This document shows, piece by piece, positions 1 to 64,000 of a stretch of DNA of 64,000 nucleotides. Position numbers and translations under genes: made by a program. Under the pieces are notes generated by a model that had not been told where the DNA came from, did not search any database, and was given only the letters and a program-made list of their open reading frames with translations. This DNA comes from Ulva prolifera. Taxonomy: Eukaryota; Chlorophyta; Ulvophyceae; Ulvales; Ulvaceae. Location: the NCBI GenBank assembly GCA_023078555.1, contig CM041197.1, positions 7,844,842 to 7,908,841 of the forward strand, given 5' to 3'. How positions within the stretch are numbered: position 1 is the stretch's first letter; each line of letters opens with the position of its first letter.

Positions 1-3000
1 CAGGTGTGGCGCTCCTTGGCCTGCTGGCGGCAGCGTTCGTTCGCTACCGCATCAAGAAGAAACGCACTGCCCAGTTGCAGGCCAACCTCTCCGATGCTCC
101 AGACAACGCTGTGCGTGTCCAGGGTCCGGAATGCTGTGCCATGTGCATGTGTGATTGTCCACCATGGGCACCGGACCTACATGGCGCTGCTCCAGATGCA
201 TGTATATGATTGAGATCATCATGGCCATGATGGCCATTCGCATATGGGACCACTGGCAGGGTCGACGTTGAATTGTCCTTCGGGGTTATGTTCAAATGTC
301 GCCACCCGTTGACAGTACGGTGTGGTGCTCCTCATCAGGATCACCACTGAAGCATGCTCCATGAATCAATGGCATCGCCAAAGGGTTCAAATTCACCTTT
401 ATGCGTCCAGGCGCCAATGCAAGATGGCAATGGTGCAACTAGCGGCAACGCAGTTACTGCCAGTGCCCACTCGGCCTGGGCACAAGGGCCACACCAGGCT
501 GATACACATGGAGCCAAGCCCGGGGCTGCTCCGGTGCAGGCAGCTGGGCAGCCACTTGGGGTACTAGTAGGTGCTGAAGGGATGCAAACGTGGGCGGCTG
601 GACGGTCGAGCGGCTACAACGCGAGCGAGCTTCGCATCACGATGGCAACTACCGTCACTGCCGGCTCTGACTGGGCAGACTTCCAGAAGTGTGTTCCCTC
701 GTGTTCATCTAGCAGGTCAGCAGTATACTGCTTCTCATGTGCCGCTGAGCCTGTCTTCCAGAGTGTTGGAAAGCATGCCGTCCAGGTGCAGTCGCCTTCG
801 GAAGCCAGAGAGTGCAGTGTTGTTACAAAGGCTGCAAGATTGCCGGAGTCGGTAATCATCTGCAAGCTGCAGGCTGCATGTGTGTGCAAATGTGTATGAT
901 CTCGGACACAGATCTAGATCCACACCACCAAACACTGTTGGCAAAGGCATGACCAGATGCACTGTCCCGATCGCGAGGCTCACTGAGCATCTGCGTGTGC
1001 ACGCCATATCTATCGAGATTCATTGCACCAGAGCGCCACTCTTGGCCGATGCAAATGTTTTGTAAAACTATGGCCACATGCACTATAGCTAGCCTCACAA
1101 TCACACCGTGTGACGCAAGGCACAGTGTCACGGTGGCGCCAAAGTGCACTGCTCCTGCTTGCAGTTCAGACACATGTACAGCGCATGCACACGCCCACAC
1201 GCTTCGCATCACCCAGCCAGGCCCGTTCTGGGTCCACTCTATGATGACCTGTTGTGCCGCTTTCATGCAGGGCAGCAAGCGTGACCCAGTCACCGCTGGA
1301 TGAGCTGGAGGTGGCACTTGAGGCGATGTGCTGCATGGCGGCGCCCTTCTACGGCCGCTACCAGGTGCACTCCTCCGTACAGCGGCGCGTCGGCGGCCAG
1401 GGAATTGTTCAGTTTGCCACCATCATCAACACAGACGACAAGGTGCGGCTTCAGTGGCAGCCACTTCCTCTGAGAATGCTCAAATGCCACTTCGAAGGCT
1501 GCCGCTGGATCCAGATGTTGCGTTCCAGTGAACTTGCCCGGCATCCAGCCGACCCGCACGTGCACATGCCTGATACTTTGCATACCAAGAGTGAGGCTCA
1601 CTATCAACAGTCCTGGTGCCTGCACATAAATCCATGTCATATGAACATCACAACGCCCGCGTGACGCGGTGTGTCTTTGGGCCCGGCCATATCACAACGA
1701 CTCGGACCACGGTCACTGTACACGGCTGGAGATCGGCGATGCAAGTATCTAAAGTACAAATGTCATATGCAAGCTGTAACATGATGCACGTTGCACACAG
1801 CTCAGTTATTCAGACAAAACCTCCTCTTTCTAGCATTGTCGACGGCAGTGCACCAAGCCGAATGATGTTCATGTAAAGCAGCTATATCGTGTTTGTGTTT
1901 GACTCACTCGCTGGCTCAGGCTGTGGCCGCAGCCTGAGGAAGCACTGACAGGATGTGGTTGCAGGTAGCAATCAAGTTCTACATGGACAAGGCAGCATTC
2001 CAGCGGGAGCGAGACCTGTACAACGAGCCAGCGCTCAAGTCGATGATGCCTGCCACCCTCGCAGTCGAGGAGAACGCCTCCGGGGAGTGCCGCACGCCCT
2101 ACGGCTACACCTTCCCCCCCTTCGTCATAATTGAATTCGGGCAGAGCCTTGACGAGTGGGCACAAGATAACGTCAACATGGACTTTGCCACCATCTATCA
2201 GGTCCGCTTGCCCATCACTGAAGCGATTGCCAATTGCAGTGCACGTGCAGCGAATTGAGCGCGTGCAGCGATTGAGCGCGTGCAGCGATTGATCTGCTGG
2301 GCTTCTAGGGGCTTCTACCGGTCACACGGCTCGGGGTCAGCTGACCCCAGGCTGTGTGGGGAGCGTTTGGTACCGGATTCTGGACGTCTAGGTGACCGCG
2401 AGGCTGTCCAAGATTCTATGGTACCCTGCTGCTGTGTACATAGTGGCCCATTGTCCGCCATTGCCAATGGGTCACCCCGGGCCCTGTGACAGATGATGGC
2501 CTCAAGCCGCAGCATGGTCAGGAGCGTCTGGCAGCCGTAACGCCAGCCCCCCTCCTTTTGTCCCTCCTCAGCAACATCTTCTGGTATACTGGTACCAGTC
2601 GTCTTCACACCGAAGGTCCCAGGGAGTCCCAGGGAGTCACGGTGGGAGCACCGAACAGTGGGAACTGTTCAACCAGGAGCTGTGCATTGTGCACACACTG
2701 CGTGAGATGGCCACGCTCCTCATGAGTATAGATATGTATAGAAAAAGTTTCCTCTATAACGTAATGATAGGTAATTTGCTCAGCGGTGTGCAGGCGTTGA
2801 GTCACTCGGTGAGGGCTCTGGCTAAGCTGCACAGCACCGGCTACGCCCACCGTGACATCAAGCCCGGCAACATCCTGCGCCGCCCCAAGCAGCACGACTG
2901 GACGCTCATCGACTTTGGCTGTGCTGCGCGATGTGGTGCGCTTTTGCACATGTTGAGGTCGCCACCAGTGTTGGGTCGCTGTACAGCATTTTCAGGGCTG

Positions 3001-4184
3001 CCACCCAAAAAATAGACCTGGATATTCGGAATTGTTCTATGTGATCGGGCCCGATGACCCAACACTGGTCGCCACTCCAGGTCTGCTGTATGCATGCACA
3101 GTAGCTATTCCGAAAATTAACCGAGTTAACTATAGATGCAAAGGCTTCAGTACAGGTTGCTCAAATACAATGATATCCTATATATCATATGGGAACACGT
3201 GTACCACGACAGAAGGCCGTGTGGTGGGCACCGTGTGGCATGTGCTGCAAATTCTTCGGCAGCGTGCATGTATACCGGCATCGCTGCGATGTCGGTGTAC
3301 ATGCACGCTGAAGCGAACTGTTAGATGTAAAGGAACTTTGTTAGTGAGTCGCGGACCCTGAGGTCCTGTTGTAAACGGCCGGTGTTCCAGAGTGTGTGCT
3401 CTGCAGATCTGCATATCTAGAGCTAGGACAGGCAGCATATAAATTCCAATGAGCCTTTCATTACATCACACCTGGAACGTGGCTCGCCCTGAACGCCTCA
3501 TCATCAGCAGGAAACGGCACAAACTCTCTCTTTCCGACTGTATTACGGTCGTCTGTCACAGTCAATAGGATGAATGTCCCATGCATGGCGCATGCATATG
3601 TGGCCATGGCGTGGTGGTGCAACCATTGCCACACCACTGCAGCCCGCGCGTTGCCCTGGCGGTGCTATCAGACTCTCCGAATTTGTCCTTGTAACAAAGA
3701 ACTGCAGCTGTGGGGCCCCCCAACAGCCTAGTCATATGCAGGCACAACGGCCGGCTTAGCGTTCTCCCTCAAGTACGCACCCCCGGAGGTGATCCAGGCA
3801 CTGGAGAGCGGCGACCGCACCATCCTTGTCGACGCGGCCGTCGACATCTGGGCCATCGGCGTCATCGCCTTTGAGCTCCTCACCGGCGAGCGCGCCTTCC
3901 CAGTTGAGGGCCTGGCCGCTGTGGTGGCAAAGCAGGCGGCGCAAGATGCAATCATGGGCCGCACGCCGCTGCCATGGGAGGAGGCCTCGGAGGTCGGGCG
4001 GGGCCGTCTCGGCAAGATGCGGGTGCTCAAGCGGACCGTCATGCAGTGCCTTGAGAGGGATCCATCCCAGCGCCCGACATCCGATGAGTTGCTCGAGTCA
4101 TGGGACCACATGTTTGACGACTTGCAAGGCATGCAGACACAGGGCCGAGGGGGGGAGAGGCTGGGGTCGAAGGCACCAATGTGA
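1..4184 (+). CDS. Transmembrane Ser/Thr protein kinase, 3' part of gene (partial at 5' end)
   Basis: The first exon (about 4 to 110) encodes a membrane segment, LLGLLAAAFV, followed by the basic stop-transfer RYRIKKKR. Kinase exons with GT-AG borders then follow. Exon 1271-1442 carries the glycine-rich loop region GGQGIVQFA. Exon 1965-2201 joins it in phase 0 and starts VAIKF (ATP lysine), with ERDLY as the likely helix-C glutamate and hinge VIIEFGQSL. An exon ending at 2932 holds HRDIKPGN (catalytic loop) and IDFG; its core starts at 2794 but an open frame continues back to about 2659. The last exon, 3742-4184, has YAPPEV (APE), DIWAIGVIAFELLTG and RDPSQRP. All kinase hallmarks are therefore present. 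The exon link between about 110 and 1271 is unresolved because the phases do not match, so an exon may be missed. The ectodomain lies beyond the left edge. The fold is a eukaryotic protein kinase; the substrate is unknown. A TGTAA at 4932-4936 could be its poly(A) signal. Confidence 0.85.
2966..3067. mobile_element. hAT-type MITE in kinase intron
   Basis: This 102-bp element starts CAGTGTTGGGTCG and ends with the inverted match GACCCAACACTG. It is flanked by a perfect 8-bp target duplication, GTCGCCAC, at 2958-2965 and 3068-3075. The 8-bp duplication and the CAGTG-type terminus are hAT hallmarks. It has no coding capacity. It lies just inside the intron after the DFG exon. Related copies are at 44011, 56184, 60037 and 63857. 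Confidence 0.85.
3640..3695 (+). mobile_element. Possible 3' end of a SINE-B copy
   Basis: This stretch of kinase intron ends in TTTGTCCTTGTAAC, the 3' terminus shared with the SINE-like copies at 55813, 60467, 63107, 63537 and 63617. I could not find a target duplication, so this copy is tentative. Confidence 0.3.
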
Positions 4185-7030
4185 AGCTGCAATTGCCAGT
4201 GGCACCGATCGCGAGTGCATGGCACCAATAACATGTTTAAACGGGAACCTACTAGTAGGCCTGTACATGAATTGAGGGGCTTGATTGAGTACCTTGAAAG
4301 GTCACCTGTTTTGTGATCAAAGTCACTCTAGATTGCGGACTGGATGTGCATCCCTGTGCAGTTGTGGCAGCGGCACGCTTGACAAGTCTCCGTTGCTTAC
4401 GTGACGAGTCTTCATTGCCCAGAGCCCGTCCTTGGAAATGTGTGGCAAGCATGCATTTGGCATTGCTGCTGTGCTGCGGAAACAGTCTGATGGTGTGCCG
4501 CTGTGCAACCAACTCAAGAGGGTGGCTGCGCGCCAGCTGTCACATGGCTGAATGGCAAACTTTGCCTGAATCTGTTTGTTTCGTGTGTAGCCCAGGCATC
4601 CTCCAGTGCAGTAGCTCTTCAGATCCGAATTCATGTGGCGGTCCATGCAGACTCAACCAACAGGAGTTGAGGCTGCACGTGCTCCGCAATCAATAGCATT
4701 TAAATGCAATTATGTTGCGCCACCAATGTACACACATAGCACCCCACATCAGATGCGCTCGTGGCCACCTTCGCTTGCGTGGGAAACTCGGTTACCATCG
4801 CTTCTGAATTATCGAAAGCCTATAATGCAGTTTCCACAGACAGCAGATAAGACCTGTCACCTGCACATTCGACCATTAGTGTCTGGCAGTCTATGTGCAT
4901 GTCTGCCCAGGTTCTCTTAATTTGACTGTCCTGTAACCCCTTTATTTCGGAGCGTCCGGTGGCTTGAGTGGTCGTCAGCCCCAGTATGGAAAAGAACAAT
5001 TCTACACTACGAGCCAGGTATAGCCTCATCGCCTCATACGGGCGGCATTGGTAAGGCAAAGATCACATGCCCGATGCTGCAGCGTATGCTGTCATGGTGC
5101 CACGCCACGCGCATGGCTGGACAAGCCACGCGCGCGGCTTGACTTGTTTTTGGCACTGATGCCACGCACATGCTGCTACCACTGCTGCCGCTCTCCTTGT
5201 CCACGGGTTGTGCCGGCTATGCAGGCCCCACTGCAGCCGGATGGCTGCGGCAACTTGCGTAGCAGTTGTCGCCATCGCTACTCAGCAAACTGAGCGATGC
5301 CAACGGTTCATATGCTGACCAAACTGCAAAGCGGTGTGATTGCCATGTAAAGCGATGTGGTCGCCAGAAGCTTGCGGCATGTATACGTATGTCTGGGCGC
5401 CCGGCTGTAGGTGGACCTCTGAGCACATCTGGTACGACCAATTGGCCAGCAGCTACATCTACCACGGTGATTGTTTCGATACGGTATCATGTCACCGATT
5501 GTGAATCACTCACGATGCAAATTGTCCCACAGGGAAAGTTTTTACCGTATGTGTCTATACCTGTTCGCTCTGCTGTAATCTTTGCAATGCATCTCCAAAC
5601 ACGCTGACGGCGCATTCACTCAGCAGGTTGATAATGTGGTGCACGTGATCATCATTCACCCACTCCCTATGAGGCCCCAAAGAAGAGTCCCTGTGACCAC
5701 TGGTGATCGTCCTTCCATAACGTATGCAGCCACTGGTGAAAGGACATCGTACGCGCGGCGCAGGCGGTGCTAGAACCAGTCCTCTGCATGGCGCCTTTTC
5801 CCCGACGGTAGTCTTGCTGCATCTGGTCAAACATGAGCGGTGCGAAGATAGTCGCATACGCATTCCAGCGCACTACGCCCGTTAACACCTGCGAACCAGC
5901 TGGCCTAACAGCTCATTTTCAGAGGCGCTTTTGTCGGTTTCCCATGCGCTATCGCGATATGTAGAGAAAAAAACGCATATCAGCGGCAAAATTGGCAGTC
6001 TGTAGAGCACTGGCACGATCCAGCTGCAGCTGCTCCGCACGAGCGAGGCAGCAGTAGGCAGCAGCTGCGAATTGAGAGGCCGTGCTGCAGTTGGCCACCA
6101 CTCGTCGCAGCACACCAGTCGGGAACAAGGTTGCACCACCGCGGCAGGCTCAGCGCCGCCGCTCCACCCGCACGTGCTGCCGGAGTTTTGCGCCCCGGAG
6201 CCCCACGCTGCCAGAGTTGCACCCGTACTGCCGGATCTGCAGCCGTGAGAACCTTCCCGCGCCGCCTGCAGCATCGCACCTGTGTCGGTCAACGTGGCGG
6301 TGGAATCCGACACCTCTGAATCGGCACGCGCATGCACTTGAGCGGCCCTGTCGCCGTGCCAATGGTAGCGTTCAGGGACGACGAGGGGTCGCTCCGAAGC
6401 GAGCCCGGCAGCGCAGCGGCGGAGCGCGCACTGTGCGCTACGCTAATCGCGTATGGGTGGGTCGGCGTGGCATGCGTGATGGTGTCAGAGGCGACGCTGC
6501 TGATGTCCCCCTCGGGCGAGCCCTTGCTGGAGAGCAGGCGGGCATCGCCCCTCATCTGCACTCATGCATGCATTTAAGATGGTCGCGGAGGCAAGCACTA
6601 GAATCGCTGTGATATCTGATGCGGACACTCCGTGGTAGGCCACAGTCACACGTTTCACGTTCTCCCAGCGTCCATCACATGTTGTCGTCGTGTATGACAC
6701 GGGAACCCTGACAGTATCCGGACCCCCGCATCATGCAAGTGCGCATGCGAGGATCCCGGGCGAACCTGAAGCAAAACTAGGAGGCCTCCTGCATGCATGC
6801 ATCCACAACCACTCAGCCTCACACCTGCTGTGAATGCAACGACACAGCACATGGCCAGAAGAATCAGGCCTCGCACTGATGGTATTGCATACATGCAAGC
6901 GTTCACGCACGGGGCTAACAAACTCACACACGCATGTACACCAGACAGAATCACAGCGTAGCGCATCACACTCCTCATCACACTCCTCACTCTGCTGATG
7001 TGCATGCATCACATGCATGCATGACATTCC
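4185..7030. other. Between convergent genes; no secure gene
   Basis: This stretch lies between the kinase stop and the last secure exon of the beta-helix gene. It is rich in CATGC words. One possible minus-strand exon at about 6300-6540, preceded by an AG acceptor, reads through SPEGDISSVASDTI and SLNATIGTATGPLKC, which would suit the tail of the beta-helix ectodomain. The plus strand of the same stretch is also open, so I leave it undecided. I see nothing convincing elsewhere. Confidence 0.4.
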
Positions 7031-7039
7031 ATCGCGGAT

Positions 7040-9689
7040 ACGGAAAGCAGGAGCACCACCCACAGGGCCACGAAGCCCTCGTCTTCCAGCGACGGCAGCC
7101 GCAGCTGCCCTGTCCACGCGTCGTCTTCCGTCGTGATGCCGGAGCTCTTCTCCTGGAGTGGCTCCGCGATGCGGGCCTGGCCCAGCCCGTCGAGCAGCAC
7201 CGCGAGCGGCGGCTGCGCGTACACCTCTGACCCCGGCACCCCTCCACGGCCGACGACACCACGGCCACCGCAACGTCGGTACCGCCGGCACCCCACCGCC
7301 CCCAACCACTCCCGCGGCCTCCTGCCGCAGCCCACACAACACGTACCGACCATATGCGTGCCCCCTGTAGCCACGGCACCAGATTCCCCCATCAGTTGCG
7401 TGTGTGCTGTCGGCGCCCGCCAGGGTGGCTAGAGGGCAGGGCGGCTGTATCTGCACAGCTCCGGCGTCGAACGCGGGCTCGGCTGTGTTTGCGCCCCAGT
7501 GGAGTAGCCTCCGGCTGCCCGATGGTGTGCCAATGGCCATGGGCGGCGGCCCGCCCCCCGCGGCAGAGGCGGGAGCCACCGCCCCCTCCCCAGGCCGCAT
7601 CACCGTGACCGGCGCCCCTGCTGTGCTGGTCCGCGGAGGTGTCACAATCGGAATCGGCGAAGATGAGCCGGCACTAGCATCCGGGATGGTTGAGTTAACG
7701 AGGGAGATGACGTGGCGGCGCAGCGCGAATATCGCGGGCCCCGCGGAGTCGGCGGCGTTCTCCGTGAACGAGGTCCGCAGGGCCAAAGCCGCGCCGATGT
7801 TTCCGGCACCCTGTGGGGCGTCCTGCTCATCTGACGCGAGCCATGCGGCGCCGCGTGTGGCCACAAAGCCTCGCAAATCGCAGTCTGCACGTGCAGCACA
7901 GTGGTAACATGCATGCATGGGTGCCGTGTCGTCGGCCAGCGCGCATCGAAGCTCATCAGTCGTTCCGCGGACGTGCCCAGTGTTTCGTGAGTACAGCATG
8001 GGTACCCAAGACGTCGCCCCACCGGCATAGCCGCTTGGCTTGCGCATACTGCGTTGCTATGCTGCATGCATGGCAGCAACACCACGCACTGCCCTGACTC
8101 ACATGCAGGGAGCCGCCAGCATTGGGAGCCAACAGACAACCGTACAGGAACGGAAATCAGCTTCAAGTTTAACCTGTCTCGCGACACAAGCTACTTCTTC
8201 ATCACGCCGCTGCGAGTGCGTTGAACCGCCGCATGTCATGGGCGCATGCATGTGAAAACATGTGCGGCACGCAGCGCAGCAGGGGCCCACCTGCGAGGAT
8301 GACGGTCGAGGCGATCGAGTGCAGCCCCCGGCCGCGGTGGCCGCAGCGACCGCCGGGCTGCACCGGACCCCCCTCCGCGACACGCCCGAGGCTCCACAGC
8401 CCGTCGCCATCGCTGCAGCCGCTGAGCGACACGTTCGCCATCCACAGGTTACTGCCGGCGGTGGCCAGCAGCAGCGTCTCGAAGCCGACGCCGTCGTCGA
8501 TGCCGGCTGCCATGTTGGGGCTGCGCTGGACGAAGAGGTTCGACAGCAGCACGACGCTGTCGCGGCCGGCGGTCGAGAGGAGCTGCCTCGGAGTCGCAAC
8601 GACGCACTGGCCGCGCTTGTACCCGGGCGGGGTGTATGGCGGGGGGTCTGGGCAGCGGCCCTGCAGCGGCGGGTGTGCGTCGTCACGGCACAGTCAGAGA
8701 GGCAGGGAGTGCTGGATTGTGTGCGTTGCAGCGATACAGTCGGAGATGCATGTTGCACCCGACAAACATGCTGGGAGTCACCGCGGTGTGAGCCTATGCT
8801 GATCACAAGCCTGCTCCGAGGTGAAAAAGCGATCAGCAAGCTCACGGTAACAGACAGGGCACAAACTTGACCCATTCAACAGCGGGTGCAGTTGTACACA
8901 CAGAGATGTTGGGAGCAAGTTGTGCTAGGGCGTGGTGTGTTGAAGAAAGGATAGGCGACTTTGGCAACAGGGCCTGACAGGTTCAAAGGGCTGCTGTTGT
9001 ACATAGATCTCTGTTCCGCATTTGCAACGGGGTGTCGGTTTCGCTTTGTGCTCATTCATGCCTGTATTCCTGTCGAAGGCAGTGGTGAGGACCCTTTGCA
9101 GAGCACTGAGGCTGAACGCATTAGGCTCACTTAGGTAACAGTGCTGCCTCAAGCAGGAGGTTTCAACGCCAATGTTCCGATCCGGAAACGCACTGATTAC
9201 ACCGCATTTCCCAAGTGAATGCTCATTGGTCCACGCTGCTGCGGCTATGGTGGATGGTACATCCCGCGCGGTTGCCATGGGCCGGGTCGCAATGATGCCA
9301 TTGGGGCCGAACACGTCGCGCGCAAAGCCATGTGCGCGTTTCCACACCACGAGATGTAAGGCTGTCGTCTAAGGCAATTATAGACCTTGCCTCTGCAAGG
9401 AATTCCTTCGGCATTGGCGTTGGCACCAAGAAGCTGTGACGCATACCTGTATTGACTTTGTAAGTGCCGTCAACGGCAAGACGGCCACTTCATCTCCAAA
9501 TTCGGAAATGGAGAGATGATCGGAGATGAGGATGTGCTCATCGCCATCTAATACCGCGCGCCTCAGCTCAGCAGCGCTGGCTACTTTTGTCGCGACAGGG
9601 ACGGCATTCTGGGCAGAAGTGAGCCCAGCCGAGAGGAATGTACCTAATGCGGCATACGCTAAGGGTGAAGGCATGCCATGCTGCCGCAT
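7040..9689 (-). CDS. Secreted right-handed beta-helix (pectin-lyase-like) receptor-type protein
   Basis: Exon 1 (9689-9447) starts with a signal peptide (from the Met at 9674: MPSPLAYAALGTFLSAGLTSA), then ELRRAVLDGDEHILISDHL, the usual entry to this beta-helix family. A 786-bp intron joins in phase 0 to exon 2 (8660-8291), which has VLLSNLFVQRS and LWMANVSLSGC. That exon joins in phase to exon 3 (7884-7347), with GAALALRTSFTEN and FALRRHVISLVNSTI, typical beta-helix rungs with N-glycosylation sites. Exon 4 (about 7229-7050) has PLAVLLDGLGQARI, the post-helix module seen in such green-algal proteins. The exon 3-4 junction is uncertain because my splice choice does not keep phase, and the 3' end was not found. 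The protein probably acts at the cell surface, perhaps as the ectodomain of a receptor. The ligand is unknown. It converges with the kinase gene on its left. Confidence 0.7.
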
Positions 9690-10322
9690 TTGCGACTTCT
9701 ACCTGCGCAAGCATGCCATTTCTGAGCGCGCCTAGTGGCTCAAATCCCACCCTCAGGCATATCCGACACACGATGAGGCTGAAGTATCTGCTTCAATATT
9801 TGTACACGTGCAGCCTGTGCATCTGCATACCTGATGGCACTGGCAGTGCGTACGACAAGAGCGCGATACAAGCCGAAGAAGGCTTGCCGAGTCGATACAC
9901 GGGCAGAATCAAGCCCGCGCGGTGTTCACACAACTCGAAGATGTGAAATTGGTGTGGAAGATATTGGACCTGAATCAGCGCCTGGCGCGAGACAGCACGG
10001 CGGAGCAGCGTCCTCGGGCTACGCGATGTTGGCCATGTCTAGATGAAGTTAGCCCGAAGAATCACATACGCGCGCAAGTTCAACGCTATCTTGATTGAAT
10101 GGTAAATACTATGCAAGAAGCATACATAATGACGGCGTTATGGCTCTTGTATGTCGTGCCCCACGACTTGCTGATATCATGATCTGGCTGTGCTAATCAG
10201 CTTACCTGAAAATTGGTGCTAATTCACCGGTGTGCGGACGCAATTTCAGTTGTATGGACCTGGCTTCGATGAGGCAGACGTGCGGTCAATGTGCACAGCA
10301 ACAGTGAGTGTACAGCAAGGTT
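9690..10322. other. Upstream region of the beta-helix gene
   Basis: About 630 bp lie between the start of the beta-helix gene (minus strand) and the left edge of the tandem array. It should hold the promoter of that gene. I see no convincing coding sequence and no repeat match to the array unit. Confidence 0.4.
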
Positions 10323-10327
10323 GACAC
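10323..10327. repeat. Candidate 5-bp target duplication, left edge of array
   Basis: GACAC immediately precedes the first base that matches the later units. The same five bases follow the last matching base at the right edge, 41741-41745. This suggests that the array entered as one insertion event, though a five-base match can be chance. Confidence 0.5.
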
Positions 10328-11366
10328 CAGGCAAAAATCAAGCTAACCATCGACACGCGAATTCGGTCCTGGGCAGATGCACATCATTGTATATGCTTCG
10401 CCCATTCTAAAGGCATACAGTGATGACGTTGAGGTTGTGCTATGATGCTCATGGCCTGTGGACTCACAAATGCGTGCAATGGGTGTGCTGCCCGAATTTT
10501 CAGCACGCATGAATGGCAGCACATACTAGACATATAGCAGCTCGGTGCTCGCAGCCCGGAATTGCCCGGCCTTTTGACAAACTGTCACACCTGCTCCTGT
10601 CTCTCCACTGTGACGCTGCTTCGTCTACTTGTGCAAGGATCACAGTAACACCGACATCAACAATCACATCACTCAGCAATATTTTCACACAGTCAAGCGA
10701 GGCACTACAGCGGCCGCGATCGCAACAGAATGCAGCAACACGCTATTGCTGCTATGTGCTACAAGGGCAGCTATAGCCCACCATATCATGCTCTACAAAG
10801 TGCTGTGAATTTGGGCGCCCGTTTTGCACATCCCTGTTCGCCCGCCCCAGCCATCGCTGCGGATCGGGCGTGCCCTCGCAATTTTCACGCGGTGTTTACA
10901 AGTTCTCCCCTGCTCTGTGGTGGCTTGGGGTGCGCTGTGCACGCCTGCTGGCTGCTCTGCTACTCATTTGGCCCAACCTATGGATTCTCGATGGTTAGCT
11001 TCCATTCTAGCCGAGCCTGGGTGCCACCCTGAGCACCATGGCCTCAGCTACAGGCCATTTGCGTTGCGGCCTGCTTCAAACTCATTAGGTATGGATGATG
11101 TATCTGCACCGGTGATGCTACGGAAAATTCTTCACTGAATTCTTTTCACGGACTGGATAGCATGTACGTGTCCACCGGGGACACATGCTAGTACTGCAGG
11201 CATTTGCATTAAGCCCTGGACGTAACACAGCATAAACGATGTGCGAAATGGCTGCAAGCATGACAAATTGCAGCGTGTGGTGTCGGCTTTGACTGCTGTG
11301 TCGCATACCGCACCTTCGGCAACGCACCAGGCGCTCGTGGCAGCATGCATCGTCACTGTTGCAAAT

Positions 11367-14300
11367 ATGGCTCCGTCGTACAAACGGCTGAGCGCTAGAA
11401 CTCGATCTCATCTCGTGAATATCGTTTCAAGTTTCTTGAACGAGGACGACTTGAAAAAGGCATCAAAAGGCGCATTCGAGAAGGAGAATTTCCTCAGCGA
11501 TACCGGGAAAAAACAATATCGCCAGTCCCCGATCTCCAGTGCCGTGGCTCTGATTTGTAATGACGCTGAACTCCTCGAACAGTTGGAGTTTCCATCGCAG
11601 CAGCCAGTTTCAGAGAAGGTGACGGTGTCTGTCAAGAATGCATGTGCCTATTGGTTCTGGCAGGTCGCAAAGTGCAAGCGTCAAAGCTTCCAAGACAATG
11701 TTGAATTGTCGGGTAGCGCAGGGAGCTGGGCACCCTAGCGAGCGTACAGAAACGACAGGAGAGAAGGACTCGGGTAACAATGTAGCACACAGTGGAATGA
11801 CTGGAACAGGAGCGCCCCAATCGACCAAAGGTAATTGTGTCGATCACAGCAAAACACTTGGAATATATGTGCCCAGGTCCATCCCTGCTTTGTGCTGTCC
11901 TCGCTACTGATAGCTCGTGGAACTGTGGAATCGCGCTGCTCGTTGATCTCTGTACGGATCAGGGTGCAGCATCCCGCGAGATCTGGCGATCTGCTGCGGG
12001 CATTGGGATTTGGCATGTATCATCCTCCGTCAATCCAATGCAGCAACATCGTGCTGCGTGGATACGCAGACGTAGGTTGGCTGGCATGGTCTTTGACGCT
12101 GCACCCTTGGCGTGCGCAAGCGCAGACCAGGAGTATGCATGCGCCGCATGCATGACGTGTCATGCACTGAGCTGGCACTTCGCACTGCCAAAAGGCTGTG
12201 GCAAAAGGTGGCATGATACATGGGATTGGTATGTGAGATTATACATGTTGAGGAATGCTAGTGGCACTTTTGGGCATGTGGAATTATGCACATGTAGCTG
12301 TATGCATGCAGCTCATGTGCACAGCTGTGACGTGGTACATGCTGGCATTCTGAGGTATTCTTTGGTATACTTTCGCCTGGCTCAAGTTTTGCAAGGCACT
12401 AGCCTGAGATACATACACATGTATCCACAATTGGTGCCTGCATATCTGGAATAGGTGTGCTTCTGAGCAGACAGACTTGGCCATTACAACACCTCCCCCC
12501 ACACACGGGAGCGGAGCAGGGCAAACAAGAGTATGCTCTGCAAGCTCAGGGCAAGTCTGGAAGCTCAGGTAAGCAGATAAATGGAGACAGCACATTGACT
12601 TGAATGGTAGGGTACATCATAAGACCGGGGCAATGTGGTATTTACAGAGAAGGGTCTACTCATCTGGAATACGGATGAGTGACCTTGTTGGAATTAAGGC
12701 TAGTTCTAGAGCTGGCTGGGGAACTCATCGCAGAGATCGTGGAAATACTCTGGCAACAATTGACGACCTGAGTAGCGGTTTATCATTTCACTCATGGCCT
12801 CATCTAGGTCTAGGACTGCATCATGCAGCCTGCGAGTAACTCTTCTGACATGGCAGAGGTCAGTGAGGTACTGAGAGTGGTAGTCTCCAAGCGCTGGCAT
12901 TGTAGTGGCATCTAGCATCAACTGGCGGACGTTCTGGAGAAAGCGTCGACGCTGGACGAGGGAATGGGATGTCGGATCTTGTGGGATCTCAGGGACTGGC
13001 AAGTTTCTAACTGCACACATAGGTGGGTTCAGATGATGGAATTGGGTCTGTCGGGTTTTATGGAAGTCACATGATGGAAAAACAGGTTGGTGCCCCGCGA
13101 CATGCAACCTGGCGGATCAGATTTAGGCAGGGGTTGGCCTTGCTCCCGGGAGCCCCCTCCTCACATCACCTATGGCCTGGAAATCCCCGGCCTCACAGAG
13201 GCAGTCTGCTTACATCCAGGCGTCCCCTTCAGCATCACAGCGGGGGGGCAGCATTAGCGCACATGCGCTTTGCGGACTCAGTCCGCATCCTACCACAATA
13301 ACTGCAGTAGGTGACCCTGGAAAGTGCTGCCTTATGGGATTCGCTCAACCGAGAACTACGTCTACGCGGTTTGCGTTTGGGATCGTCGATGTTGCTGCCA
13401 CCCGCGGGCACCTTCCCCCCAGCGACGGGACGCCTGGTGGATTCAGCCTTGGCTGCTATATGGGACAGATGTAGCCGCGCTTCACGCGGAAACTCATGAA
13501 TCATGTGCGCTCTCTGAGTACTGGAGGCATTGTGGAACAGATAATCGGCAACTTTCTCCAGGCATCCGGACAACTCATCAACTGGTAACCAAGAGTCATG
13601 AGATGCATCGTAGCCAACCCAGCGCACCAGGTAGTGAGGGCACGCGATGGAGATGTCGTCATCGCGATGCCGCGACTGCATGTAATTGACTACACATTCA
13701 ACTTCATAAGTGGTCGTGTCCACAGTGGCCGATGACTTGGCAGCTTCAGGGCTGGTGGCGCATGCAGCATCGAAGGACTCATTGTAAGGTTTCAGCACAG
13801 AGAAGTGAAAGACATCATGTAGACCTAGACGCTGCAGCGTGGTCGGCAATGATATACGGGCCGCGGCCCGGCCCACTACTTCCAGAATTTTACAGGGACC
13901 CAACCAACGCGGAGTAAACTTCTTTCGGAGAGATGGATGATGCAGAGCAACCTTACGTATAGATAGCAGGACCAAATCACCCACAGAAAAGGTCGGCCAA
14001 GCAGATTTCCTGTTGAAATCCGACCACATTGACTGCTTGGCCTCTACCAGAGCTTGCTTTGCTAGGAAGTAATACATGCGGTGCATCACAGCTGGAGCTG
14101 GTTGCTGATGCTGTGGCAATTTGAGCGCAAGGGCTGTGGGAGACAGCGGCGGAGTGATACGGTTCAAAGAGAACGGCGTGCAGCCCGTGGCTGCCGACTT
14201 GGAGCTATTCATACTGAACTCGATATGTGGCAGGAATGCATCCCAATCATCATGTGCAGGACCGATGAAATGCCGAACAGCTTCTTCCACAACGCGATTG

Positions 14301-17300
14301 TAACGCTCAACTTGCCCGTTGGCTCTAGGATGGTAGGAGAATGTCAGCTGCAATGCAATGCCTAGGTGATCACAAAGGGATGTGAAAAAATTATTGTTCC
14401 ACTGCGTACCGCGGTCACTACAAATGCCAAGTGGCAGGCCATAATGGGGGTATATGTGCTGGAAAAACAATGCAGCGAATCCGGGACCATTCAGAGTAGA
14501 CACTGTGGGGATCAATCTTACCATCTTGCTGAATTGATCAACAAATACAACAATGCAATTGTGACCAGACGTGGAGTTAGGCAGTTGCGTGATCATGTCT
14601 ACACTCACGACACGCCAGCATGCAGAAGGTACAGGTAGTGGGGACATGACTGCCTCCCGCTCCGACGGGGACTTCATGGTCTGACAGCTATGGCATTGTG
14701 ACACAAATTTCTTGACATCTTTGTGTATATCTGGCCAGTAAAATGAGTCTGTGATCAATGATGCTGTGCGAGAGACACCCATGTGTGCATGCCAGGGGTG
14801 TACGTGGTGCCACAACAGAATTTGCCGGCGCAAGTGATCATGATCAGGGACAACAATCTTGTTCTTGTGCAGATAAATCTGGTGCTTAGGGTCGTAATGG
14901 TATGATGCAGGTGGCTCGGCAAAATCAGAATCATGTGCATAGCCACTACGCAATCGCTGCCAGAAGTCGTCCGCGTGCAGATCTAGAGTCAAGTATTTGT
15001 TGGATTGTTTCAGAAGCAGCTCTGCTTGTGAGTGCGTACCCACACGCTGTGCGTCGACTGCGCGGCCGTCACACACCAGGTCCTCCTGGTCGACCCAGTC
15101 CACCGCGGAAGCATCCGGCTGCGCGGTTGCTACGTCGTCCTCACGCGCGGGCTGTTGGTGGAGGGGTGAGGCCGAGGAATTCGGCCTCCTCCGCTGTAGG
15201 CGCGAAGTCAATGTCTGACATTGGAGATGGGGTGCGGAGGCAACCAGGAGCGGTCGCAGAGAACGGCGGCGGGTCGGCGTTGGCATGGGCCGGCGGGGAA
15301 GTGGGGATGGGGGCGGTGGCAGCGCTGGCGGAGATCCCGTTGGCATCAACACCGGGGACCGCTGAGACTCCAGCTGCTCGCCCATGCGGGGGCTGGACCC
15401 CGAGCTGATGGAAATCACTGATGGCGGCGGCTGCGTGGGCCGCCGTGGGTCCTGTGGCTGGGACAGAGGTGGAAATTGCGACTGGGAACGCAGGTCTGGC
15501 ATGGGCGGGGACAGGCCGGGCGGGGGTGAACCGAACTTCTCCCGTAGCCGGGAGTAGTCGCAGGGCTGGGGAGAGATTGTTGGCAACGTCTGGTGGTATG
15601 GAATGGCCTGATTCATCGGCGACTGGCCAGATGATATGGCCGTTGATCCAGTGCTGGCGATTGGAAGCTCGTATCCGCTTGGATCCGGGGATGGGGAAGA
15701 GTGGCATCTGCGTGCTATAGCCGTGGTCAGACTTACGGCCGGAAATGCATAAGAAACTTGCACTGGAATGGCATTTCCCGCACGAGAGGCACAAGAAATG
15801 GGATGGTCATCATGCAGTTGTACTGTCATGGTAGGCAGGTGCGTGGCACGAGACACTGCATCAGCCACCACGTTCTTGTCACCAGGCACGTACATGATGT
15901 GCCAGTTGATGCGGGACAGCGTCTCTACCCAACGCGCTTGCTTGTTATTCAAGCGTTGCTGGGTCTGCAAGTATCTCAGTGGATTATGGTCAGAGTGGAC
16001 ATACACGGGGTGGCCATTTTCCAGATAGCAACGCCATTGGCGTGCAGCAAAAACAATGGCGCCCAGCTCTTTTTCAAAAGTGGCATGGTGGACCTCAGAG
16101 GAATTCATTTTTCGGCCTACCCATGCAATGGGATGCAGAGCTGCTTCATGGTCTTGCATCAAGACAGCTCCATAGGCATAATCACTGGCATCTGTGTATA
16201 CATGGAAGGGCTGGTTGAGATTGGGATGGCGCAGGCCTGTGGCATTGATCAGAGCATGTTTGATGTCATTGAATGCTCGAGTGCATTGTTCAGTCCATGC
16301 GCTCTTGCCTTTGGCTTTCATGCGCTCGAGGAGTGGGGCAGCAAGGGTGGGAAATTTTGGAATAAATCTGCGAAAATAGCCAGCAAGACCCAAGAATGAT
16401 CGGATGGTATTGGTTGACGATTTTAAATCAGCCTCAGGCCATTGTTGCAACACTGAAACCTTGTGTGGGTCTGGCTTCACGGTATCTGCTGTAACAATAT
16501 GGCCCAAGTATTTGACTTCTTGCATGGCAAATTGGCATTTGACAGCATTGCAGAAAAAGTTGTGTTCATGCAGCCTAGTCAACACACGATCAAGATTGAT
16601 GGCATGATCCTCAGCAGTTCTGGAAATGATGATAATGTCATCGAGGTATGCAAGGCAAATCTTGCCAATCAGTCCACGCAAAACCACGTGCATTGCTTGT
16701 TGGAAAACACTCGGTGCATTGGTGAGACCGAATGGCATCACCGTCCATTCGTACAGGCCATCAGGGGTGCGGAATGCAGTTTTTGGCTGGGATGTCGGGG
16801 CTAGTCTGATCTGGTGATATCCAGAAGCAAGATCCAATGCAGAAAAGTATCTCTGGCCTTGCAATTTATCAAGCAAGGCATCTATGCGTGGTAATGGGTA
16901 TGTATTCTTTACTGTGTTCTCGTTCAGGTAGCGGTAGTCGACACACAGTCTCAGTTTACCTCCGGGTTTGGGAGCAAAAAGGACGCTGCTTGCCCAAGGG
17001 GAGATGGACGGCTGAATCCAGCCCATGTCAAGCAAGTGTTGTACCTGCTTTTCCAGTTCAGAGTGTTCCAGTGGAGTCAATCTGTACTGGCGGGCAGCAC
17101 GTGGTCTGGTGCCAGGCAGATTCTCAATATTCATCTCAAAGCCTAAGGCTGTGGTATTTGGGGGTGCAGGCCCGAGCGTGCCTCCGGACCTAGAATGTTT
17201 GTGTACTATCTCTTGAACACACTGTGGGATGGTGGCTACATCTTGCTGGACTGGTGCTGGTACTTGCTGCTGGGACAGAAAACCTTTCTTTTTCGACGCC

Positions 17301-20300
17301 GCACATACATGCATATCGCTGGAAGGCTCGACGCGTGCATGTGCTGGTTTGACATGCACCACGTACAGAGGCGACTTACCACATTTAGCACGATTGACCA
17401 TAGATTTCAGCTTACGGCTGGTGCATGCATACTCATCTGATGTTCCCTGTGAAGCAGGTGTGCGTTTGGGTATGTGCACGACATGCTGCCAATCACGAGA
17501 ATGCTTTCGGGGGCCAGCCTTACGGCCAGGCACGATGATGCGAATGTCCGGATCATCAAACTCGAGTTTCATGTGCGTGACGGCAATCACATCAAGACCC
17601 AATAGCGCGTGATTGGGTGCATGCCACTCTGCAGCCGGCAAACTTGCTACCACAGTGTACGTGACATCGTGACGCTGGCGGCCTATGCTTGTGCATAATG
17701 TGACAGTACCGAGGCAGGGTGCTGCACTCCCAGAGATGCCATGCGACGTGGATGCGCTTTGGTGATATGGTATGGCATTGGCCTGTAGGAATTCTACTGT
17801 AATCATGCTGTGATTGGAGGCTGTGTCTACAAGCGCCTTCAAGCGGCTGCCTTTGATGTGGATGGGGACTGTGCAGATCAGATCGACAGCGTCAATTTTC
17901 TGACTAGCACAAGACATAGCAGATGTATTTAGGCTCTGCTGGTTGGACATCAATCGCAAAACATGGAACGTCTGGTGACCTGGCACTGGGCGGCCGTCCG
18001 TATAGGACAACAATGCATTGGCTTTGTCCACTGTGCTGTAGCTGTGTCTGCTAGTGTACGGCACGAACGCATCACTATCAAACAAGCGGCCAGGGATGGC
18101 TACTGTGACATGGTGCCCATTCAGGTTGATGGCATGTAAATGTCTCAATGCTACGTGTGCATCATCAGTGTATGGCAAGGTAACAACAATAGGGCAGGAT
18201 AGCGTGGAAATATCGAATAATGACTTGTCAGCTGTGCTGAGCGAGGAAGGAAAAACAATGCCGTGGCCTGAGGCGTGGTCAGCCGCTAGTACAAAAGGCT
18301 CCACCGCCCAAGATGGGCAGCCAAGAGGCGGCTTGCCAGTTTCTCAACGGATATGGTTGCCAGGGGCACGTGCTCGTTTGTTCGGAGTCTGAGGGGTATC
18401 ATCATACCGTTTGCGATTGCGGGGGCCCGCGGAATTTGGAGTGTTTGCCGCGCTCTGCGGCTGCGGCTGCGGCGGCGGGGGTGGTGGCGGCGGTAGCTCG
18501 TCGGCGGGCTCCACTGCCATCAGGCACTTGTTCTTGTTGGCAGGGTGTTGCGCCCAGGTTGCGAGTGCCTCCGGCGCAATGGAACGCGCGGTAGGGCAGT
18601 CCGCGATGCGGTGGTACCTGTCGCTGTCAGGCATGGAGGAGGGGCAGATGCCGCAAACTCGCTTGCGGTGGTGGAAAGTTGCTTCCAAGAGGAATATCCC
18701 GACGGCCACGGGTGTGAATGGAAGGTAGTAAGGGAGCTCTTTACGGCAGGCTGCCGCAAGACCGTGGATGGTGAATGGCGCGTTGTGGTTGGCAACTTCA
18801 AACGCATACACATCTTTGATCCACTGTGGTACGGTGGGGCTGTCCATGGCATTATCGAGCCAGGCCTGCTTCTGTTGGAATGGAAGCTTACGGGCGTCCC
18901 GGAGGCCTGGTAAGCGCTCCCGGGTGACGCTGGAACATGGCGTAGATGGCTGCACATATGTTGAACGGTTGTTAGAAAATTGGCTGCGACTCTGGCCTGG
19001 TCTTTGGGTATTGGTATATGCCATGGCAATCTGCCGCTGGCCTCGTTTTGGTGCTGATGTGTGGCCATGGGCTGGCATCTCACGGGTGGGGGTGGTATGG
19101 GTGCTGGTGGATGCAAAATCTACACCCTGGTAATGGTTGGCAGAGAATGTGGCAAAGCGCTTGGCTGTGTTGGCTGTCTCCTTGGCTGTGTTCAGCTTGT
19201 CCACACACCATGTGACAAATGCTATGGCATGTGAATTTGCGCGCTCGGTCGGCCATGTGTGGCTGTTCTCCAGATGTGTGGTCAATTTTTGTAGCAGGTC
19301 TGGTAGTGGCATGAACATTTTGACTGTGGCTGACAATTCTGAGGTGCACTCAGGTGACATGAGGTGCTGCAATTTGTCAAACAAGTTCCATGCAAAATCT
19401 TGCAGGGACATTTTGCCTGGCAAGTCCACATAATCGAGAAAGATCAATTGGTAATATATGCGGACATGATGCACCAAGTCATTGAAGCTGGAGGCTTTTC
19501 CAGCACGGTATTTGCTCCAGGCTCCCTCGATATGCATTCTGAATTGCCCGTTGGTAAAGAAAAAGTCACGTATGGCATCCAGCCATTCACGAACGGTGCA
19601 CTCAGGAGACATGGCTTTTTCTGTGGCAACCTGGTAGTGCATGGCATCACGAGTGAAACCCTTGGACAAATGTTTGATCACCTGGGCCTCAGATAGTTTC
19701 ATGCATAAGACGCGGTTGTTCAAAACTTCGCACACGTAGTGATGCCACTTTCGCTCAGCGGATGCATCGCCGCGAACCGCATCAGACAAAGGAAAATGTA
19801 TGGATGCGAAGAAATAATCAGCAGACCTAAACCAGGTTGCACTCGAGTCGTCTGTGAAGTTCGGGGTGTACGATGGCAGGCTCGACACGTGAGGCAGGGA
19901 TGACAGTACCAGGTTCGATCGCACGATGCCGGCGTACTGCAGCGCGGGCGCTGCTGCCACCTGCGCGGATGTCGCGCGGAACAGCTGCTCCTCGAAGTAG
20001 TTCGCTGTAGTCCCAGGTAGGATAGACGCTGCTGTGTACATGGACCGTACGATCGGCTCAATGGCGCTGACGGCGAGGGTGGCGAGCTGCGACACCATGG
20101 CCGCGGGGCTGGAGCTGGTGCTTCTTGCGCGATGCGACGTGACGCGCAAGGCGAGGGCAGGGAAGTCCAGGTGGGAGTGGTCCACAGGACACTGTAGCCA
20201 TACGGTTGCCCAGGCAGCAGCATCTGTAGAGAAGGAATATACGAAGTCCAGAATGGTGGCAGCGAGGGCGCCCCCAGTCCAGGTGTAGAAGGCCATCGCG

Positions 20301-22780
20301 CTGACGGAGAGAAGATCGCGCACGCAGCCCACAGGTGGACCCCAGTTGGAGGCGCAGGTTGTCGCAGTGGCTGCTCGCAGCTGCTCGCGCACTTGGTCGC
20401 CATTCAGGTGGGACCTTCGTCGAAGAGCTTCGAACGGAGGGGGCGTCTGGTCGGTGGTGCTTTGGACGAGCATCTGGAGCAGGGTGCGGGAAGCCTGGCC
20501 GTACGACTTCAGCACCTCGACAGACGAGCGTCGAGTCGCTTCGAAGAAAGCCTTCGTAAGTGTCAGCAGGAGGGATATGGCCAGGCGGATTGCCTCGCGC
20601 TCTGCTGCTTGCAAAGCGTCGAAGCCTGACAGTTGGATGAGGTCGGGAGGTACGCCATCGTCATCTGGAGGCTGAACGACAGACGCATAAAACTGACTAT
20701 ACTCGCTAGGATCGGCCATGGCAGAGAAGCCTCACCGATACCTGTTGAATTGTCGGGTAGCGCAGGGAGCTGGGCACCCTAGCGAGCGTACAGAAACGAC
20801 AGGAGAGAAGGACTCGGGTAACAATGTAGCACACAGTGGAATGACTGGAACAGGAGCGCCCCAATCGACCAAAGGTAATTGTGTCGATCACAGCAAAACA
20901 CTTGGAATATATGTGCCCAGGTCCATCCCTGCTTTGTGCTGTCCTCGCTACTGATAGCTCGTGGAACTGTGGAATCGCGCTGCTCGTTGATCTCTGTACG
21001 GATCAGGGTGCAGCATCCCGCGAGATCTGGCGATCTGCTGCGGGCATTGGGATTTGGCATGTATCATCCTCCGTCAATCCAATGCAGCAACATCGTGCTG
21101 CGTGGATACGCAGACGTAGGTTGGCTGGCATGGTCTTTGACGCTGCACCCTTGGCGTGCGCAAGCGCAGACCAGGAGTATGCATGCGCCGCATGCATGAC
21201 GTGTCATGCACTGAGCTGGCACTTCGCACTGCCAAAAGGCTGTGGCAAAAGGTGGCATGATACATGGGATTGGTATGTGAGATTATACATGTTGAGGAAT
21301 GCTAGTGGCACTTTTGGGCATGTGGAATTATGCACATGTAGCTGTATGCATGCAGCTCATGTGCACAGCTGTGACGTGGTACATGCTGGCATTCTGAGGT
21401 ATTCTTTGGTATACTTTCGCCTGGCTCAAGTTTTGCAAGGCACTAGCCTGAGATACATACACATGTATCCACAATTGGTGCCTGCATATCTGGAATAGGT
21501 GTGCTTCTGAGCAGACAGACTTGGCCATTACAACAGACAAGCCCCGCAGAACAAAAGCCGACTGGAATTTACACTACAACGACTTTCAGATCTTGGGGCA
21601 CTTGTTGACGACCGTGGAGTGGCTGGACTCGCAACGCAATTGGCGACGTTATGGCAGTCTCGAGCACATGCTGCAGGATGGGTTGCACATACTGGAGACG
21701 GGCGTGGGCGTCTCGAGCGAGAAGCTGGTGGAGCTGCAGCTCCACGTGGATGAACTGAGACGCATCAAGGAGAAAGCAACTGGTCGTGCACATGATAACC
21801 TGGACATACTGCTCCCCCGTGTCTGCGCGAAGTGCAGGTGCAGCACCGAACCCAGACGTCGCACCTGTAGCCATCCTCTGGTGGCGCACGTAGCCATCCT
21901 CTGGCGCAACATGCATGTGTTGTCTTGGGGCACATGTGGACATCCTCTGGGGCACATGTATAGTGTGCATGCATGCTGGTGGTGATGCAGGCTCAAGATG
22001 TCCAAGGAGCAGTTCAAGTGCCCACGGGAGTACTCAAAAGCTGTAGAGTGTGCAAGGACGTGGCGCGGGCTCGAACCAATGCTATGCTACTTCTTCGCCA
22101 AAACGTATCCGAAAAGCAACGGCAAGATCAGCAGGTACACTGCAGCGTGGGAGAAGCATCTGATGTTGTCGCACGTTCCGGATGTGAGCGACGACATGCA
22201 AAAATCAGAATTTGCAGCTGTGGGCGACGTCAGATGTGCCTGGGACAAGTTCATAACACATGCCACAGCTGCGGGCCTGTACGTCTTACGCAGGACCACC
22301 TCGGTGTTCGATCTGCAGTGGTACATGGACGGGTTCACGGTGTATCACTGCCGAGCTAACGATGCCATCGGTAACATTGTATTCGTGAGGAGGGGAGAAT
22401 GCCTGCCAGTATACGTTCATGAGGACTGTGGCCAGTCTCCCGCATCAAAGCAAGTTTCGAAGCAGCACTACTTCCTGGTTGTGGGGCCAGGGGGGGTGCT
22501 TGTTTGTTGTGCGATGAGGAGTGCCACCACACTCTCGCACGAGGGCCAGAGCTCCAGTCCTGCGAAGCGAAAGGCAGACGACCAATTCGAGTTCTGGTAC
22601 GACTTGATCCCCAAGATGTTGGCCCCTGGAGACCTGGGTGATGAGGACCTGGAAGAAGTTCGCTGCCGAATGGCTGGCACGAGATGGGTGGTGTGCTCCC
22701 CTGTACATGTGTGGATACCAGGCAACATTGTATATGGCAGGACAATACGCATTGTGTTGTTTGTTTTACAAGCTACCTGA
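11367..22780 (+). CDS. Array protein P1, unit 1 copy, split by a Gypsy insertion
   Basis: This is the unit 1 copy of the P1 gene. Exon A starts at the ATG at 11367 and runs to 11698, where the Ty3/Gypsy element sits. It resumes after the element at 21541 and reaches the donor at 21838. The intron is 21838-21990 and exon B is 21991-22780. The host-unit sequence on both sides is otherwise the same as in the intact copies, with the GACAA target duplicated. This copy is disrupted unless the element is spliced out; the intact copies are described at 25980 and 37324. Confidence 0.6.
11699..12491 (-). repeat. Gypsy-1 3' LTR
   Basis: This 793-bp LTR matches 20743-21535 with no difference seen. It is adjacent to the polypurine tract at 12492-12500. 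Open frames inside it (for example 11837-12454) also occur in the other LTR and have no recognisable product. Confidence 0.95.
13235..18304 (-). CDS. Gypsy-1 Pol polyprotein (protease, RT, RNase H, integrase, chromodomain)
   Basis: One open frame of 1689 codons. In order: an aspartic protease (LVDTASNHSMIT), reverse transcriptase (PFGLTNAPSVFQ, YLDDIIIIS), RNase H (YTDASDYAYGAVL), a long Pro/Ser-rich linker, an integrase HHCC finger (HPWHAHMG ... CHSCQTMK), the integrase core (VDMITQLP, CSDRGTQW, NGQVERYN) and a C-terminal chromodomain (HYLVRWVGYDASHDSW). The order RT, RNase H, integrase places it in Ty3/Gypsy, and the chromodomain places it in the chromovirus branch, where that domain can guide integration to particular chromatin. 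Confidence 0.95.
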   Translation of the reverse strand: MEPFVLAADHASGHGIVFPSSLSTADKSLFDISTLSCPIVVTLPYTDDAHVALRHLHAINLNGHHVTVAIPGRLFDSDAFVPYTSRHSYSTVDKANALLSYTDGRPVPGHQTFHVLRLMSNQQSLNTSAMSCASQKIDAVDLICTVPIHIKGSRLKALVDTASNHSMITVEFLQANAIPYHQSASTSHGISGSAAPCLGTVTLCTSIGRQRHDVTYTVVASLPAAEWHAPNHALLGLDVIAVTHMKLEFDDPDIRIIVPGRKAGPRKHSRDWQHVVHIPKRTPASQGTSDEYACTSRKLKSMVNRAKCGKSPLYVVHVKPAHARVEPSSDMHVCAASKKKGFLSQQQVPAPVQQDVATIPQCVQEIVHKHSRSGGTLGPAPPNTTALGFEMNIENLPGTRPRAARQYRLTPLEHSELEKQVQHLLDMGWIQPSISPWASSVLFAPKPGGKLRLCVDYRYLNENTVKNTYPLPRIDALLDKLQGQRYFSALDLASGYHQIRLAPTSQPKTAFRTPDGLYEWTVMPFGLTNAPSVFQQAMHVVLRGLIGKICLAYLDDIIIISRTAEDHAINLDRVLTRLHEHNFFCNAVKCQFAMQEVKYLGHIVTADTVKPDPHKVSVLQQWPEADLKSSTNTIRSFLGLAGYFRRFIPKFPTLAAPLLERMKAKGKSAWTEQCTRAFNDIKHALINATGLRHPNLNQPFHVYTDASDYAYGAVLMQDHEAALHPIAWVGRKMNSSEVHHATFEKELGAIVFAARQWRCYLENGHPVYVHSDHNPLRYLQTQQRLNNKQARWVETLSRINWHIMYVPGDKNVVADAVSRATHLPTMTVQLHDDHPISCASRAGNAIPVQVSYAFPAVSLTTAIARRCHSSPSPDPSGYELPIASTGSTAISSGQSPMNQAIPYHQTLPTISPQPCDYSRLREKFGSPPPGLSPPMPDLRSQSQFPPLSQPQDPRRPTQPPPSVISISSGSSPRMGEQLESQRSPVLMPTGSPPALPPPPSPLPRRPMPTPTRRRSLRPLLVASAPHLQCQTLTSRLQRRRPNSSASPLHQQPAREDDVATAQPDASAVDWVDQEDLVCDGRAVDAQRVGTHSQAELLLKQSNKYLTLDLHADDFWQRLRSGYAHDSDFAEPPASYHYDPKHQIYLHKNKIVVPDHDHLRRQILLWHHVHPWHAHMGVSRTASLITDSFYWPDIHKDVKKFVSQCHSCQTMKSPSEREAVMSPLPVPSACWRVVSVDMITQLPNSTSGHNCIVVFVDQFSKMVRLIPTVSTLNGPGFAALFFQHIYPHYGLPLGICSDRGTQWNNNFFTSLCDHLGIALQLTFSYHPRANGQVERYNRVVEEAVRHFIGPAHDDWDAFLPHIEFSMNSSKSAATGCTPFSLNRITPPLSPTALALKLPQHQQPAPAVMHRMYYFLAKQALVEAKQSMWSDFNRKSAWPTFSVGDLVLLSIRKVALHHPSLRKKFTPRWLGPCKILEVVGRAAARISLPTTLQRLGLHDVFHFSVLKPYNESFDAACATSPEAAKSSATVDTTTYEVECVVNYMQSRHRDDDISIACPHYLVRWVGYDASHDSWLPVDELSGCLEKVADYLFHNASSTQRAHMIHEFPREARLHLSHIAAKAESTRRPVAGGKVPAGGSNIDDPKRKPRRRSSRLSESHKAALSRVTYCSYCGRMRTESAKRMCANAAPPL
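18344..20719 (-). CDS. Gypsy-1 Gag-like protein
   Basis: This open frame of 791 codons lies directly upstream of Pol. The middle region (SATWFRSADYFFASIHFP and following) looks like a Gag capsid domain. A short Cys/His motif near the C-terminus (CGICPSS ... HRIADC) resembles a zinc knuckle, followed by a Pro-rich tail and a basic end. Gag and Pol are in different frames; how Pol is expressed cannot be told from the sequence alone. Confidence 0.85.
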   Translation of the reverse strand: MADPSEYSQFYASVVQPPDDDGVPPDLIQLSGFDALQAAEREAIRLAISLLLTLTKAFFEATRRSSVEVLKSYGQASRTLLQMLVQSTTDQTPPPFEALRRRSHLNGDQVREQLRAATATTCASNWGPPVGCVRDLLSVSAMAFYTWTGGALAATILDFVYSFSTDAAAWATVWLQCPVDHSHLDFPALALRVTSHRARSTSSSPAAMVSQLATLAVSAIEPIVRSMYTAASILPGTTANYFEEQLFRATSAQVAAAPALQYAGIVRSNLVLSSLPHVSSLPSYTPNFTDDSSATWFRSADYFFASIHFPLSDAVRGDASAERKWHHYVCEVLNNRVLCMKLSEAQVIKHLSKGFTRDAMHYQVATEKAMSPECTVREWLDAIRDFFFTNGQFRMHIEGAWSKYRAGKASSFNDLVHHVRIYYQLIFLDYVDLPGKMSLQDFAWNLFDKLQHLMSPECTSELSATVKMFMPLPDLLQKLTTHLENSHTWPTERANSHAIAFVTWCVDKLNTAKETANTAKRFATFSANHYQGVDFASTSTHTTPTREMPAHGHTSAPKRGQRQIAMAYTNTQRPGQSRSQFSNNRSTYVQPSTPCSSVTRERLPGLRDARKLPFQQKQAWLDNAMDSPTVPQWIKDVYAFEVANHNAPFTIHGLAAACRKELPYYLPFTPVAVGIFLLEATFHHRKRVCGICPSSMPDSDRYHRIADCPTARSIAPEALATWAQHPANKNKCLMAVEPADELPPPPPPPPQPQPQSAANTPNSAGPRNRKRYDDTPQTPNKRARAPGNHIR
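20743..21535 (-). repeat. Gypsy-1 5' LTR
   Basis: This 793-bp LTR lies beside the primer-binding site and upstream of the Gag frame in the minus direction. It should hold the promoter of the element. Confidence 0.95.
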
Positions 22781-23405
22781 CCACTTGCGTGTCCAGTACA
22801 GTATGCAGCTGTTCTGTCCATGCCTGGTGACCTGCAGCCATATCGCACCAGCGCAGGCGCATGAACTGCATGCCCTCATTCTGCACCAGAGCAGCTTTAT
22901 GACAGTCGCGCTGCACAGTTGCATTGAAGCTATCATTGAGGCACAGGCCATACTGCCTAGGCTTGTGCTCATGATCAATGCCATCTAATTCTATCACGAT
23001 TAGCTGTCCGATTGCTGTGGCATGCAAAGGTATCAGAACAACATCACATCTTGTGCCATGCAACGGTAGCTGCACGCAGATCACGTACGCTTCAGTTCTA
23101 GCATGCACAATTCTCTTTACCTGTTCTAGCATCAAGCACTCTTGCCTGTTTCTACCACCCTGTTGCTCACACACACTGCATTTATATTTTCCATCCTTGC
23201 GTAGCTGCGCACACGTATACTCCTTGGACCTGACCAACAGGCAGCCACAAGCGGCTGCTGCGACAGGTACAAGGTCTCCTGTTTGAAAATCCCACCATCT
23301 CCTGGGAGGTGTGTCCCTGTTCAGGACCAGCCAGAATGGCCTGGGTAAGTCCACAATGAAGCCTCTTGCATTTCCTTGCTGCAATAGCTGACCCTGCACA
23401 ACCAC
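22773..23405 (-). CDS. PD-(D/E)XK nuclease (DUF559/Vsr-like) with Cys-rich zinc-ribbon-like region, unit 1
   Basis: This is an open frame of 210 codons. Residues about 50-90 are Cys-rich (CGC, then YTC, then YKCSVC, then EC), suggesting a zinc ribbon, preceded by an aromatic RRWWDF. The C-terminal half has the order seen in DUF559/Vsr-like nucleases: RCDVVL (Asp about 121), LIVIELDGIDHE (Glu 139, Asp 141, His 145), QRDCHKAAL (Asp 167, Lys 170), EG (Gly 178), MRLRW. The fold is inferred from this motif order. There is no ATG near the start: the frame opens at a stop about 20 codons upstream and the first usable codon is GTG, so a 5' exon ending at the AG before 23391 is possible. It is convergent with P1 (8-bp overlap) and back to back with the coiled-coil gene. 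Its likely role is DNA cleavage, perhaps for mobility. Confidence 0.65.
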   Translation of the reverse strand: MVVQGQLLQQGNARGFIVDLPRPFWLVLNRDTPPRRWWDFQTGDLVPVAAAACGCLLVRSKEYTCAQLRKDGKYKCSVCEQQGGRNRQECLMLEQVKRIVHARTEAYVICVQLPLHGTRCDVVLIPLHATAIGQLIVIELDGIDHEHKPRQYGLCLNDSFNATVQRDCHKAALVQNEGMQFMRLRWCDMAAGHQAWTEQLHTVLDTQVVR

Positions 23406-24510
23406 ATGCAGACTCAGGATGGCAGGGAGTCAGAGGGTCTGGTGAAGGCTGAATTCCAGGCTGTGATGCAATATTTAATCGTGCCTCTCATACAGAAGGA
23501 GGTGCAGAGGCTGGTGGATACCAATGCACCCACGTTTTCAGGAAAACCCATCAAGGACATTGTAGAGGAGTGGAGAGAAAAGCTGCAAGGGGCCTACCAC
23601 TGTCTGACACAGCAGCATTGGGTCTGTGATTGCCCCAGCCCCAAGCAGGTGAAGGAGGCAATGCAGAATATACAAAAAAGAGAAGCTGAAGCCAAAGAAG
23701 CAGAAGACCTTGCTGCTGATGCACCAGCAACCCTGGCTGCAGCAGAAACTGCATTGGCGGAGGCACAACAACACCTTGCATCATTATCTACACAGTCTGC
23801 AGTGTGTACAACAGAATTCTCACAGGCTGTGAGAGGGGTGTGGGCTGCCGACGCAGCAAAGAGCAAGGCAGAAGAGGAGGCACCGAAAGCAGATGCTGTT
23901 GCAAATGCTGCTGCAGAAGCACTTGCCAAAGCAAAGATGGAGATGCAGGAGCTTTTCAGTGCATGGGTGCCAACATTTATGCCATTCTTTCTGTCTATGG
24001 ACAACTGCAGGTCATACAGCTTGTACGAGGGCTGCAGCAAAGACAGATTGGTGCATGTGATGCCCCTCCTACAGGTGCCCTACCCCAACCTCATGACATC
24101 CACCAGTGTGACATGCAATGTGCGTAGTGGCAGCGATTTAGGCTTGGATGATGCCTGTGCAGATGGTTGCCATCCCTCCCCATGCTCATGACATCCACCA
24201 ATGTCCTGAGCATGCTATTGGAGCTACAAAGGGATTTGTGACAAACTACATACGTCGTCATGTTGCGTCAATGAAGAAAATGAGTGACACAGAGCTGCAG
24301 CAACTGGTGAGAGAAGGGGCAGCACAATATACAGCTCAAAGCTGGAGAGAGAATATGGACAGGCTGATGCAGTGCTTACGGCTCATATCTGCGCCTACAG
24401 ATGAGTGGGTCACTGTGACGCATCATGCGGGGGCAAGTAGTGCTAAGCGGCGCATGACTGAAAAACGCAGGGGCACGGATGGTAATTATTGCTACCCAGA
24501 CTTCAGCTAG
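23406..24510 (+). CDS. Array coiled-coil protein (about 338 aa, two exons), unit 1
   Basis: ATG at 23406. Exon 1 runs to 24074, the intron is 24075-24162 (88 nt; begins GTGCCC, ends TGTGCAG) and exon 2 is 24163-24510; both joins are phase 0. Unspliced, the first frame would stop at 24191. The N-terminal 85 residues are globular, with WVCDCPSPK at the end. Residues about 88-190 are an Ala/Glu/Lys-rich coiled coil (EAEAKEAEDLAADAPA and more). The C-terminal exon is basic, with NYIRRHVASMKKMSDTEL and AKRRMTEKRRG. I recognise no family. Its start abuts the nuclease ORF on the other strand, so the two may share a promoter. The basic, coiled-coil layout could suit a DNA-binding or structural role, but that is a guess. 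Confidence 0.6.
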
Positions 24511-24850
24511 ATGGTAAGAGAATGGCAATAGGCACTCTGCTAACGCGAATGAACACATTAGCTAATTATACGGGTGTTGTGGTGGAAGCATACCGGTAAA
24601 TCTGCAGGATCGACGATCATCCCTGTCCAACCGCCTCGGTGCCACGGCCTGCCCTGCCGGCGCACAGTCCTGTATATCGTCCGAGATCTCCTGCACATCG
24701 CTCTAAAATTAAACCTTTACACCAGTTGTATATGCCTAATCGCATGTGATCGCCCTGAGCCTGCTCCTATTGACGACGACACTCAACGAGCACGAGCGGA
24801 TAGAGAGAAACAGATCGTGCCACGAGAACAGGTACCACACACTTCAGGCT

Positions 24851-25036
24851 ATGGAACAACTGAATCGCTGTGCGTGCATGAGTTCAGCGGCCGCGATAGT
24901 TCAACGATTCACACGAAAACAGCGTGGCAAAGCCCACGCTCAGGCAAAAATCAAGCTAACCATCGACACGCGAATTCGGTCCTGGGCAGATGCACATCAT
25001 TGTATATGCTTCGCCCATTCTAAAGGCATACAGTGA
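24851..25036 (+). CDS. Small basic ORF crossing the unit 1/unit 2 boundary (61 aa)
   Basis: From the ATG at 24851 the frame reads MEQLNRCACMSSAAAIVQ then RFTRKQRGKAHAQAKIKL and ends FAHSKGIQ. The segment VQRFTRKQRGK resembles an IQ-type or basic helix. The preceding CTTCAG could be a splice acceptor, so this may instead be a terminal exon. It spans position 24941, where one unit meets the next, so it exists only where two units are joined and is truncated at the left edge of the array. An overlapping frame of 149 codons (24574-25023) is also open. Coding status is uncertain. Confidence 0.35.
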   Translation: MEQLNRCACMSSAAAIVQRFTRKQRGKAHAQAKIKLTIDTRIRSWADAHHCICFAHSKGIQ

Positions 25037-25979
25037 TGACGTTGAGGTTGTGCTATGATGCTCATGGCCTGTGGACTCACAAATGCGTGCAATGGGTGTG
25101 CTGCCCGAATTTTCAGCACGCATGAATGGCAGCACATACTAGACATATAGCAGCTCGGTGCTCGCAGCCCGGAATTGCCCGGCCTTTTGACAAACTGTCA
25201 CACCTGCTCCTGTCTCTCCACTGTGACGCTGCTTCGTCTACTTGTGCAAGGATCACAGTAACACCGACATCAACAATCACATCACTCAGCAATATTTTCA
25301 CACAGTCAAGCGAGGCACTACAGCGGCCGCGATCGCAACAGAATGCAGCAACACGCTATTGCTGCTATGTGCTACAAGGGCAGCTATAGCCCACCATATC
25401 ATGCTCTACAAAGTGCTGTGAATTTGGGCGCCCGTTTTGCACATCCCTGTTCGCCCGCCCCAGCCATCGCTGCGGATCGGGCGTGCCCTCGCAATTTTCA
25501 CGCGGTGTTTACAAGTTCTCCCCTGCTCTGTGGTGGCTTGGGGTGCGCTGTGCACGCCTGCTGGCTGCTCTGCTACTCATTTGGCCCAACCTATGGATTC
25601 TCGATGGTTAGCTTCCATTCTAGCCGAGCCTGGGTGCCACCCTGAGCACCATGGCCTCAGCTACAGGCCATTTGCGTTGCGGCCTGCTTCAAACTCATTA
25701 GGTATGGATGATGTATCTGCACCGGTGATGCTACGGAAAATTCTTCACTGAATTCTTTTCACGGACTGGATAGCATGTACGTGTCCACCGGGGACACATG
25801 CTAGTACTGCAGGCATTTGCATTAAGCCCTGGACGTAACACAGCATAAACGATGTGCGAAATGGCTGCAAGCATGACAAATTGCAGCGTGTGATGTCGGC
25901 TTTGACTGCTGTGTCGCATACCGCACCTTCGGCAACGCACCAGGCGCTCGTGGCAGCATGCATCGTCACTGTTGCAAAT

Positions 25980-27551
25980 ATGGCTCCGTCGTACAAACGG
26001 CTGAGCGCTAGAACTCGATCTCATCTCGTGAATATCGTTTCAAGTTTCTTGAACGAGGACGACTTGAAAAAGGCATCAAAAGGCGCATTCGAGAAGGAGA
26101 ATTTCCTCAGCGATACCGGGAAAAAACAATATCGCCAGTCCCCGATCTCCAGTGCCGTGGCTCTGATTTGTAATGACGCTGAACTCCTCGAACAGTTGGA
26201 GTTTCCATCGCAGCAGCCAGTTTCAGAGAAGGTGACGGTGTCTGTCAAGAATGCATGTGCCTATTGGTTCTGGCAGGTCGCAAAGTGCAAGCGTCAAAGC
26301 TTCCAAGACAAGCCCCGCAGAACAAAAGCCGACTGGAATTTACACTACAACGACTTTCAGATCTTGGGGCACTTGTTGACGACCGTGGAGTGGCTGGACT
26401 CGCAACGCAATTGGCGACGTTATGGCAGTCTCGAGCACATGCTGCAGGATGGGTTGCACATACTGGAGACGGGCGTGGGCGTCTCGAGCGAGAAGCTGGT
26501 GGAGCTGCAGCTCCACGTGGATGAACTGAGACGCATCAAGGAGAAAGCAACTGGTCGTGCACATGATAACCTGGACATACTGCTCCCCCGTGTCTGCGCG
26601 AAGTGCAGGTGCAGCACCGAACCCAGACGTCGCACCTGTAGCCATCCTCTGGTGGCGCACGTAGCCATCCTCTGGCGCAACATGCATGTGTTGTCTTGGG
26701 GCACATGTGGACATCCTCTGGGGCACATGTATAGTGTGCATGCATGCTGGTGGTGATGCAGGCTCAAGATGTCCAAGGAGCAGTTCAAGTGCCCACGGGA
26801 GTACTCAAAAGCTGTAGAGTGTGCAAGGACGTGGCGCGGGCTCGAACCAATGCTATGCTACTTCTTCGCCAAAACGTATCCGAAAAGCAACGGCAAGATC
26901 AGCAGGTACACTGCAGCGTGGGAGAAGCATCTGATGTTGTCGCACGTTCCGGATGTGAGCGACGACATGCAAAAATCAGAATTTGCAGCTGTGGGCGACG
27001 TCAGATGTGCCTGGGACAAGTTCATAACACATGCCACAGCTGCGGGCCTGTACGTCTTACGCAGGACCACCTCGGTGTTCGATCTGCAGTGGTACATGGA
27101 CGGGTTCACGGTGTATCACTGCCGAGCTAACGATGCCATCGGTAACATTGTATTCGTGAGGAGGGGAGAATGCCTGCCAGTATACGTTCATGAGGACTGT
27201 GGCCAGTCTCCCGCATCAAAGCAAGTTTCGAAGCAGCACTACTTCCTGGTTGTGGGGCCAGGGGGGGTGCTTGTTTGTTGTGCGATGAGGAGTGCCACCA
27301 CACTCTCGCACGAGGGCCAGAGCTCCAGTCCTGCGAAGCGAAAGGCAGACGACCAATTCGAGTTCTGGTACGACTTGATCCCCAAGATGTTGGCCCCTGG
27401 AGACCTGGGTGATGAGGACCTGGAAGAAGTTCGCTGCCGAATGGCTGGCACGAGATGGGTGGTGTGCTCCCCTGTACATGTGTGGATACCAGGCAACATT
27501 GTATATGGCAGGACAATACGCATTGTGTTGTTTGTTTTACAAGCTACCTGA
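25980..27551 (+). CDS. Array protein P1, unit 2 (472 aa, two exons), function unknown
   Basis: I choose the ATG at 25980 (MAPSYKRLSARTRSHL); the open frame before it starts only with GTG. Exon A runs to 26608 and ends AAG TGC AG. The intron 26609-26761 (153 nt) starts GTGCAG, ends GATGCAG and contains short repeats of CCATCCTCTGG. Exon B, 26762-27551, restores the frame, giving CAKCR followed by LKMSKEQFKCPREY. The joined coding length is exactly 473 codons. The N-terminal third is basic (about residues 1-30). Exon A has a helical stretch, KLVELQLHVDELRRIKEK, and the junction creates a CxxC-containing patch that may bind metal. I recognise no family. It overlaps the nuclease ORF tail to tail by 8 bp. 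The spliced model is inferred from phase and consensus only. Confidence 0.6.
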
Positions 27552-28176
27552 CCACTTGCGTGTCCAGTACAGTATGCAGCTGTTCTGTCCATGCCTGGTG
27601 ACCTGCAGCCATATCGCACCAGCGCAGGCGCATGAACTGCATGCCCTCATTCTGCACCAGAGCAGCTTTATGACAGTCGCGCTGCACAGTTGCATTGAAG
27701 CTATCATTGAGGCACAGGCCATACTGCCTAGGCTTGTGCTCATGATCAATGCCATCTAATTCTATCACGATTAGCTGTCCGATTGCTGTGGCATGCAAAG
27801 GTATCAGAACAACATCACATCTTGTGCCATGCAACGGTAGCTGCACGCAGATCACGTACGCTTCAGTTCTAGCATGCACAATTCTCTTTACCTGTTCTAG
27901 CATCAAGCACTCTTGCCTGTTTCTACCACCCTGTTGCTCACACACACTGCATTTATATTTTCCATCCTTGCGTAGCTGCGCACACGTATACTCCTTGGAC
28001 CTGACCAACAGGCAGCCACAAGCGGCTGCTGCGACAGGTACAAGGTCTCCTGTTTGAAAATCCCACCATCTCCTGGGAGGTGTGTCCCTGTTCAGGACCA
28101 GCCAGAATGGCCTGGGTAAGTCCACAATGAAGCCTCTTGCATTTCCTTGCTGCAATAGCTGACCCTGCACAACCAC
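27544..28176 (-). CDS. PD-(D/E)XK nuclease with Cys-rich zinc-ribbon-like region, unit 2
   Basis: This is the unit 2 copy of the nuclease ORF, with the same 210-codon frame and the same predicted protein as in unit 1, including IELDG and DCHKAAL. Its neighbours are P1 (convergent, ending at 27551) and the coiled-coil gene (divergent, starting at 28177), the latter interrupted here by the Copia element. Confidence 0.65.
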   Translation of the reverse strand: MVVQGQLLQQGNARGFIVDLPRPFWLVLNRDTPPRRWWDFQTGDLVPVAAAACGCLLVRSKEYTCAQLRKDGKYKCSVCEQQGGRNRQECLMLEQVKRIVHARTEAYVICVQLPLHGTRCDVVLIPLHATAIGQLIVIELDGIDHEHKPRQYGLCLNDSFNATVQRDCHKAALVQNEGMQFMRLRWCDMAAGHQAWTEQLHTVLDTQVVR

Positions 28177-31100
28177 ATGCAGACTCAGGATGGCAGGGAG
28201 TCAGAGGGTCTGGTGAAGGCTGAATTCCAGGCTGTGATGCAATATTTAATCGTGCCTCTCATACAGAAGGAGGTGCAGAGGCTGGTGGATACCAATGCAC
28301 CCACGTTTTCAGGAAAACCCATCAAGGACATTGTAGAGGAGTGGAGAGAAAAGCTGCAAGGGGCCTACCACTGTCTGACACAGCAGCATTGGGTCTGTGA
28401 TTGCCCCAGCCCCAAGCAGGTGTGTTAGAAAGGCTATCCTTCGTCAGGTCAGACACGCAGTCCTTACGTCAAGTCAGGAGACCAACATCTCATACCTGCT
28501 GCGCACAGAGGTAGAACCAGAGAGATGCACGGGGAGACAGAGTACAGCCAGTACCGTGAAACAGTAAGAATAATGGTTACAGCTCTCCAGTGTGCACAGC
28601 CATATATGCACACTGAATAGTCAAGATTACGGCGGGAGATCCTCGCAGGATCTCCCTCACTACTCCGGGACAATCCGGCTGGCGGCTTACCCCTACACAT
28701 GATCCGCGGATCATCCGTGCATGGGTGCACCTGTCACCACGCTGCTGCCCGCAGGCGCATGCATTGTGACACTCCCCCATAAACCCAACTAAGTCTCCAC
28801 TAGCTGGAGTTTATTACGAACTTCCTGCAAGGCAGGTCCGGGCAGCACTTTGGTAAACACATCCGCTAACTGATCAACAGTGCCTACCCATGCTACCTTA
28901 AGTTCATCCATCTGGACGTATTCCCGCACTCGCAAGTGCCGCACACGAATGTGCTTGGATCTGTCAGTGGACACAGCATTCACTGCCAAAATATTGGCAC
29001 TCTTATTATCTCCCCACAGAGTCGGCTTATGTGGGGCAAGCTTCACATCGAGAAGCAATTGCTTCATCCACATGAGCTCGTTGGCTGTTGCGCTCATCGC
29101 AATGAGCTCAGCCTCTGTTGTATCCCCAGCCACTATACTCTGCTTTTTCGAACGCCAGAGAACACAGTTCCCATACACCCGAACAATCATACCAGATACA
29201 CTCTTTAGATCCGCAGAATTCGCAAAATCCGCATCTGAAAAAGCCTCTAGTAAACACCCATGTCCCTCAGAGCCTACAAATTTTATTCCTAGATTTTTCG
29301 TGGACTGCAGGTATCTCAGAACATGTTGCACGGCAGACCAATGTTCCTTCAGACTACTAGACATGTGCCGGGCCAGGGCATGTGCCACATAGCTCAGGTC
29401 AGGTCGTGTCACTCCTGCAATATACTGGATGCTTCCTACAGCACTCATGAACCTGGAATGCTCAGCAGCACTGGCTTTTTCCAGGTCAGGATGCTCTTTC
29501 ACACTCCTTAGCTGTTGCCGCGGCACTAATGGAGTGGGAGATTTACGACAGTCAGACATGCTGTACTTGTCCAGCAAGTTCTGGATTTTGTTACGTTGCG
29601 TCATTGTGATTGTTTTGGCCTTTCGATCGCGCGTGATCTCAGTGCCAAGTGCCCAAGACAGGTCACCTAGATCTCTGCCTTCAAATTTCGTGAGAATGAC
29701 ACTGATGATTTCCTGCAGCCCCGCGGAGCAACTGAAAATGAATAAGTCATCTACCCACAGAAAAATGAGACATCGACCAGTTGTTCTGACATACAGTCCA
29801 GGATCACTTTGTGCGCACACAAATCCCAGTTCAGCCAAGACCTTTACTAAAGCTTTATGCCACTCGCGAGCGGCTTGCTTCAGGCCATACAGTGTTTTAT
29901 GTAATTTCCATACACGTGCTGTCCCGTCTGTGAAGTACGGGGGCTGTTCAACGAAAACCTCTTCCTCCAGGTCACCGTTAAGAAAAGCACACTGTATGTC
30001 TATATGCCTAATCTCCAAATCCTCCTGAGCAGCAATGGACAGCAACACACGCAGTGTCGCGTAACTACCGACAGGGGACCAAGTCTCGAAGAAATCTATC
30101 CCTTCTACCTGAGAAAAACCACGAGCTACATAACGTGCCTTGTAACGCTGAATCTCACCAGCGGGTCCGCGCTTGATCTTGAACACCCACTTGCCCGAGA
30201 TAGCTTTCTTACCCGCAGGCAGATAGCACAACATAAAAGTCCCGTGCTCACCCAGTGCTTCCACCTCCTCCTGCATGGCACGCAGCCAAGCATCCCTGTC
30301 TGGACCCGCGAGTCCTTCCTTCATAGAAGGCAGATCAGGGTCGGAAGGCTTCTGCTTCCTAGCGGCAGCTGCTCTGCGCGACCCACGACGCTGGGCACTG
30401 TGCTGCTCACCAGGCTCCCCATGCTGATGCTTCAGGCCTGCACCGGACACTCCACAGTCAGCCGCGGCTGATGTGTCCTGGTTGCAGCCTGGAGACTTGA
30501 TGTCAGCTACTACTGTTTCACTACTAGCATGATCAGAGCCCGCGGGCTCATGCACAGCAGCTACATCCACAGCCAAAGGAACAAGGCGTCTACGTACAAG
30601 AGGATTGATTTTAATGCGGGGAAGAGCAGCTGGAATGGCTCTTACCTCATCAGGCAAATCAACCCCGACAGCGGCAGAGGGGGCAGCCTGGATCTCTCCC
30701 CCTAATTCGGATCCGGACTCCATCTCAATTTCGTCTGGCTCATCCTCCCAGGAAGGTCTCAGCCCCTCAGCCCCTCGCAGGGGCTTAGCTACTGCTCCCG
30801 CGCCAGATGCTGAGGCCGCAGCCGAATTACTCCCTGATCGAACCCGCTGAGCCTCGCGATTCTGATGAGCCGCAGCCCGTTCATCATCGCTGATGGTGTA
30901 CTCCTCCATCTCATCCGCATCGTCCTCATCATAGATGCCAGGACCGTCGTCGTCATCATCGTCGTCCATGGAATCATCAGACGACAGTGAAGGCATGGGC
31001 AGGACAGATGCAGCTTTGATGCCAGGGTCATGGAGCCGGGCATTGCGAGTCACCACATACTCGACAGTGCGTGCTGGAGGGGCCCCAGATAGGCGCGCCT

Positions 31101-34100
31101 GGCCTGGGACCCGAGGAGGAACTTCAACGTCAGGGTGGGCAGCTGCACGAGCAATCGCACGCGTGCGATGCATGGTGTGCCTGGCCACCTCCGGTGTTTC
31201 CCGCGCAGGGTCACGCCGGAGCACCTCAGCGGAGGAACCTGCGCCAAAACGTGGAGAGTACACTGCCTCATCAGGCAGTGCGTCCTGTCTGAACGTCATG
31301 TCCATGACAGGGACTCTACCATGACCTGGGGGGGCGTGCGAGAATTCACGCAGACGTCGCAGCACTCCCCCATCATGTGTGGAGTCAGTGACGAACGAGG
31401 GGACATCACTGTCAGTCACGCGGACACCCTCGTCATCACCCTCAAAGACAACCTGTAGGGAGTTCGCAAACTCTGCAGGTTCTCTCTTGTCCACAACAGC
31501 GGACGCATCGTACTTACGTACGTGTCGGATCATCTGATCCGTGGTGCACATGATTTGCCGCACCACCACAACCCTACCCCCAGGAACGTCCTGGGCGTAC
31601 ACACGCTGCATGCTGGGCCCCAGCCCAGCACCAACCCAGTATGCTACCATACCCCTCGCGGACAATTTCCGCAAGTGATCATCCCTAGGGTACGCATACA
31701 CCTCAACCCCCCATGGACGCTGCTGCTTCACCAAATCCTGGAACACCTCAACGGAGGTGTCTCTGAAAAAAGACATGTAGGGAATGATATCCCTGTCACA
31801 AGACCTGGTCAAAAACTCGTCCAGTTCTGTCATAGTGAGCAACTCCCACTTGCGCTTCTCCTCCTCCCGCAACTTATCACGTTCGGCCTTTTTCATGCGC
31901 TTATTAGCCCGCTCAGCCTGCTGTACATCCGCAGCTGTATTAGCATCACGCTGAGCTTTCTGGGCTTTCATCATTATTGCCAGTTTGTCATGGTACAGCG
32001 CCGAGCACGGCGTGAGATTGTGACCATGGATGACACTGGCAAGGCATTCAATCCACAGAAACAGAGGAAGACCGCTCGCAAGCAGTACAGCTCGGACCGC
32101 CTCGAAGGCAATACCGATCCTCCGCTCGATCATGCCATTACAGCGATGATCAGCCGTGGGGGTGGTGCGGTGAGTAATGCCACGACGCTGGAGGTAGAGC
32201 TTTAAGGCCTCAACCATGAACTCTCCTCCTTTGTCGGTGTGAAGGATGCGCACACCCGGTTCACCTGGCTTCACCACATTCACCCGAATGCGCTCAATGA
32301 TGTAAGAGATCATGGCCGCAGCCTCACTCTTCTTACGCAGACCGACAATGAAAGTATAACGCGTGAAGGCGCACATCACAAACAAAACATACTTCACACC
32401 GCCGATCCCAACTGGAGTGATGGGACCAGCCAAATCAGCATGCAATTGCTCGCCAGGGTATTTCGCCTGGCCTAAGAGCTCACGATTATTGGCTGAGATT
32501 TTGCCCGCGGGCACTTTGCCAATTCTGCAGCCGTGACAACGATTCCCCATTGGCTCGGGGTCAACTTTCAAATTCAGGTCACCATAAAAATCACTATTTG
32601 ACTGCATCCTTTTTAAGACCCACGTCGACTGATGAAACGACAAATGAGCTAAGAATGCAGGTTCCAACAAGTAAGCATCATGTGGGACCTCAGCTCCCCC
32701 AGCATTGGGACGCTTCAGGTCGATTGCCGCAGCGGCCACATGACACCACTGATTTTGATCTGCCACAACAGAGGTCGGACTGCTCTGGTCAGACCACACC
32801 ACTCCCCTGTTGACAGGATGACCCTCAAGAACAGGCTTCTTGAGGGAACACATTTTGAAAGCAAAGACGCGACAGTTATCCTCATCCAGCTCCTGGTGTT
32901 TGGACGCATCCTCAATACCAGTAGCCATATCTCCGAAACCGGGGACATACAACACACTCCTACGCGTGTCTAAGTAAATCTTCTCGTGACGAAGACCCAT
33001 AGTACTCAGTATGTTGTATGGACACTCAGGGGCATAGTACACACCCGGGATTTCCACATCCAGAGGATGCGTATTCCCATGCTCATCTACATAGGTGCCC
33101 AGGTTCACCTGAATGGTTCCCCTGCCCATAATGGGGATCTTGCCTGGTCCCGCGGGATTGGCAGTTCTCTGGCACGGACCATACTCAGTGAACATGTCGC
33201 GATTGCCAACAATGTGAATGTCAGAACCACTATCAATGATAAAATTCCATGGTGCTAATGCATCATGATCCGGGAACTCTTCAGGCAGTTCTACAGCACA
33301 AACATCTTTGGCCGCGGCCTGTTTGCGCTGGGGGCAGTTCGCACGCAAGTGTCCCTTCTTCTTGCAGAAGAAGCAGGTCCTGGTCTCCTCGCGAGGAGCC
33401 TTGCCAGCGTCAAGCGCGGCGACCGCAGGACCGTCGCCTCGCTGCTGATTGCGCCAGCCTTGGCCTGGTTTGCCCGCGGGCGGTCCAGACCTAGCCTGCA
33501 GCCGCTGCTGCTTGAGCAAATCAGCATGCTCAGTCAAACGTGCAATGATGACATGGGGGGAGGAGTGTTGGACTTCGCCGCGCACGGCATTGAACTCCTC
33601 CCCCACTTCTAAAAGTTTTAATCGGAGCCATCGCTGGCCCACATCGGCACCTAGTGCCTCCAATTGAGTGTACACACTCATCACTTCACCACAATAAGAC
33701 CCAACGTCTCTATTGCGCTGTGACAAAGAGTTGAAGCGACTCCACAGTCTGTGGATCTCGGCTTCAGTGCTAGGCCTATACTTTGCAGTAAGATAGGCCC
33801 ATGCCTCACACAGATGTGACATGCGATAGACAGTGGTCCTATCCGCGTCAGGCAAAGACATGAGGACTTGAGTCCTTGCTCTAGCGTGGACACGCTGTTC
33901 GTCCGCGGACGGTGCGTGCTGCAACAGATGATCTAACTCGAACTGTCCTAACCACAGAAAGACTTTCTGCTCGTACGCAACGAAGCTTTCGGTCTTAAAA
34001 TTCCATTCAGGCAATTTTCCTTTAGACAAATCAGGCTCGTTACGTCCCCGAGATGCACGCAGTGCTTCGGTCAACGTCTCGAGCGTAATGAATGACTCAG

Positions 34101-35854
34101 TGTGACCATGATCGTTCACAACATGAGAGGAAAAGGGCACCTGCTGGCTGCTCTGCCCAGTCTGGGAAGAGGAACGTGGTCGGATAACTCGTCCGCCACG
34201 AAGTAACATGCCCGCGGGCTGTTCTTCGTCAGGGAGCTGTTGCTCAGCTTCCCTGTCGACGAATGGCTGCTGATCAGCCTCGCCCTGCCTCTCCTCGCGA
34301 GGAGCGTTGGCGTTAGAGCGATCGGAGTTAGACATCCTGCAGTAGGACGGAGGGTGGTTTGTCGCGCGCAGCAAACTAAACCATGGGATGGCTCGCAAGC
34401 CTACAGGTTGAGAAAATAAACGAACGCATTCGCTTTTCCCAGCGCCGATCATTAAAGCAAGCGTCTCGAATTGTATCTAATAACAATGTGCTACGAGATC
34501 GCCTAATGATGCCTGCGCTTATGACCGCGGTCTGAGCGCCGGCAGAACAGTGGAATGCCCGCCGTGTCTGCGCACAGACTTTGGCCGACGGCTTCCTGAA
34601 CAAGACCGTAAAAGACATAGCGCAAACATTCACCGATACCATGTTAGAAAGGCTATCCTTCGTCAGGTCAGACACGCAGTCCTTACGTCAAGTCAGGAGA
34701 CCAACATCTCATACCTGCTGCGCACAGAGGTAGAACCAGAGAGATGCACGGGGAGACAGAGTACAGCCAGTACCGTGAAACAGTAAGAATAATGGTTACA
34801 GCTCTCCAGTGTGCACAGCCATATATGCACACTGAATAGTCAAGATTACGGCGGGAGATCCTCGCAGGATCTCCCTCACTACTCCGGGACAATCCGGCTG
34901 GCGGCTTACCCCTACACATGATCCGCGGATCATCCGTGCATGGGTGCACCTGTCACCACGCTGCTGCCCGCAGGCGCATGCATTGTGACAAGGTGAAGGA
35001 GGCAATGCAGAATATACAAAAAAGAGAAGCTGAAGCCAAAGAAGCAGAAGACCTTGCTGCTGATGCACCAGCAACCCTGGCTGCAGCAGAAACTGCATTG
35101 GCGGAGGCACAACAACACCTTGCATCATTATCTACACAGTCTGCAGTGTGTACAACAGAATTCTCACAGGCTGTGAGAGGGGTGTGGGCTGCCGACGCAG
35201 CAAAGAGCAAGGCAGAAGAGGAGGCACCGAAAGCAGATGCTGTTGCAAATGCTGCTGCAGAAGCACTTGCCAAAGCAAAGATGGAGATGCAGGAGCTTTT
35301 CAGTGCATGGGTGCCAACATTTATGCCATTCTTTCTGTCTATGGACAACTGCAGGTCATACAGCTTGTATGAGGGCTGCAGCAAAGACAGATTGGTGCAT
35401 GTGATGCCCCTCCTACAGGTGCCCTACCCCAACCTCATGACATCCACCAGTGTGACATGCAATGTGCGTAGTGGCAGCGATTTAGGCTTGGATGATGCCT
35501 GTGCAGATGGTTGCCATCCCTCCCCATGCTCATGACATCCACCAATGTCCTGAGCATGCTATTGGAGCTACAAAGGGATTTGTGACAAACTACATACGTC
35601 GTCATGTTGCGTCAATGAAGAAAATGAGTGACACAGAGCTGCAGCAACTGGTGAGAGAAGGGGCAGCACAATATACAGCTCAAAGCTGGAGAGAGAATAT
35701 GGACAGGCTGATGCAGTGCTTACGGCTCATATCTGCGCCTACAGATGAGTGGGTCACTGTGACGCATCATGCGGGGGCAAGTAGTGCTAAGCGGCGCATG
35801 ACTGAAAAACGCAGGGGCACGGATGGTAATTATTGCTACCCAGACTTCAGCTAG
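28177..35854 (+). CDS. Array coiled-coil protein, unit 2 copy, split by a Copia insertion
   Basis: This is the same gene as at 23406. The Copia element sits inside exon 1 (28423-34990), with the target AGGTG duplicated at 28418-28422 and 34991-34995. The gene resumes at 34996. Its intron is 35419-35506 and its last exon 35507-35854. Because the units to both sides have an uninterrupted exon at the same point, this insertion is younger than the amplification of the array. Confidence 0.6.
28423..28771 (-). repeat. Copia-1 3' LTR
   Basis: This 349-bp LTR matches 34642-34990. It ends TGTGACA and is followed by a purine-rich tract (minus strand) at about 28772-28779. Confidence 0.95.
28789..34452 (-). 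CDS. Copia-1 Gag-Pol polyprotein (1887 aa)
   Basis: A single open frame. In order: Gag with a CCHC zinc knuckle (CFFCKKKGHLRANC), protease (FIIDSGSDIHIVG), an integrase zinc finger (HLSFHQSTW ... CHGCRIGK) and core (HADLAGPI, HTDKGGEFM, NGMIERRIG), a long acidic linker, reverse transcriptase (WVDDLFIFS) and RNase H (SDADFANSADLKS, TTEAELIAMS). Integrase before reverse transcriptase is the Ty1/Copia order. Confidence 0.95.
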   Translation of the reverse strand: MIGAGKSECVRLFSQPVGLRAIPWFSLLRATNHPPSYCRMSNSDRSNANAPREERQGEADQQPFVDREAEQQLPDEEQPAGMLLRGGRVIRPRSSSQTGQSSQQVPFSSHVVNDHGHTESFITLETLTEALRASRGRNEPDLSKGKLPEWNFKTESFVAYEQKVFLWLGQFELDHLLQHAPSADEQRVHARARTQVLMSLPDADRTTVYRMSHLCEAWAYLTAKYRPSTEAEIHRLWSRFNSLSQRNRDVGSYCGEVMSVYTQLEALGADVGQRWLRLKLLEVGEEFNAVRGEVQHSSPHVIIARLTEHADLLKQQRLQARSGPPAGKPGQGWRNQQRGDGPAVAALDAGKAPREETRTCFFCKKKGHLRANCPQRKQAAAKDVCAVELPEEFPDHDALAPWNFIIDSGSDIHIVGNRDMFTEYGPCQRTANPAGPGKIPIMGRGTIQVNLGTYVDEHGNTHPLDVEIPGVYYAPECPYNILSTMGLRHEKIYLDTRRSVLYVPGFGDMATGIEDASKHQELDEDNCRVFAFKMCSLKKPVLEGHPVNRGVVWSDQSSPTSVVADQNQWCHVAAAAIDLKRPNAGGAEVPHDAYLLEPAFLAHLSFHQSTWVLKRMQSNSDFYGDLNLKVDPEPMGNRCHGCRIGKVPAGKISANNRELLGQAKYPGEQLHADLAGPITPVGIGGVKYVLFVMCAFTRYTFIVGLRKKSEAAAMISYIIERIRVNVVKPGEPGVRILHTDKGGEFMVEALKLYLQRRGITHRTTPTADHRCNGMIERRIGIAFEAVRAVLLASGLPLFLWIECLASVIHGHNLTPCSALYHDKLAIMMKAQKAQRDANTAADVQQAERANKRMKKAERDKLREEEKRKWELLTMTELDEFLTRSCDRDIIPYMSFFRDTSVEVFQDLVKQQRPWGVEVYAYPRDDHLRKLSARGMVAYWVGAGLGPSMQRVYAQDVPGGRVVVVRQIMCTTDQMIRHVRKYDASAVVDKREPAEFANSLQVVFEGDDEGVRVTDSDVPSFVTDSTHDGGVLRRLREFSHAPPGHGRVPVMDMTFRQDALPDEAVYSPRFGAGSSAEVLRRDPARETPEVARHTMHRTRAIARAAAHPDVEVPPRVPGQARLSGAPPARTVEYVVTRNARLHDPGIKAASVLPMPSLSSDDSMDDDDDDDGPGIYDEDDADEMEEYTISDDERAAAHQNREAQRVRSGSNSAAASASGAGAVAKPLRGAEGLRPSWEDEPDEIEMESGSELGGEIQAAPSAAVGVDLPDEVRAIPAALPRIKINPLVRRRLVPLAVDVAAVHEPAGSDHASSETVVADIKSPGCNQDTSAAADCGVSGAGLKHQHGEPGEQHSAQRRGSRRAAAARKQKPSDPDLPSMKEGLAGPDRDAWLRAMQEEVEALGEHGTFMLCYLPAGKKAISGKWVFKIKRGPAGEIQRYKARYVARGFSQVEGIDFFETWSPVGSYATLRVLLSIAAQEDLEIRHIDIQCAFLNGDLEEEVFVEQPPYFTDGTARVWKLHKTLYGLKQAAREWHKALVKVLAELGFVCAQSDPGLYVRTTGRCLIFLWVDDLFIFSCSAGLQEIISVILTKFEGRDLGDLSWALGTEITRDRKAKTITMTQRNKIQNLLDKYSMSDCRKSPTPLVPRQQLRSVKEHPDLEKASAAEHSRFMSAVGSIQYIAGVTRPDLSYVAHALARHMSSSLKEHWSAVQHVLRYLQSTKNLGIKFVGSEGHGCLLEAFSDADFANSADLKSVSGMIVRVYGNCVLWRSKKQSIVAGDTTEAELIAMSATANELMWMKQLLLDVKLAPHKPTLWGDNKSANILAVNAVSTDRSKHIRVRHLRVREYVQMDELKVAWVGTVDQLADVFTKVLPGPALQEVRNKLQLVET
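34642..34990 (-). repeat. Copia-1 5' LTR
   Basis: This 349-bp LTR lies directly beside the primer-binding site at 34631-34641. Confidence 0.95.
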
Positions 35855-36194
35855 ATGGTAAGAGAATGGCAATAGGCACTCTGCTAACGCGAATGAACAC
35901 ATTAGCTAATTATACGGGTGTTGTGGTGGAAGCATACCGGTAAATCTGCAGGATCGACGACCATCCCTGTCCAACCGCCTCGGTGCCACGGCCTGCCCTG
36001 CCGGCGCACAGTCCTGTATATCGTCCGAGATCTCCTGCACATCGCTCTAAAATTAAACCTTTACACCAGTTGTATATGCCTAATCGCATGTGATCGCCCT
36101 GAGCCTGCTCCTATTGACGACGACACTCAACGAGCACGAGCGGATAGAGAGAAACAGATCGTGCCACGAGAACAGGTACCACACACTTCAGGCT

Positions 36195-36380
36195 ATGGAA
36201 CAACTGAATCGCTGTGCGTGCATGAGTTCAGCGGCCGCGATAGTTCAACGAATCACACGAAAACAGCGTGGCAAAGCCCACGCTCAGGCAAAAATCAAGC
36301 TAACCATCGACACGCGAATTCGGTCCTGGGCAGATGCACATCATTGTATATGCTTCGCCCATTCTAAAGGCATACAGTGA
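36195..36380 (+). CDS. Small basic ORF crossing the unit 2/unit 3 boundary (61 aa)
   Basis: This is the same ORF as at 24851 with one visible change (T to A near 36251, Phe to Ile). Coding status is uncertain. Confidence 0.35.
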   Translation: MEQLNRCACMSSAAAIVQRITRKQRGKAHAQAKIKLTIDTRIRSWADAHHCICFAHSKGIQ

Positions 36381-37323
36381 TGACGTTGAGGTTGTGCTAT
36401 GATGCTCATGGCCTGTGGACTCACAAATGCGTGCAATGGGTGTGCTGCCCGAATTTTCAGCACGCATGAATGGCAGCACATACTAGACATATAGCAGCTC
36501 GGTGCTCGCAGCCCGGAATTGCCCGGCCTTTTGACAAACTGTCACACCTGCTCCTGTCTCTCCACTGTGACGCTGCTTCGTCTACTTGTGCAAGGATCAC
36601 AGTAACACCGACATCAACAATCACATCACTCAGCAATATTTTCACACAGTCAAGCGAGGCACTACAGCGGCCGCGATCGCAACAGAATGCAGCAACACGC
36701 TATTGCTGCTATGTGCTACAAGGGCAGCTATAGCCCACCATATCATGCTCTACAAAGTGCTGTGAATTTGGGCGCCCGTTTTGCACATCCCTGTTCGCCC
36801 GCCCCAGCCATCGCTGCGGATCGGGCGTGCCCTCGCAATTTTCACGCGGTGTTTACAAGTTCTCCCCTGCTCTGTGGTGGCTTGGGGTGCGCTGTGCACG
36901 CCTGCTGGCTGCTCTGCTACTCATTTGGCCCAACCTATGGATTCTCGATGGTTAGCTTCCATTCTAGCCGAGCCTGGGTGCCACCCTGAGCACCATGGCC
37001 TCAGCTACAGGCCATTTGCGTTGCGGCCTGCTTCAAACTCATTAGGTATGGATGATGTATCTGCACCGGTGATGCTACGGAAAATTCTTCACTGAATTCT
37101 TTTCACGGACTGGATAGCATGTACGTGTCCACCGGGGACACATGCTAGTACTGCAGGCATTTGCATTAAGCCCTGGACGTAACACAGCATAAACGATGTG
37201 CGAAATGGCTGCAAGCATGACAAATTGCAGCGTGTGGTGTCGGCTTTGACTGCTGTGTCGCATACCGCACCTTCGGCAACGCACCAGGCGCTCGTGGCAG
37301 CATGCATCGTCACTGTTGCAAAT

Positions 37324-38895
37324 ATGGCTCCGTCGTACAAACGGCTGAGCGCTAGAACTCGATCTCATCTCGTGAATATCGTTTCAAGTTTCTTGAACGA
37401 GGACGACTTGAAAAAGGCATCAAAAGGCGCATTCGAGAAGGAGAATTTCCTCAGCGATACCGGGAAAAAACAATATCGCCAGTCCCCGATCTCCAGTGCC
37501 GTGGCTCTGATTTGTAATGACGCTGAACTCCTCGAACAGTTGGAGTTTCCATCGCAGCAGCCAGTTTCAGAGAAGGTGACGGTGTCTGTCAAGAATGCAT
37601 GTGCCTATTGGTTCTGGCAGGTCGCAAAGTGCAAGCGTCAAAGCTTCCAAGACAAGCCCCGCAGAACAAAAGCCGACTGGAATTTACACTACAACGACTT
37701 TCAGATCTTGGGGCACTTGTTGACGACCGTGGAGTGGCTGGACTCGCAACGCAATTGGCGACGTTATGGCAGTCTCGAGCACATGCTGCAGGATGGGTTG
37801 CACATACTGGAGACGGGCGTGGGCGTCTCGAGCGAGAAGCTGGTGGAGCTGCAGCTCCACGTGGATGAACTGAGACGCATCAAGGAGAAAGCAACTGGTC
37901 GTGCACATGATAACCTGGACATACTGCTCCCCCGTGTCTGCGCGAAGTGCAGGTGCAGCACCGAACCCAGACGTCGCACCTGTAGCCATCCTCTGGTGGC
38001 GCACGTAGCCATCCTCTGGCGCAACATGCATGTGTTGTCTTGGGGCACATGTGGACATCCTCTGGGGCACATGTATAGTGTGCATGCATGCTGGTGGTGA
38101 TGCAGGCTCAAGATGTCCAAGGAGCAGTTCAAGTGCCCACGGGAGTACTCAAAAGCTGTAGAGTGTGCAAGGACGTGGCGCGGGCTCGAACCAATGCTAT
38201 GCTACTTCTTCGCCAAAACGTATCCGAAAAGCAACGGCAAGATCAGCAGGTACACTGCAGCGTGGGAGAAGCATCTGATGTTGTCGCACGTTCCGGATGT
38301 GAGCGACGACATGCAAAAATCAGAATTTGCAGCTGTGGGCGACGTCAGATGTGCCTGGGACAAGTTCATAACACATGCCACAGCTGCGGGCCTGTACGTC
38401 TTACGCAGGACCACCTCGGTGTTCGATCTGCAGTGGTACATGGACGGGTTCACGGTGTATCACTGCCGAGCTAACGATGCCATCGGTAACATTGTATTCG
38501 TGAGGAGGGGAGAATGCCTGCCAGTATACGTTCATGAGGACTGTGGCCAGTCTCCCGCATCAAAGCAAGTTTCGAAGCAGCACTACTTCCTGGTTGTGGG
38601 GCCAGGGGGGGTGCTTGTTTGTTGTGCGATGAGGAGTGCCACCACACTCTCGCACGAGGGCCAGAGCTCCAGTCCTGCGAAGCGAAAGGCAGACGACCAA
38701 TTCGAGTTCTGGTACGACTTGATCCCCAAGATGTTGGCCCCTGGAGACCTGGGTGATGAGGACCTGGAAGAAGTTCGCTGCCGAATGGCTGGCACGAGAT
38801 GGGTGGTGTGCTCCCCTGTACATGTGTGGATACCAGGCAACATTGTATATGGCAGGACAATACGCATTGTGTTGTTTGTTTTACAAGCTACCTGA
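37324..38895 (+). CDS. Array protein P1, unit 3 (472 aa, two exons), function unknown
   Basis: This is the same gene as in unit 2, in the uninterrupted unit. Exon A is 37324-37952, the intron 37953-38105 and exon B 38106-38895. The few substitutions between units leave the reading frame untouched. Exon B contains WYMDGFTVYHCRAND and QFEFWYDLIPKML. There is no signal peptide. The conserved frame in all units suggests that it was functional when the array formed, though the array may be too young for this to show selection. Confidence 0.6.
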
Positions 38896-39520
38896 CCACT
38901 TGCGTGTCCAGTACAGTATGCAGCTGTTCTGTCCATGCCTGGTGACCTGCAGCCATATCGCACCAGCGCAGGCGCATGAACTGCATGCCCTCATTCTGCA
39001 CCAGAGCAGCTTTATGACAGTCGCGCTGCACAGTTGCATTGAAGCTATCATTGAGGCACAGGCCATACTGCCTAGGCTTGTGCTCATGATCAATGCCATC
39101 TAATTCTATCACGATTAGCTGTCCGATTGCTGTGGCATGCAAAGGTATCAGAACAACATCACATCTTGTGCCATGCAACGGTAGCTGCACGCAGATCACG
39201 TACGCTTCAGTTCTAGCATGCACAATTCTCTTTACCTGTTCTAGCATCAAGCACTCTTGCCTGTTTCTACCACCCTGTTGCTCACACACACTGCATTTAT
39301 ATTTTCCATCCTTGCGTAGCTGCGCACACGTATACTCCTTGGACCTGACCAACAGGCAGCCACAAGCGGCTGCTGCGACAGGTACAAGGTCTCCTGTTTG
39401 AAAATCCCACCATCTCCTGGGAGGTGTGTCCCTGTTCAGGACCAGCCAGAATGGCCTGGGTAAGTCCACAATGAAGCCTCTTGCATTTCCTTGCTGCAAT
39501 AGCTGACCCTGCACAACCAC
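38888..39520 (-). CDS. PD-(D/E)XK nuclease with Cys-rich zinc-ribbon-like region, unit 3
   Basis: This is the unit 3 copy, in the only uninterrupted unit. Its predicted product matches those of units 1 and 2. Like them it lacks an ATG near the start. It lies between P1 (ending 38895) and the coiled-coil gene (starting 39521). Confidence 0.65.
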   Translation of the reverse strand: MVVQGQLLQQGNARGFIVDLPRPFWLVLNRDTPPRRWWDFQTGDLVPVAAAACGCLLVRSKEYTCAQLRKDGKYKCSVCEQQGGRNRQECLMLEQVKRIVHARTEAYVICVQLPLHGTRCDVVLIPLHATAIGQLIVIELDGIDHEHKPRQYGLCLNDSFNATVQRDCHKAALVQNEGMQFMRLRWCDMAAGHQAWTEQLHTVLDTQVVR

Positions 39521-40625
39521 ATGCAGACTCAGGATGGCAGGGAGTCAGAGGGTCTGGTGAAGGCTGAATTCCAGGCTGTGATGCAATATTTAATCGTGCC
39601 TCTCATACAGAAGGAGGTGCAGAGGCTGGTGGATACCAATGCACCCACGTTTTCAGGAAAACCCATCAAGGACATTGTAGAGGAGTGGAGAGAAAAGCTG
39701 CAAGGGGCCTACCACTGTCTGACACAGCAGCATTGGGTCTGTGATTGCCCCAGCCCCAAGCAGGTGAAGGAGGCAATGCAGAATATACAAAAAAGAGAAG
39801 CTGAAGCCAAAGAAGCAGAAGACCTTGCTGCTGATGCACCAGCAACCCTGGCTGCAGCAGAAACTGCATTGGCGGAGGCACAACAACACCTTGCATCATT
39901 ATCTACACAGTCTGCAGTGTGTACAACAGAATTCTCACAGGCTGTGAGAGGGGTGTGGGCTGCCGACGCAGCAAAGAGCAAGGCAGAAGAGGAGGCACCG
40001 AAAGCAGATGCTGTTGCAAATGCTGCTGCAGAAGCACTTGCCAAAGCAAAGATGGAGATGCAGGAGCTTTTCAGTGCATGGGTGCCAACATTTATGCCAT
40101 TCTTTCTGTCTATGGACAACTGCAGGTCATACAGCTTGTATGAGGGCTGCAGCAAAGACAGATTGGTGCATGTGATGCCCCTCCTACAGGTGCCCTACCC
40201 CAACCTCATGACATCCACCAGTGTGACATGCAATGTGCGTAGTGGCAGCGATTTAGGCTTGGATGATGCCTGTGCAGATGGTTGCCATCCCTCCCCATGC
40301 TCATGACATCCACCAATGTCCTGAGCATGCTATTGGAGCTACAAAGGGATTTGTGACAAACTACATACGTCGTCATGTTGCGTCAATGAAGAAAATGAGT
40401 GACACAGAGCTGCAGCAACTGGTGAGAGAAGGGGCAGCACAATATACAGCTCAAAGCTGGAGAGAGAATATGGACAGGCTGATGCAGTGCTTACGGCTCA
40501 TATCTGCGCCTACAGATGAGTGGGTCACTGTGACGCATCATGCGGGGGCAAGTAGTGCTAAGCGGCGCATGACTGAAAAACGCAGGGGCACGGATGGTAA
40601 TTATTGCTACCCAGACTTCAGCTAG
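39521..40625 (+). CDS. Array coiled-coil protein (about 338 aa, two exons), unit 3
   Basis: This is the uninterrupted copy in unit 3. Exon 1 is 39521-40189, the intron 40190-40277 and exon 2 40278-40625. The intron and the start of exon 2 carry a short internal duplication around CTCATGACATCCACCA, which may have helped to create the intron borders. Otherwise it is as described for unit 1. Confidence 0.6.
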
Positions 40626-40965
40626 ATGGTAAGAGAATGGCAATAGGCACTCTGCTAACGCGAATGAACACATTAGCTAATTATACGGGTGTTGTGGTGG
40701 AAGCATACCGGTAAATCTGCAGGATCGACGACCATCCCTGTCCAACCGCCTCGGTGCCACGGCCTGCCCTGCCGGCGCACAGTCCTGTATATCGTCCGAG
40801 ATCTCCTGCACATCGCTCTAAAATTAAACCTTTACACCAGTTGTATATGCCTAATCGCATGTGATCGCCCTGAGCCTGCTCCTATTGACGACGACACTCA
40901 ACGAGCACGAGCGGATAGAGAGAAACAGATCGTGCCACGAGAACAGGTACCACACACTTCAGGCT

Positions 40966-41151
40966 ATGGAACAACTGAATCGCTGTGCGTGCATGAGTTC
41001 AGCGGCCGCGATAGTTCAACGATTCACACGAAAACAGCGTGGCAAAGCCCACGCTCAGGCAAAAATCAAGCTAACCATCGACACGCGAATTCGGTCCTGG
41101 GCAGATGCACATCATTGTATATGCTTCGCCCATTCTAAAGGCATACAGTGA
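40966..41151 (+). CDS. Small basic ORF crossing the unit 3/unit 4 boundary (61 aa)
   Basis: This is the third junction copy, matching that at 24851. It survives here because the partial fourth unit includes its 3' half. Coding status is uncertain. Confidence 0.35.
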   Translation: MEQLNRCACMSSAAAIVQRFTRKQRGKAHAQAKIKLTIDTRIRSWADAHHCICFAHSKGIQ

Positions 41152-41740
41152 TGACGTTGAGGTTGTGCTATGATGCTCATGGCCTGTGGACTCACAAATG
41201 CGTGCAATGGGTGTGCTGCCCGAATTTTCAGCACGCATGAATGGCAGCACATACTAGACATATAGCAGCTCGGTGCTCGCAGCCCGGAATTGCCCGGCCT
41301 TTTGACAAACTGTCACACCTGCTCCTGTCTCTCCACTGTGACGCTGCTTCGTCTACTTGTGCAAGGATCACAGTAACACCGACATCAACAATCACATCAC
41401 TCAGCAATATTTTCACACAGTCAAGCGAGGCACTACAGCGGCCGCGATCGCAACAGAATGCAGCAACACGCTATTGCTGCTATGTGCTACAAGGGCAGCT
41501 ATAGCCCACCATATCATGCTCTACAAAGTGCTGTGAATTTGGGCGCCCGTTTTGCACATCCCTGTTCGCCCGCCCCAGCCATCGCTGCGGATCGGGCGTG
41601 CCCTCGCAATTTTCACGCGGTGTTTACAAGTTCTCCCCTGCTCTGTGGTGGCTTGGGGTGCGCTGTGCACGCCTGCTGGCTGCTCTGCTACTCATTTGGC
41701 CCAACCTATGGATTCTCGATGGTTAGCTTCCATTCTAGCC
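41056..41740 (+). repeat. Partial fourth unit of the array (685 bp)
   Basis: This matches 10328-11012, 24941-25625 and 36285-36969 and then diverges abruptly into unique DNA beginning GACACGCAG. With the first unit it forms the long terminal direct repeat of the whole array. Its ends are CAGG and AGCC, not TG and CA. Confidence 0.9.
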
Positions 41741-41745
41741 GACAC

Positions 41746-42600
41746 GCAGATCGTGTTGTGCGCCATGGCCATGCATACCGCCCTAGCGAAGGCCCCCAGT
41801 TGCCGACGCGATCCACTGGCATGTGTACCCTGGGATGCTCTTGTCAACCTTGGGATGCGCTTGTCAAGGTGCTCAAACATCTTCCAGCGTCCTCGCGTCC
41901 TTTCCGAGCCAGCTGCATGAGCTCGAGCTCGTGAGTCGTGTCTTCTGCAGGAACTGTTCACTGACTTCATGCTGGCCCTTCCAAGCCATATGATAGACAG
42001 AACTTCATGAAGGTAGAATGCTAGATTTGTCGACGATGTGAGAGCGGGCGAACACGGACGGTGGCAGCAGCTGCGCATGCAGGTGATTGCGTGCACCCGT
42101 CGTAACCACGTGCACAACACACAGCATCTATCCAATGGAAAGTGTCTATGTTCAAGGTCATGCATCACCATGCAGCCTTTGCTTTCGAGGTGAGACTCCG
42201 CCGCAGCTGCTGTGACTGTGTTTTGTGTGCTTTGCATCACCCTGGTACCAGGGTGGACCTCAGCACGGCGTATCCATCCCAGGCATGGTGCTGCGCCCCA
42301 TTCAACCCCCGCCGCGAGCGGATCCGGGTCGACATAGTTTCCAATAACCTGGAGATTGTCGGTCGAGCAGCCGTCGCACTTGGATGAGGTCGTTGCACAG
42401 CGACTCTTCAACCCATACGACCGCTGGGAGGCATGCACATCCGGTGCTGCCAGCATTCCTCGACCCGGCTACAGTCGCGGCGCTCGTGTGTGGCTGTGGC
42501 GGCAATCCCCGACCGCTGCATGTTCTCCACATGACGCTGCCGCAAAGGAAATCGGCAGGGCAGTACTGGCAGGGACATGTGGCAGGGAGTGGGGGAATAG
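41746..42600. other. Flank right of the array; no secure gene
   Basis: This is unique DNA. On the minus strand a stretch at about 42250-42430 reads through NLQVIGNYVDPDPLAAGVEW and looks protein-like, but other frames are open too and I could not set borders. Nothing else is recognisable. Confidence 0.35.
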
Positions 42601-42602
42601 TA

Positions 42603-42720
42603 TCAATGCGGTTGCACATGCACCACGAATGCAAACGGCTTGCCGTCGTCACAACAGTACACCGCCAAGCTCTCATAGTTCCGGATGACGTAGGTGTACA
42701 AATGTTCTAGAGGCAAATTT
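42603..42720 (-). CDS. Possible exon, unrecognised
   Basis: The minus strand reads LYTYVIRNYESLAVYCCDDG then KPFAFVVHV before a stop at 42603. The residue pattern looks like a folded protein, but no borders, start or family can be given. It may belong with the protein-like stretch at 42250-42430. Confidence 0.25.
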
Positions 42721-42772
42721 ACCGCTCCGCTTCGCCACCCATGCCCTCCACACCAGGAGTATGTATGCATGA

Positions 42773-43951
42773 TTACATAGCCGTATCCATTTGGACATTG
42801 ACAACTCCGAAATCCGGGACCGAAAGAGGCATCCAAGCAACATGCTGCCGCAAACTCTGACTTGCGCCACAGAATGCAACAACACGAGCCAATTCACCGA
42901 GAGGGGACGGGCGATTTGCAACACCCGACACCCCAGCATCACCACCAACACCATCAACACCGACAATAAGCACAACCGCTACATCAGACCACGAAACACC
43001 AGAGGCACTGTCATAAGGACCTGGCCGTGCGAGCAACTGCCGCACCAAAACCGCAACGGCGGAGACATGCCGATCACGATGTGCCACTGGGACAGGTGGC
43101 AGAACTGCCCCGATGGGTGCACGTGCGATGTAGGATGTGAAGACATCAGCAGCACGTGAATATTCCAAATGCTTTTCACTACGGTGCCTACACAAGAAAG
43201 GAGACAGACCCGAACGAGCAGACATTAGCACACGCACAAGACCGGGCTCAACGGAGTCCATAAACGGGGCTAGTGACCCTAGTTCGTGTGTTATCACACC
43301 ACGCAACCACTCTCCAGTGACCTTATTGTCGCGACCACGCTTCTCAAATCGTTGTTCAAGGTATGCCAACCACATGACAGCCACGACCTTCTCACGGGTA
43401 AGATTTGAGTACGTGATTGTGAGAGGGCTTTGTTTGGACGGCTGATCATGCATGCCGAGACGTTTGGACACCCTGGGTGGCCCACGTCGGCGGCGATGCT
43501 CAGGCTCGGGTGGAGCCTGTAAGGCAAGTCTGATGTGTGCATATCGTTTCAGTTCTGCCGCAATGGCCGTGATGCGGGAATGAAAGTCCCCGCCCACCCC
43601 CGGCCCCCGTTGAGAGTGACCCCGAATCGCGGTGGATTCCACCGCAACCGGGAATCGCTCCGCCCCCATGTGTGTCAGCTTTGCGTACCAGCAAAGTTTA
43701 GCTGCCTTGATCATTGAGCTCACAGGCAGGAGGCCCGTGGAGTGCGGGACCAGCACAATCGTAGCTGACTCGGACGGCGCCAACCTGAAAGCTCGATCGA
43801 GCCGGTCGAGCACAACAGTCTGATCTCCGCGACTCCAGACGCAGCGGGGGCTTCGGTGTATAGCATGCATGACGGCCACCGCACCGCTGTGGTGCGACAC
43901 GAGCGCCCCTCCCCATCCGGACTCTCGTTCCACTGTGGCCCCCCAGGACAC
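42773..43951 (-). pseudogene. Remnant of a tyrosine-recombinase-type retroelement ORF (tentative)
   Basis: An open frame of 392 codons. The N-terminal part (SATIVLVPHST and nearby) resembles the conserved region that follows RNase H in DIRS-like and related algal elements. The middle (REKVVAVMWLAYLEQRFE through FMDSVEPGLVRVLMSARSG) resembles a tyrosine-recombinase core-binding domain. No catalytic recombinase domain follows. The frame simply runs on into a SINE fragment at 42775, which supplies the last residues. It is probably a fossil, incomplete at both ends. The assignment rests on pattern only. Confidence 0.3.
42775..42825 (-). mobile_element. SINE-A 3' fragment
   Basis: GCCGTATCCATTTGGACATT and the following ACAACTCCGAA match the 3' end of the SINE-A copies at 59293 and 59741. 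There is no TTTAC tail here, so it is an old, trimmed fragment. Confidence 0.6.
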
Positions 43952-44010
43952 CTCGGCCGGGTGCGATATCTATCGTGAGGTACCTCATACAATGCTGACT
44001 CTGTCCTGTG

Positions 44011-44128
44011 CAGTGTTGGTCGTCGGGCATGACGACACAGCACTGCCATGCATGGAACAATTTGGAATACGTTGATCTAGTTTCTGGACGGCAGACCTCA
44101 AACCGCGCTGCACGGAGACCAAACACTG
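44011..44128. mobile_element. hAT-type MITE, diverged
   Basis: Starts CAGTGTTGGTCG and ends GACCAAACACTG. Its interior matches the copies at 60037 and 63857 (TGGAACAATTTGGAAT, TTCTGGACGGCAG). I found no clear target duplication. Confidence 0.65.
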
Positions 44129-44419
44129 CTTCCGGGGGAACCCGGTTTTGTCTGCACGTACGGTACGCGTGTCGCAGCCTCTGGTCGCCACCACCCGCCA
44201 CGGTGTCCAGGTCAGCTGCATTCAGTAATGACACGCGTAGGGCCTCCCTGTCGTCTACGTTTTATGTGGCCACCGACGCCCACTGGCAGTCCTGAATGTC
44301 ACCAACCATTCTCTCTTGCAGCATCGATCTCTCTTGCACTGCGTGGCAGCATACCTTCAAGTTGGTATCATGAAGAAGCTCGCCATGACGCGGGCATGCA
44401 TGTACAGCCCGGAGGCTAC

Positions 44420-44700
44420 GTCTGTCCAGTCGGTCGATGACGATAGCAGCCATCCCTTTCTGTTCAGGAGGTCGTGGATTCGATTCTGCATGCGCTTCTG
44501 GAATCGAAACGGCCGTGCGGGACCACCTCGCGTTGCACAGCTGTCCTAGGAGGAGGTCCTGTGAATTCAAGTTGCAGCCGCGTGTCTGAGGGGGGTTCCA
44601 GGTGCTTTACCCCTTCGGCATGTGAACACGTTTACTCGGAGTTGTGTTTCCCCCTCTCAAGTCACGTGCGGCTCAGTCCGGAGTTAATCTACTGTAAGCA
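44420..44700 (+). mobile_element. SINE-A copy, diverged
   Basis: Shares the body of the 59293 copy: TTCAGGAGGTCGTGGATTCG (B-box region), AATCGAAACGGCCGTG, GGACCACCTCG, GAGGAGGTCCTGTGA, TACCCCTTCGGCATGTG and CGGAGTTGT. The tail is degraded. Confidence 0.65.
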
Positions 44701-44884
44701 GTGTACATGTCTCGAGATAGCATACGTAACTGCGTCCACACACGCAGGCCATCGCCTCGGCCTGCCTCAGATCTCCCTCTCGATGCCGGTGCATTGTGTG
44801 GGCAGACGCGCACCATACGCTAGCTACACTGTAGCGGGCAGTAGCGCTGTGACCCGGGGCCCCTAAGGCCGGCGGCGTCTATCG

Positions 44885-45610
44885 GAGGCCGGGCATGCCA
44901 GCCTTCCATAACTTAACAGATGTGTACATACTATAGTATGTACATCTCTAAGCAAGCTTGCGGGAGGCCTAGGCAGCTGCATGCCCGGCCTCAGCTGCAG
45001 TGTCTGTGATGGCCCGACTGCCCTCAGCACATCTTCTGCATCCAGGCCTCACGCCCTGATCATGAGCTGAGGGCACGCTGCTGTATAGCTGCTGCATGTG
45101 GGCAACTGTATCACTGATACAGTTGCCCACATGCATGCATGCATGCATGGCATGCATGCATGTACCCCATAATTTTAAAGCTTTAAAATTAAGACCTTGA
45201 TCTTAAGACCCTGGTCAGCTCGAGCTGCACGGACTGCGGTCTTGCAAGTGACGCCATCTGTTCATCAAGACGCATGCTGTCGTCGACGCGCTGGACGCTT
45301 AAGAACTCTTGACGTCACTGTGAGCTCATGAGCTGTTGATCAATCGTGGCCACTGCACGTGCGTTCGCATATGCACGCTCCCAGGCCTCATACGCGTTTG
45401 TCCTCTTGACCCAATTGCAACAGCACCGTGCAGTGACTGCCCCGGCCCTATGTCTATCGGATGAGCGGACTCATTCGACAGCTGCCACAGCTTTGAGTGC
45501 CACAGATCCTCTAGAGGATGCTTGCATGCAATTGCAATTGCAATTGGCTATATAGCCATGGACGGTCCATATCATATATGATATGCCATGGCATATGTGG
45601 TACCCACAGA
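44885..45610. repeat. Cluster of perfect palindromes
   Basis: Inverted arms GAGGCCGGGCATGC at 44885-44898 and 44979-44992 enclose the palindrome TACATACTATAGTATGTA (44925-44942). A 41-bp hairpin with 20-base perfect arms and one spacer base lies at 45094-45134. AATTTTAAAGCTTTAAAATT is a perfect 20-bp palindrome at 45171-45190. GGCTATATAGCC, CATATCATATATGATATG and ATGCCATGGCAT follow at about 45547-45600. A run of CATG repeats lies between. No coding sequence is evident. Confidence 0.85.
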
Positions 45611-45677
45611 CACATCCCGCAAACACAGTACACACGAATTTGCGAGATTTCCACTGAATGCCGTGCCCTGCTTGCAG

Positions 45678-45783
45678 CCGTGCCCAGCAGCGGATGAAAT
45701 AGACTCGGTGGCAGCCCTGATGGCGGATGTTGCCGACCGCTGGCGGCGGGTTCAAGTTTTTGAGATGAACGCCGGCGCCAGAG
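45678..45783 (+). pseudogene. Orphan exon related to the 58818-62817 gene
   Basis: After the acceptor TTGCAG the plus strand reads PCPAADEIDSVAALMADVAD and ends at GCCAGAG before GTGTGC. It resembles the third exon of the minus-strand gene at 60946-61105 (ACPVPEDIDSVSFVMQHIAA), with the same donor position and phase. No other exons of that gene are seen here, so it is probably a partial duplicate. Confidence 0.5.
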
Positions 45784-46285
45784 GTGTGCTTGAAATTGTG
45801 CCCGGGCCGTGTGTGGGCGTGCCCGTTTGCAGCACAAGGGCTGCAGCCAATGCTTGCCATGAAGCTGCCTAGGCGCTGCCACACAGCAGGTGCCTGCACG
45901 TCACAACTGGCGCCAGCCGTCGAGTGCCGGGGCTCACTAACAACGCTAGCACAATACGGCTCGCACTCGTGATGTGTCCAGTTGATCCTCACAGCTTCGA
46001 AACTGGACATGCCGGCTAACACGCAGTTGGCACATCATAGTTCGGCGTGGAAAGCTCATTCACCATGGAACATGCTTGTACGAATATAGTTCATATGTTT
46101 GCAACATAGTGTGATACTTATGCCGGCTGGGCGGTCGAGCGCCTACATGTCATCAGCGCTGAGGCCTGCTCAGGCTGGGTACCCACCCCACGTGGGGCGT
46201 GTACATGGGGCATGTAGGCATGGCATCGTCTGCACAGTTGTTGCGGCACAGCAATGGTAGCTCTCAGAGAGCATGTCTCGTGCAG

Positions 46286-46728
46286 GCACAACAGCCGGAT
46301 TGGCGTTCTCCCTGAAGTACGCGCCCCCGGAGGTGATTCAGGCGCTTGAGAGGGGCGACCGCACCATCCTCGTCGACGCGGCCGTCGACATCTGGACGAT
46401 CGGCGTCATCGCCTTCGAGCTCCTCACCGGCGAGCGCGCCTTCCCGTTGGAGGGCCTTGCTGCCGCCGAGGCAGAGGCGGCAGCACGGGACGCAATCATG
46501 GGCCGCACGCCGCTGCCGTGGGAGGAGGTCTCGGAGGCTGGCCGGGACCGCCTCGGCAAGATGCGGGTGCTGAAGCGGACAGTCATGCAGTGCCTCAAGA
46601 GGGACCCCTCCATGCGCCCAGGTGCACAGGAACTGCTGAAGTCATGGGACCGCATGTTTGATGAACTGCAGGGAACGTCGACACAGAACGGAGGCGGGGT
46701 GCCAGTTCGCACGTTGGCGCCATCGTGA
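46286..46728 (+). pseudogene. Orphan last exon of a protein kinase (second copy)
   Basis: This is closely similar to the last exon of the kinase at 3742-4184, with the same acceptor phase: TTAGLAFS, KYAPPEV, DIWTIGVIAFELLTG and RDPSMRP, ending at a TGA at 46728. It covers only the C-lobe after the activation segment. No exon for the glycine loop, ATP lysine, HRD or DFG is visible upstream as far as the array. It is therefore an incomplete duplicate, although its own frame is open. It could still be used if distant exons exist. It lies 500 bp from the other orphan exon. Confidence 0.7.
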
Positions 46729-47484
46729 CATCGGCAGCAGATGCATGACGGCATTGCTCACTTTCAGGGGTCAGGTATGCGTACATGGGAAGGTTTTGAT
46801 AGGAGTTGGTTGCAGAATCTTGAAATGTGGTGTGTGTGATCAGGTACATAAAGTTTTCTGTGCTTTTTTCTGTTGTTTTATCTGGTCTTGTCTGGGCTTT
46901 TAAATGCATTGTTTCTTGTGCTTTCTGGGTGGTACAAATGTATGCATGCTGCACATTTGTGCCTGGTCAGTGGAGGTAATAGCACATCAGCTATATAATT
47001 TGCTTATGGAAGCAATACCACATCAGCTGTATTTTGCGTACAGTCCGTTGTCTGTGTACGCATGCAATGCACAGGTATCAAACTGTCGAAACGGAACAGC
47101 GCACTGGGACACAGAGGGTGGGGGTGCTGTGTGCTGATCATGAGCGGAATAATCATGTTTTCCACCATGTGTCGTTGCAACAGCATTTTGTACTAGTTTG
47201 TCAGTTTGTAAGGAAGTACACACTAGCTTCGTTTTCCAGAGTCTGAGCTACATAGCCTAGAGCGTGTTCAGAAACAGCATGCTAGCAGACCATGCGCTGT
47301 TGCTTGAATCTGATGCGGTACCAAGGAAAGGTCAATCAGAGAGAACCATCCTGTCCACTCCGAGTTGCAGCGTACATGATGGAGGTTTGTCAGGTGTGCA
47401 CGGAACTGTTGCGAGGCATGCTGGCACACGGTAACCTGATCAACGCAATGGGGTCAAAATCAACCATCCCAAAAACAGCCAGCG
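46729..47484. other. Downstream of the orphan kinase exon; no gene seen
   Basis: AT-richer sequence up to the left LTR of Gypsy-2, including a T-rich stretch at about 46855-46905. I see no secure coding sequence or repeat. Confidence 0.4.
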
Positions 47485-47719
47485 TGATATGTAAATTGGA
47501 GCAGTTAGGCTCAGAGGGACAGTTCAGAGGGCTGTAACAAAAGGGGGAAGAGTGTTACAAGTAAAGTCCGAAGCTGTTAGACAGTACATGTGCATTTATA
47601 GGCTCCAGGTTGAGGCCTGTAGTTCAAACACAAAAATATACCAGTCTCTTCAACTTCTGAAACCCTTGATACCTCAATAGGTCATAATCTCACTAAGTCA
47701 AGGACGGAATAATACAACA
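47485..47719 (-). repeat. Gypsy-2 3' LTR
   Basis: This 235-bp LTR pairs with 53488-53722. A purine-rich tract (minus strand GGGGGAG) lies just inside it, at about 47720-47733. Confidence 0.93.
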
Positions 47720-47830
47720 ACTACTCCCCCTGAAGTCCGCAGACTCACAGTGATCCACTGGGGTAACAAGGCAATAGCACAGCGTCATGCTGGCTCAAGT
47801 GAATCTTCAAGGTCTTCTTTCAAAAGGGTC

Positions 47831-50800
47831 CTAAGGTCTTCGTCCAGACGTTATTAAACAAAACGACTGAGGTCTTCTTCTTAGGCAAAACATAGCCTGA
47901 AGGAATAAATCCAGCCCGGATCTACGGTCAAGCTCCTGGAGCAGCAGTAGGCCGACTTCATCATCAGAGTCCACTTCATGCTCCGCTGTAGCTTCAGGAA
48001 TGTAGAAAGACACCGGGTAGCAATATCTCTTAGAACTCCCGGGGAACTTCTTATACTTCTTTATTAATTGCTGATCTTCTGGCGCCAGCAGTACAGACTG
48101 CGGCAGCCACAGAGAAGAACCATCTTTGCTTACCACGAGATACCTCGTGGGGATGTCCAACAATGACTGTAAGTCAGTAGGGATACGGCCATGCCGTCGC
48201 CTGTCCAGCACCTGTACCAAAGGATTGAAGACAAGATGCAGTTCAATTGGCGGAACGTCAGGATCAAATCCCCGATCTGAGTCCACACAGTAGGAACGCA
48301 AACACTGAACATTTATCATAATGTGAATGCCTGAATAGGCATCTGGAAGCTGGATGCGATAAGCATTTGGTCCGAATACTTCAGTGACAGAGAATGGTCC
48401 CACGAAACGTGGAAGCACTTGCGAACCTGCGTATCAACGCAGCGCACTCTCAGGAACGAAGAAGCAATCTTCACAGTATCATCAACCTGAAACACGATCA
48501 CAAGTTGTGATGCTTTGTAGACAACAATCATTTGTCGTCTGGAATGCTCTATAAAGCATAACCCCTGGCGCAGCATACTGCCACGCTGTCGCAACCGAGC
48601 GCCAACTTCATGACACTCACGCGAACAGACATCGAATCGCGCAAGTCTCTAGGAGACCATACAAATTTGAGTCGATGAGGGGTGAAAACCTGTTGCACTG
48701 TGCAGAGTGTTGTGGTATGCATACAAGAGGGAAGTAACAAGCTCTTCCGAGTCTTCTTAATGCTTGGCCACGAATGCACGCAACTTAAACAAGAATTTAC
48801 GATGAATATTCTCGGTCAGACCATCCGTTTGAGGACGGTATGCAGTGGAATGAATAGCTTCACAGCTATAGCGCGCGTAACACGCTTCATGCGAATAGCA
48901 GTCAATCGCGAGTCATGGTCGCCCAGATTGCAATCAGGCAGACCTACCCACGAGAACACTTTCTTATACAGCAAATCAATGAACTGCTGAGTGCTCATGT
49001 GCCTGGTGCATGGTAAGGCAATAGACCACTTCGTGAAACGATCTAGGATGGCGAGGTAGCCACCATTACCGCACTTGGATTTTGGAAGACCGGATACCCA
49101 ATCAAGGGTGATCCAGCCGAATGGTCGCCGCTGAATCGGCTGAGGGTGCAGCTCGGGGGTGGGCTGAGGCATCGACTCGCTCCGCTGGCAGATGGAGCGG
49201 CTCCGCTGGCAGACCTGCGTATGTACTCCTGGACGGCAGCTGACATGTCAGGCCAATACAAATATGGACCAGAGCATGATTAGTCTTAGCATATCCAAGA
49301 TGCGAAATGACAACCTATTTCAATGTCATGGTAGTCATGGATCAACTTGCCACGCAGGTTGCGGAAGAATGGGACAAACAGTCGATGCGACCCTCCACGG
49401 ACGAAATAAACCAATCCGTGTTAAAAGCTGAAGTCTTTGTAGCGGGGAGAATACGATCTTGCAATGATGCGTTTAACTTCCTTGGTGGTGTGCAGTCCCG
49501 CTTTAACTTCAGACAGGACGGTGTCGTATGGCACACAAGAAGCGACCAGCATAAGACGCAGGTCGTCGCGCCTAGACAAACCGTCAGCAAATGAGTTGAC
49601 AGAGCCGGGAACGTATTCAACCGACAGATTGAACTCTGACTGAAACTGCTGCCATCTGACCTGTCAAGTAGACAAGTTGGCTTGCGACATGAAGTGTTGC
49701 AGAGGCCGATGGTCAGTGTTGCAAGTAATTGTGAATTCCGAGCCATACAAATAGTGATGCCATAAGCAAAGTGCCAACACAACAGCTAACAGCTCACGCT
49801 CGTGCACTGGGTACCTGCGTTCGCGATCAGCCAACGTACGCGAGGAAAAGGCAACTGGTCGTCGACCATTGAGTGTGTCCTGCTCCAATGAGGAATCTAC
49901 AGCGTAATCACTAGCATCGGAAAGTATATGGAAAGGGGATTCGGGATCTGGCCTTGCTAATTCAGGCGCAGCAAGAATGCTGACCTTCAGTTTTTGCAAA
50001 GCAGCTACTTCGACCTCCTCCCACCACCGCCAGGGAACATCGCTGCGTAACAAATTGATTAGCAGCGCAGGAATGCGCGCATAATCTGCGATGTAGTCTC
50101 GTCAGAGACCGAATGTTCCTGGTAGCAAGTGGCAAGTCCTGCGGGACAGGTTATTGCTGCAATGCTGCAGCACGCTGGGGATTGACAAATTGGCCCTGAG
50201 CCATCAACCAGATGCTTTAGGAACTCAATGGTAGTCCGCAGCCATTCGAATTTGGAAGGCTTGACAAATAAATGATGTTCTCTAAGACATTGCAGGACAG
50301 CGCGAAGGTGTATCAAATGTTCCTTTTCGGAAACAGAAAAGATACAGATATCATCAGGATAGATTGCAATGAACGTCGCAACTGGAATAGTGCAGCCACT
50401 TGGTAGCGCAACATTTTCGCGAAACGTCTCATCTATCAAGCATTGGAACGTGCTAGGTGCACAACACAGGCCCATCGGCAAAATGGTGAATTCATATTTG
50501 CCGTATGGAGTAGTGAAAGCAGTTTTGGATACATCTGCATCTCCGACCTGGACTTGATGGAATCCGTCAGACAGGTCGAGTTTAGAGAAAAACTTCGCTT
50601 TCAACAGGCATGCAAGCAATTCAGAGATGCGAGGCAGTCCATAAGCAATACGATTAAGCATATTTGCATTGAGTGCCACATATGAAATGCGCGTGCGCCA
50701 GGAGCGCTTGCCCGTTACTGGGTCAGGTTTCTTATGCACGAATAACACGGGTACAGCCCAAGGGAATAGGCTGGGTTTGATCCATCCATTCTCGAGGAAG

Positions 50801-51699
50801 GTGGAAATGTACCTCTTAATTTCAGCATCTTCATCTTGTGTGAAAGGATGCGGGTTGCGCGCGTACGGCTTTGCCGTGGGCGCGGTGTCGATGGTGTGCC
50901 CTATAACAGAGCCATCACTGGCGTAGCGAATAGGCGGGAGACCTTCAGGGATCTTCACCTTAAGAACGTCTGCATATTCCTGCAATAATGGAGCAACCTT
51001 GGGATGGTCAGCCCCTTTTCCTGAAAGCAAATCTGGATCGCAGAGCTGTTGCTCAGGAAGTACAACACCTACACACGCTTGCGCTGGATCAATGTCACTA
51101 TCAGAAGCGAGCGTTTTAGCGAGGGTGTCAATATTGCATAGTTCGATAGCATCAGAATGTATGCCAGGAAGTGCAGGAGCCTTGAAGGCTTTTATGCAGC
51201 GCTGTTCGCCATTGACCTGAACGAACATGCCGCGTTTTCGCCAGCGCACTTCTGGTTCATGCTTAGACAGGAAATCTAAACCCAGAACGATATCATAACC
51301 AGGCATGTCTAACACCAGAAAGCGTTGCTTCACAGCCAGAGGGCCGATTCGCAACCATACCTCGCGTGTAACACCATCAATATTCAATGTTGAATTGTCG
51401 GCCAGACGCGCGGGAGGAATATCCCGTGCGAGAACGCTTATACCACGAACTCTAGCATAAGCAGATGAAATGAACGAGGCGGAAGCCCCGGAATCAACCA
51501 AAGCTAGGCCGTATGCACCGGCAACAGTGCATTCAAAAGTGAGAAGACGAGTACCAAAGGATGCTGCTGTCCTGAGGGACGGCTTATAGACTAAATGGTC
51601 ATCATCCTGTGGGTCCAGCGGCGCCCATTCTGGGCGATGAATTGCTGGTTCCCGTTTGCGTGCTACGAAACAAGGCTTTTTACGGCCCATCAGCTGCAC
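47831..51699 (-). pseudogene. Gypsy-2 pol remnants
   Basis: Fossil Pol segments in family order: protease (LVDSGASASFIS), reverse transcriptase (FSKLDLSDGFHQVQVG, MGLCCAPSTFQC), RNase H (FHILSDASDYA), the integrase core region, and a GPY/F-like C-terminal module (RFVGPFSVTEVFGPNAYRIQ). The frame is broken in several places. Confidence 0.85.
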
Positions 51700-51744
51700 A
51701 AACAGAGAAAATCAAAGGAAACTCTACGCCTAAGCGTTAAGAGT

Positions 51745-52040
51745 GAATACGCTCTGCGCCGAAGCGGTATGAGCTGGAAAAGCTTCCGCACCAAAGTGGT
51801 GAGAGCCGGGATATGCTCTGCGCCGAAGCGGTACGAGCTGGAATTGGCTCTGCGCCGAAGCGGTATGAGCTAGAAAAGCTTCCGCACCCAAATGGTGAGA
51901 GCCGGGATATGCTCTGCGCCGAAGCGGTACGAGCTGGAACACCCTTCAAGGCGGGTGGCCTTATAGCCAAGCTGGTGGCTGTTAAGCTCTGCGCCGAAGC
52001 GGTTCGAGCTGGAAATCCCTTGAAGGCGGGTGGCCTTACA
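51745..52040 (+). repeat. Minisatellite inside Gypsy-2
   Basis: Five copies of a core reading CTCTGCGCCGAAGCGGT followed by a variable two bases and GAGCTGGAA occur here, some with an added block AAGCTTCCGCACC ... GGTGAGAGCCGGGATATG. Two further blocks share AAGGCGGGTGGCCTTA. It lies between the Gag-like segment and the protease. Confidence 0.85.
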
Positions 52041-52901
52041 GCTAATTGCAAGCTGACAAAAGAAACGCGATTACACGTAACAAATGGGCTGGCGCACGAA
52101 GCGGCGCCGCCTGAATCGATAACGTCAACGACCCGAATGCACTCCATTGCCGGTACCTTGGCCAAGCTGGTTTCGGAACTTCCGGAGGGTTAAAAAGGTT
52201 GTCAAATCATGACCGTTAACGGACATGGCGGCTAACGGAGGCGAGAGACGGTCTGTGCACGCACTGGCACGAAGACTGACCGTAGGGTGTACACGTTGAC
52301 TGAATGCAGTGAATGAATCACTCGGGGACTGGAATGTATATGATTAGGACAAGGCTGCCACCTGCAAATGGCCCTTGAACGCACTGATGTTTACCCATAG
52401 TGTCATGCAACTAGAATATTCCAGATATCGCGGCTGAACTCGAATTGCCGCGGGGTTCATGGGCTTGAACCCTACTCACGCGTGATGTGCGAATGTGCAC
52501 ATAGGAAAATCAAACGTGAACGAAACCCGAGATAACCCCAAAGGTGACGGGACTCTGTTATCTTGCTCATGCATCATATCAGGGACAACCAGGCCAGGAC
52601 TGATTGGCGATGATGCGAACAAGCACGTGGCATACGCGAGAAACAGGCGGCCTAGCCAGTCCCTGAATCTTCCTAGGGCGTCCGACTCCCCTTAGTAAAC
52701 CGTAAACCCGACAGGGTGCGCGTCGGCTAATGGCAGCTACTCGTGATCCTGAAGGCGAGCAAGTGCCAAAACTATAACGTAAAGGTCCACATGGCAAAAG
52801 AGCCAGGCGGGCATTGGGAGCATGGTGCCTGGTCACAGCTCCCTATGCCCCCGACACGGGACAATACAACATCGAAAACCTCAAAGGGCTTAATGGCTCA
52901 C

Positions 52902-53345
52902 CTAGGGGATGGGGGGCCACTTGATGTACTTCTCAACCTGACGATTGCGCATGACATGAAAGTCGTTGCGCACAGACTCCCGATAAACAGTCTTCAGTGC
53001 AGAAATCGTTTCGTCGAGGCTGACCGCCATGCATGGCGGGACGAACCCCAACCGGGGTTCATGGTCCTCGGCCTGCGCGAATTCAGTTTCACCACCGATC
53101 ATTGCGTACGACAGCTGCTGCTCGACAGAATCATGATGATGCTTCCTGTAGGCGCGCTTGATTGCTTGTATAGCACGCTTGCCTTCAGGTTCCAGCGCGG
53201 AATAGACGTTCGGATGAATGGGGGGCTTGAATGGCGTCCGCCTGTTGTGGTCATGACGCGCGATGGCGTCATCGTCTTGATTGTGCGCAGTGTCCCGCTT
53301 GCGGTGCTGCGTGGACGACTGCTGCTGCGCGAGAATCAACTGCAT
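52902..53345 (-). pseudogene. Gypsy-2 Gag-like segment
   Basis: An open stretch of 147 codons near the 5' LTR. It contains ALEPEGKRAIQAIKRAYRK and a Gln/His-rich start, and its position suits Gag. No zinc knuckle is seen. It is assigned mainly by position. Confidence 0.5.
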
Positions 53346-53487
53346 CTGCTCCTACAGCTCTGGATGAATCACAGGGCTAACTAGCGGAACATGTGATTCT
53401 GTCTGAATATGGGAATGGGACTGAGGGATGTCTGAATGCCCTTGGGATCCTGAACCGTCAATGTTTATGTTTCTCACCGATACCAAT

Positions 53488-53722
53488 TGATATGTAAATT
53501 GGAGCAGTTAGGCTCAGAGGGACAGTTCAGAGGGCTGTAACAAAAGGGGGAAGAGTGTTACAAGTAAAGTCCGAAGCTGTTAGACGGTACATGTGCATTT
53601 ATAGGCTCCAGGTTGAGGCCTGTAGTTCAAACACAAAAATATACCAGTCTCTTCAACTTCTGAAACCCTTGATACCTCAATAGGTCATAATCTCACTAAG
53701 TCAAGGACGGAATAATACAACA
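53488..53722 (-). repeat. Gypsy-2 5' LTR
   Basis: This 235-bp LTR has the primer-binding site just inside it at 53472-53486. It lies about 210 bp from the stop codon of the ferredoxin gene. Confidence 0.93.
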
Positions 53723-53841
53723 CAGCGGCACCGGGATTGTATTATGAGACAGCTTATTTTCAATTTTTCATTCAGGGCTAGACTCGCATCAACGGACGGC
53801 ACGCAGCAAGGATCCTGAACGTGGACTGGTTACTGGCTTCT

Positions 53842-53846
53842 TTACA
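53842..53846 (-). terminator. TGTAA poly(A) signal of the ferredoxin gene
   Basis: TGTAA on the minus strand about 90 bases after the ferredoxin stop codon. TGTAA is the usual poly(A) signal of green algae such as Chlamydomonas. Confidence 0.6.
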
Positions 53847-53932
53847 CGATGTCATGGACAAAACCCTTTTTTTGTCTGATCATATACATGCAGGACCAAA
53901 GACTGATCCTGAAGCTAGGACGCTGAAAGCAT

Positions 53933-55012
53933 CTAAGCGTTGACGTTGAGTGGCTGGTTGGGGTTGCCTTCCACAGGGGCGCTTGGGCTCGTCTCGAGCT
54001 CCATGTCAGATGTTGGCTTCGCCTGGCAGCACAGGACCCAGTCGCCATTGACACCGACGTCAATGTCGGTCAAACCTTGCTTTGCCAGAAGCTGTGGGTC
54101 CTGGAAGAACATGGGGGTGCTGTCCCCGTATGTCAAGGAGCCAGTCTGCATACCACCATCGACTGTCAGTTGGGCAGAATATCGTCGTGCAGCCAAGACG
54201 GTACAATACAAGCATACGGTGCCTTAATCTGGGTCGCAGAGCACACGACTATGTTGCAGAGCAGCTGTGATGCTCAATGAAAAGCACCAGCAGCATGGCC
54301 AGCATGGCCCACACGAAGCACGCATGAGAACACGATCACGGAGACCACACCTCCTTCCTGGCAACGCAAGTTCCACAGTTTCCCTTGCGGCACTTGTATG
54401 GCAGCTCAATGTTCTCCGCCTGCACTCGAATACACTGTACTCAAGACCACAACGACCTGAGGTGTGTGCTCGCGGCTGAGCGCTACACTGCGCTTGCACC
54501 GCCTGGAATGAGCTACCGAAACACTCAGGCTTACTACACGCTACCAAGTAAATGCTGTTGGGAGTTGTTAGTGCACGATGGCGAATGCTTTGCGGGAGCA
54601 AATGAGCGGCAGAGTATCTAACGGCTACGCATAGAGCGTCGACAGAAAGCATCGTGATAGCTCATGCGAAGCAGCATTCTCCACCGACGTAGTTATGCTG
54701 CCAGCGGCTTGGTCGAGAGGTTTGACAATAGAAATGGAATCGAACAGCGAGCTGAACAGCGCATGTGTGTGGCGCGGTTGAAAGCAGCCATGCACGCGTG
54801 GTCAGCACACGACCAGAGCGCGCTGCAGCATGGAGCTTCATCAAGCATTCTCGCACCTCGGCAGACTCAAGAATGGATTTCTCGCCGTCGGCCGTGATGG
54901 TCTTAGGCCCGTCGGGAGTGTTCAGCTTGATGCTGTAGCCGTTTGCCCGGCTGGTTTGGCCTCGGAGCGCCACTGGAGTGCGTGCCTTGATAGCGGTAGA
55001 AGCAAACATCAT
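53933..55012 (-). CDS. Plastid [2Fe-2S] plant-type ferredoxin, divergent (145 aa)
   Basis: Three exons join exactly in phase 0: 55012-54857 (52 codons), 54419-54351 (23 codons) and 54145-53933 (70 codons plus stop). Donors are GTGCGA and GTGTGG; acceptors are GTGCAG and ATGCAG. Exon 1 gives a basic, Ser/Thr/Ala-rich plastid transit peptide ending near RANG, then YSIKLNTPDGPKTITADGEK, a typical ferredoxin start. Exon 2 carries the cluster loop ELPYKCRKGNCGTC (C-x4-C-x2-C). Exon 3 has WVLCCQAKPTSD with the fourth cysteine. The protein should carry single electrons from photosystem I or to plastid reductases. Two oddities: about 44 residues separate the third and fourth ligands (29 in common plant ferredoxins), and an extra tail of about 22 residues follows PTSD. 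The usual LTC is LCC here. It is the best-supported host gene in the window. Confidence 0.92.
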
Positions 55013-55108
55013 TCTTGCTACAGAGTGTGCGAAGGAAGAGAGATGAATTTTTATCTGAGTTGCTGTTCGATTGTCTCGGCGATTGTGACATCCCTTGTCT
55101 ATGCTGTG

Positions 55109-55118
55109 TATTTATAAA
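55109..55118 (-). promoter_or_regulatory. TATA box of the ferredoxin gene
   Basis: On the minus strand a TTTATAAAT motif lies about 100 bases upstream of the ferredoxin ATG, a plausible core promoter position with a 5' UTR of about 70 bases. Confidence 0.6.
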
Positions 55119-55812
55119 TGGCCATCCGTACTAGTCCCCTCGCACAGCTATGTGCAGACCTCCGGTTAGCATCGGATGCACCAACACGGGAGTGGTGAGT
55201 CTGCTCTACAGCACTCGTCGTTGTGGGCGCTGTTAGCCAGAAACAGGATGCGACGCTCACCCAGCACGAATGGCTCGCAGCGAGCCAGCGTCGCGCGCCC
55301 ATCTAGACGGCGTGTACTTTACCACTCCTGGCAGAATAGTTCTGGTCTTTACCGATGCTGTGAAGCGACACCACATACCGGCTGGGTGACGCTGCAAGGG
55401 CGGTCGCGCTTGCATGCATCAGTTTGCTCGCGGCGACTGAAGCTTGTGGCTGCAGACGGAGTGATGAACCACGCCTGTATCTCCATGCTGATTCATCGCT
55501 GTCCTTCAGCAGTATTAGTGCTGTGTCTAGCTGAGCAGACCCACGCACGTCTGCCCGTCACAGATGTACACTGTGGCATTGCATTCAGCGGAGTCGCTGA
55601 GGTGCGATGAGCACAGATCAGCGCTGATCAGCTAGCTTCGAGCACCAGGGCTTTGAGCCAGCAGCACGCTCATGGGCCACAAACCAAGTATCTACCAAGG
55701 TAGGCCTCTGTGCCAGGGCTTTAGGCCTACAAGTGGAGGTGCCGGAGGAGGATGCATGGGACAGCTGTGTCAGCAGAGCTCATGTTGCCCCCAACGCCAC
55801 ACAGCTGCAGAG

Positions 55813-55844
55813 GTGCCACCTGCCCTGCTTTCTTTGTCCTCGTA
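55813..55844 (+). mobile_element. SINE-B, strongly 5'-truncated copy
   Basis: Only about 32 bp remain (CCACCTGCCCTGCTTTC, TTTGTCCTCGTA), between two copies of ACACAGCTGCAGAG at 55799-55812 and 55845-55858. A 5'-truncated copy between a 14-bp duplication is the mark of target-primed reverse transcription. Confidence 0.65.
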
Positions 55845-56183
55845 ACACAGCTGCAGAGCCACAACCTGCAGTGTCCTGGTGTGCATGCATGTGGGTACGC
55901 CGCCCAATCTGCTGCTGTCCCGGGTTCACAGGACGGACGTACATATACTCGTCAGCAGCAGTGCTTCCGCTCGACCGACAGAATGCGTGGCTGGAACACA
56001 TGGTAGATCGCGCCTGCAATGAGTCGATCTAGCCACCAGAAGGGTTTCGACCCCACATACATGTACATGCAAATGCGACTGCTTCACTTCCACCTGCGCA
56101 ACCTTTAGGAAGGCGTACAGCTGCGGCGTGCTGCGGTGGCGCCAGCGCGGCCGGCGTACATGCAATCAACAAGCCATGGCTGT

Positions 56184-56276
56184 CAGTGTTGGGTCGTCTA
56201 GCTCACATAGAATAATTGCGAACAGTAAGATATCATTTCTGGATTGTAGCCCTGAATGCTGCAATCCGACCCAGCC
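56184..56276. mobile_element. hAT-type MITE, diverged
   Basis: Starts CAGTGTTGGGTCGTC and ends with a degraded CCGACCCAGC. Its interior matches the family (TTTCTGGATTGTAGCCCTG). Confidence 0.65.
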
Positions 56277-57055
56277 AAAAAGGCCGCCGCAGGCGTCGAA
56301 CATCCGTTGTCCGGTCGCATGCGTTCGCGCAGCCGGCGCCATGAACAATGCGACTCGACCGAAGCAGCAACGTGTTGTATTCCTAGACCGAAAACGTTGC
56401 ATCTGTTCTTCAGTTGCGCTACGAGGCTGGGCCCGGCACGTTCGGCCAGGAGCTCTGGAGCAGGCGCGCCACAGGGTGCAGCTGCCATGCCTTCTGCTTC
56501 CAGAGGTCCGCAATGCATGCACAGATAACATGTGACTGTGGCAACCGCAATGACCAAGCAATGGAGATTATTGGAACCGCGATTCACTGGCAGGTGCCTG
56601 GGGCACACGCAGAGGACGATCGCATGCAGGAGGCACACCCGCGTGAGTTGTGCACACAGCCGCCGCTCACGCGTGCAGCACAGCACAGCACAGCGCTGCT
56701 CACGTGCGCAGCGCACCGCTGCTTCACATCACATGAGGCTCTGTAGCAGAAGTTCTGTATGGAGATAGCATGTGTACTCATGCGGACCGCTGACCCGACT
56801 GGCGCACAATTGCCACTTCTCCTGTGAGATTCCAGGCCCAGGGGGGGTCCGGCCATGCAGCTGCTGGACTTTCCTGCCTAGCAGCAGCTTCACATTGTAT
56901 GCTGATATACGGATGGCCGCCTGCTGACATTTATCAGCTGCTGGCAGGCTTCATGTGGGGCTCCCCTGCGGGGAGCCACACACTCGACCGGACTCGGGAG
57001 GTGTCAATGTACGAATGGACAGAGCTACTAGTAGGTACTAGTAGGTACTACCTAG

Positions 57056-57103
57056 CACATATATTATTATTATCATTATTTTATTATATTATTATTATTA
57101 TAT
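57056..57103. repeat. ATT/TTA microsatellite
   Basis: An imperfect run of ATT triplets just downstream of the stop codon of the 57136 gene on the minus strand, probably in its 3' region. Confidence 0.8.
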
Positions 57104-57135
57104 GTGCTTGTGGTTACATACACACCGTACATGTC

Positions 57136-58626
57136 TCAGCTGAGCAGCATCGGGTCTGCCACAGCGACCACAGCAACGGCAAGTAGTGCTGCCGTGAGCG
57201 CCACAGCCCTTGCAGGTGTCGGGGCCTCCGTGGCGGCTGACTCAGCAATATCATCAGGGGTCCATGCCTCCCTGTCTGCCGGAGGGGCTGTCGAAACGGG
57301 CGAGGGCGTGAGTTGCACAAGCCCTTGCGGACGCACACCCTGTCCGCCCCCGGCCGCACCCGGCGCCTCAGCCACAGCTCCTGATCCTGCATCGGCATCT
57401 CGTGGCGGAGGCGCCATGGGGCCGCACGCCTGGCCATTGACCCCGAGGCACGCGACGAACTCTGGAACTGCCGCCGATTGAGGGCCTGAAGTGCTGAACT
57501 CGAGTGGAGACTCGAATGCTAGAGCGTTGCGTATGGGGATGTTGTTGTGGGACTCTTGGACCGCCGCCAGCTCCGTGTGCTTAGCAGCCGAGCACGCCGC
57601 CTGTAGACACAGGATCAATGGCAGAGATGGGCAATGCGCAGTGGCCGCATGCAGATCCACACGGGCATGGGTGCCTTTCAGTCAAGGCCTGTGGGTGATC
57701 AATATTAATTGTGACAAAACTTGATGTGTTGACACATTGCCTATTCAGCTCGGCGCTCCGGAGACCGAGACGGACGGAGGCGGATATATCATTATGATAG
57801 CGCGGTACGCCCAGTACTAGTGGTCCGTGCGAGCCCAGCCGGCTTCACTCTTTTGTTGATCGGCCAACAGGTGGAGAGCAGCATGTCGATTGGCCACATG
57901 ACACGGCGGTGCATGACAGTGTACCGAACGGCGAGGGCTCAGCACATCATGATGTGATTGCGTGATTGCTGTGCCGTGCAGATGATATCATATGGCATGG
58001 CATGAAGGGTGCCTGCGACTTGTAAGTGTACTAGTATGCTGTGCCTTACAAGCTAGATTGCTGGGATGACCAGAAGGTGAAGCACTCTCCGAATCGGAGT
58101 GTGTGCCGGGCCTGCACGCAAGAGAGCCATCCACCAACTCAGGCCGGGCTCTGCATCAATGATGTGCACTGTCAACCGAGCTAGTATACGTGAGACAGGC
58201 CTGTCGATGATCACACCCGCTGGGCAGGAGCTGCTGGCCCGTTGCATTAGGTGGTGAATCTCAGGGGACTGAGCGCGCGCCGCTGGCAGCACGACAAGCA
58301 ACACTCAGGGGGCAGCGCCGTACCTCTGACGTGAGCGCCGTGCAGGCGGCGTGCAGAGCTTGCACGTTGATGGCGATGCTGATGAGGTTGGTCACGTCCG
58401 AGACGTTGAACATGCGGGCGTAGGCTTCCGCGCAGGCTGCAGACGTGATCATGTGGAGCCCAAGAGGCGTGAAGCAGTTGGGCACGTGCCCGAACGGCGG
58501 CTCGCAGACTTGACGGACAGCAGCGAAGTCCCTGCAGCGGCTGGTCGTGTGCTGGCGGAGTGTGCGTACACGGCATACGCCAACAGTAGCACGCAGCAGC
58601 AGACAGGTCCCAAGCATATGTCGCAT
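57136..58626 (-). CDS. Predicted secreted, possibly GPI-anchored, Cys-containing protein (about 255 aa)
   Basis: Two exons join in phase 0: 58626-58324 (101 codons; donor GTACGG) and 57600-57136 (155 codons; acceptor CTACAG). The product has spaced cysteines (SRCRDF, RQVCEP, VPNCFT, SAACAEA, HAACTAL, SAACSAA, VACLG, GQACGP) and an N-glycosylation site, NVSD. A Pro/Ala/Gly-rich middle follows, then a hydrophobic C-terminus (AVALTAALLAVAVVAVA) only a few residues before the stop, as in GPI-anchor signals. The N-terminus is uncertain: a much better signal peptide (CCCVLLLAYAVYAHSAS) is encoded from 58646 in another frame, so there may be a small undetected intron or a sequence error. TGTAA on the minus strand at 57118-57114 may be the poly(A) signal. 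I recognise no family. Confidence 0.5.
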
Positions 58627-58817
58627 GTCATTCTTGTTTTTATCATTTTACGGCCTCAAGTTCAAAGATGAAGTGTGAGATAGCGATCACGAGGACGCTT
58701 CTGACACCACACACACCCGCACACCAGCCACAGTGGCAGCTGCAAATCGTGATGTCTACATTCATCACAACGGCGGCATGAGGGCTACACTTTGAAATGT
58801 ACGCAGTGCCCGGATGA

Positions 58818-61800
58818 TCACTGTGCATCTTCACATGCAAGCACAGCAACAGGTGAGAAGCCGGACCTGGCTGCTTTGTCTAAGGCACCATGCTTGTCCA
58901 CACACTGCACCGTCACGCCTCCATTCTCAGCCTGTAGCTTGGCTTCTTCCTCTGGTGGCAGCAGGCCCTTCAGCAGGTCTGTCTTTGTGTCCTGCACAAT
59001 GTCGGCCACACAGTTGGATGACAGGTACTCCACAGCCTCATCGGGGCTCTCCAGCATCTTGACCAGAAACTGATTTCTGTTTGGGCTCTCGAGGACACCT
59101 TCCCATTCCAGCAGCTCGGCAGGCATCTCCTCCCCTGCATGCATTCGCAGCAGCAGCTCTAAGTTCAACGCAAGTTGCGCTCTGCATCAGGCAGTATACA
59201 AGTACGTACATGAGCTGTCTGGTACAGATATAAACGGAACGATCGCAACTTCAGATTCGATTTGGACTGCAAGACACTGATGGAGCGGCTGAAGTAAAGT
59301 AAAGTAAATCAGAATTTACTGAGCCGTATCCGTTTGGACATTGACAACTCCGAATTGACGGGACTACACATGCCGAAGGGGTAAAACACCTGGAAAACCC
59401 CTCAGACGACCGTACTACAATAGTATGCATCCGAGAGTCTCACAGGGCCTCCTCCTGTGCTAAGCGAGGTGGCCACGCACGGCCGTTTCGATTCCCCAAA
59501 GCGCACGCAGAATCGAACCCACGACCTCCTGAACCAGACGGGTAGCTTTTATACCGTCCTCAACCCATTGGACCTTGGAAGCTGTAGATCTGGAGCTAAT
59601 GCACAGGAAGCACAAGAAACAAACGCGATGTCTACGATCCCGCCTGTATCATCTGGCAACGGCCAGCTTGCCTCAAGCACTCTGGGCCGCAGGCTGATTG
59701 CTTCTTCAAGTTGACGTGGTCATATGCAACATGCCGTACGTGGCCGTACGTGACCACCTCGCTTAGCACAGGAGGAGGCCCTGTGAGTTGCGTACGGTCG
59801 TCTGAGGGGGGTTTCCAGGTGGTTTACCCCTTCGGCATATGTGGTCCCGTTCATTCGGAGTTGTCAATGTCCAATAGGATACGGCTCAGTAAATTTAGAT
59901 TTACTTTACTTTACTTTTACATGTACAGTGCGAACGCCGCGGCAGTGAATCCCAAGGAAAGAGGACAACCAGGACAGCGGCTGGCAGCCGCAGGCCCCCC
60001 TCGCATGAAATATATAATGGTGGTTACGCTTACGCGCAGTGTTGGGTTGTCGGGCCCGATCATATGGAACAATTCCGAATAGTCAGGTCCAATTCTGGGT
60101 TGCAGCCCTGGAAATGCTGCACATGCTGCACCGCGACCCAACACTGCTTACAAGGTGACACCGCACAGCATCAGCGGGCCCGGGGTGATCATGATGGTTC
60201 GCCAACACATGAACTGTAGTTCGAATTCATCATTCCAGGAAGCCTGAGAGAGCAGAAAACAAGCCCAGGCATGCCTTTCAAGAAATGTAGTGGACCGCCA
60301 CACAGTACGGTTCGAAGACATCGGCTAGCTAGCTTCCAACATTTCATGAGATTGCCTGCCCTGCTGCAGCCTATGCATGACCAGATGCATGGATCCACGC
60401 ATGTTGCTCATGCACAGCTGCTGGCCTGCAGCGGACACACTGTTGTTAGACACTGTTGTTCGTGTCGGCGTGGGTGCTGACGTTGCATGGGTGCGTTGAT
60501 GTGTGCTGCATGTGGCATGTTGCGTGGTGTGTGTGTCCCCTGGTTGTTGCTCGCGGTTCTACCTGCCTTGCTTGCTTTGTCCTTGTAACACACTGTTGTT
60601 CGTGTCTGCATCATGATGTGCTGCTGTACACTTCCGCACCTACAGTCGCGACGTCGTATGGTGGAGCAGCGCTGTCACGTGAGGTGCTGGTTTGAATCGA
60701 TACGATTAGATCTGAGAGCGAGCCGAACGATGTGCGTCTGATGTCACACGGTTCCTGACAATGGTATATATACATATATGATCCGCATGCAGAGAACACA
60801 CGCACACACGCACAGGTGGTGGATGTACATGTGCGAACGCTGTGAACGCTCGAAGCTAGCAGTAGAGAGCAACCTCTGACCCCGCTTCGGAGGTATCAAA
60901 CATGCAAAAACCGACCATGCTCATGCGATGCCGGGCAGGGCACACCTCGTGCATCTACTTCCAACACCTGTCGCATTAGGGCTGCAATGTGCTGCATCAC
61001 AAATGATACAGAGTCGATGTCCTCCGGAACGGGACATGCCTGCAACATGACTGCCAGATCAGCCTGCCTCCACATCTGGCGCTGCGCACCCTGTTTAAGC
61101 CGTTCCTGTGATGTGATGTAGAGTAATAATGAACGTACGAAGCCACATTGCCACCGGAAATTGGCAACTCCGGACAAGCGGGACCGGTGGCCGCATGCTG
61201 TGCATGCATGTGGTGTGGGAATTTATTGAATAACCCACAATACCAATGGGATTGAAGCCTAAGCAAATGTTAAGACGCCTACTAGTCACTACCAGTCACT
61301 ACGGTGCAACTGCATGCCAGACCACGGCACGGCTGTCTCGTTTGACTCGATGAGTTTCGAAGGGCAGGCACCCCATGGCCAGCGGACTGACCGTCCGACC
61401 AGCACATCAGCCTGAAGAACGAAACACAAGCTACAGTATCGCTTGTGAACAGGAAGCCCGAAGTCTGAGGTGGCACTCGGCAATCTGCCAAATCTCAATG
61501 CATGCCCTATGCATGCCCATTTCGGGATGGCCCATCCGGTCTGTGATCAGATCTGTCGGCCATGCATGGCCATGGCCAAATGTGCCATGCATAGAACATG
61601 CATATCCAATGAGTTTCATAACACCGTGTGACCTTGTATTGTACTACACTATGCCATGAACATGCGTACTGAGCTGTGACACTACATGCTGAGTCACTGC
61701 ATACATCCAAAATCATCCACCGCATGCGGGCTTATTAGCTAATGTAGGTACACAAGGTGCACACGCCACCTCACAGGCTGGCTCAGATGCTTGTCAGCCG

Positions 61801-62817
61801 CAACCGCAGCAGCGCCTGAGGTAGCACAGCGCTACTCAGGTCAGACAGCGGGGCTTACGTTGGCTGGCAGATCGTCCCTGTCGCCAGCGAAGGTGGCCAT
61901 GGGGGCGTTGGCCATGATGTCGAGGACGCGGCGACGCTGGGTGTCCGAGGTGCCGCCACTGGAGGAGTGCTCGCGCGAGTGCCGCAGCATCAGGTCGGTG
62001 AGATCCTGTGAGACAACGGGTGGACCACGCTGCCGTGGCCGGAGGATGTGTGCGAGCTCCTGTATGCATGCTCACCAGTACTGGACCCGTATGGTGTGGA
62101 ATCTCGTGCATGAGCAGACAGCGTGCTGCCGTTTGCAGGGATACGGTCAGTGAATGCCGCACAAGGAGGCTCCACGTCTCCGCTCTAGGAGCTGAGTAGG
62201 CGGGTGATCGTGTGCATGCTCTGGCGACTATGTGAACATGTGAATCGTTGAGCCTGGGCACGTTGAGCACCTGGCCCCTGGCCCGCTGGCCCGTGACTCG
62301 GAGCATACTGCCAGGTAGCACCTGCTGCTAGCTCCTTAACCATTGTGACCTGCCTGCCTCAGTCACACATTCGACCTTTCTGCCACAGCTTGGTGTGACT
62401 AGAGCAACAAATTCATCAGCCCAACACAAGCAGGCGACTCAGCCCTGATGAGGTCAGCAAGCCTGCTCTAAGCTGCTGCTTGTGCCACACAAGATTATCA
62501 ACGGAAGTGTGAACGGGAATGGGCAACACAAACACATTCCTCCTGGGCAACACAAATGCATTCCTCCTGGGAATATGCAGAAGGACGGCTGAGGATTGAC
62601 GGGGTCGCACGCTCAGCCCTTGGAGCCTGCGGCGGCCGGACGATTTGCTGACCGAGATGATCAGGTTGATTTGGAATGCCAGGTAGGGGCAGGCCTCGTA
62701 TGACTCCGGGCCCATCGCTCGGTCCAGCAGCACGTCCCAGCTCTGCGTGAGGTCCTCGTTCACGGTGCACTTCTCTTCACATCCGCCGACCAGGCAAGCA
62801 CCCGTCCACAGGCACGC
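58818..62817 (-). CDS. Unrecognised multi-exon gene, 3' part (at least 277 aa)
   Basis: Four exons fit together in phase: 62817-62611 (69 codons), 62005-61859 (49 codons), 61105-60946 (53 codons plus one base) and 59134-58818, the last completing the split codon and ending at a TGA. Borders are CAG acceptors and GTGCGA, GTAAGC and GTGTGC donors. Exon 1 is Cys-rich (LWTGACLVGGCEEKC). The rest is acidic and helical, for example DLTDLMLRHSREHSSSGG, CPVPEDIDSVSFVMQHIAAL, FLVKMLESPDEAVEYL and DTKTDLLKGLLPPEEEAKL. I do not recognise the family. Upstream exons lie further right or beyond the window. A duplicated third exon sits at 45678. The last intron (59135-60945) has taken in two SINE-A copies, a hAT MITE and a SINE-B. 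Its stop is only 191 bp from the start of the next gene. Confidence 0.65.
59293..59582 (-). mobile_element. SINE-A, tRNA-derived, near full length
   Basis: Minus-strand copy in an intron. A tRNA-like head has an A box (AGGTCCAATGG, near 59577-59565) and a B box (GGTTCGATTC, near 59519-59510). The body then includes AATCGAAACGGCCGTGCG and TACCCCTTCGGCATGTG. The 3' tail is a TTTAC simple repeat, seen on the plus strand as AGTAAAGTAAAGTAAA from 59293. This is the standard tRNA-SINE layout. Confidence 0.75.
59741..59920 (+). mobile_element. SINE-A, 5'-truncated, opposite orientation
   Basis: Plus-strand copy starting near GACCACCTCGCTTAGCACAG and ending in the TTTACTTTACTTTAC tail. It lacks the tRNA-like head. 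With the copy at 59293 it makes a long inverted repeat. Confidence 0.75.
60037..60146. mobile_element. hAT-type MITE in intron
   Basis: 110 bp; begins CAGTGTTGGGTTG and ends CGACCCAACACTG. The flanks CTTACGCG (60029-60036) and CTTACAAG (60147-60154) are an 8-bp target duplication with two changes, so it is older than the copy at 2966. Confidence 0.8.
60467..60590 (+). mobile_element. SINE-B copy with 16-bp target duplication
   Basis: Flanked by CACTGTTGTTCGTGTC at 60451-60466 and 60591-60606. The interior includes TGACGTTGCATGGGTGCG and ends CTTGCTTTGTCCTTGTAA. It shares its interior with the copy at 63617. Confidence 0.8.
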
Positions 62818-63090
62818 CTGCATGCATGTGGAGGGAAGCTATGCATGCATTGTGCTCTGATCTGACCTGCTAGCAGTGCCCCTATGATACCACTTCAGCC
62901 ACGTCGCCACAGCGGCCGTGCGGCAACATCGATCGATTCTATGGGTGACTTGGCACTACCATGGCGCCGCACAGCATTTTGGCATCGGCGATACATTGCA
63001 GAACGGCTGTGTTTTGAGAGTCAGCTGTGACAGATGCGCAATTGGGGGGCGACTTGGTGCACGAGCATCACAGTGAGCTGTTCATGCATA
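62818..63090. other. No gene seen
   Basis: Probably intron or upstream sequence of the minus-strand gene that ends at 58818. Nothing recognisable. Confidence 0.35.
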
Positions 63091-63106
63091 TACATCGAGA
63101 TGAGAC

Positions 63107-63216
63107 GGCCGAGCTGTGGTACGTGCTCGTGCCCGGCCTAGTGCCATGACTGCGTGAGTGGATTTGCGTGTGTGTTCCTGGCAACGGCTCGCTTCCCGGC
63201 CTCTGTCCTTTGTAAC
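63107..63216 (+). mobile_element. SINE-B copy with about 16-bp target duplication
   Basis: Flanked by TACATCGAGATGAGAC (63091-63106) and TACATCGAGATGGAGAC (63217-63233), a duplication with one inserted base. The 3' end is TGTCCTTTGTAAC. Confidence 0.75.
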
Positions 63217-63536
63217 TACATCGAGATGGAGACTCTTAGAGCAAGTATGCTTCGATCGCTGCCACTGGAACTGCAGCTGCAGTCGACGCGTGGCAGTCGC
63301 GACCACGTGGCAGGTTTCAGCAGGTCTGGCGCGCCATATGCATGCTGTGCACCTGACAAGTTTATGAGAAATTCGCAGGGTCTTCTTGCTGCACACGGGT
63401 ACTTGCGCTCGATCAGCTCTTCCCCAGTAGATATAGACTGGCTGCTGCATGTGCGGCTGGTCACCGCACGTATGTACGCCCCAGTTCTGGTGCTACACTG
63501 CAGGTGGGTCAGCGGCCATGCATGTGTCACACGGTG

Positions 63537-63599
63537 TGTACTTGATCTGCTTGCTTCTGTCGCGGTGCTGCCAGCCTCGCCACCTTGATCCTTGTAACA
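63537..63599 (+). mobile_element. SINE-B, 5'-truncated
   Basis: Ends CACCTTGATCCTTGTAA, between two copies of CACACGGTG (63528-63536 and 63600-63608). The right duplication of this copy touches the left duplication of the next copy. Confidence 0.6.
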
Positions 63600-63616
63600 C
63601 ACACGGTGCGGAAATA

Positions 63617-63760
63617 CCTGACGTTGCGTGGGTGTGTTGGTGTGTGCTGCGTGTGGCTTGTTGCGTGGTGTGCGGTTAACCCCGAATTCGCCTGGTGGCT
63701 CGCGGTGCTACCTGCCTTGCTTGCTTTGTAAACCCCTTGCTTGCTTTGTCCTTGTAACAC
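63617..63760 (+). mobile_element. SINE-B copy with 14-bp target duplication
   Basis: Flanked by ACGGTGCGGAAATA at 63603-63616 and 63761-63774. The interior matches the 60467 copy (TGACGTTGCGTGGGTGTG, CTACCTGCCTTGCTTGC) and has a small internal duplication of CCTTGCTTGCTTTGT before the end CTTGTAACAC. Confidence 0.8.
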
Positions 63761-63856
63761 ACGGTGCGGAAATAGCAGAAATCCAAAGCTCTCAGACTGT
63801 ACAGCGATCGCACCTAAGGGCCTTTCAATCGTTTGCACCATATGTGCATGATTGAC

Positions 63857-63948
63857 CAGTCGTCGGCGGGATGACATGGAACAGTTCCGATTTGTTAGGT
63901 ATGTTTTCTGGACGGCAGCCCTGACAATGCTGCATGGCGACCAGCACG
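63857..63948. mobile_element. hAT-type MITE, diverged
   Basis: The interior matches the family (GACATGGAACAGTTCCGAT, TTTTCTGGACGGCAGCCCTG, AATGCTGCATGGCGACCA). The terminal repeats are degraded. Confidence 0.55.
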
Positions 63949-64000
63949 ATATGAAGCAGCGCCAGCTCAGCGCACCGACACCGATCAAGCAGCACGTACG

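Follow-up and report, generated by a model that had tools for sequence, protein, structure and literature searches.

A tandem array inside one target site duplication

The window, a 64,000-nucleotide stretch of the Ulva prolifera genome, contains a tandem array at positions 10328-41741. Self-comparison of the window and BLAST confirmed a period of 4771 bp, with copies that are 99.9-100% identical. The array has the plan R-INT-R-INT-R-INT-R, or (R-INT)3-R, where R is a 686-bp long terminal direct repeat with inverted ends of its own and INT is 4085 bp. The four copies of R (R1, 10328-11013; R2, 24941-25626; R3, 36285-36970; and R4, 41056-41741) are identical to each other. Between them, and like them on the + strand, lie INT1 (11014-24940, made up of 11014-11698 and 21541-24940), INT2 (25627-36284, made up of 25627-28422 and 34996-36284), and INT3 (36971-41055), which is uninterrupted.

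INT1 and INT2 are each split by an LTR retrotransposon on the - strand. TE1 (11699-21535; 9,837 bp) is of the gypsy type, with RT, RNase H, H2C2, and a chromodomain. Its 793-bp LTRs are identical, its target site duplication (TSD) is GACAA (second copy at 21536-21540), and its relatives are dispersed in the genome. TE1 splits exon 1 of the gene that we call P1 in unit 1. TE2 (28423-34990; 6,568 bp) is of the copia type, with RVT_2 and rve. It has identical 349-bp LTRs and the TSD AGGTG (second copy at 34991-34995), and it splits exon 1 of gene P3 in unit 2. Both retrotransposons probably landed after the array had formed. Once they and one copy of each of their TSDs are removed, the three units all measure exactly 4771 bp, and only 4 of 4771 positions vary among them: two variants are private to unit 1 and two to unit 2. 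Unit 3 has no insertion. Near-identical units are easy to misassemble, and a partial copy of the unit on contig C8 runs into N, as might be expected if a single-copy element had been misassembled; but units 1 and 2 differ in the retrotransposon that each contains, complete with TSD, and in private substitutions, and an assembly artefact is therefore very improbable.

The sequence-only reading had reported this period and the near-identity of the copies, and both hold. It had also described three units plus 685 bp, at 10328-41740, with circularly permuted ends. The three units are there, but the terminal piece is 686 bp and ends at 41741; the 687 bases that are common to both array ends, and that also separate the units, are R plus one base of the target duplication. 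ACAC lies immediately outside both ends (10324-10327 and 41742-41745). Because both array ends are outer termini of R, a TIR-bounded element that is also found alone elsewhere, and because they lie within one TSD, a circularly permuted concatemer is ruled out as a description of the ends.

Solo copies of R and uninterrupted insertion sites

R begins with CAGGCAAAA and ends with TAGCCG or TTTTGCCCG. The ends of the array's R (10328-10353 and 10988-11013 in R1, with the outer end of R4 at 41716-41741) are imperfect inverted repeats: counted by eye, they agree at 19 of 26 positions, with no mismatch in the inner 14. The L036 subfamily of R has ends that match at all but 1 of 29 positions (also counted by eye). 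The longest stop-to-stop frame that lies wholly within R is 87 amino acids. A hairpin is visible by eye in INT directly before R, and a Helitron-like reading of it was considered.

We searched the genome (88.9 Mb in 44 contigs) with R and the start of INT. At least 44 matches were found, with 40 of 73 candidates scored: 4 are in the array and 1 is in the partial copy on C8. The remaining matches, at least 39, were merged by hand into about 34 solo R loci, which have 76-100% identity. TSDs were checked in the 15 highest-scoring of these roughly 34 loci. Nine have a perfect 4-bp duplication, two have a 3-bp duplication, three have a mismatch at one of four bases, and one has none. Duplications at R include ACAC, TACT, CGCA, and TCTC. 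As a control for chance, random pairs of 4-mers from the flanks of the solo copies agreed in 167 of 30000 draws.

Uninterrupted versions of two of the insertion sites, the array's and that of one solo R, are present in the same genome. First, when we joined the array's flanks with one ACAC (400 bases) and searched the genome, we found C2:7820340-7820708, which is 85% identical over bases 1-374. The alignment continues across the junction, where ACAC is present once; on the left, ~100 bases are identical, and the right side has a few differences, with small gaps near the junction. The match is thus the site in its empty state, within a duplicated stretch that lies ~34 kb upstream of the array on its own contig. 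Second, a solo R on C9, identical to the array's R, splits one of two adjacent 49-bp repeats, and the other repeat is intact; its TSD is AAT (3 bp).

Both R and the whole array are thus established to lie between target duplications of 3-4 bp, and several units lie inside one unchanged TSD. Tandem arrays of LTR retrotransposons or TRIMs also share terminal repeats head-to-tail and leave solo terminal repeats, but the ends of the unit here are inverted repeats of ~26 bp, not TG..CA, and Pfam searches of the five unit ORFs scanned and of spliced P1 and P3 found no reverse transcriptase or gag domains. On the basis of the inverted ends, the TSDs, and the lack of reverse transcriptase in these searches, we reject an LTR retrotransposon reading of the unit. 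The 3-4-bp duplications at R also differ from the TA of Tc1/mariner (IS630) elements. A second tandem array (Tc1-like, with a 5954-bp period) was considered as a possible sister, and it has no DNA similarity to the 4771-bp unit.

Three genes within INT

INT encodes three conserved proteins, one of them on the opposite strand. In unit 3, P1 (37324-38895, + strand) has exons at 37324-37952 and 38106-38895, and the frame of exon 2 is kept in a decayed relative on C5. P3 (39521-40625, + strand) has exons at 39521-40189 and 40278-40625 and encodes a coiled coil followed by the motif SMDN...PEHAIG. The splice sites of both genes are based on the conservation of frame in relatives. Between P1 and P3 lies a zinc-ribbon nuclease ORF on the - strand (38888-39544), which was assigned from its motifs, codon comparison, weak family matches, and fold comparison. 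Its N terminus has no ATG, so its start may lie in a further 5' exon.

All three genes are under purifying selection, with dN/dS of about 0.2 in codon comparisons. For exon 2 of P1, dN is 0.159 and dS is 0.896; for exon 1 of P3, 0.401 and 1.715; for the start of exon 2 of P3, 0.092 and 0.967; and for the nuclease against L044, a decayed relative on C2 (146 codons), 0.291 and 1.240. Of the gene set proposed in the sequence-only reading, P1, the antisense nuclease, and the coiled-coil protein P3 are backed by diverged relatives, and we found no separate support for the small junction ORF. In the protein database, there were 5 matches to P3, 4 to P1, and 6 to the nuclease; with the window's own matches (1, 2, and 1, respectively) set aside, this leaves 4, 2, and 5. 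We found no useful match in PDB when searching by sequence, no match with PADLOC, and no relatives of P1 when its alignment was searched against prokaryote genomes.

In the profile searches that had been suggested for these proteins, P1 and P3 matched no transposase family, and relatives of the nuclease matched DUF2726 and MTES_1575 weakly. The nuclease combines a zinc ribbon with the motif D...ELDGxDH...RD..K. Its predicted structure (pLDDT 49.7) had no match in Foldseek at E <= 0.001; the best structural match is I-Bth0305I, with a Vsr-like order of the fold. At this low model confidence, the nuclease looks like Vsr or I-Bth0305I-type folds, and the motifs, the weak DUF2726/MTES_1575 matches, and the VIA matches also point to a Vsr-like enzyme. 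It would share with the EDxHD, or Vsr-like, homing endonucleases such as I-Bth0305I the predicted order of the fold, the best structural match, and the setting of a selfish gene; it differs in its extra zinc ribbon and in the D...ELDGxDH...RD..K motif, insofar as a low-confidence model allows the comparison.

P1 and P3 may together make up a transposase. By eye, P3 contains SMDN and then, 40 residues on, the E of IPPHxxDIHQxPEHAIG, and P1 contains a conserved HED. A DDE triad that is spread over P1 (HED) and P3 (SMDN and PEH) is possible; in that case, P1 and P3 would belong to a single gene, and the nuclease gene would sit within one of its introns, a large one, in antisense orientation. P1 may splice onward near 38826 into P3. 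The region of P1 and P3 with the D and E motifs had no match in Pfam, whether to the DDE_3-type DDE/D catalytic domain of Tc1/mariner (IS630) or to another family. When the presumed D...E segment was compared by profile with three Tc1/mariner segments, it scored 7.9, a value equaled or exceeded by 176 of 200 shuffles; the result is negative. The structure model of P1 exon 2 is unusable (pLDDT 35). The motifs suggest a DDE-type enzyme, and the anatomy of the element, with its inverted ends and TSDs, argues for a cut-and-paste enzyme. We consider P1/P3 to be a candidate for a new transposase family.

R and INT have been together for a long time: the junction between them is kept in the decayed C5 relative, which is about 73% identical, so the partnership is old and not a recent chance capture. 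In L044, exon 2 of P1, the antisense nuclease, and P3 are in the same order as in the array. These observations bear on whether the genes in INT are just cargo, trapped between two non-autonomous TIR elements (R) and moved by an unrelated transposase from elsewhere in the genome. That P1 and P3 are not recognizable as transposases and that R has no long reading frame would fit this explanation. We nevertheless think it unlikely: the association of R and INT is older than 26% nucleotide divergence, with all three genes under selection, the gene order is conserved in L044, and the D and E motifs are conserved in P1 and P3.

The old partnership also bears on a different proposal, in which R-INT is a circular element, plasmid-like or virus-like, that entered a solo R already in the genome by homologous recombination and gave rise to a concatemer; R by itself would be the transposon and INT a hitchhiker. 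R does move, or has moved, without INT, and a circle that entered a resident R would give exactly (R-INT)n-R inside that R's own TSD. The longest contig of the relatives P0003 and P0013, at 4768 bp, would also fit. Against this, besides the age of the R|INT junction, we recognized no replication or capsid gene among the three genes, and scans of viral contigs with three alignments, one for each protein, found no relatives. We view an integrated circle as improbable. The observations do not require the concatemer of a circular element that the sequence-only reading had put forward as a possibility; a single pair of TSDs around the whole array, with R at each unit boundary, agrees with a composite transposon that multiplied by recombination between copies of R. 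Its broader suggestion of a nuclease-bearing selfish element, as opposed to an ordinary gene family, is borne out by the TIRs, the target duplications, the empty site, the dispersed solo copies of R, and the decayed relatives.

A probable composite-like transposon resembling KolobokP

Our preferred reading, to which we give a probability of about three in four, is that the array goes back to a single insertion, by a composite-like Class II DNA transposon that resembles KolobokP; the TIRs would drive its movement, and recombination between copies of R would multiply the units in place. The monomer would be R-INT-R (5457 bp). We found no such monomer standing alone with both of its ends readable.

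As far as the available description of KolobokP extends (Kojima & Bao 2022; PMC9587614), these elements occur in seven animal phyla and have long terminal direct repeats (LTDRs) of about 450 or 660 bp, which have 11-18-bp TIRs of their own. Solo LTDRs and (LTDR-INT)n-LTDR multimers are described, as are TSDs of 3-4 or 4-5 bp. The transposase gene is followed downstream by a nuclease gene on the complementary strand; the nuclease is a His-Me finger enzyme, similar to I-PpoI. Kolobok termini follow the rule 5'-RR...YY-3', and the DDE transposase of Kolobok is marked by C/DxxH and zinc fingers. KolobokP is presented there as unlike other DNA transposons, and a homing-type nuclease that provokes unequal crossover of the LTDRs is offered by the authors as speculation.

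Within the limits of that description, the likeness is close. In both cases, INT lies between long terminal direct repeats with their own TIRs (686 bp here, near the ~660-bp class). Both have solo repeats, multimers of the form (LTDR-INT)n-LTDR in one TSD, and TSDs that are 3-5 bp long and show no strong target; in both, the gene in the transposase position is followed downstream by a nuclease gene on the opposite strand. Set against the same description, three features deviate or seem to. First, the termini of the array's R are CA...CG, not RR...YY. Second, the nuclease here (model pLDDT 49.7) has a zinc ribbon and looks, from its motifs, more like Vsr or a restriction enzyme than like a His-Me finger. 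Third, P1/P3 is not recognizable as Kolobok; the host is also outside the seven animal phyla. Because the termini deviate, the nuclease seems to, and P1/P3 is not recognizable as Kolobok, we describe the element as KolobokP-like in construction but not as a KolobokP. Bacterial composite transposons and IS26-type translocatable units, as covered in the same source, also have a core between two direct copies of a TIR element that is able to move by itself, and they share a possible circle of one repeat plus core and tandem units. In them, however, the flanking insertion sequences encode the transposase, whereas here the genes are in the core and R has no long frame.

A true member of the Kolobok superfamily with strongly diverged proteins would account for the near-identical architecture and for the similar LTDR length, TSD range, and strand layout (as far as these are described for KolobokP), and the CPEH string that follows the presumed second D in P3 would fit the C/DxxH signature of Kolobok. 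But the C of CPEH is I in L044, the termini are 5'-CA...CG-3' where the described rule is RR...YY, and the features of the nuclease seem Vsr-like rather than His-Me. We therefore consider a true KolobokP to be unlikely. A search of literature outside subscription journals and Repbase found KolobokP in one paper and, among the papers listed, no algal counterpart.

For the composite-like transposon that we favor, the array could have formed as follows. P1 and P3, as one spliced gene or as two cooperating ones, would form a DDE-type transposase with the inverted ends of R as its substrate; either R-INT-R or a lone R would then be mobile via its TIRs. The nuclease, if it is like Vsr or homing endonucleases, would cut in or beside R. 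The number of units would then change when the cut is repaired from a neighboring R, or when an R-INT circle that has been excised (4771 bp, a possible intermediate) recombines with the array, and a gain of units within the unchanged TSD would yield (R-INT)3-R. Transposition by TIRs combined with gain or loss of units by recombination is, in the available account, also what the models for KolobokP put forward (PMC9587614).

Whether an independent, undescribed lineage of DNA transposons reached the KolobokP design, with a Vsr/EDxHD-like nuclease and a transposase from outside the known superfamilies, seems to us an evenly balanced question. If so, combining a transposase with direct repeats and a homing-type nuclease would be a way of gaining copies in place that can evolve more than once. 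As a second example of this architecture and strand layout, but with a nuclease that seems to be of another kind, the element would indicate selection for a dual mode of increase, by transposition and by induced amplification in place, and it would serve as a comparison for testing the KolobokP model. The locus also gives precise evidence of insertion, through the TSD that encloses the whole array and through two empty sites within this genome; its units carry different retrotransposons as tags, and P1/P3 may represent a new transposase family. The partial copy on C8, which spans 3157 bp before the N, has one difference from unit 3, and this is the variant that is otherwise private to unit 2; this single site suggests recent exchange or transposition between the two loci.

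Copies on other contigs of the host genome

A near-identical copy of the R-INT arrangement (the 686-bp terminal direct repeat, R, followed by the gene-bearing core, INT) lies on another contig of the host genome (locus L042, G000:C8:66441-69597), where it ends in N. At unit position 953, this copy carries the variant of unit 2 of the array. In the old, decayed copy on contig C5 (locus L043), some 315 bp of inserted DNA interrupt the R end; judging by eye from the sequence, this insert seems to have inverted ends of its own (GCCCCTATCAA...TTGATAGGGGC).

Relatives in the protein database

For P0003 and P0013, which are database relatives of the spliced coiled-coil protein P3 and of the zinc-ribbon nuclease, the longest contig is 4,768 bp, which is near the 4,771-bp size of the unit. 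This contig may represent a unit from another species, arranged in tandem or as a circle.

Other repeats on the contig and in the window

The contig that carries the array also contains another tandem array (G000:C2:6495933-6514099; loci L061-L065), with four copies spaced about 5,954 bp apart. Every copy contains a 369-amino-acid Tc1-like reading frame (DDE_3, E = 1.2e-4) as well as satellite-like subrepeats of about 350 bp, and two further copies of the reading frame are found at C2:6883511 and C9:3145173. This array has no DNA similarity to the 4,771-bp unit.

Within the window, a 235-bp direct repeat (99.6% identity) lies downstream of the 4,771-bp array, at 47485-47719 and 53488-53722, with its copies 6 kb apart. 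There is also a local tandem repeat at 51722-51939, whose 96-bp period is made up of subunits of about 32 bp.
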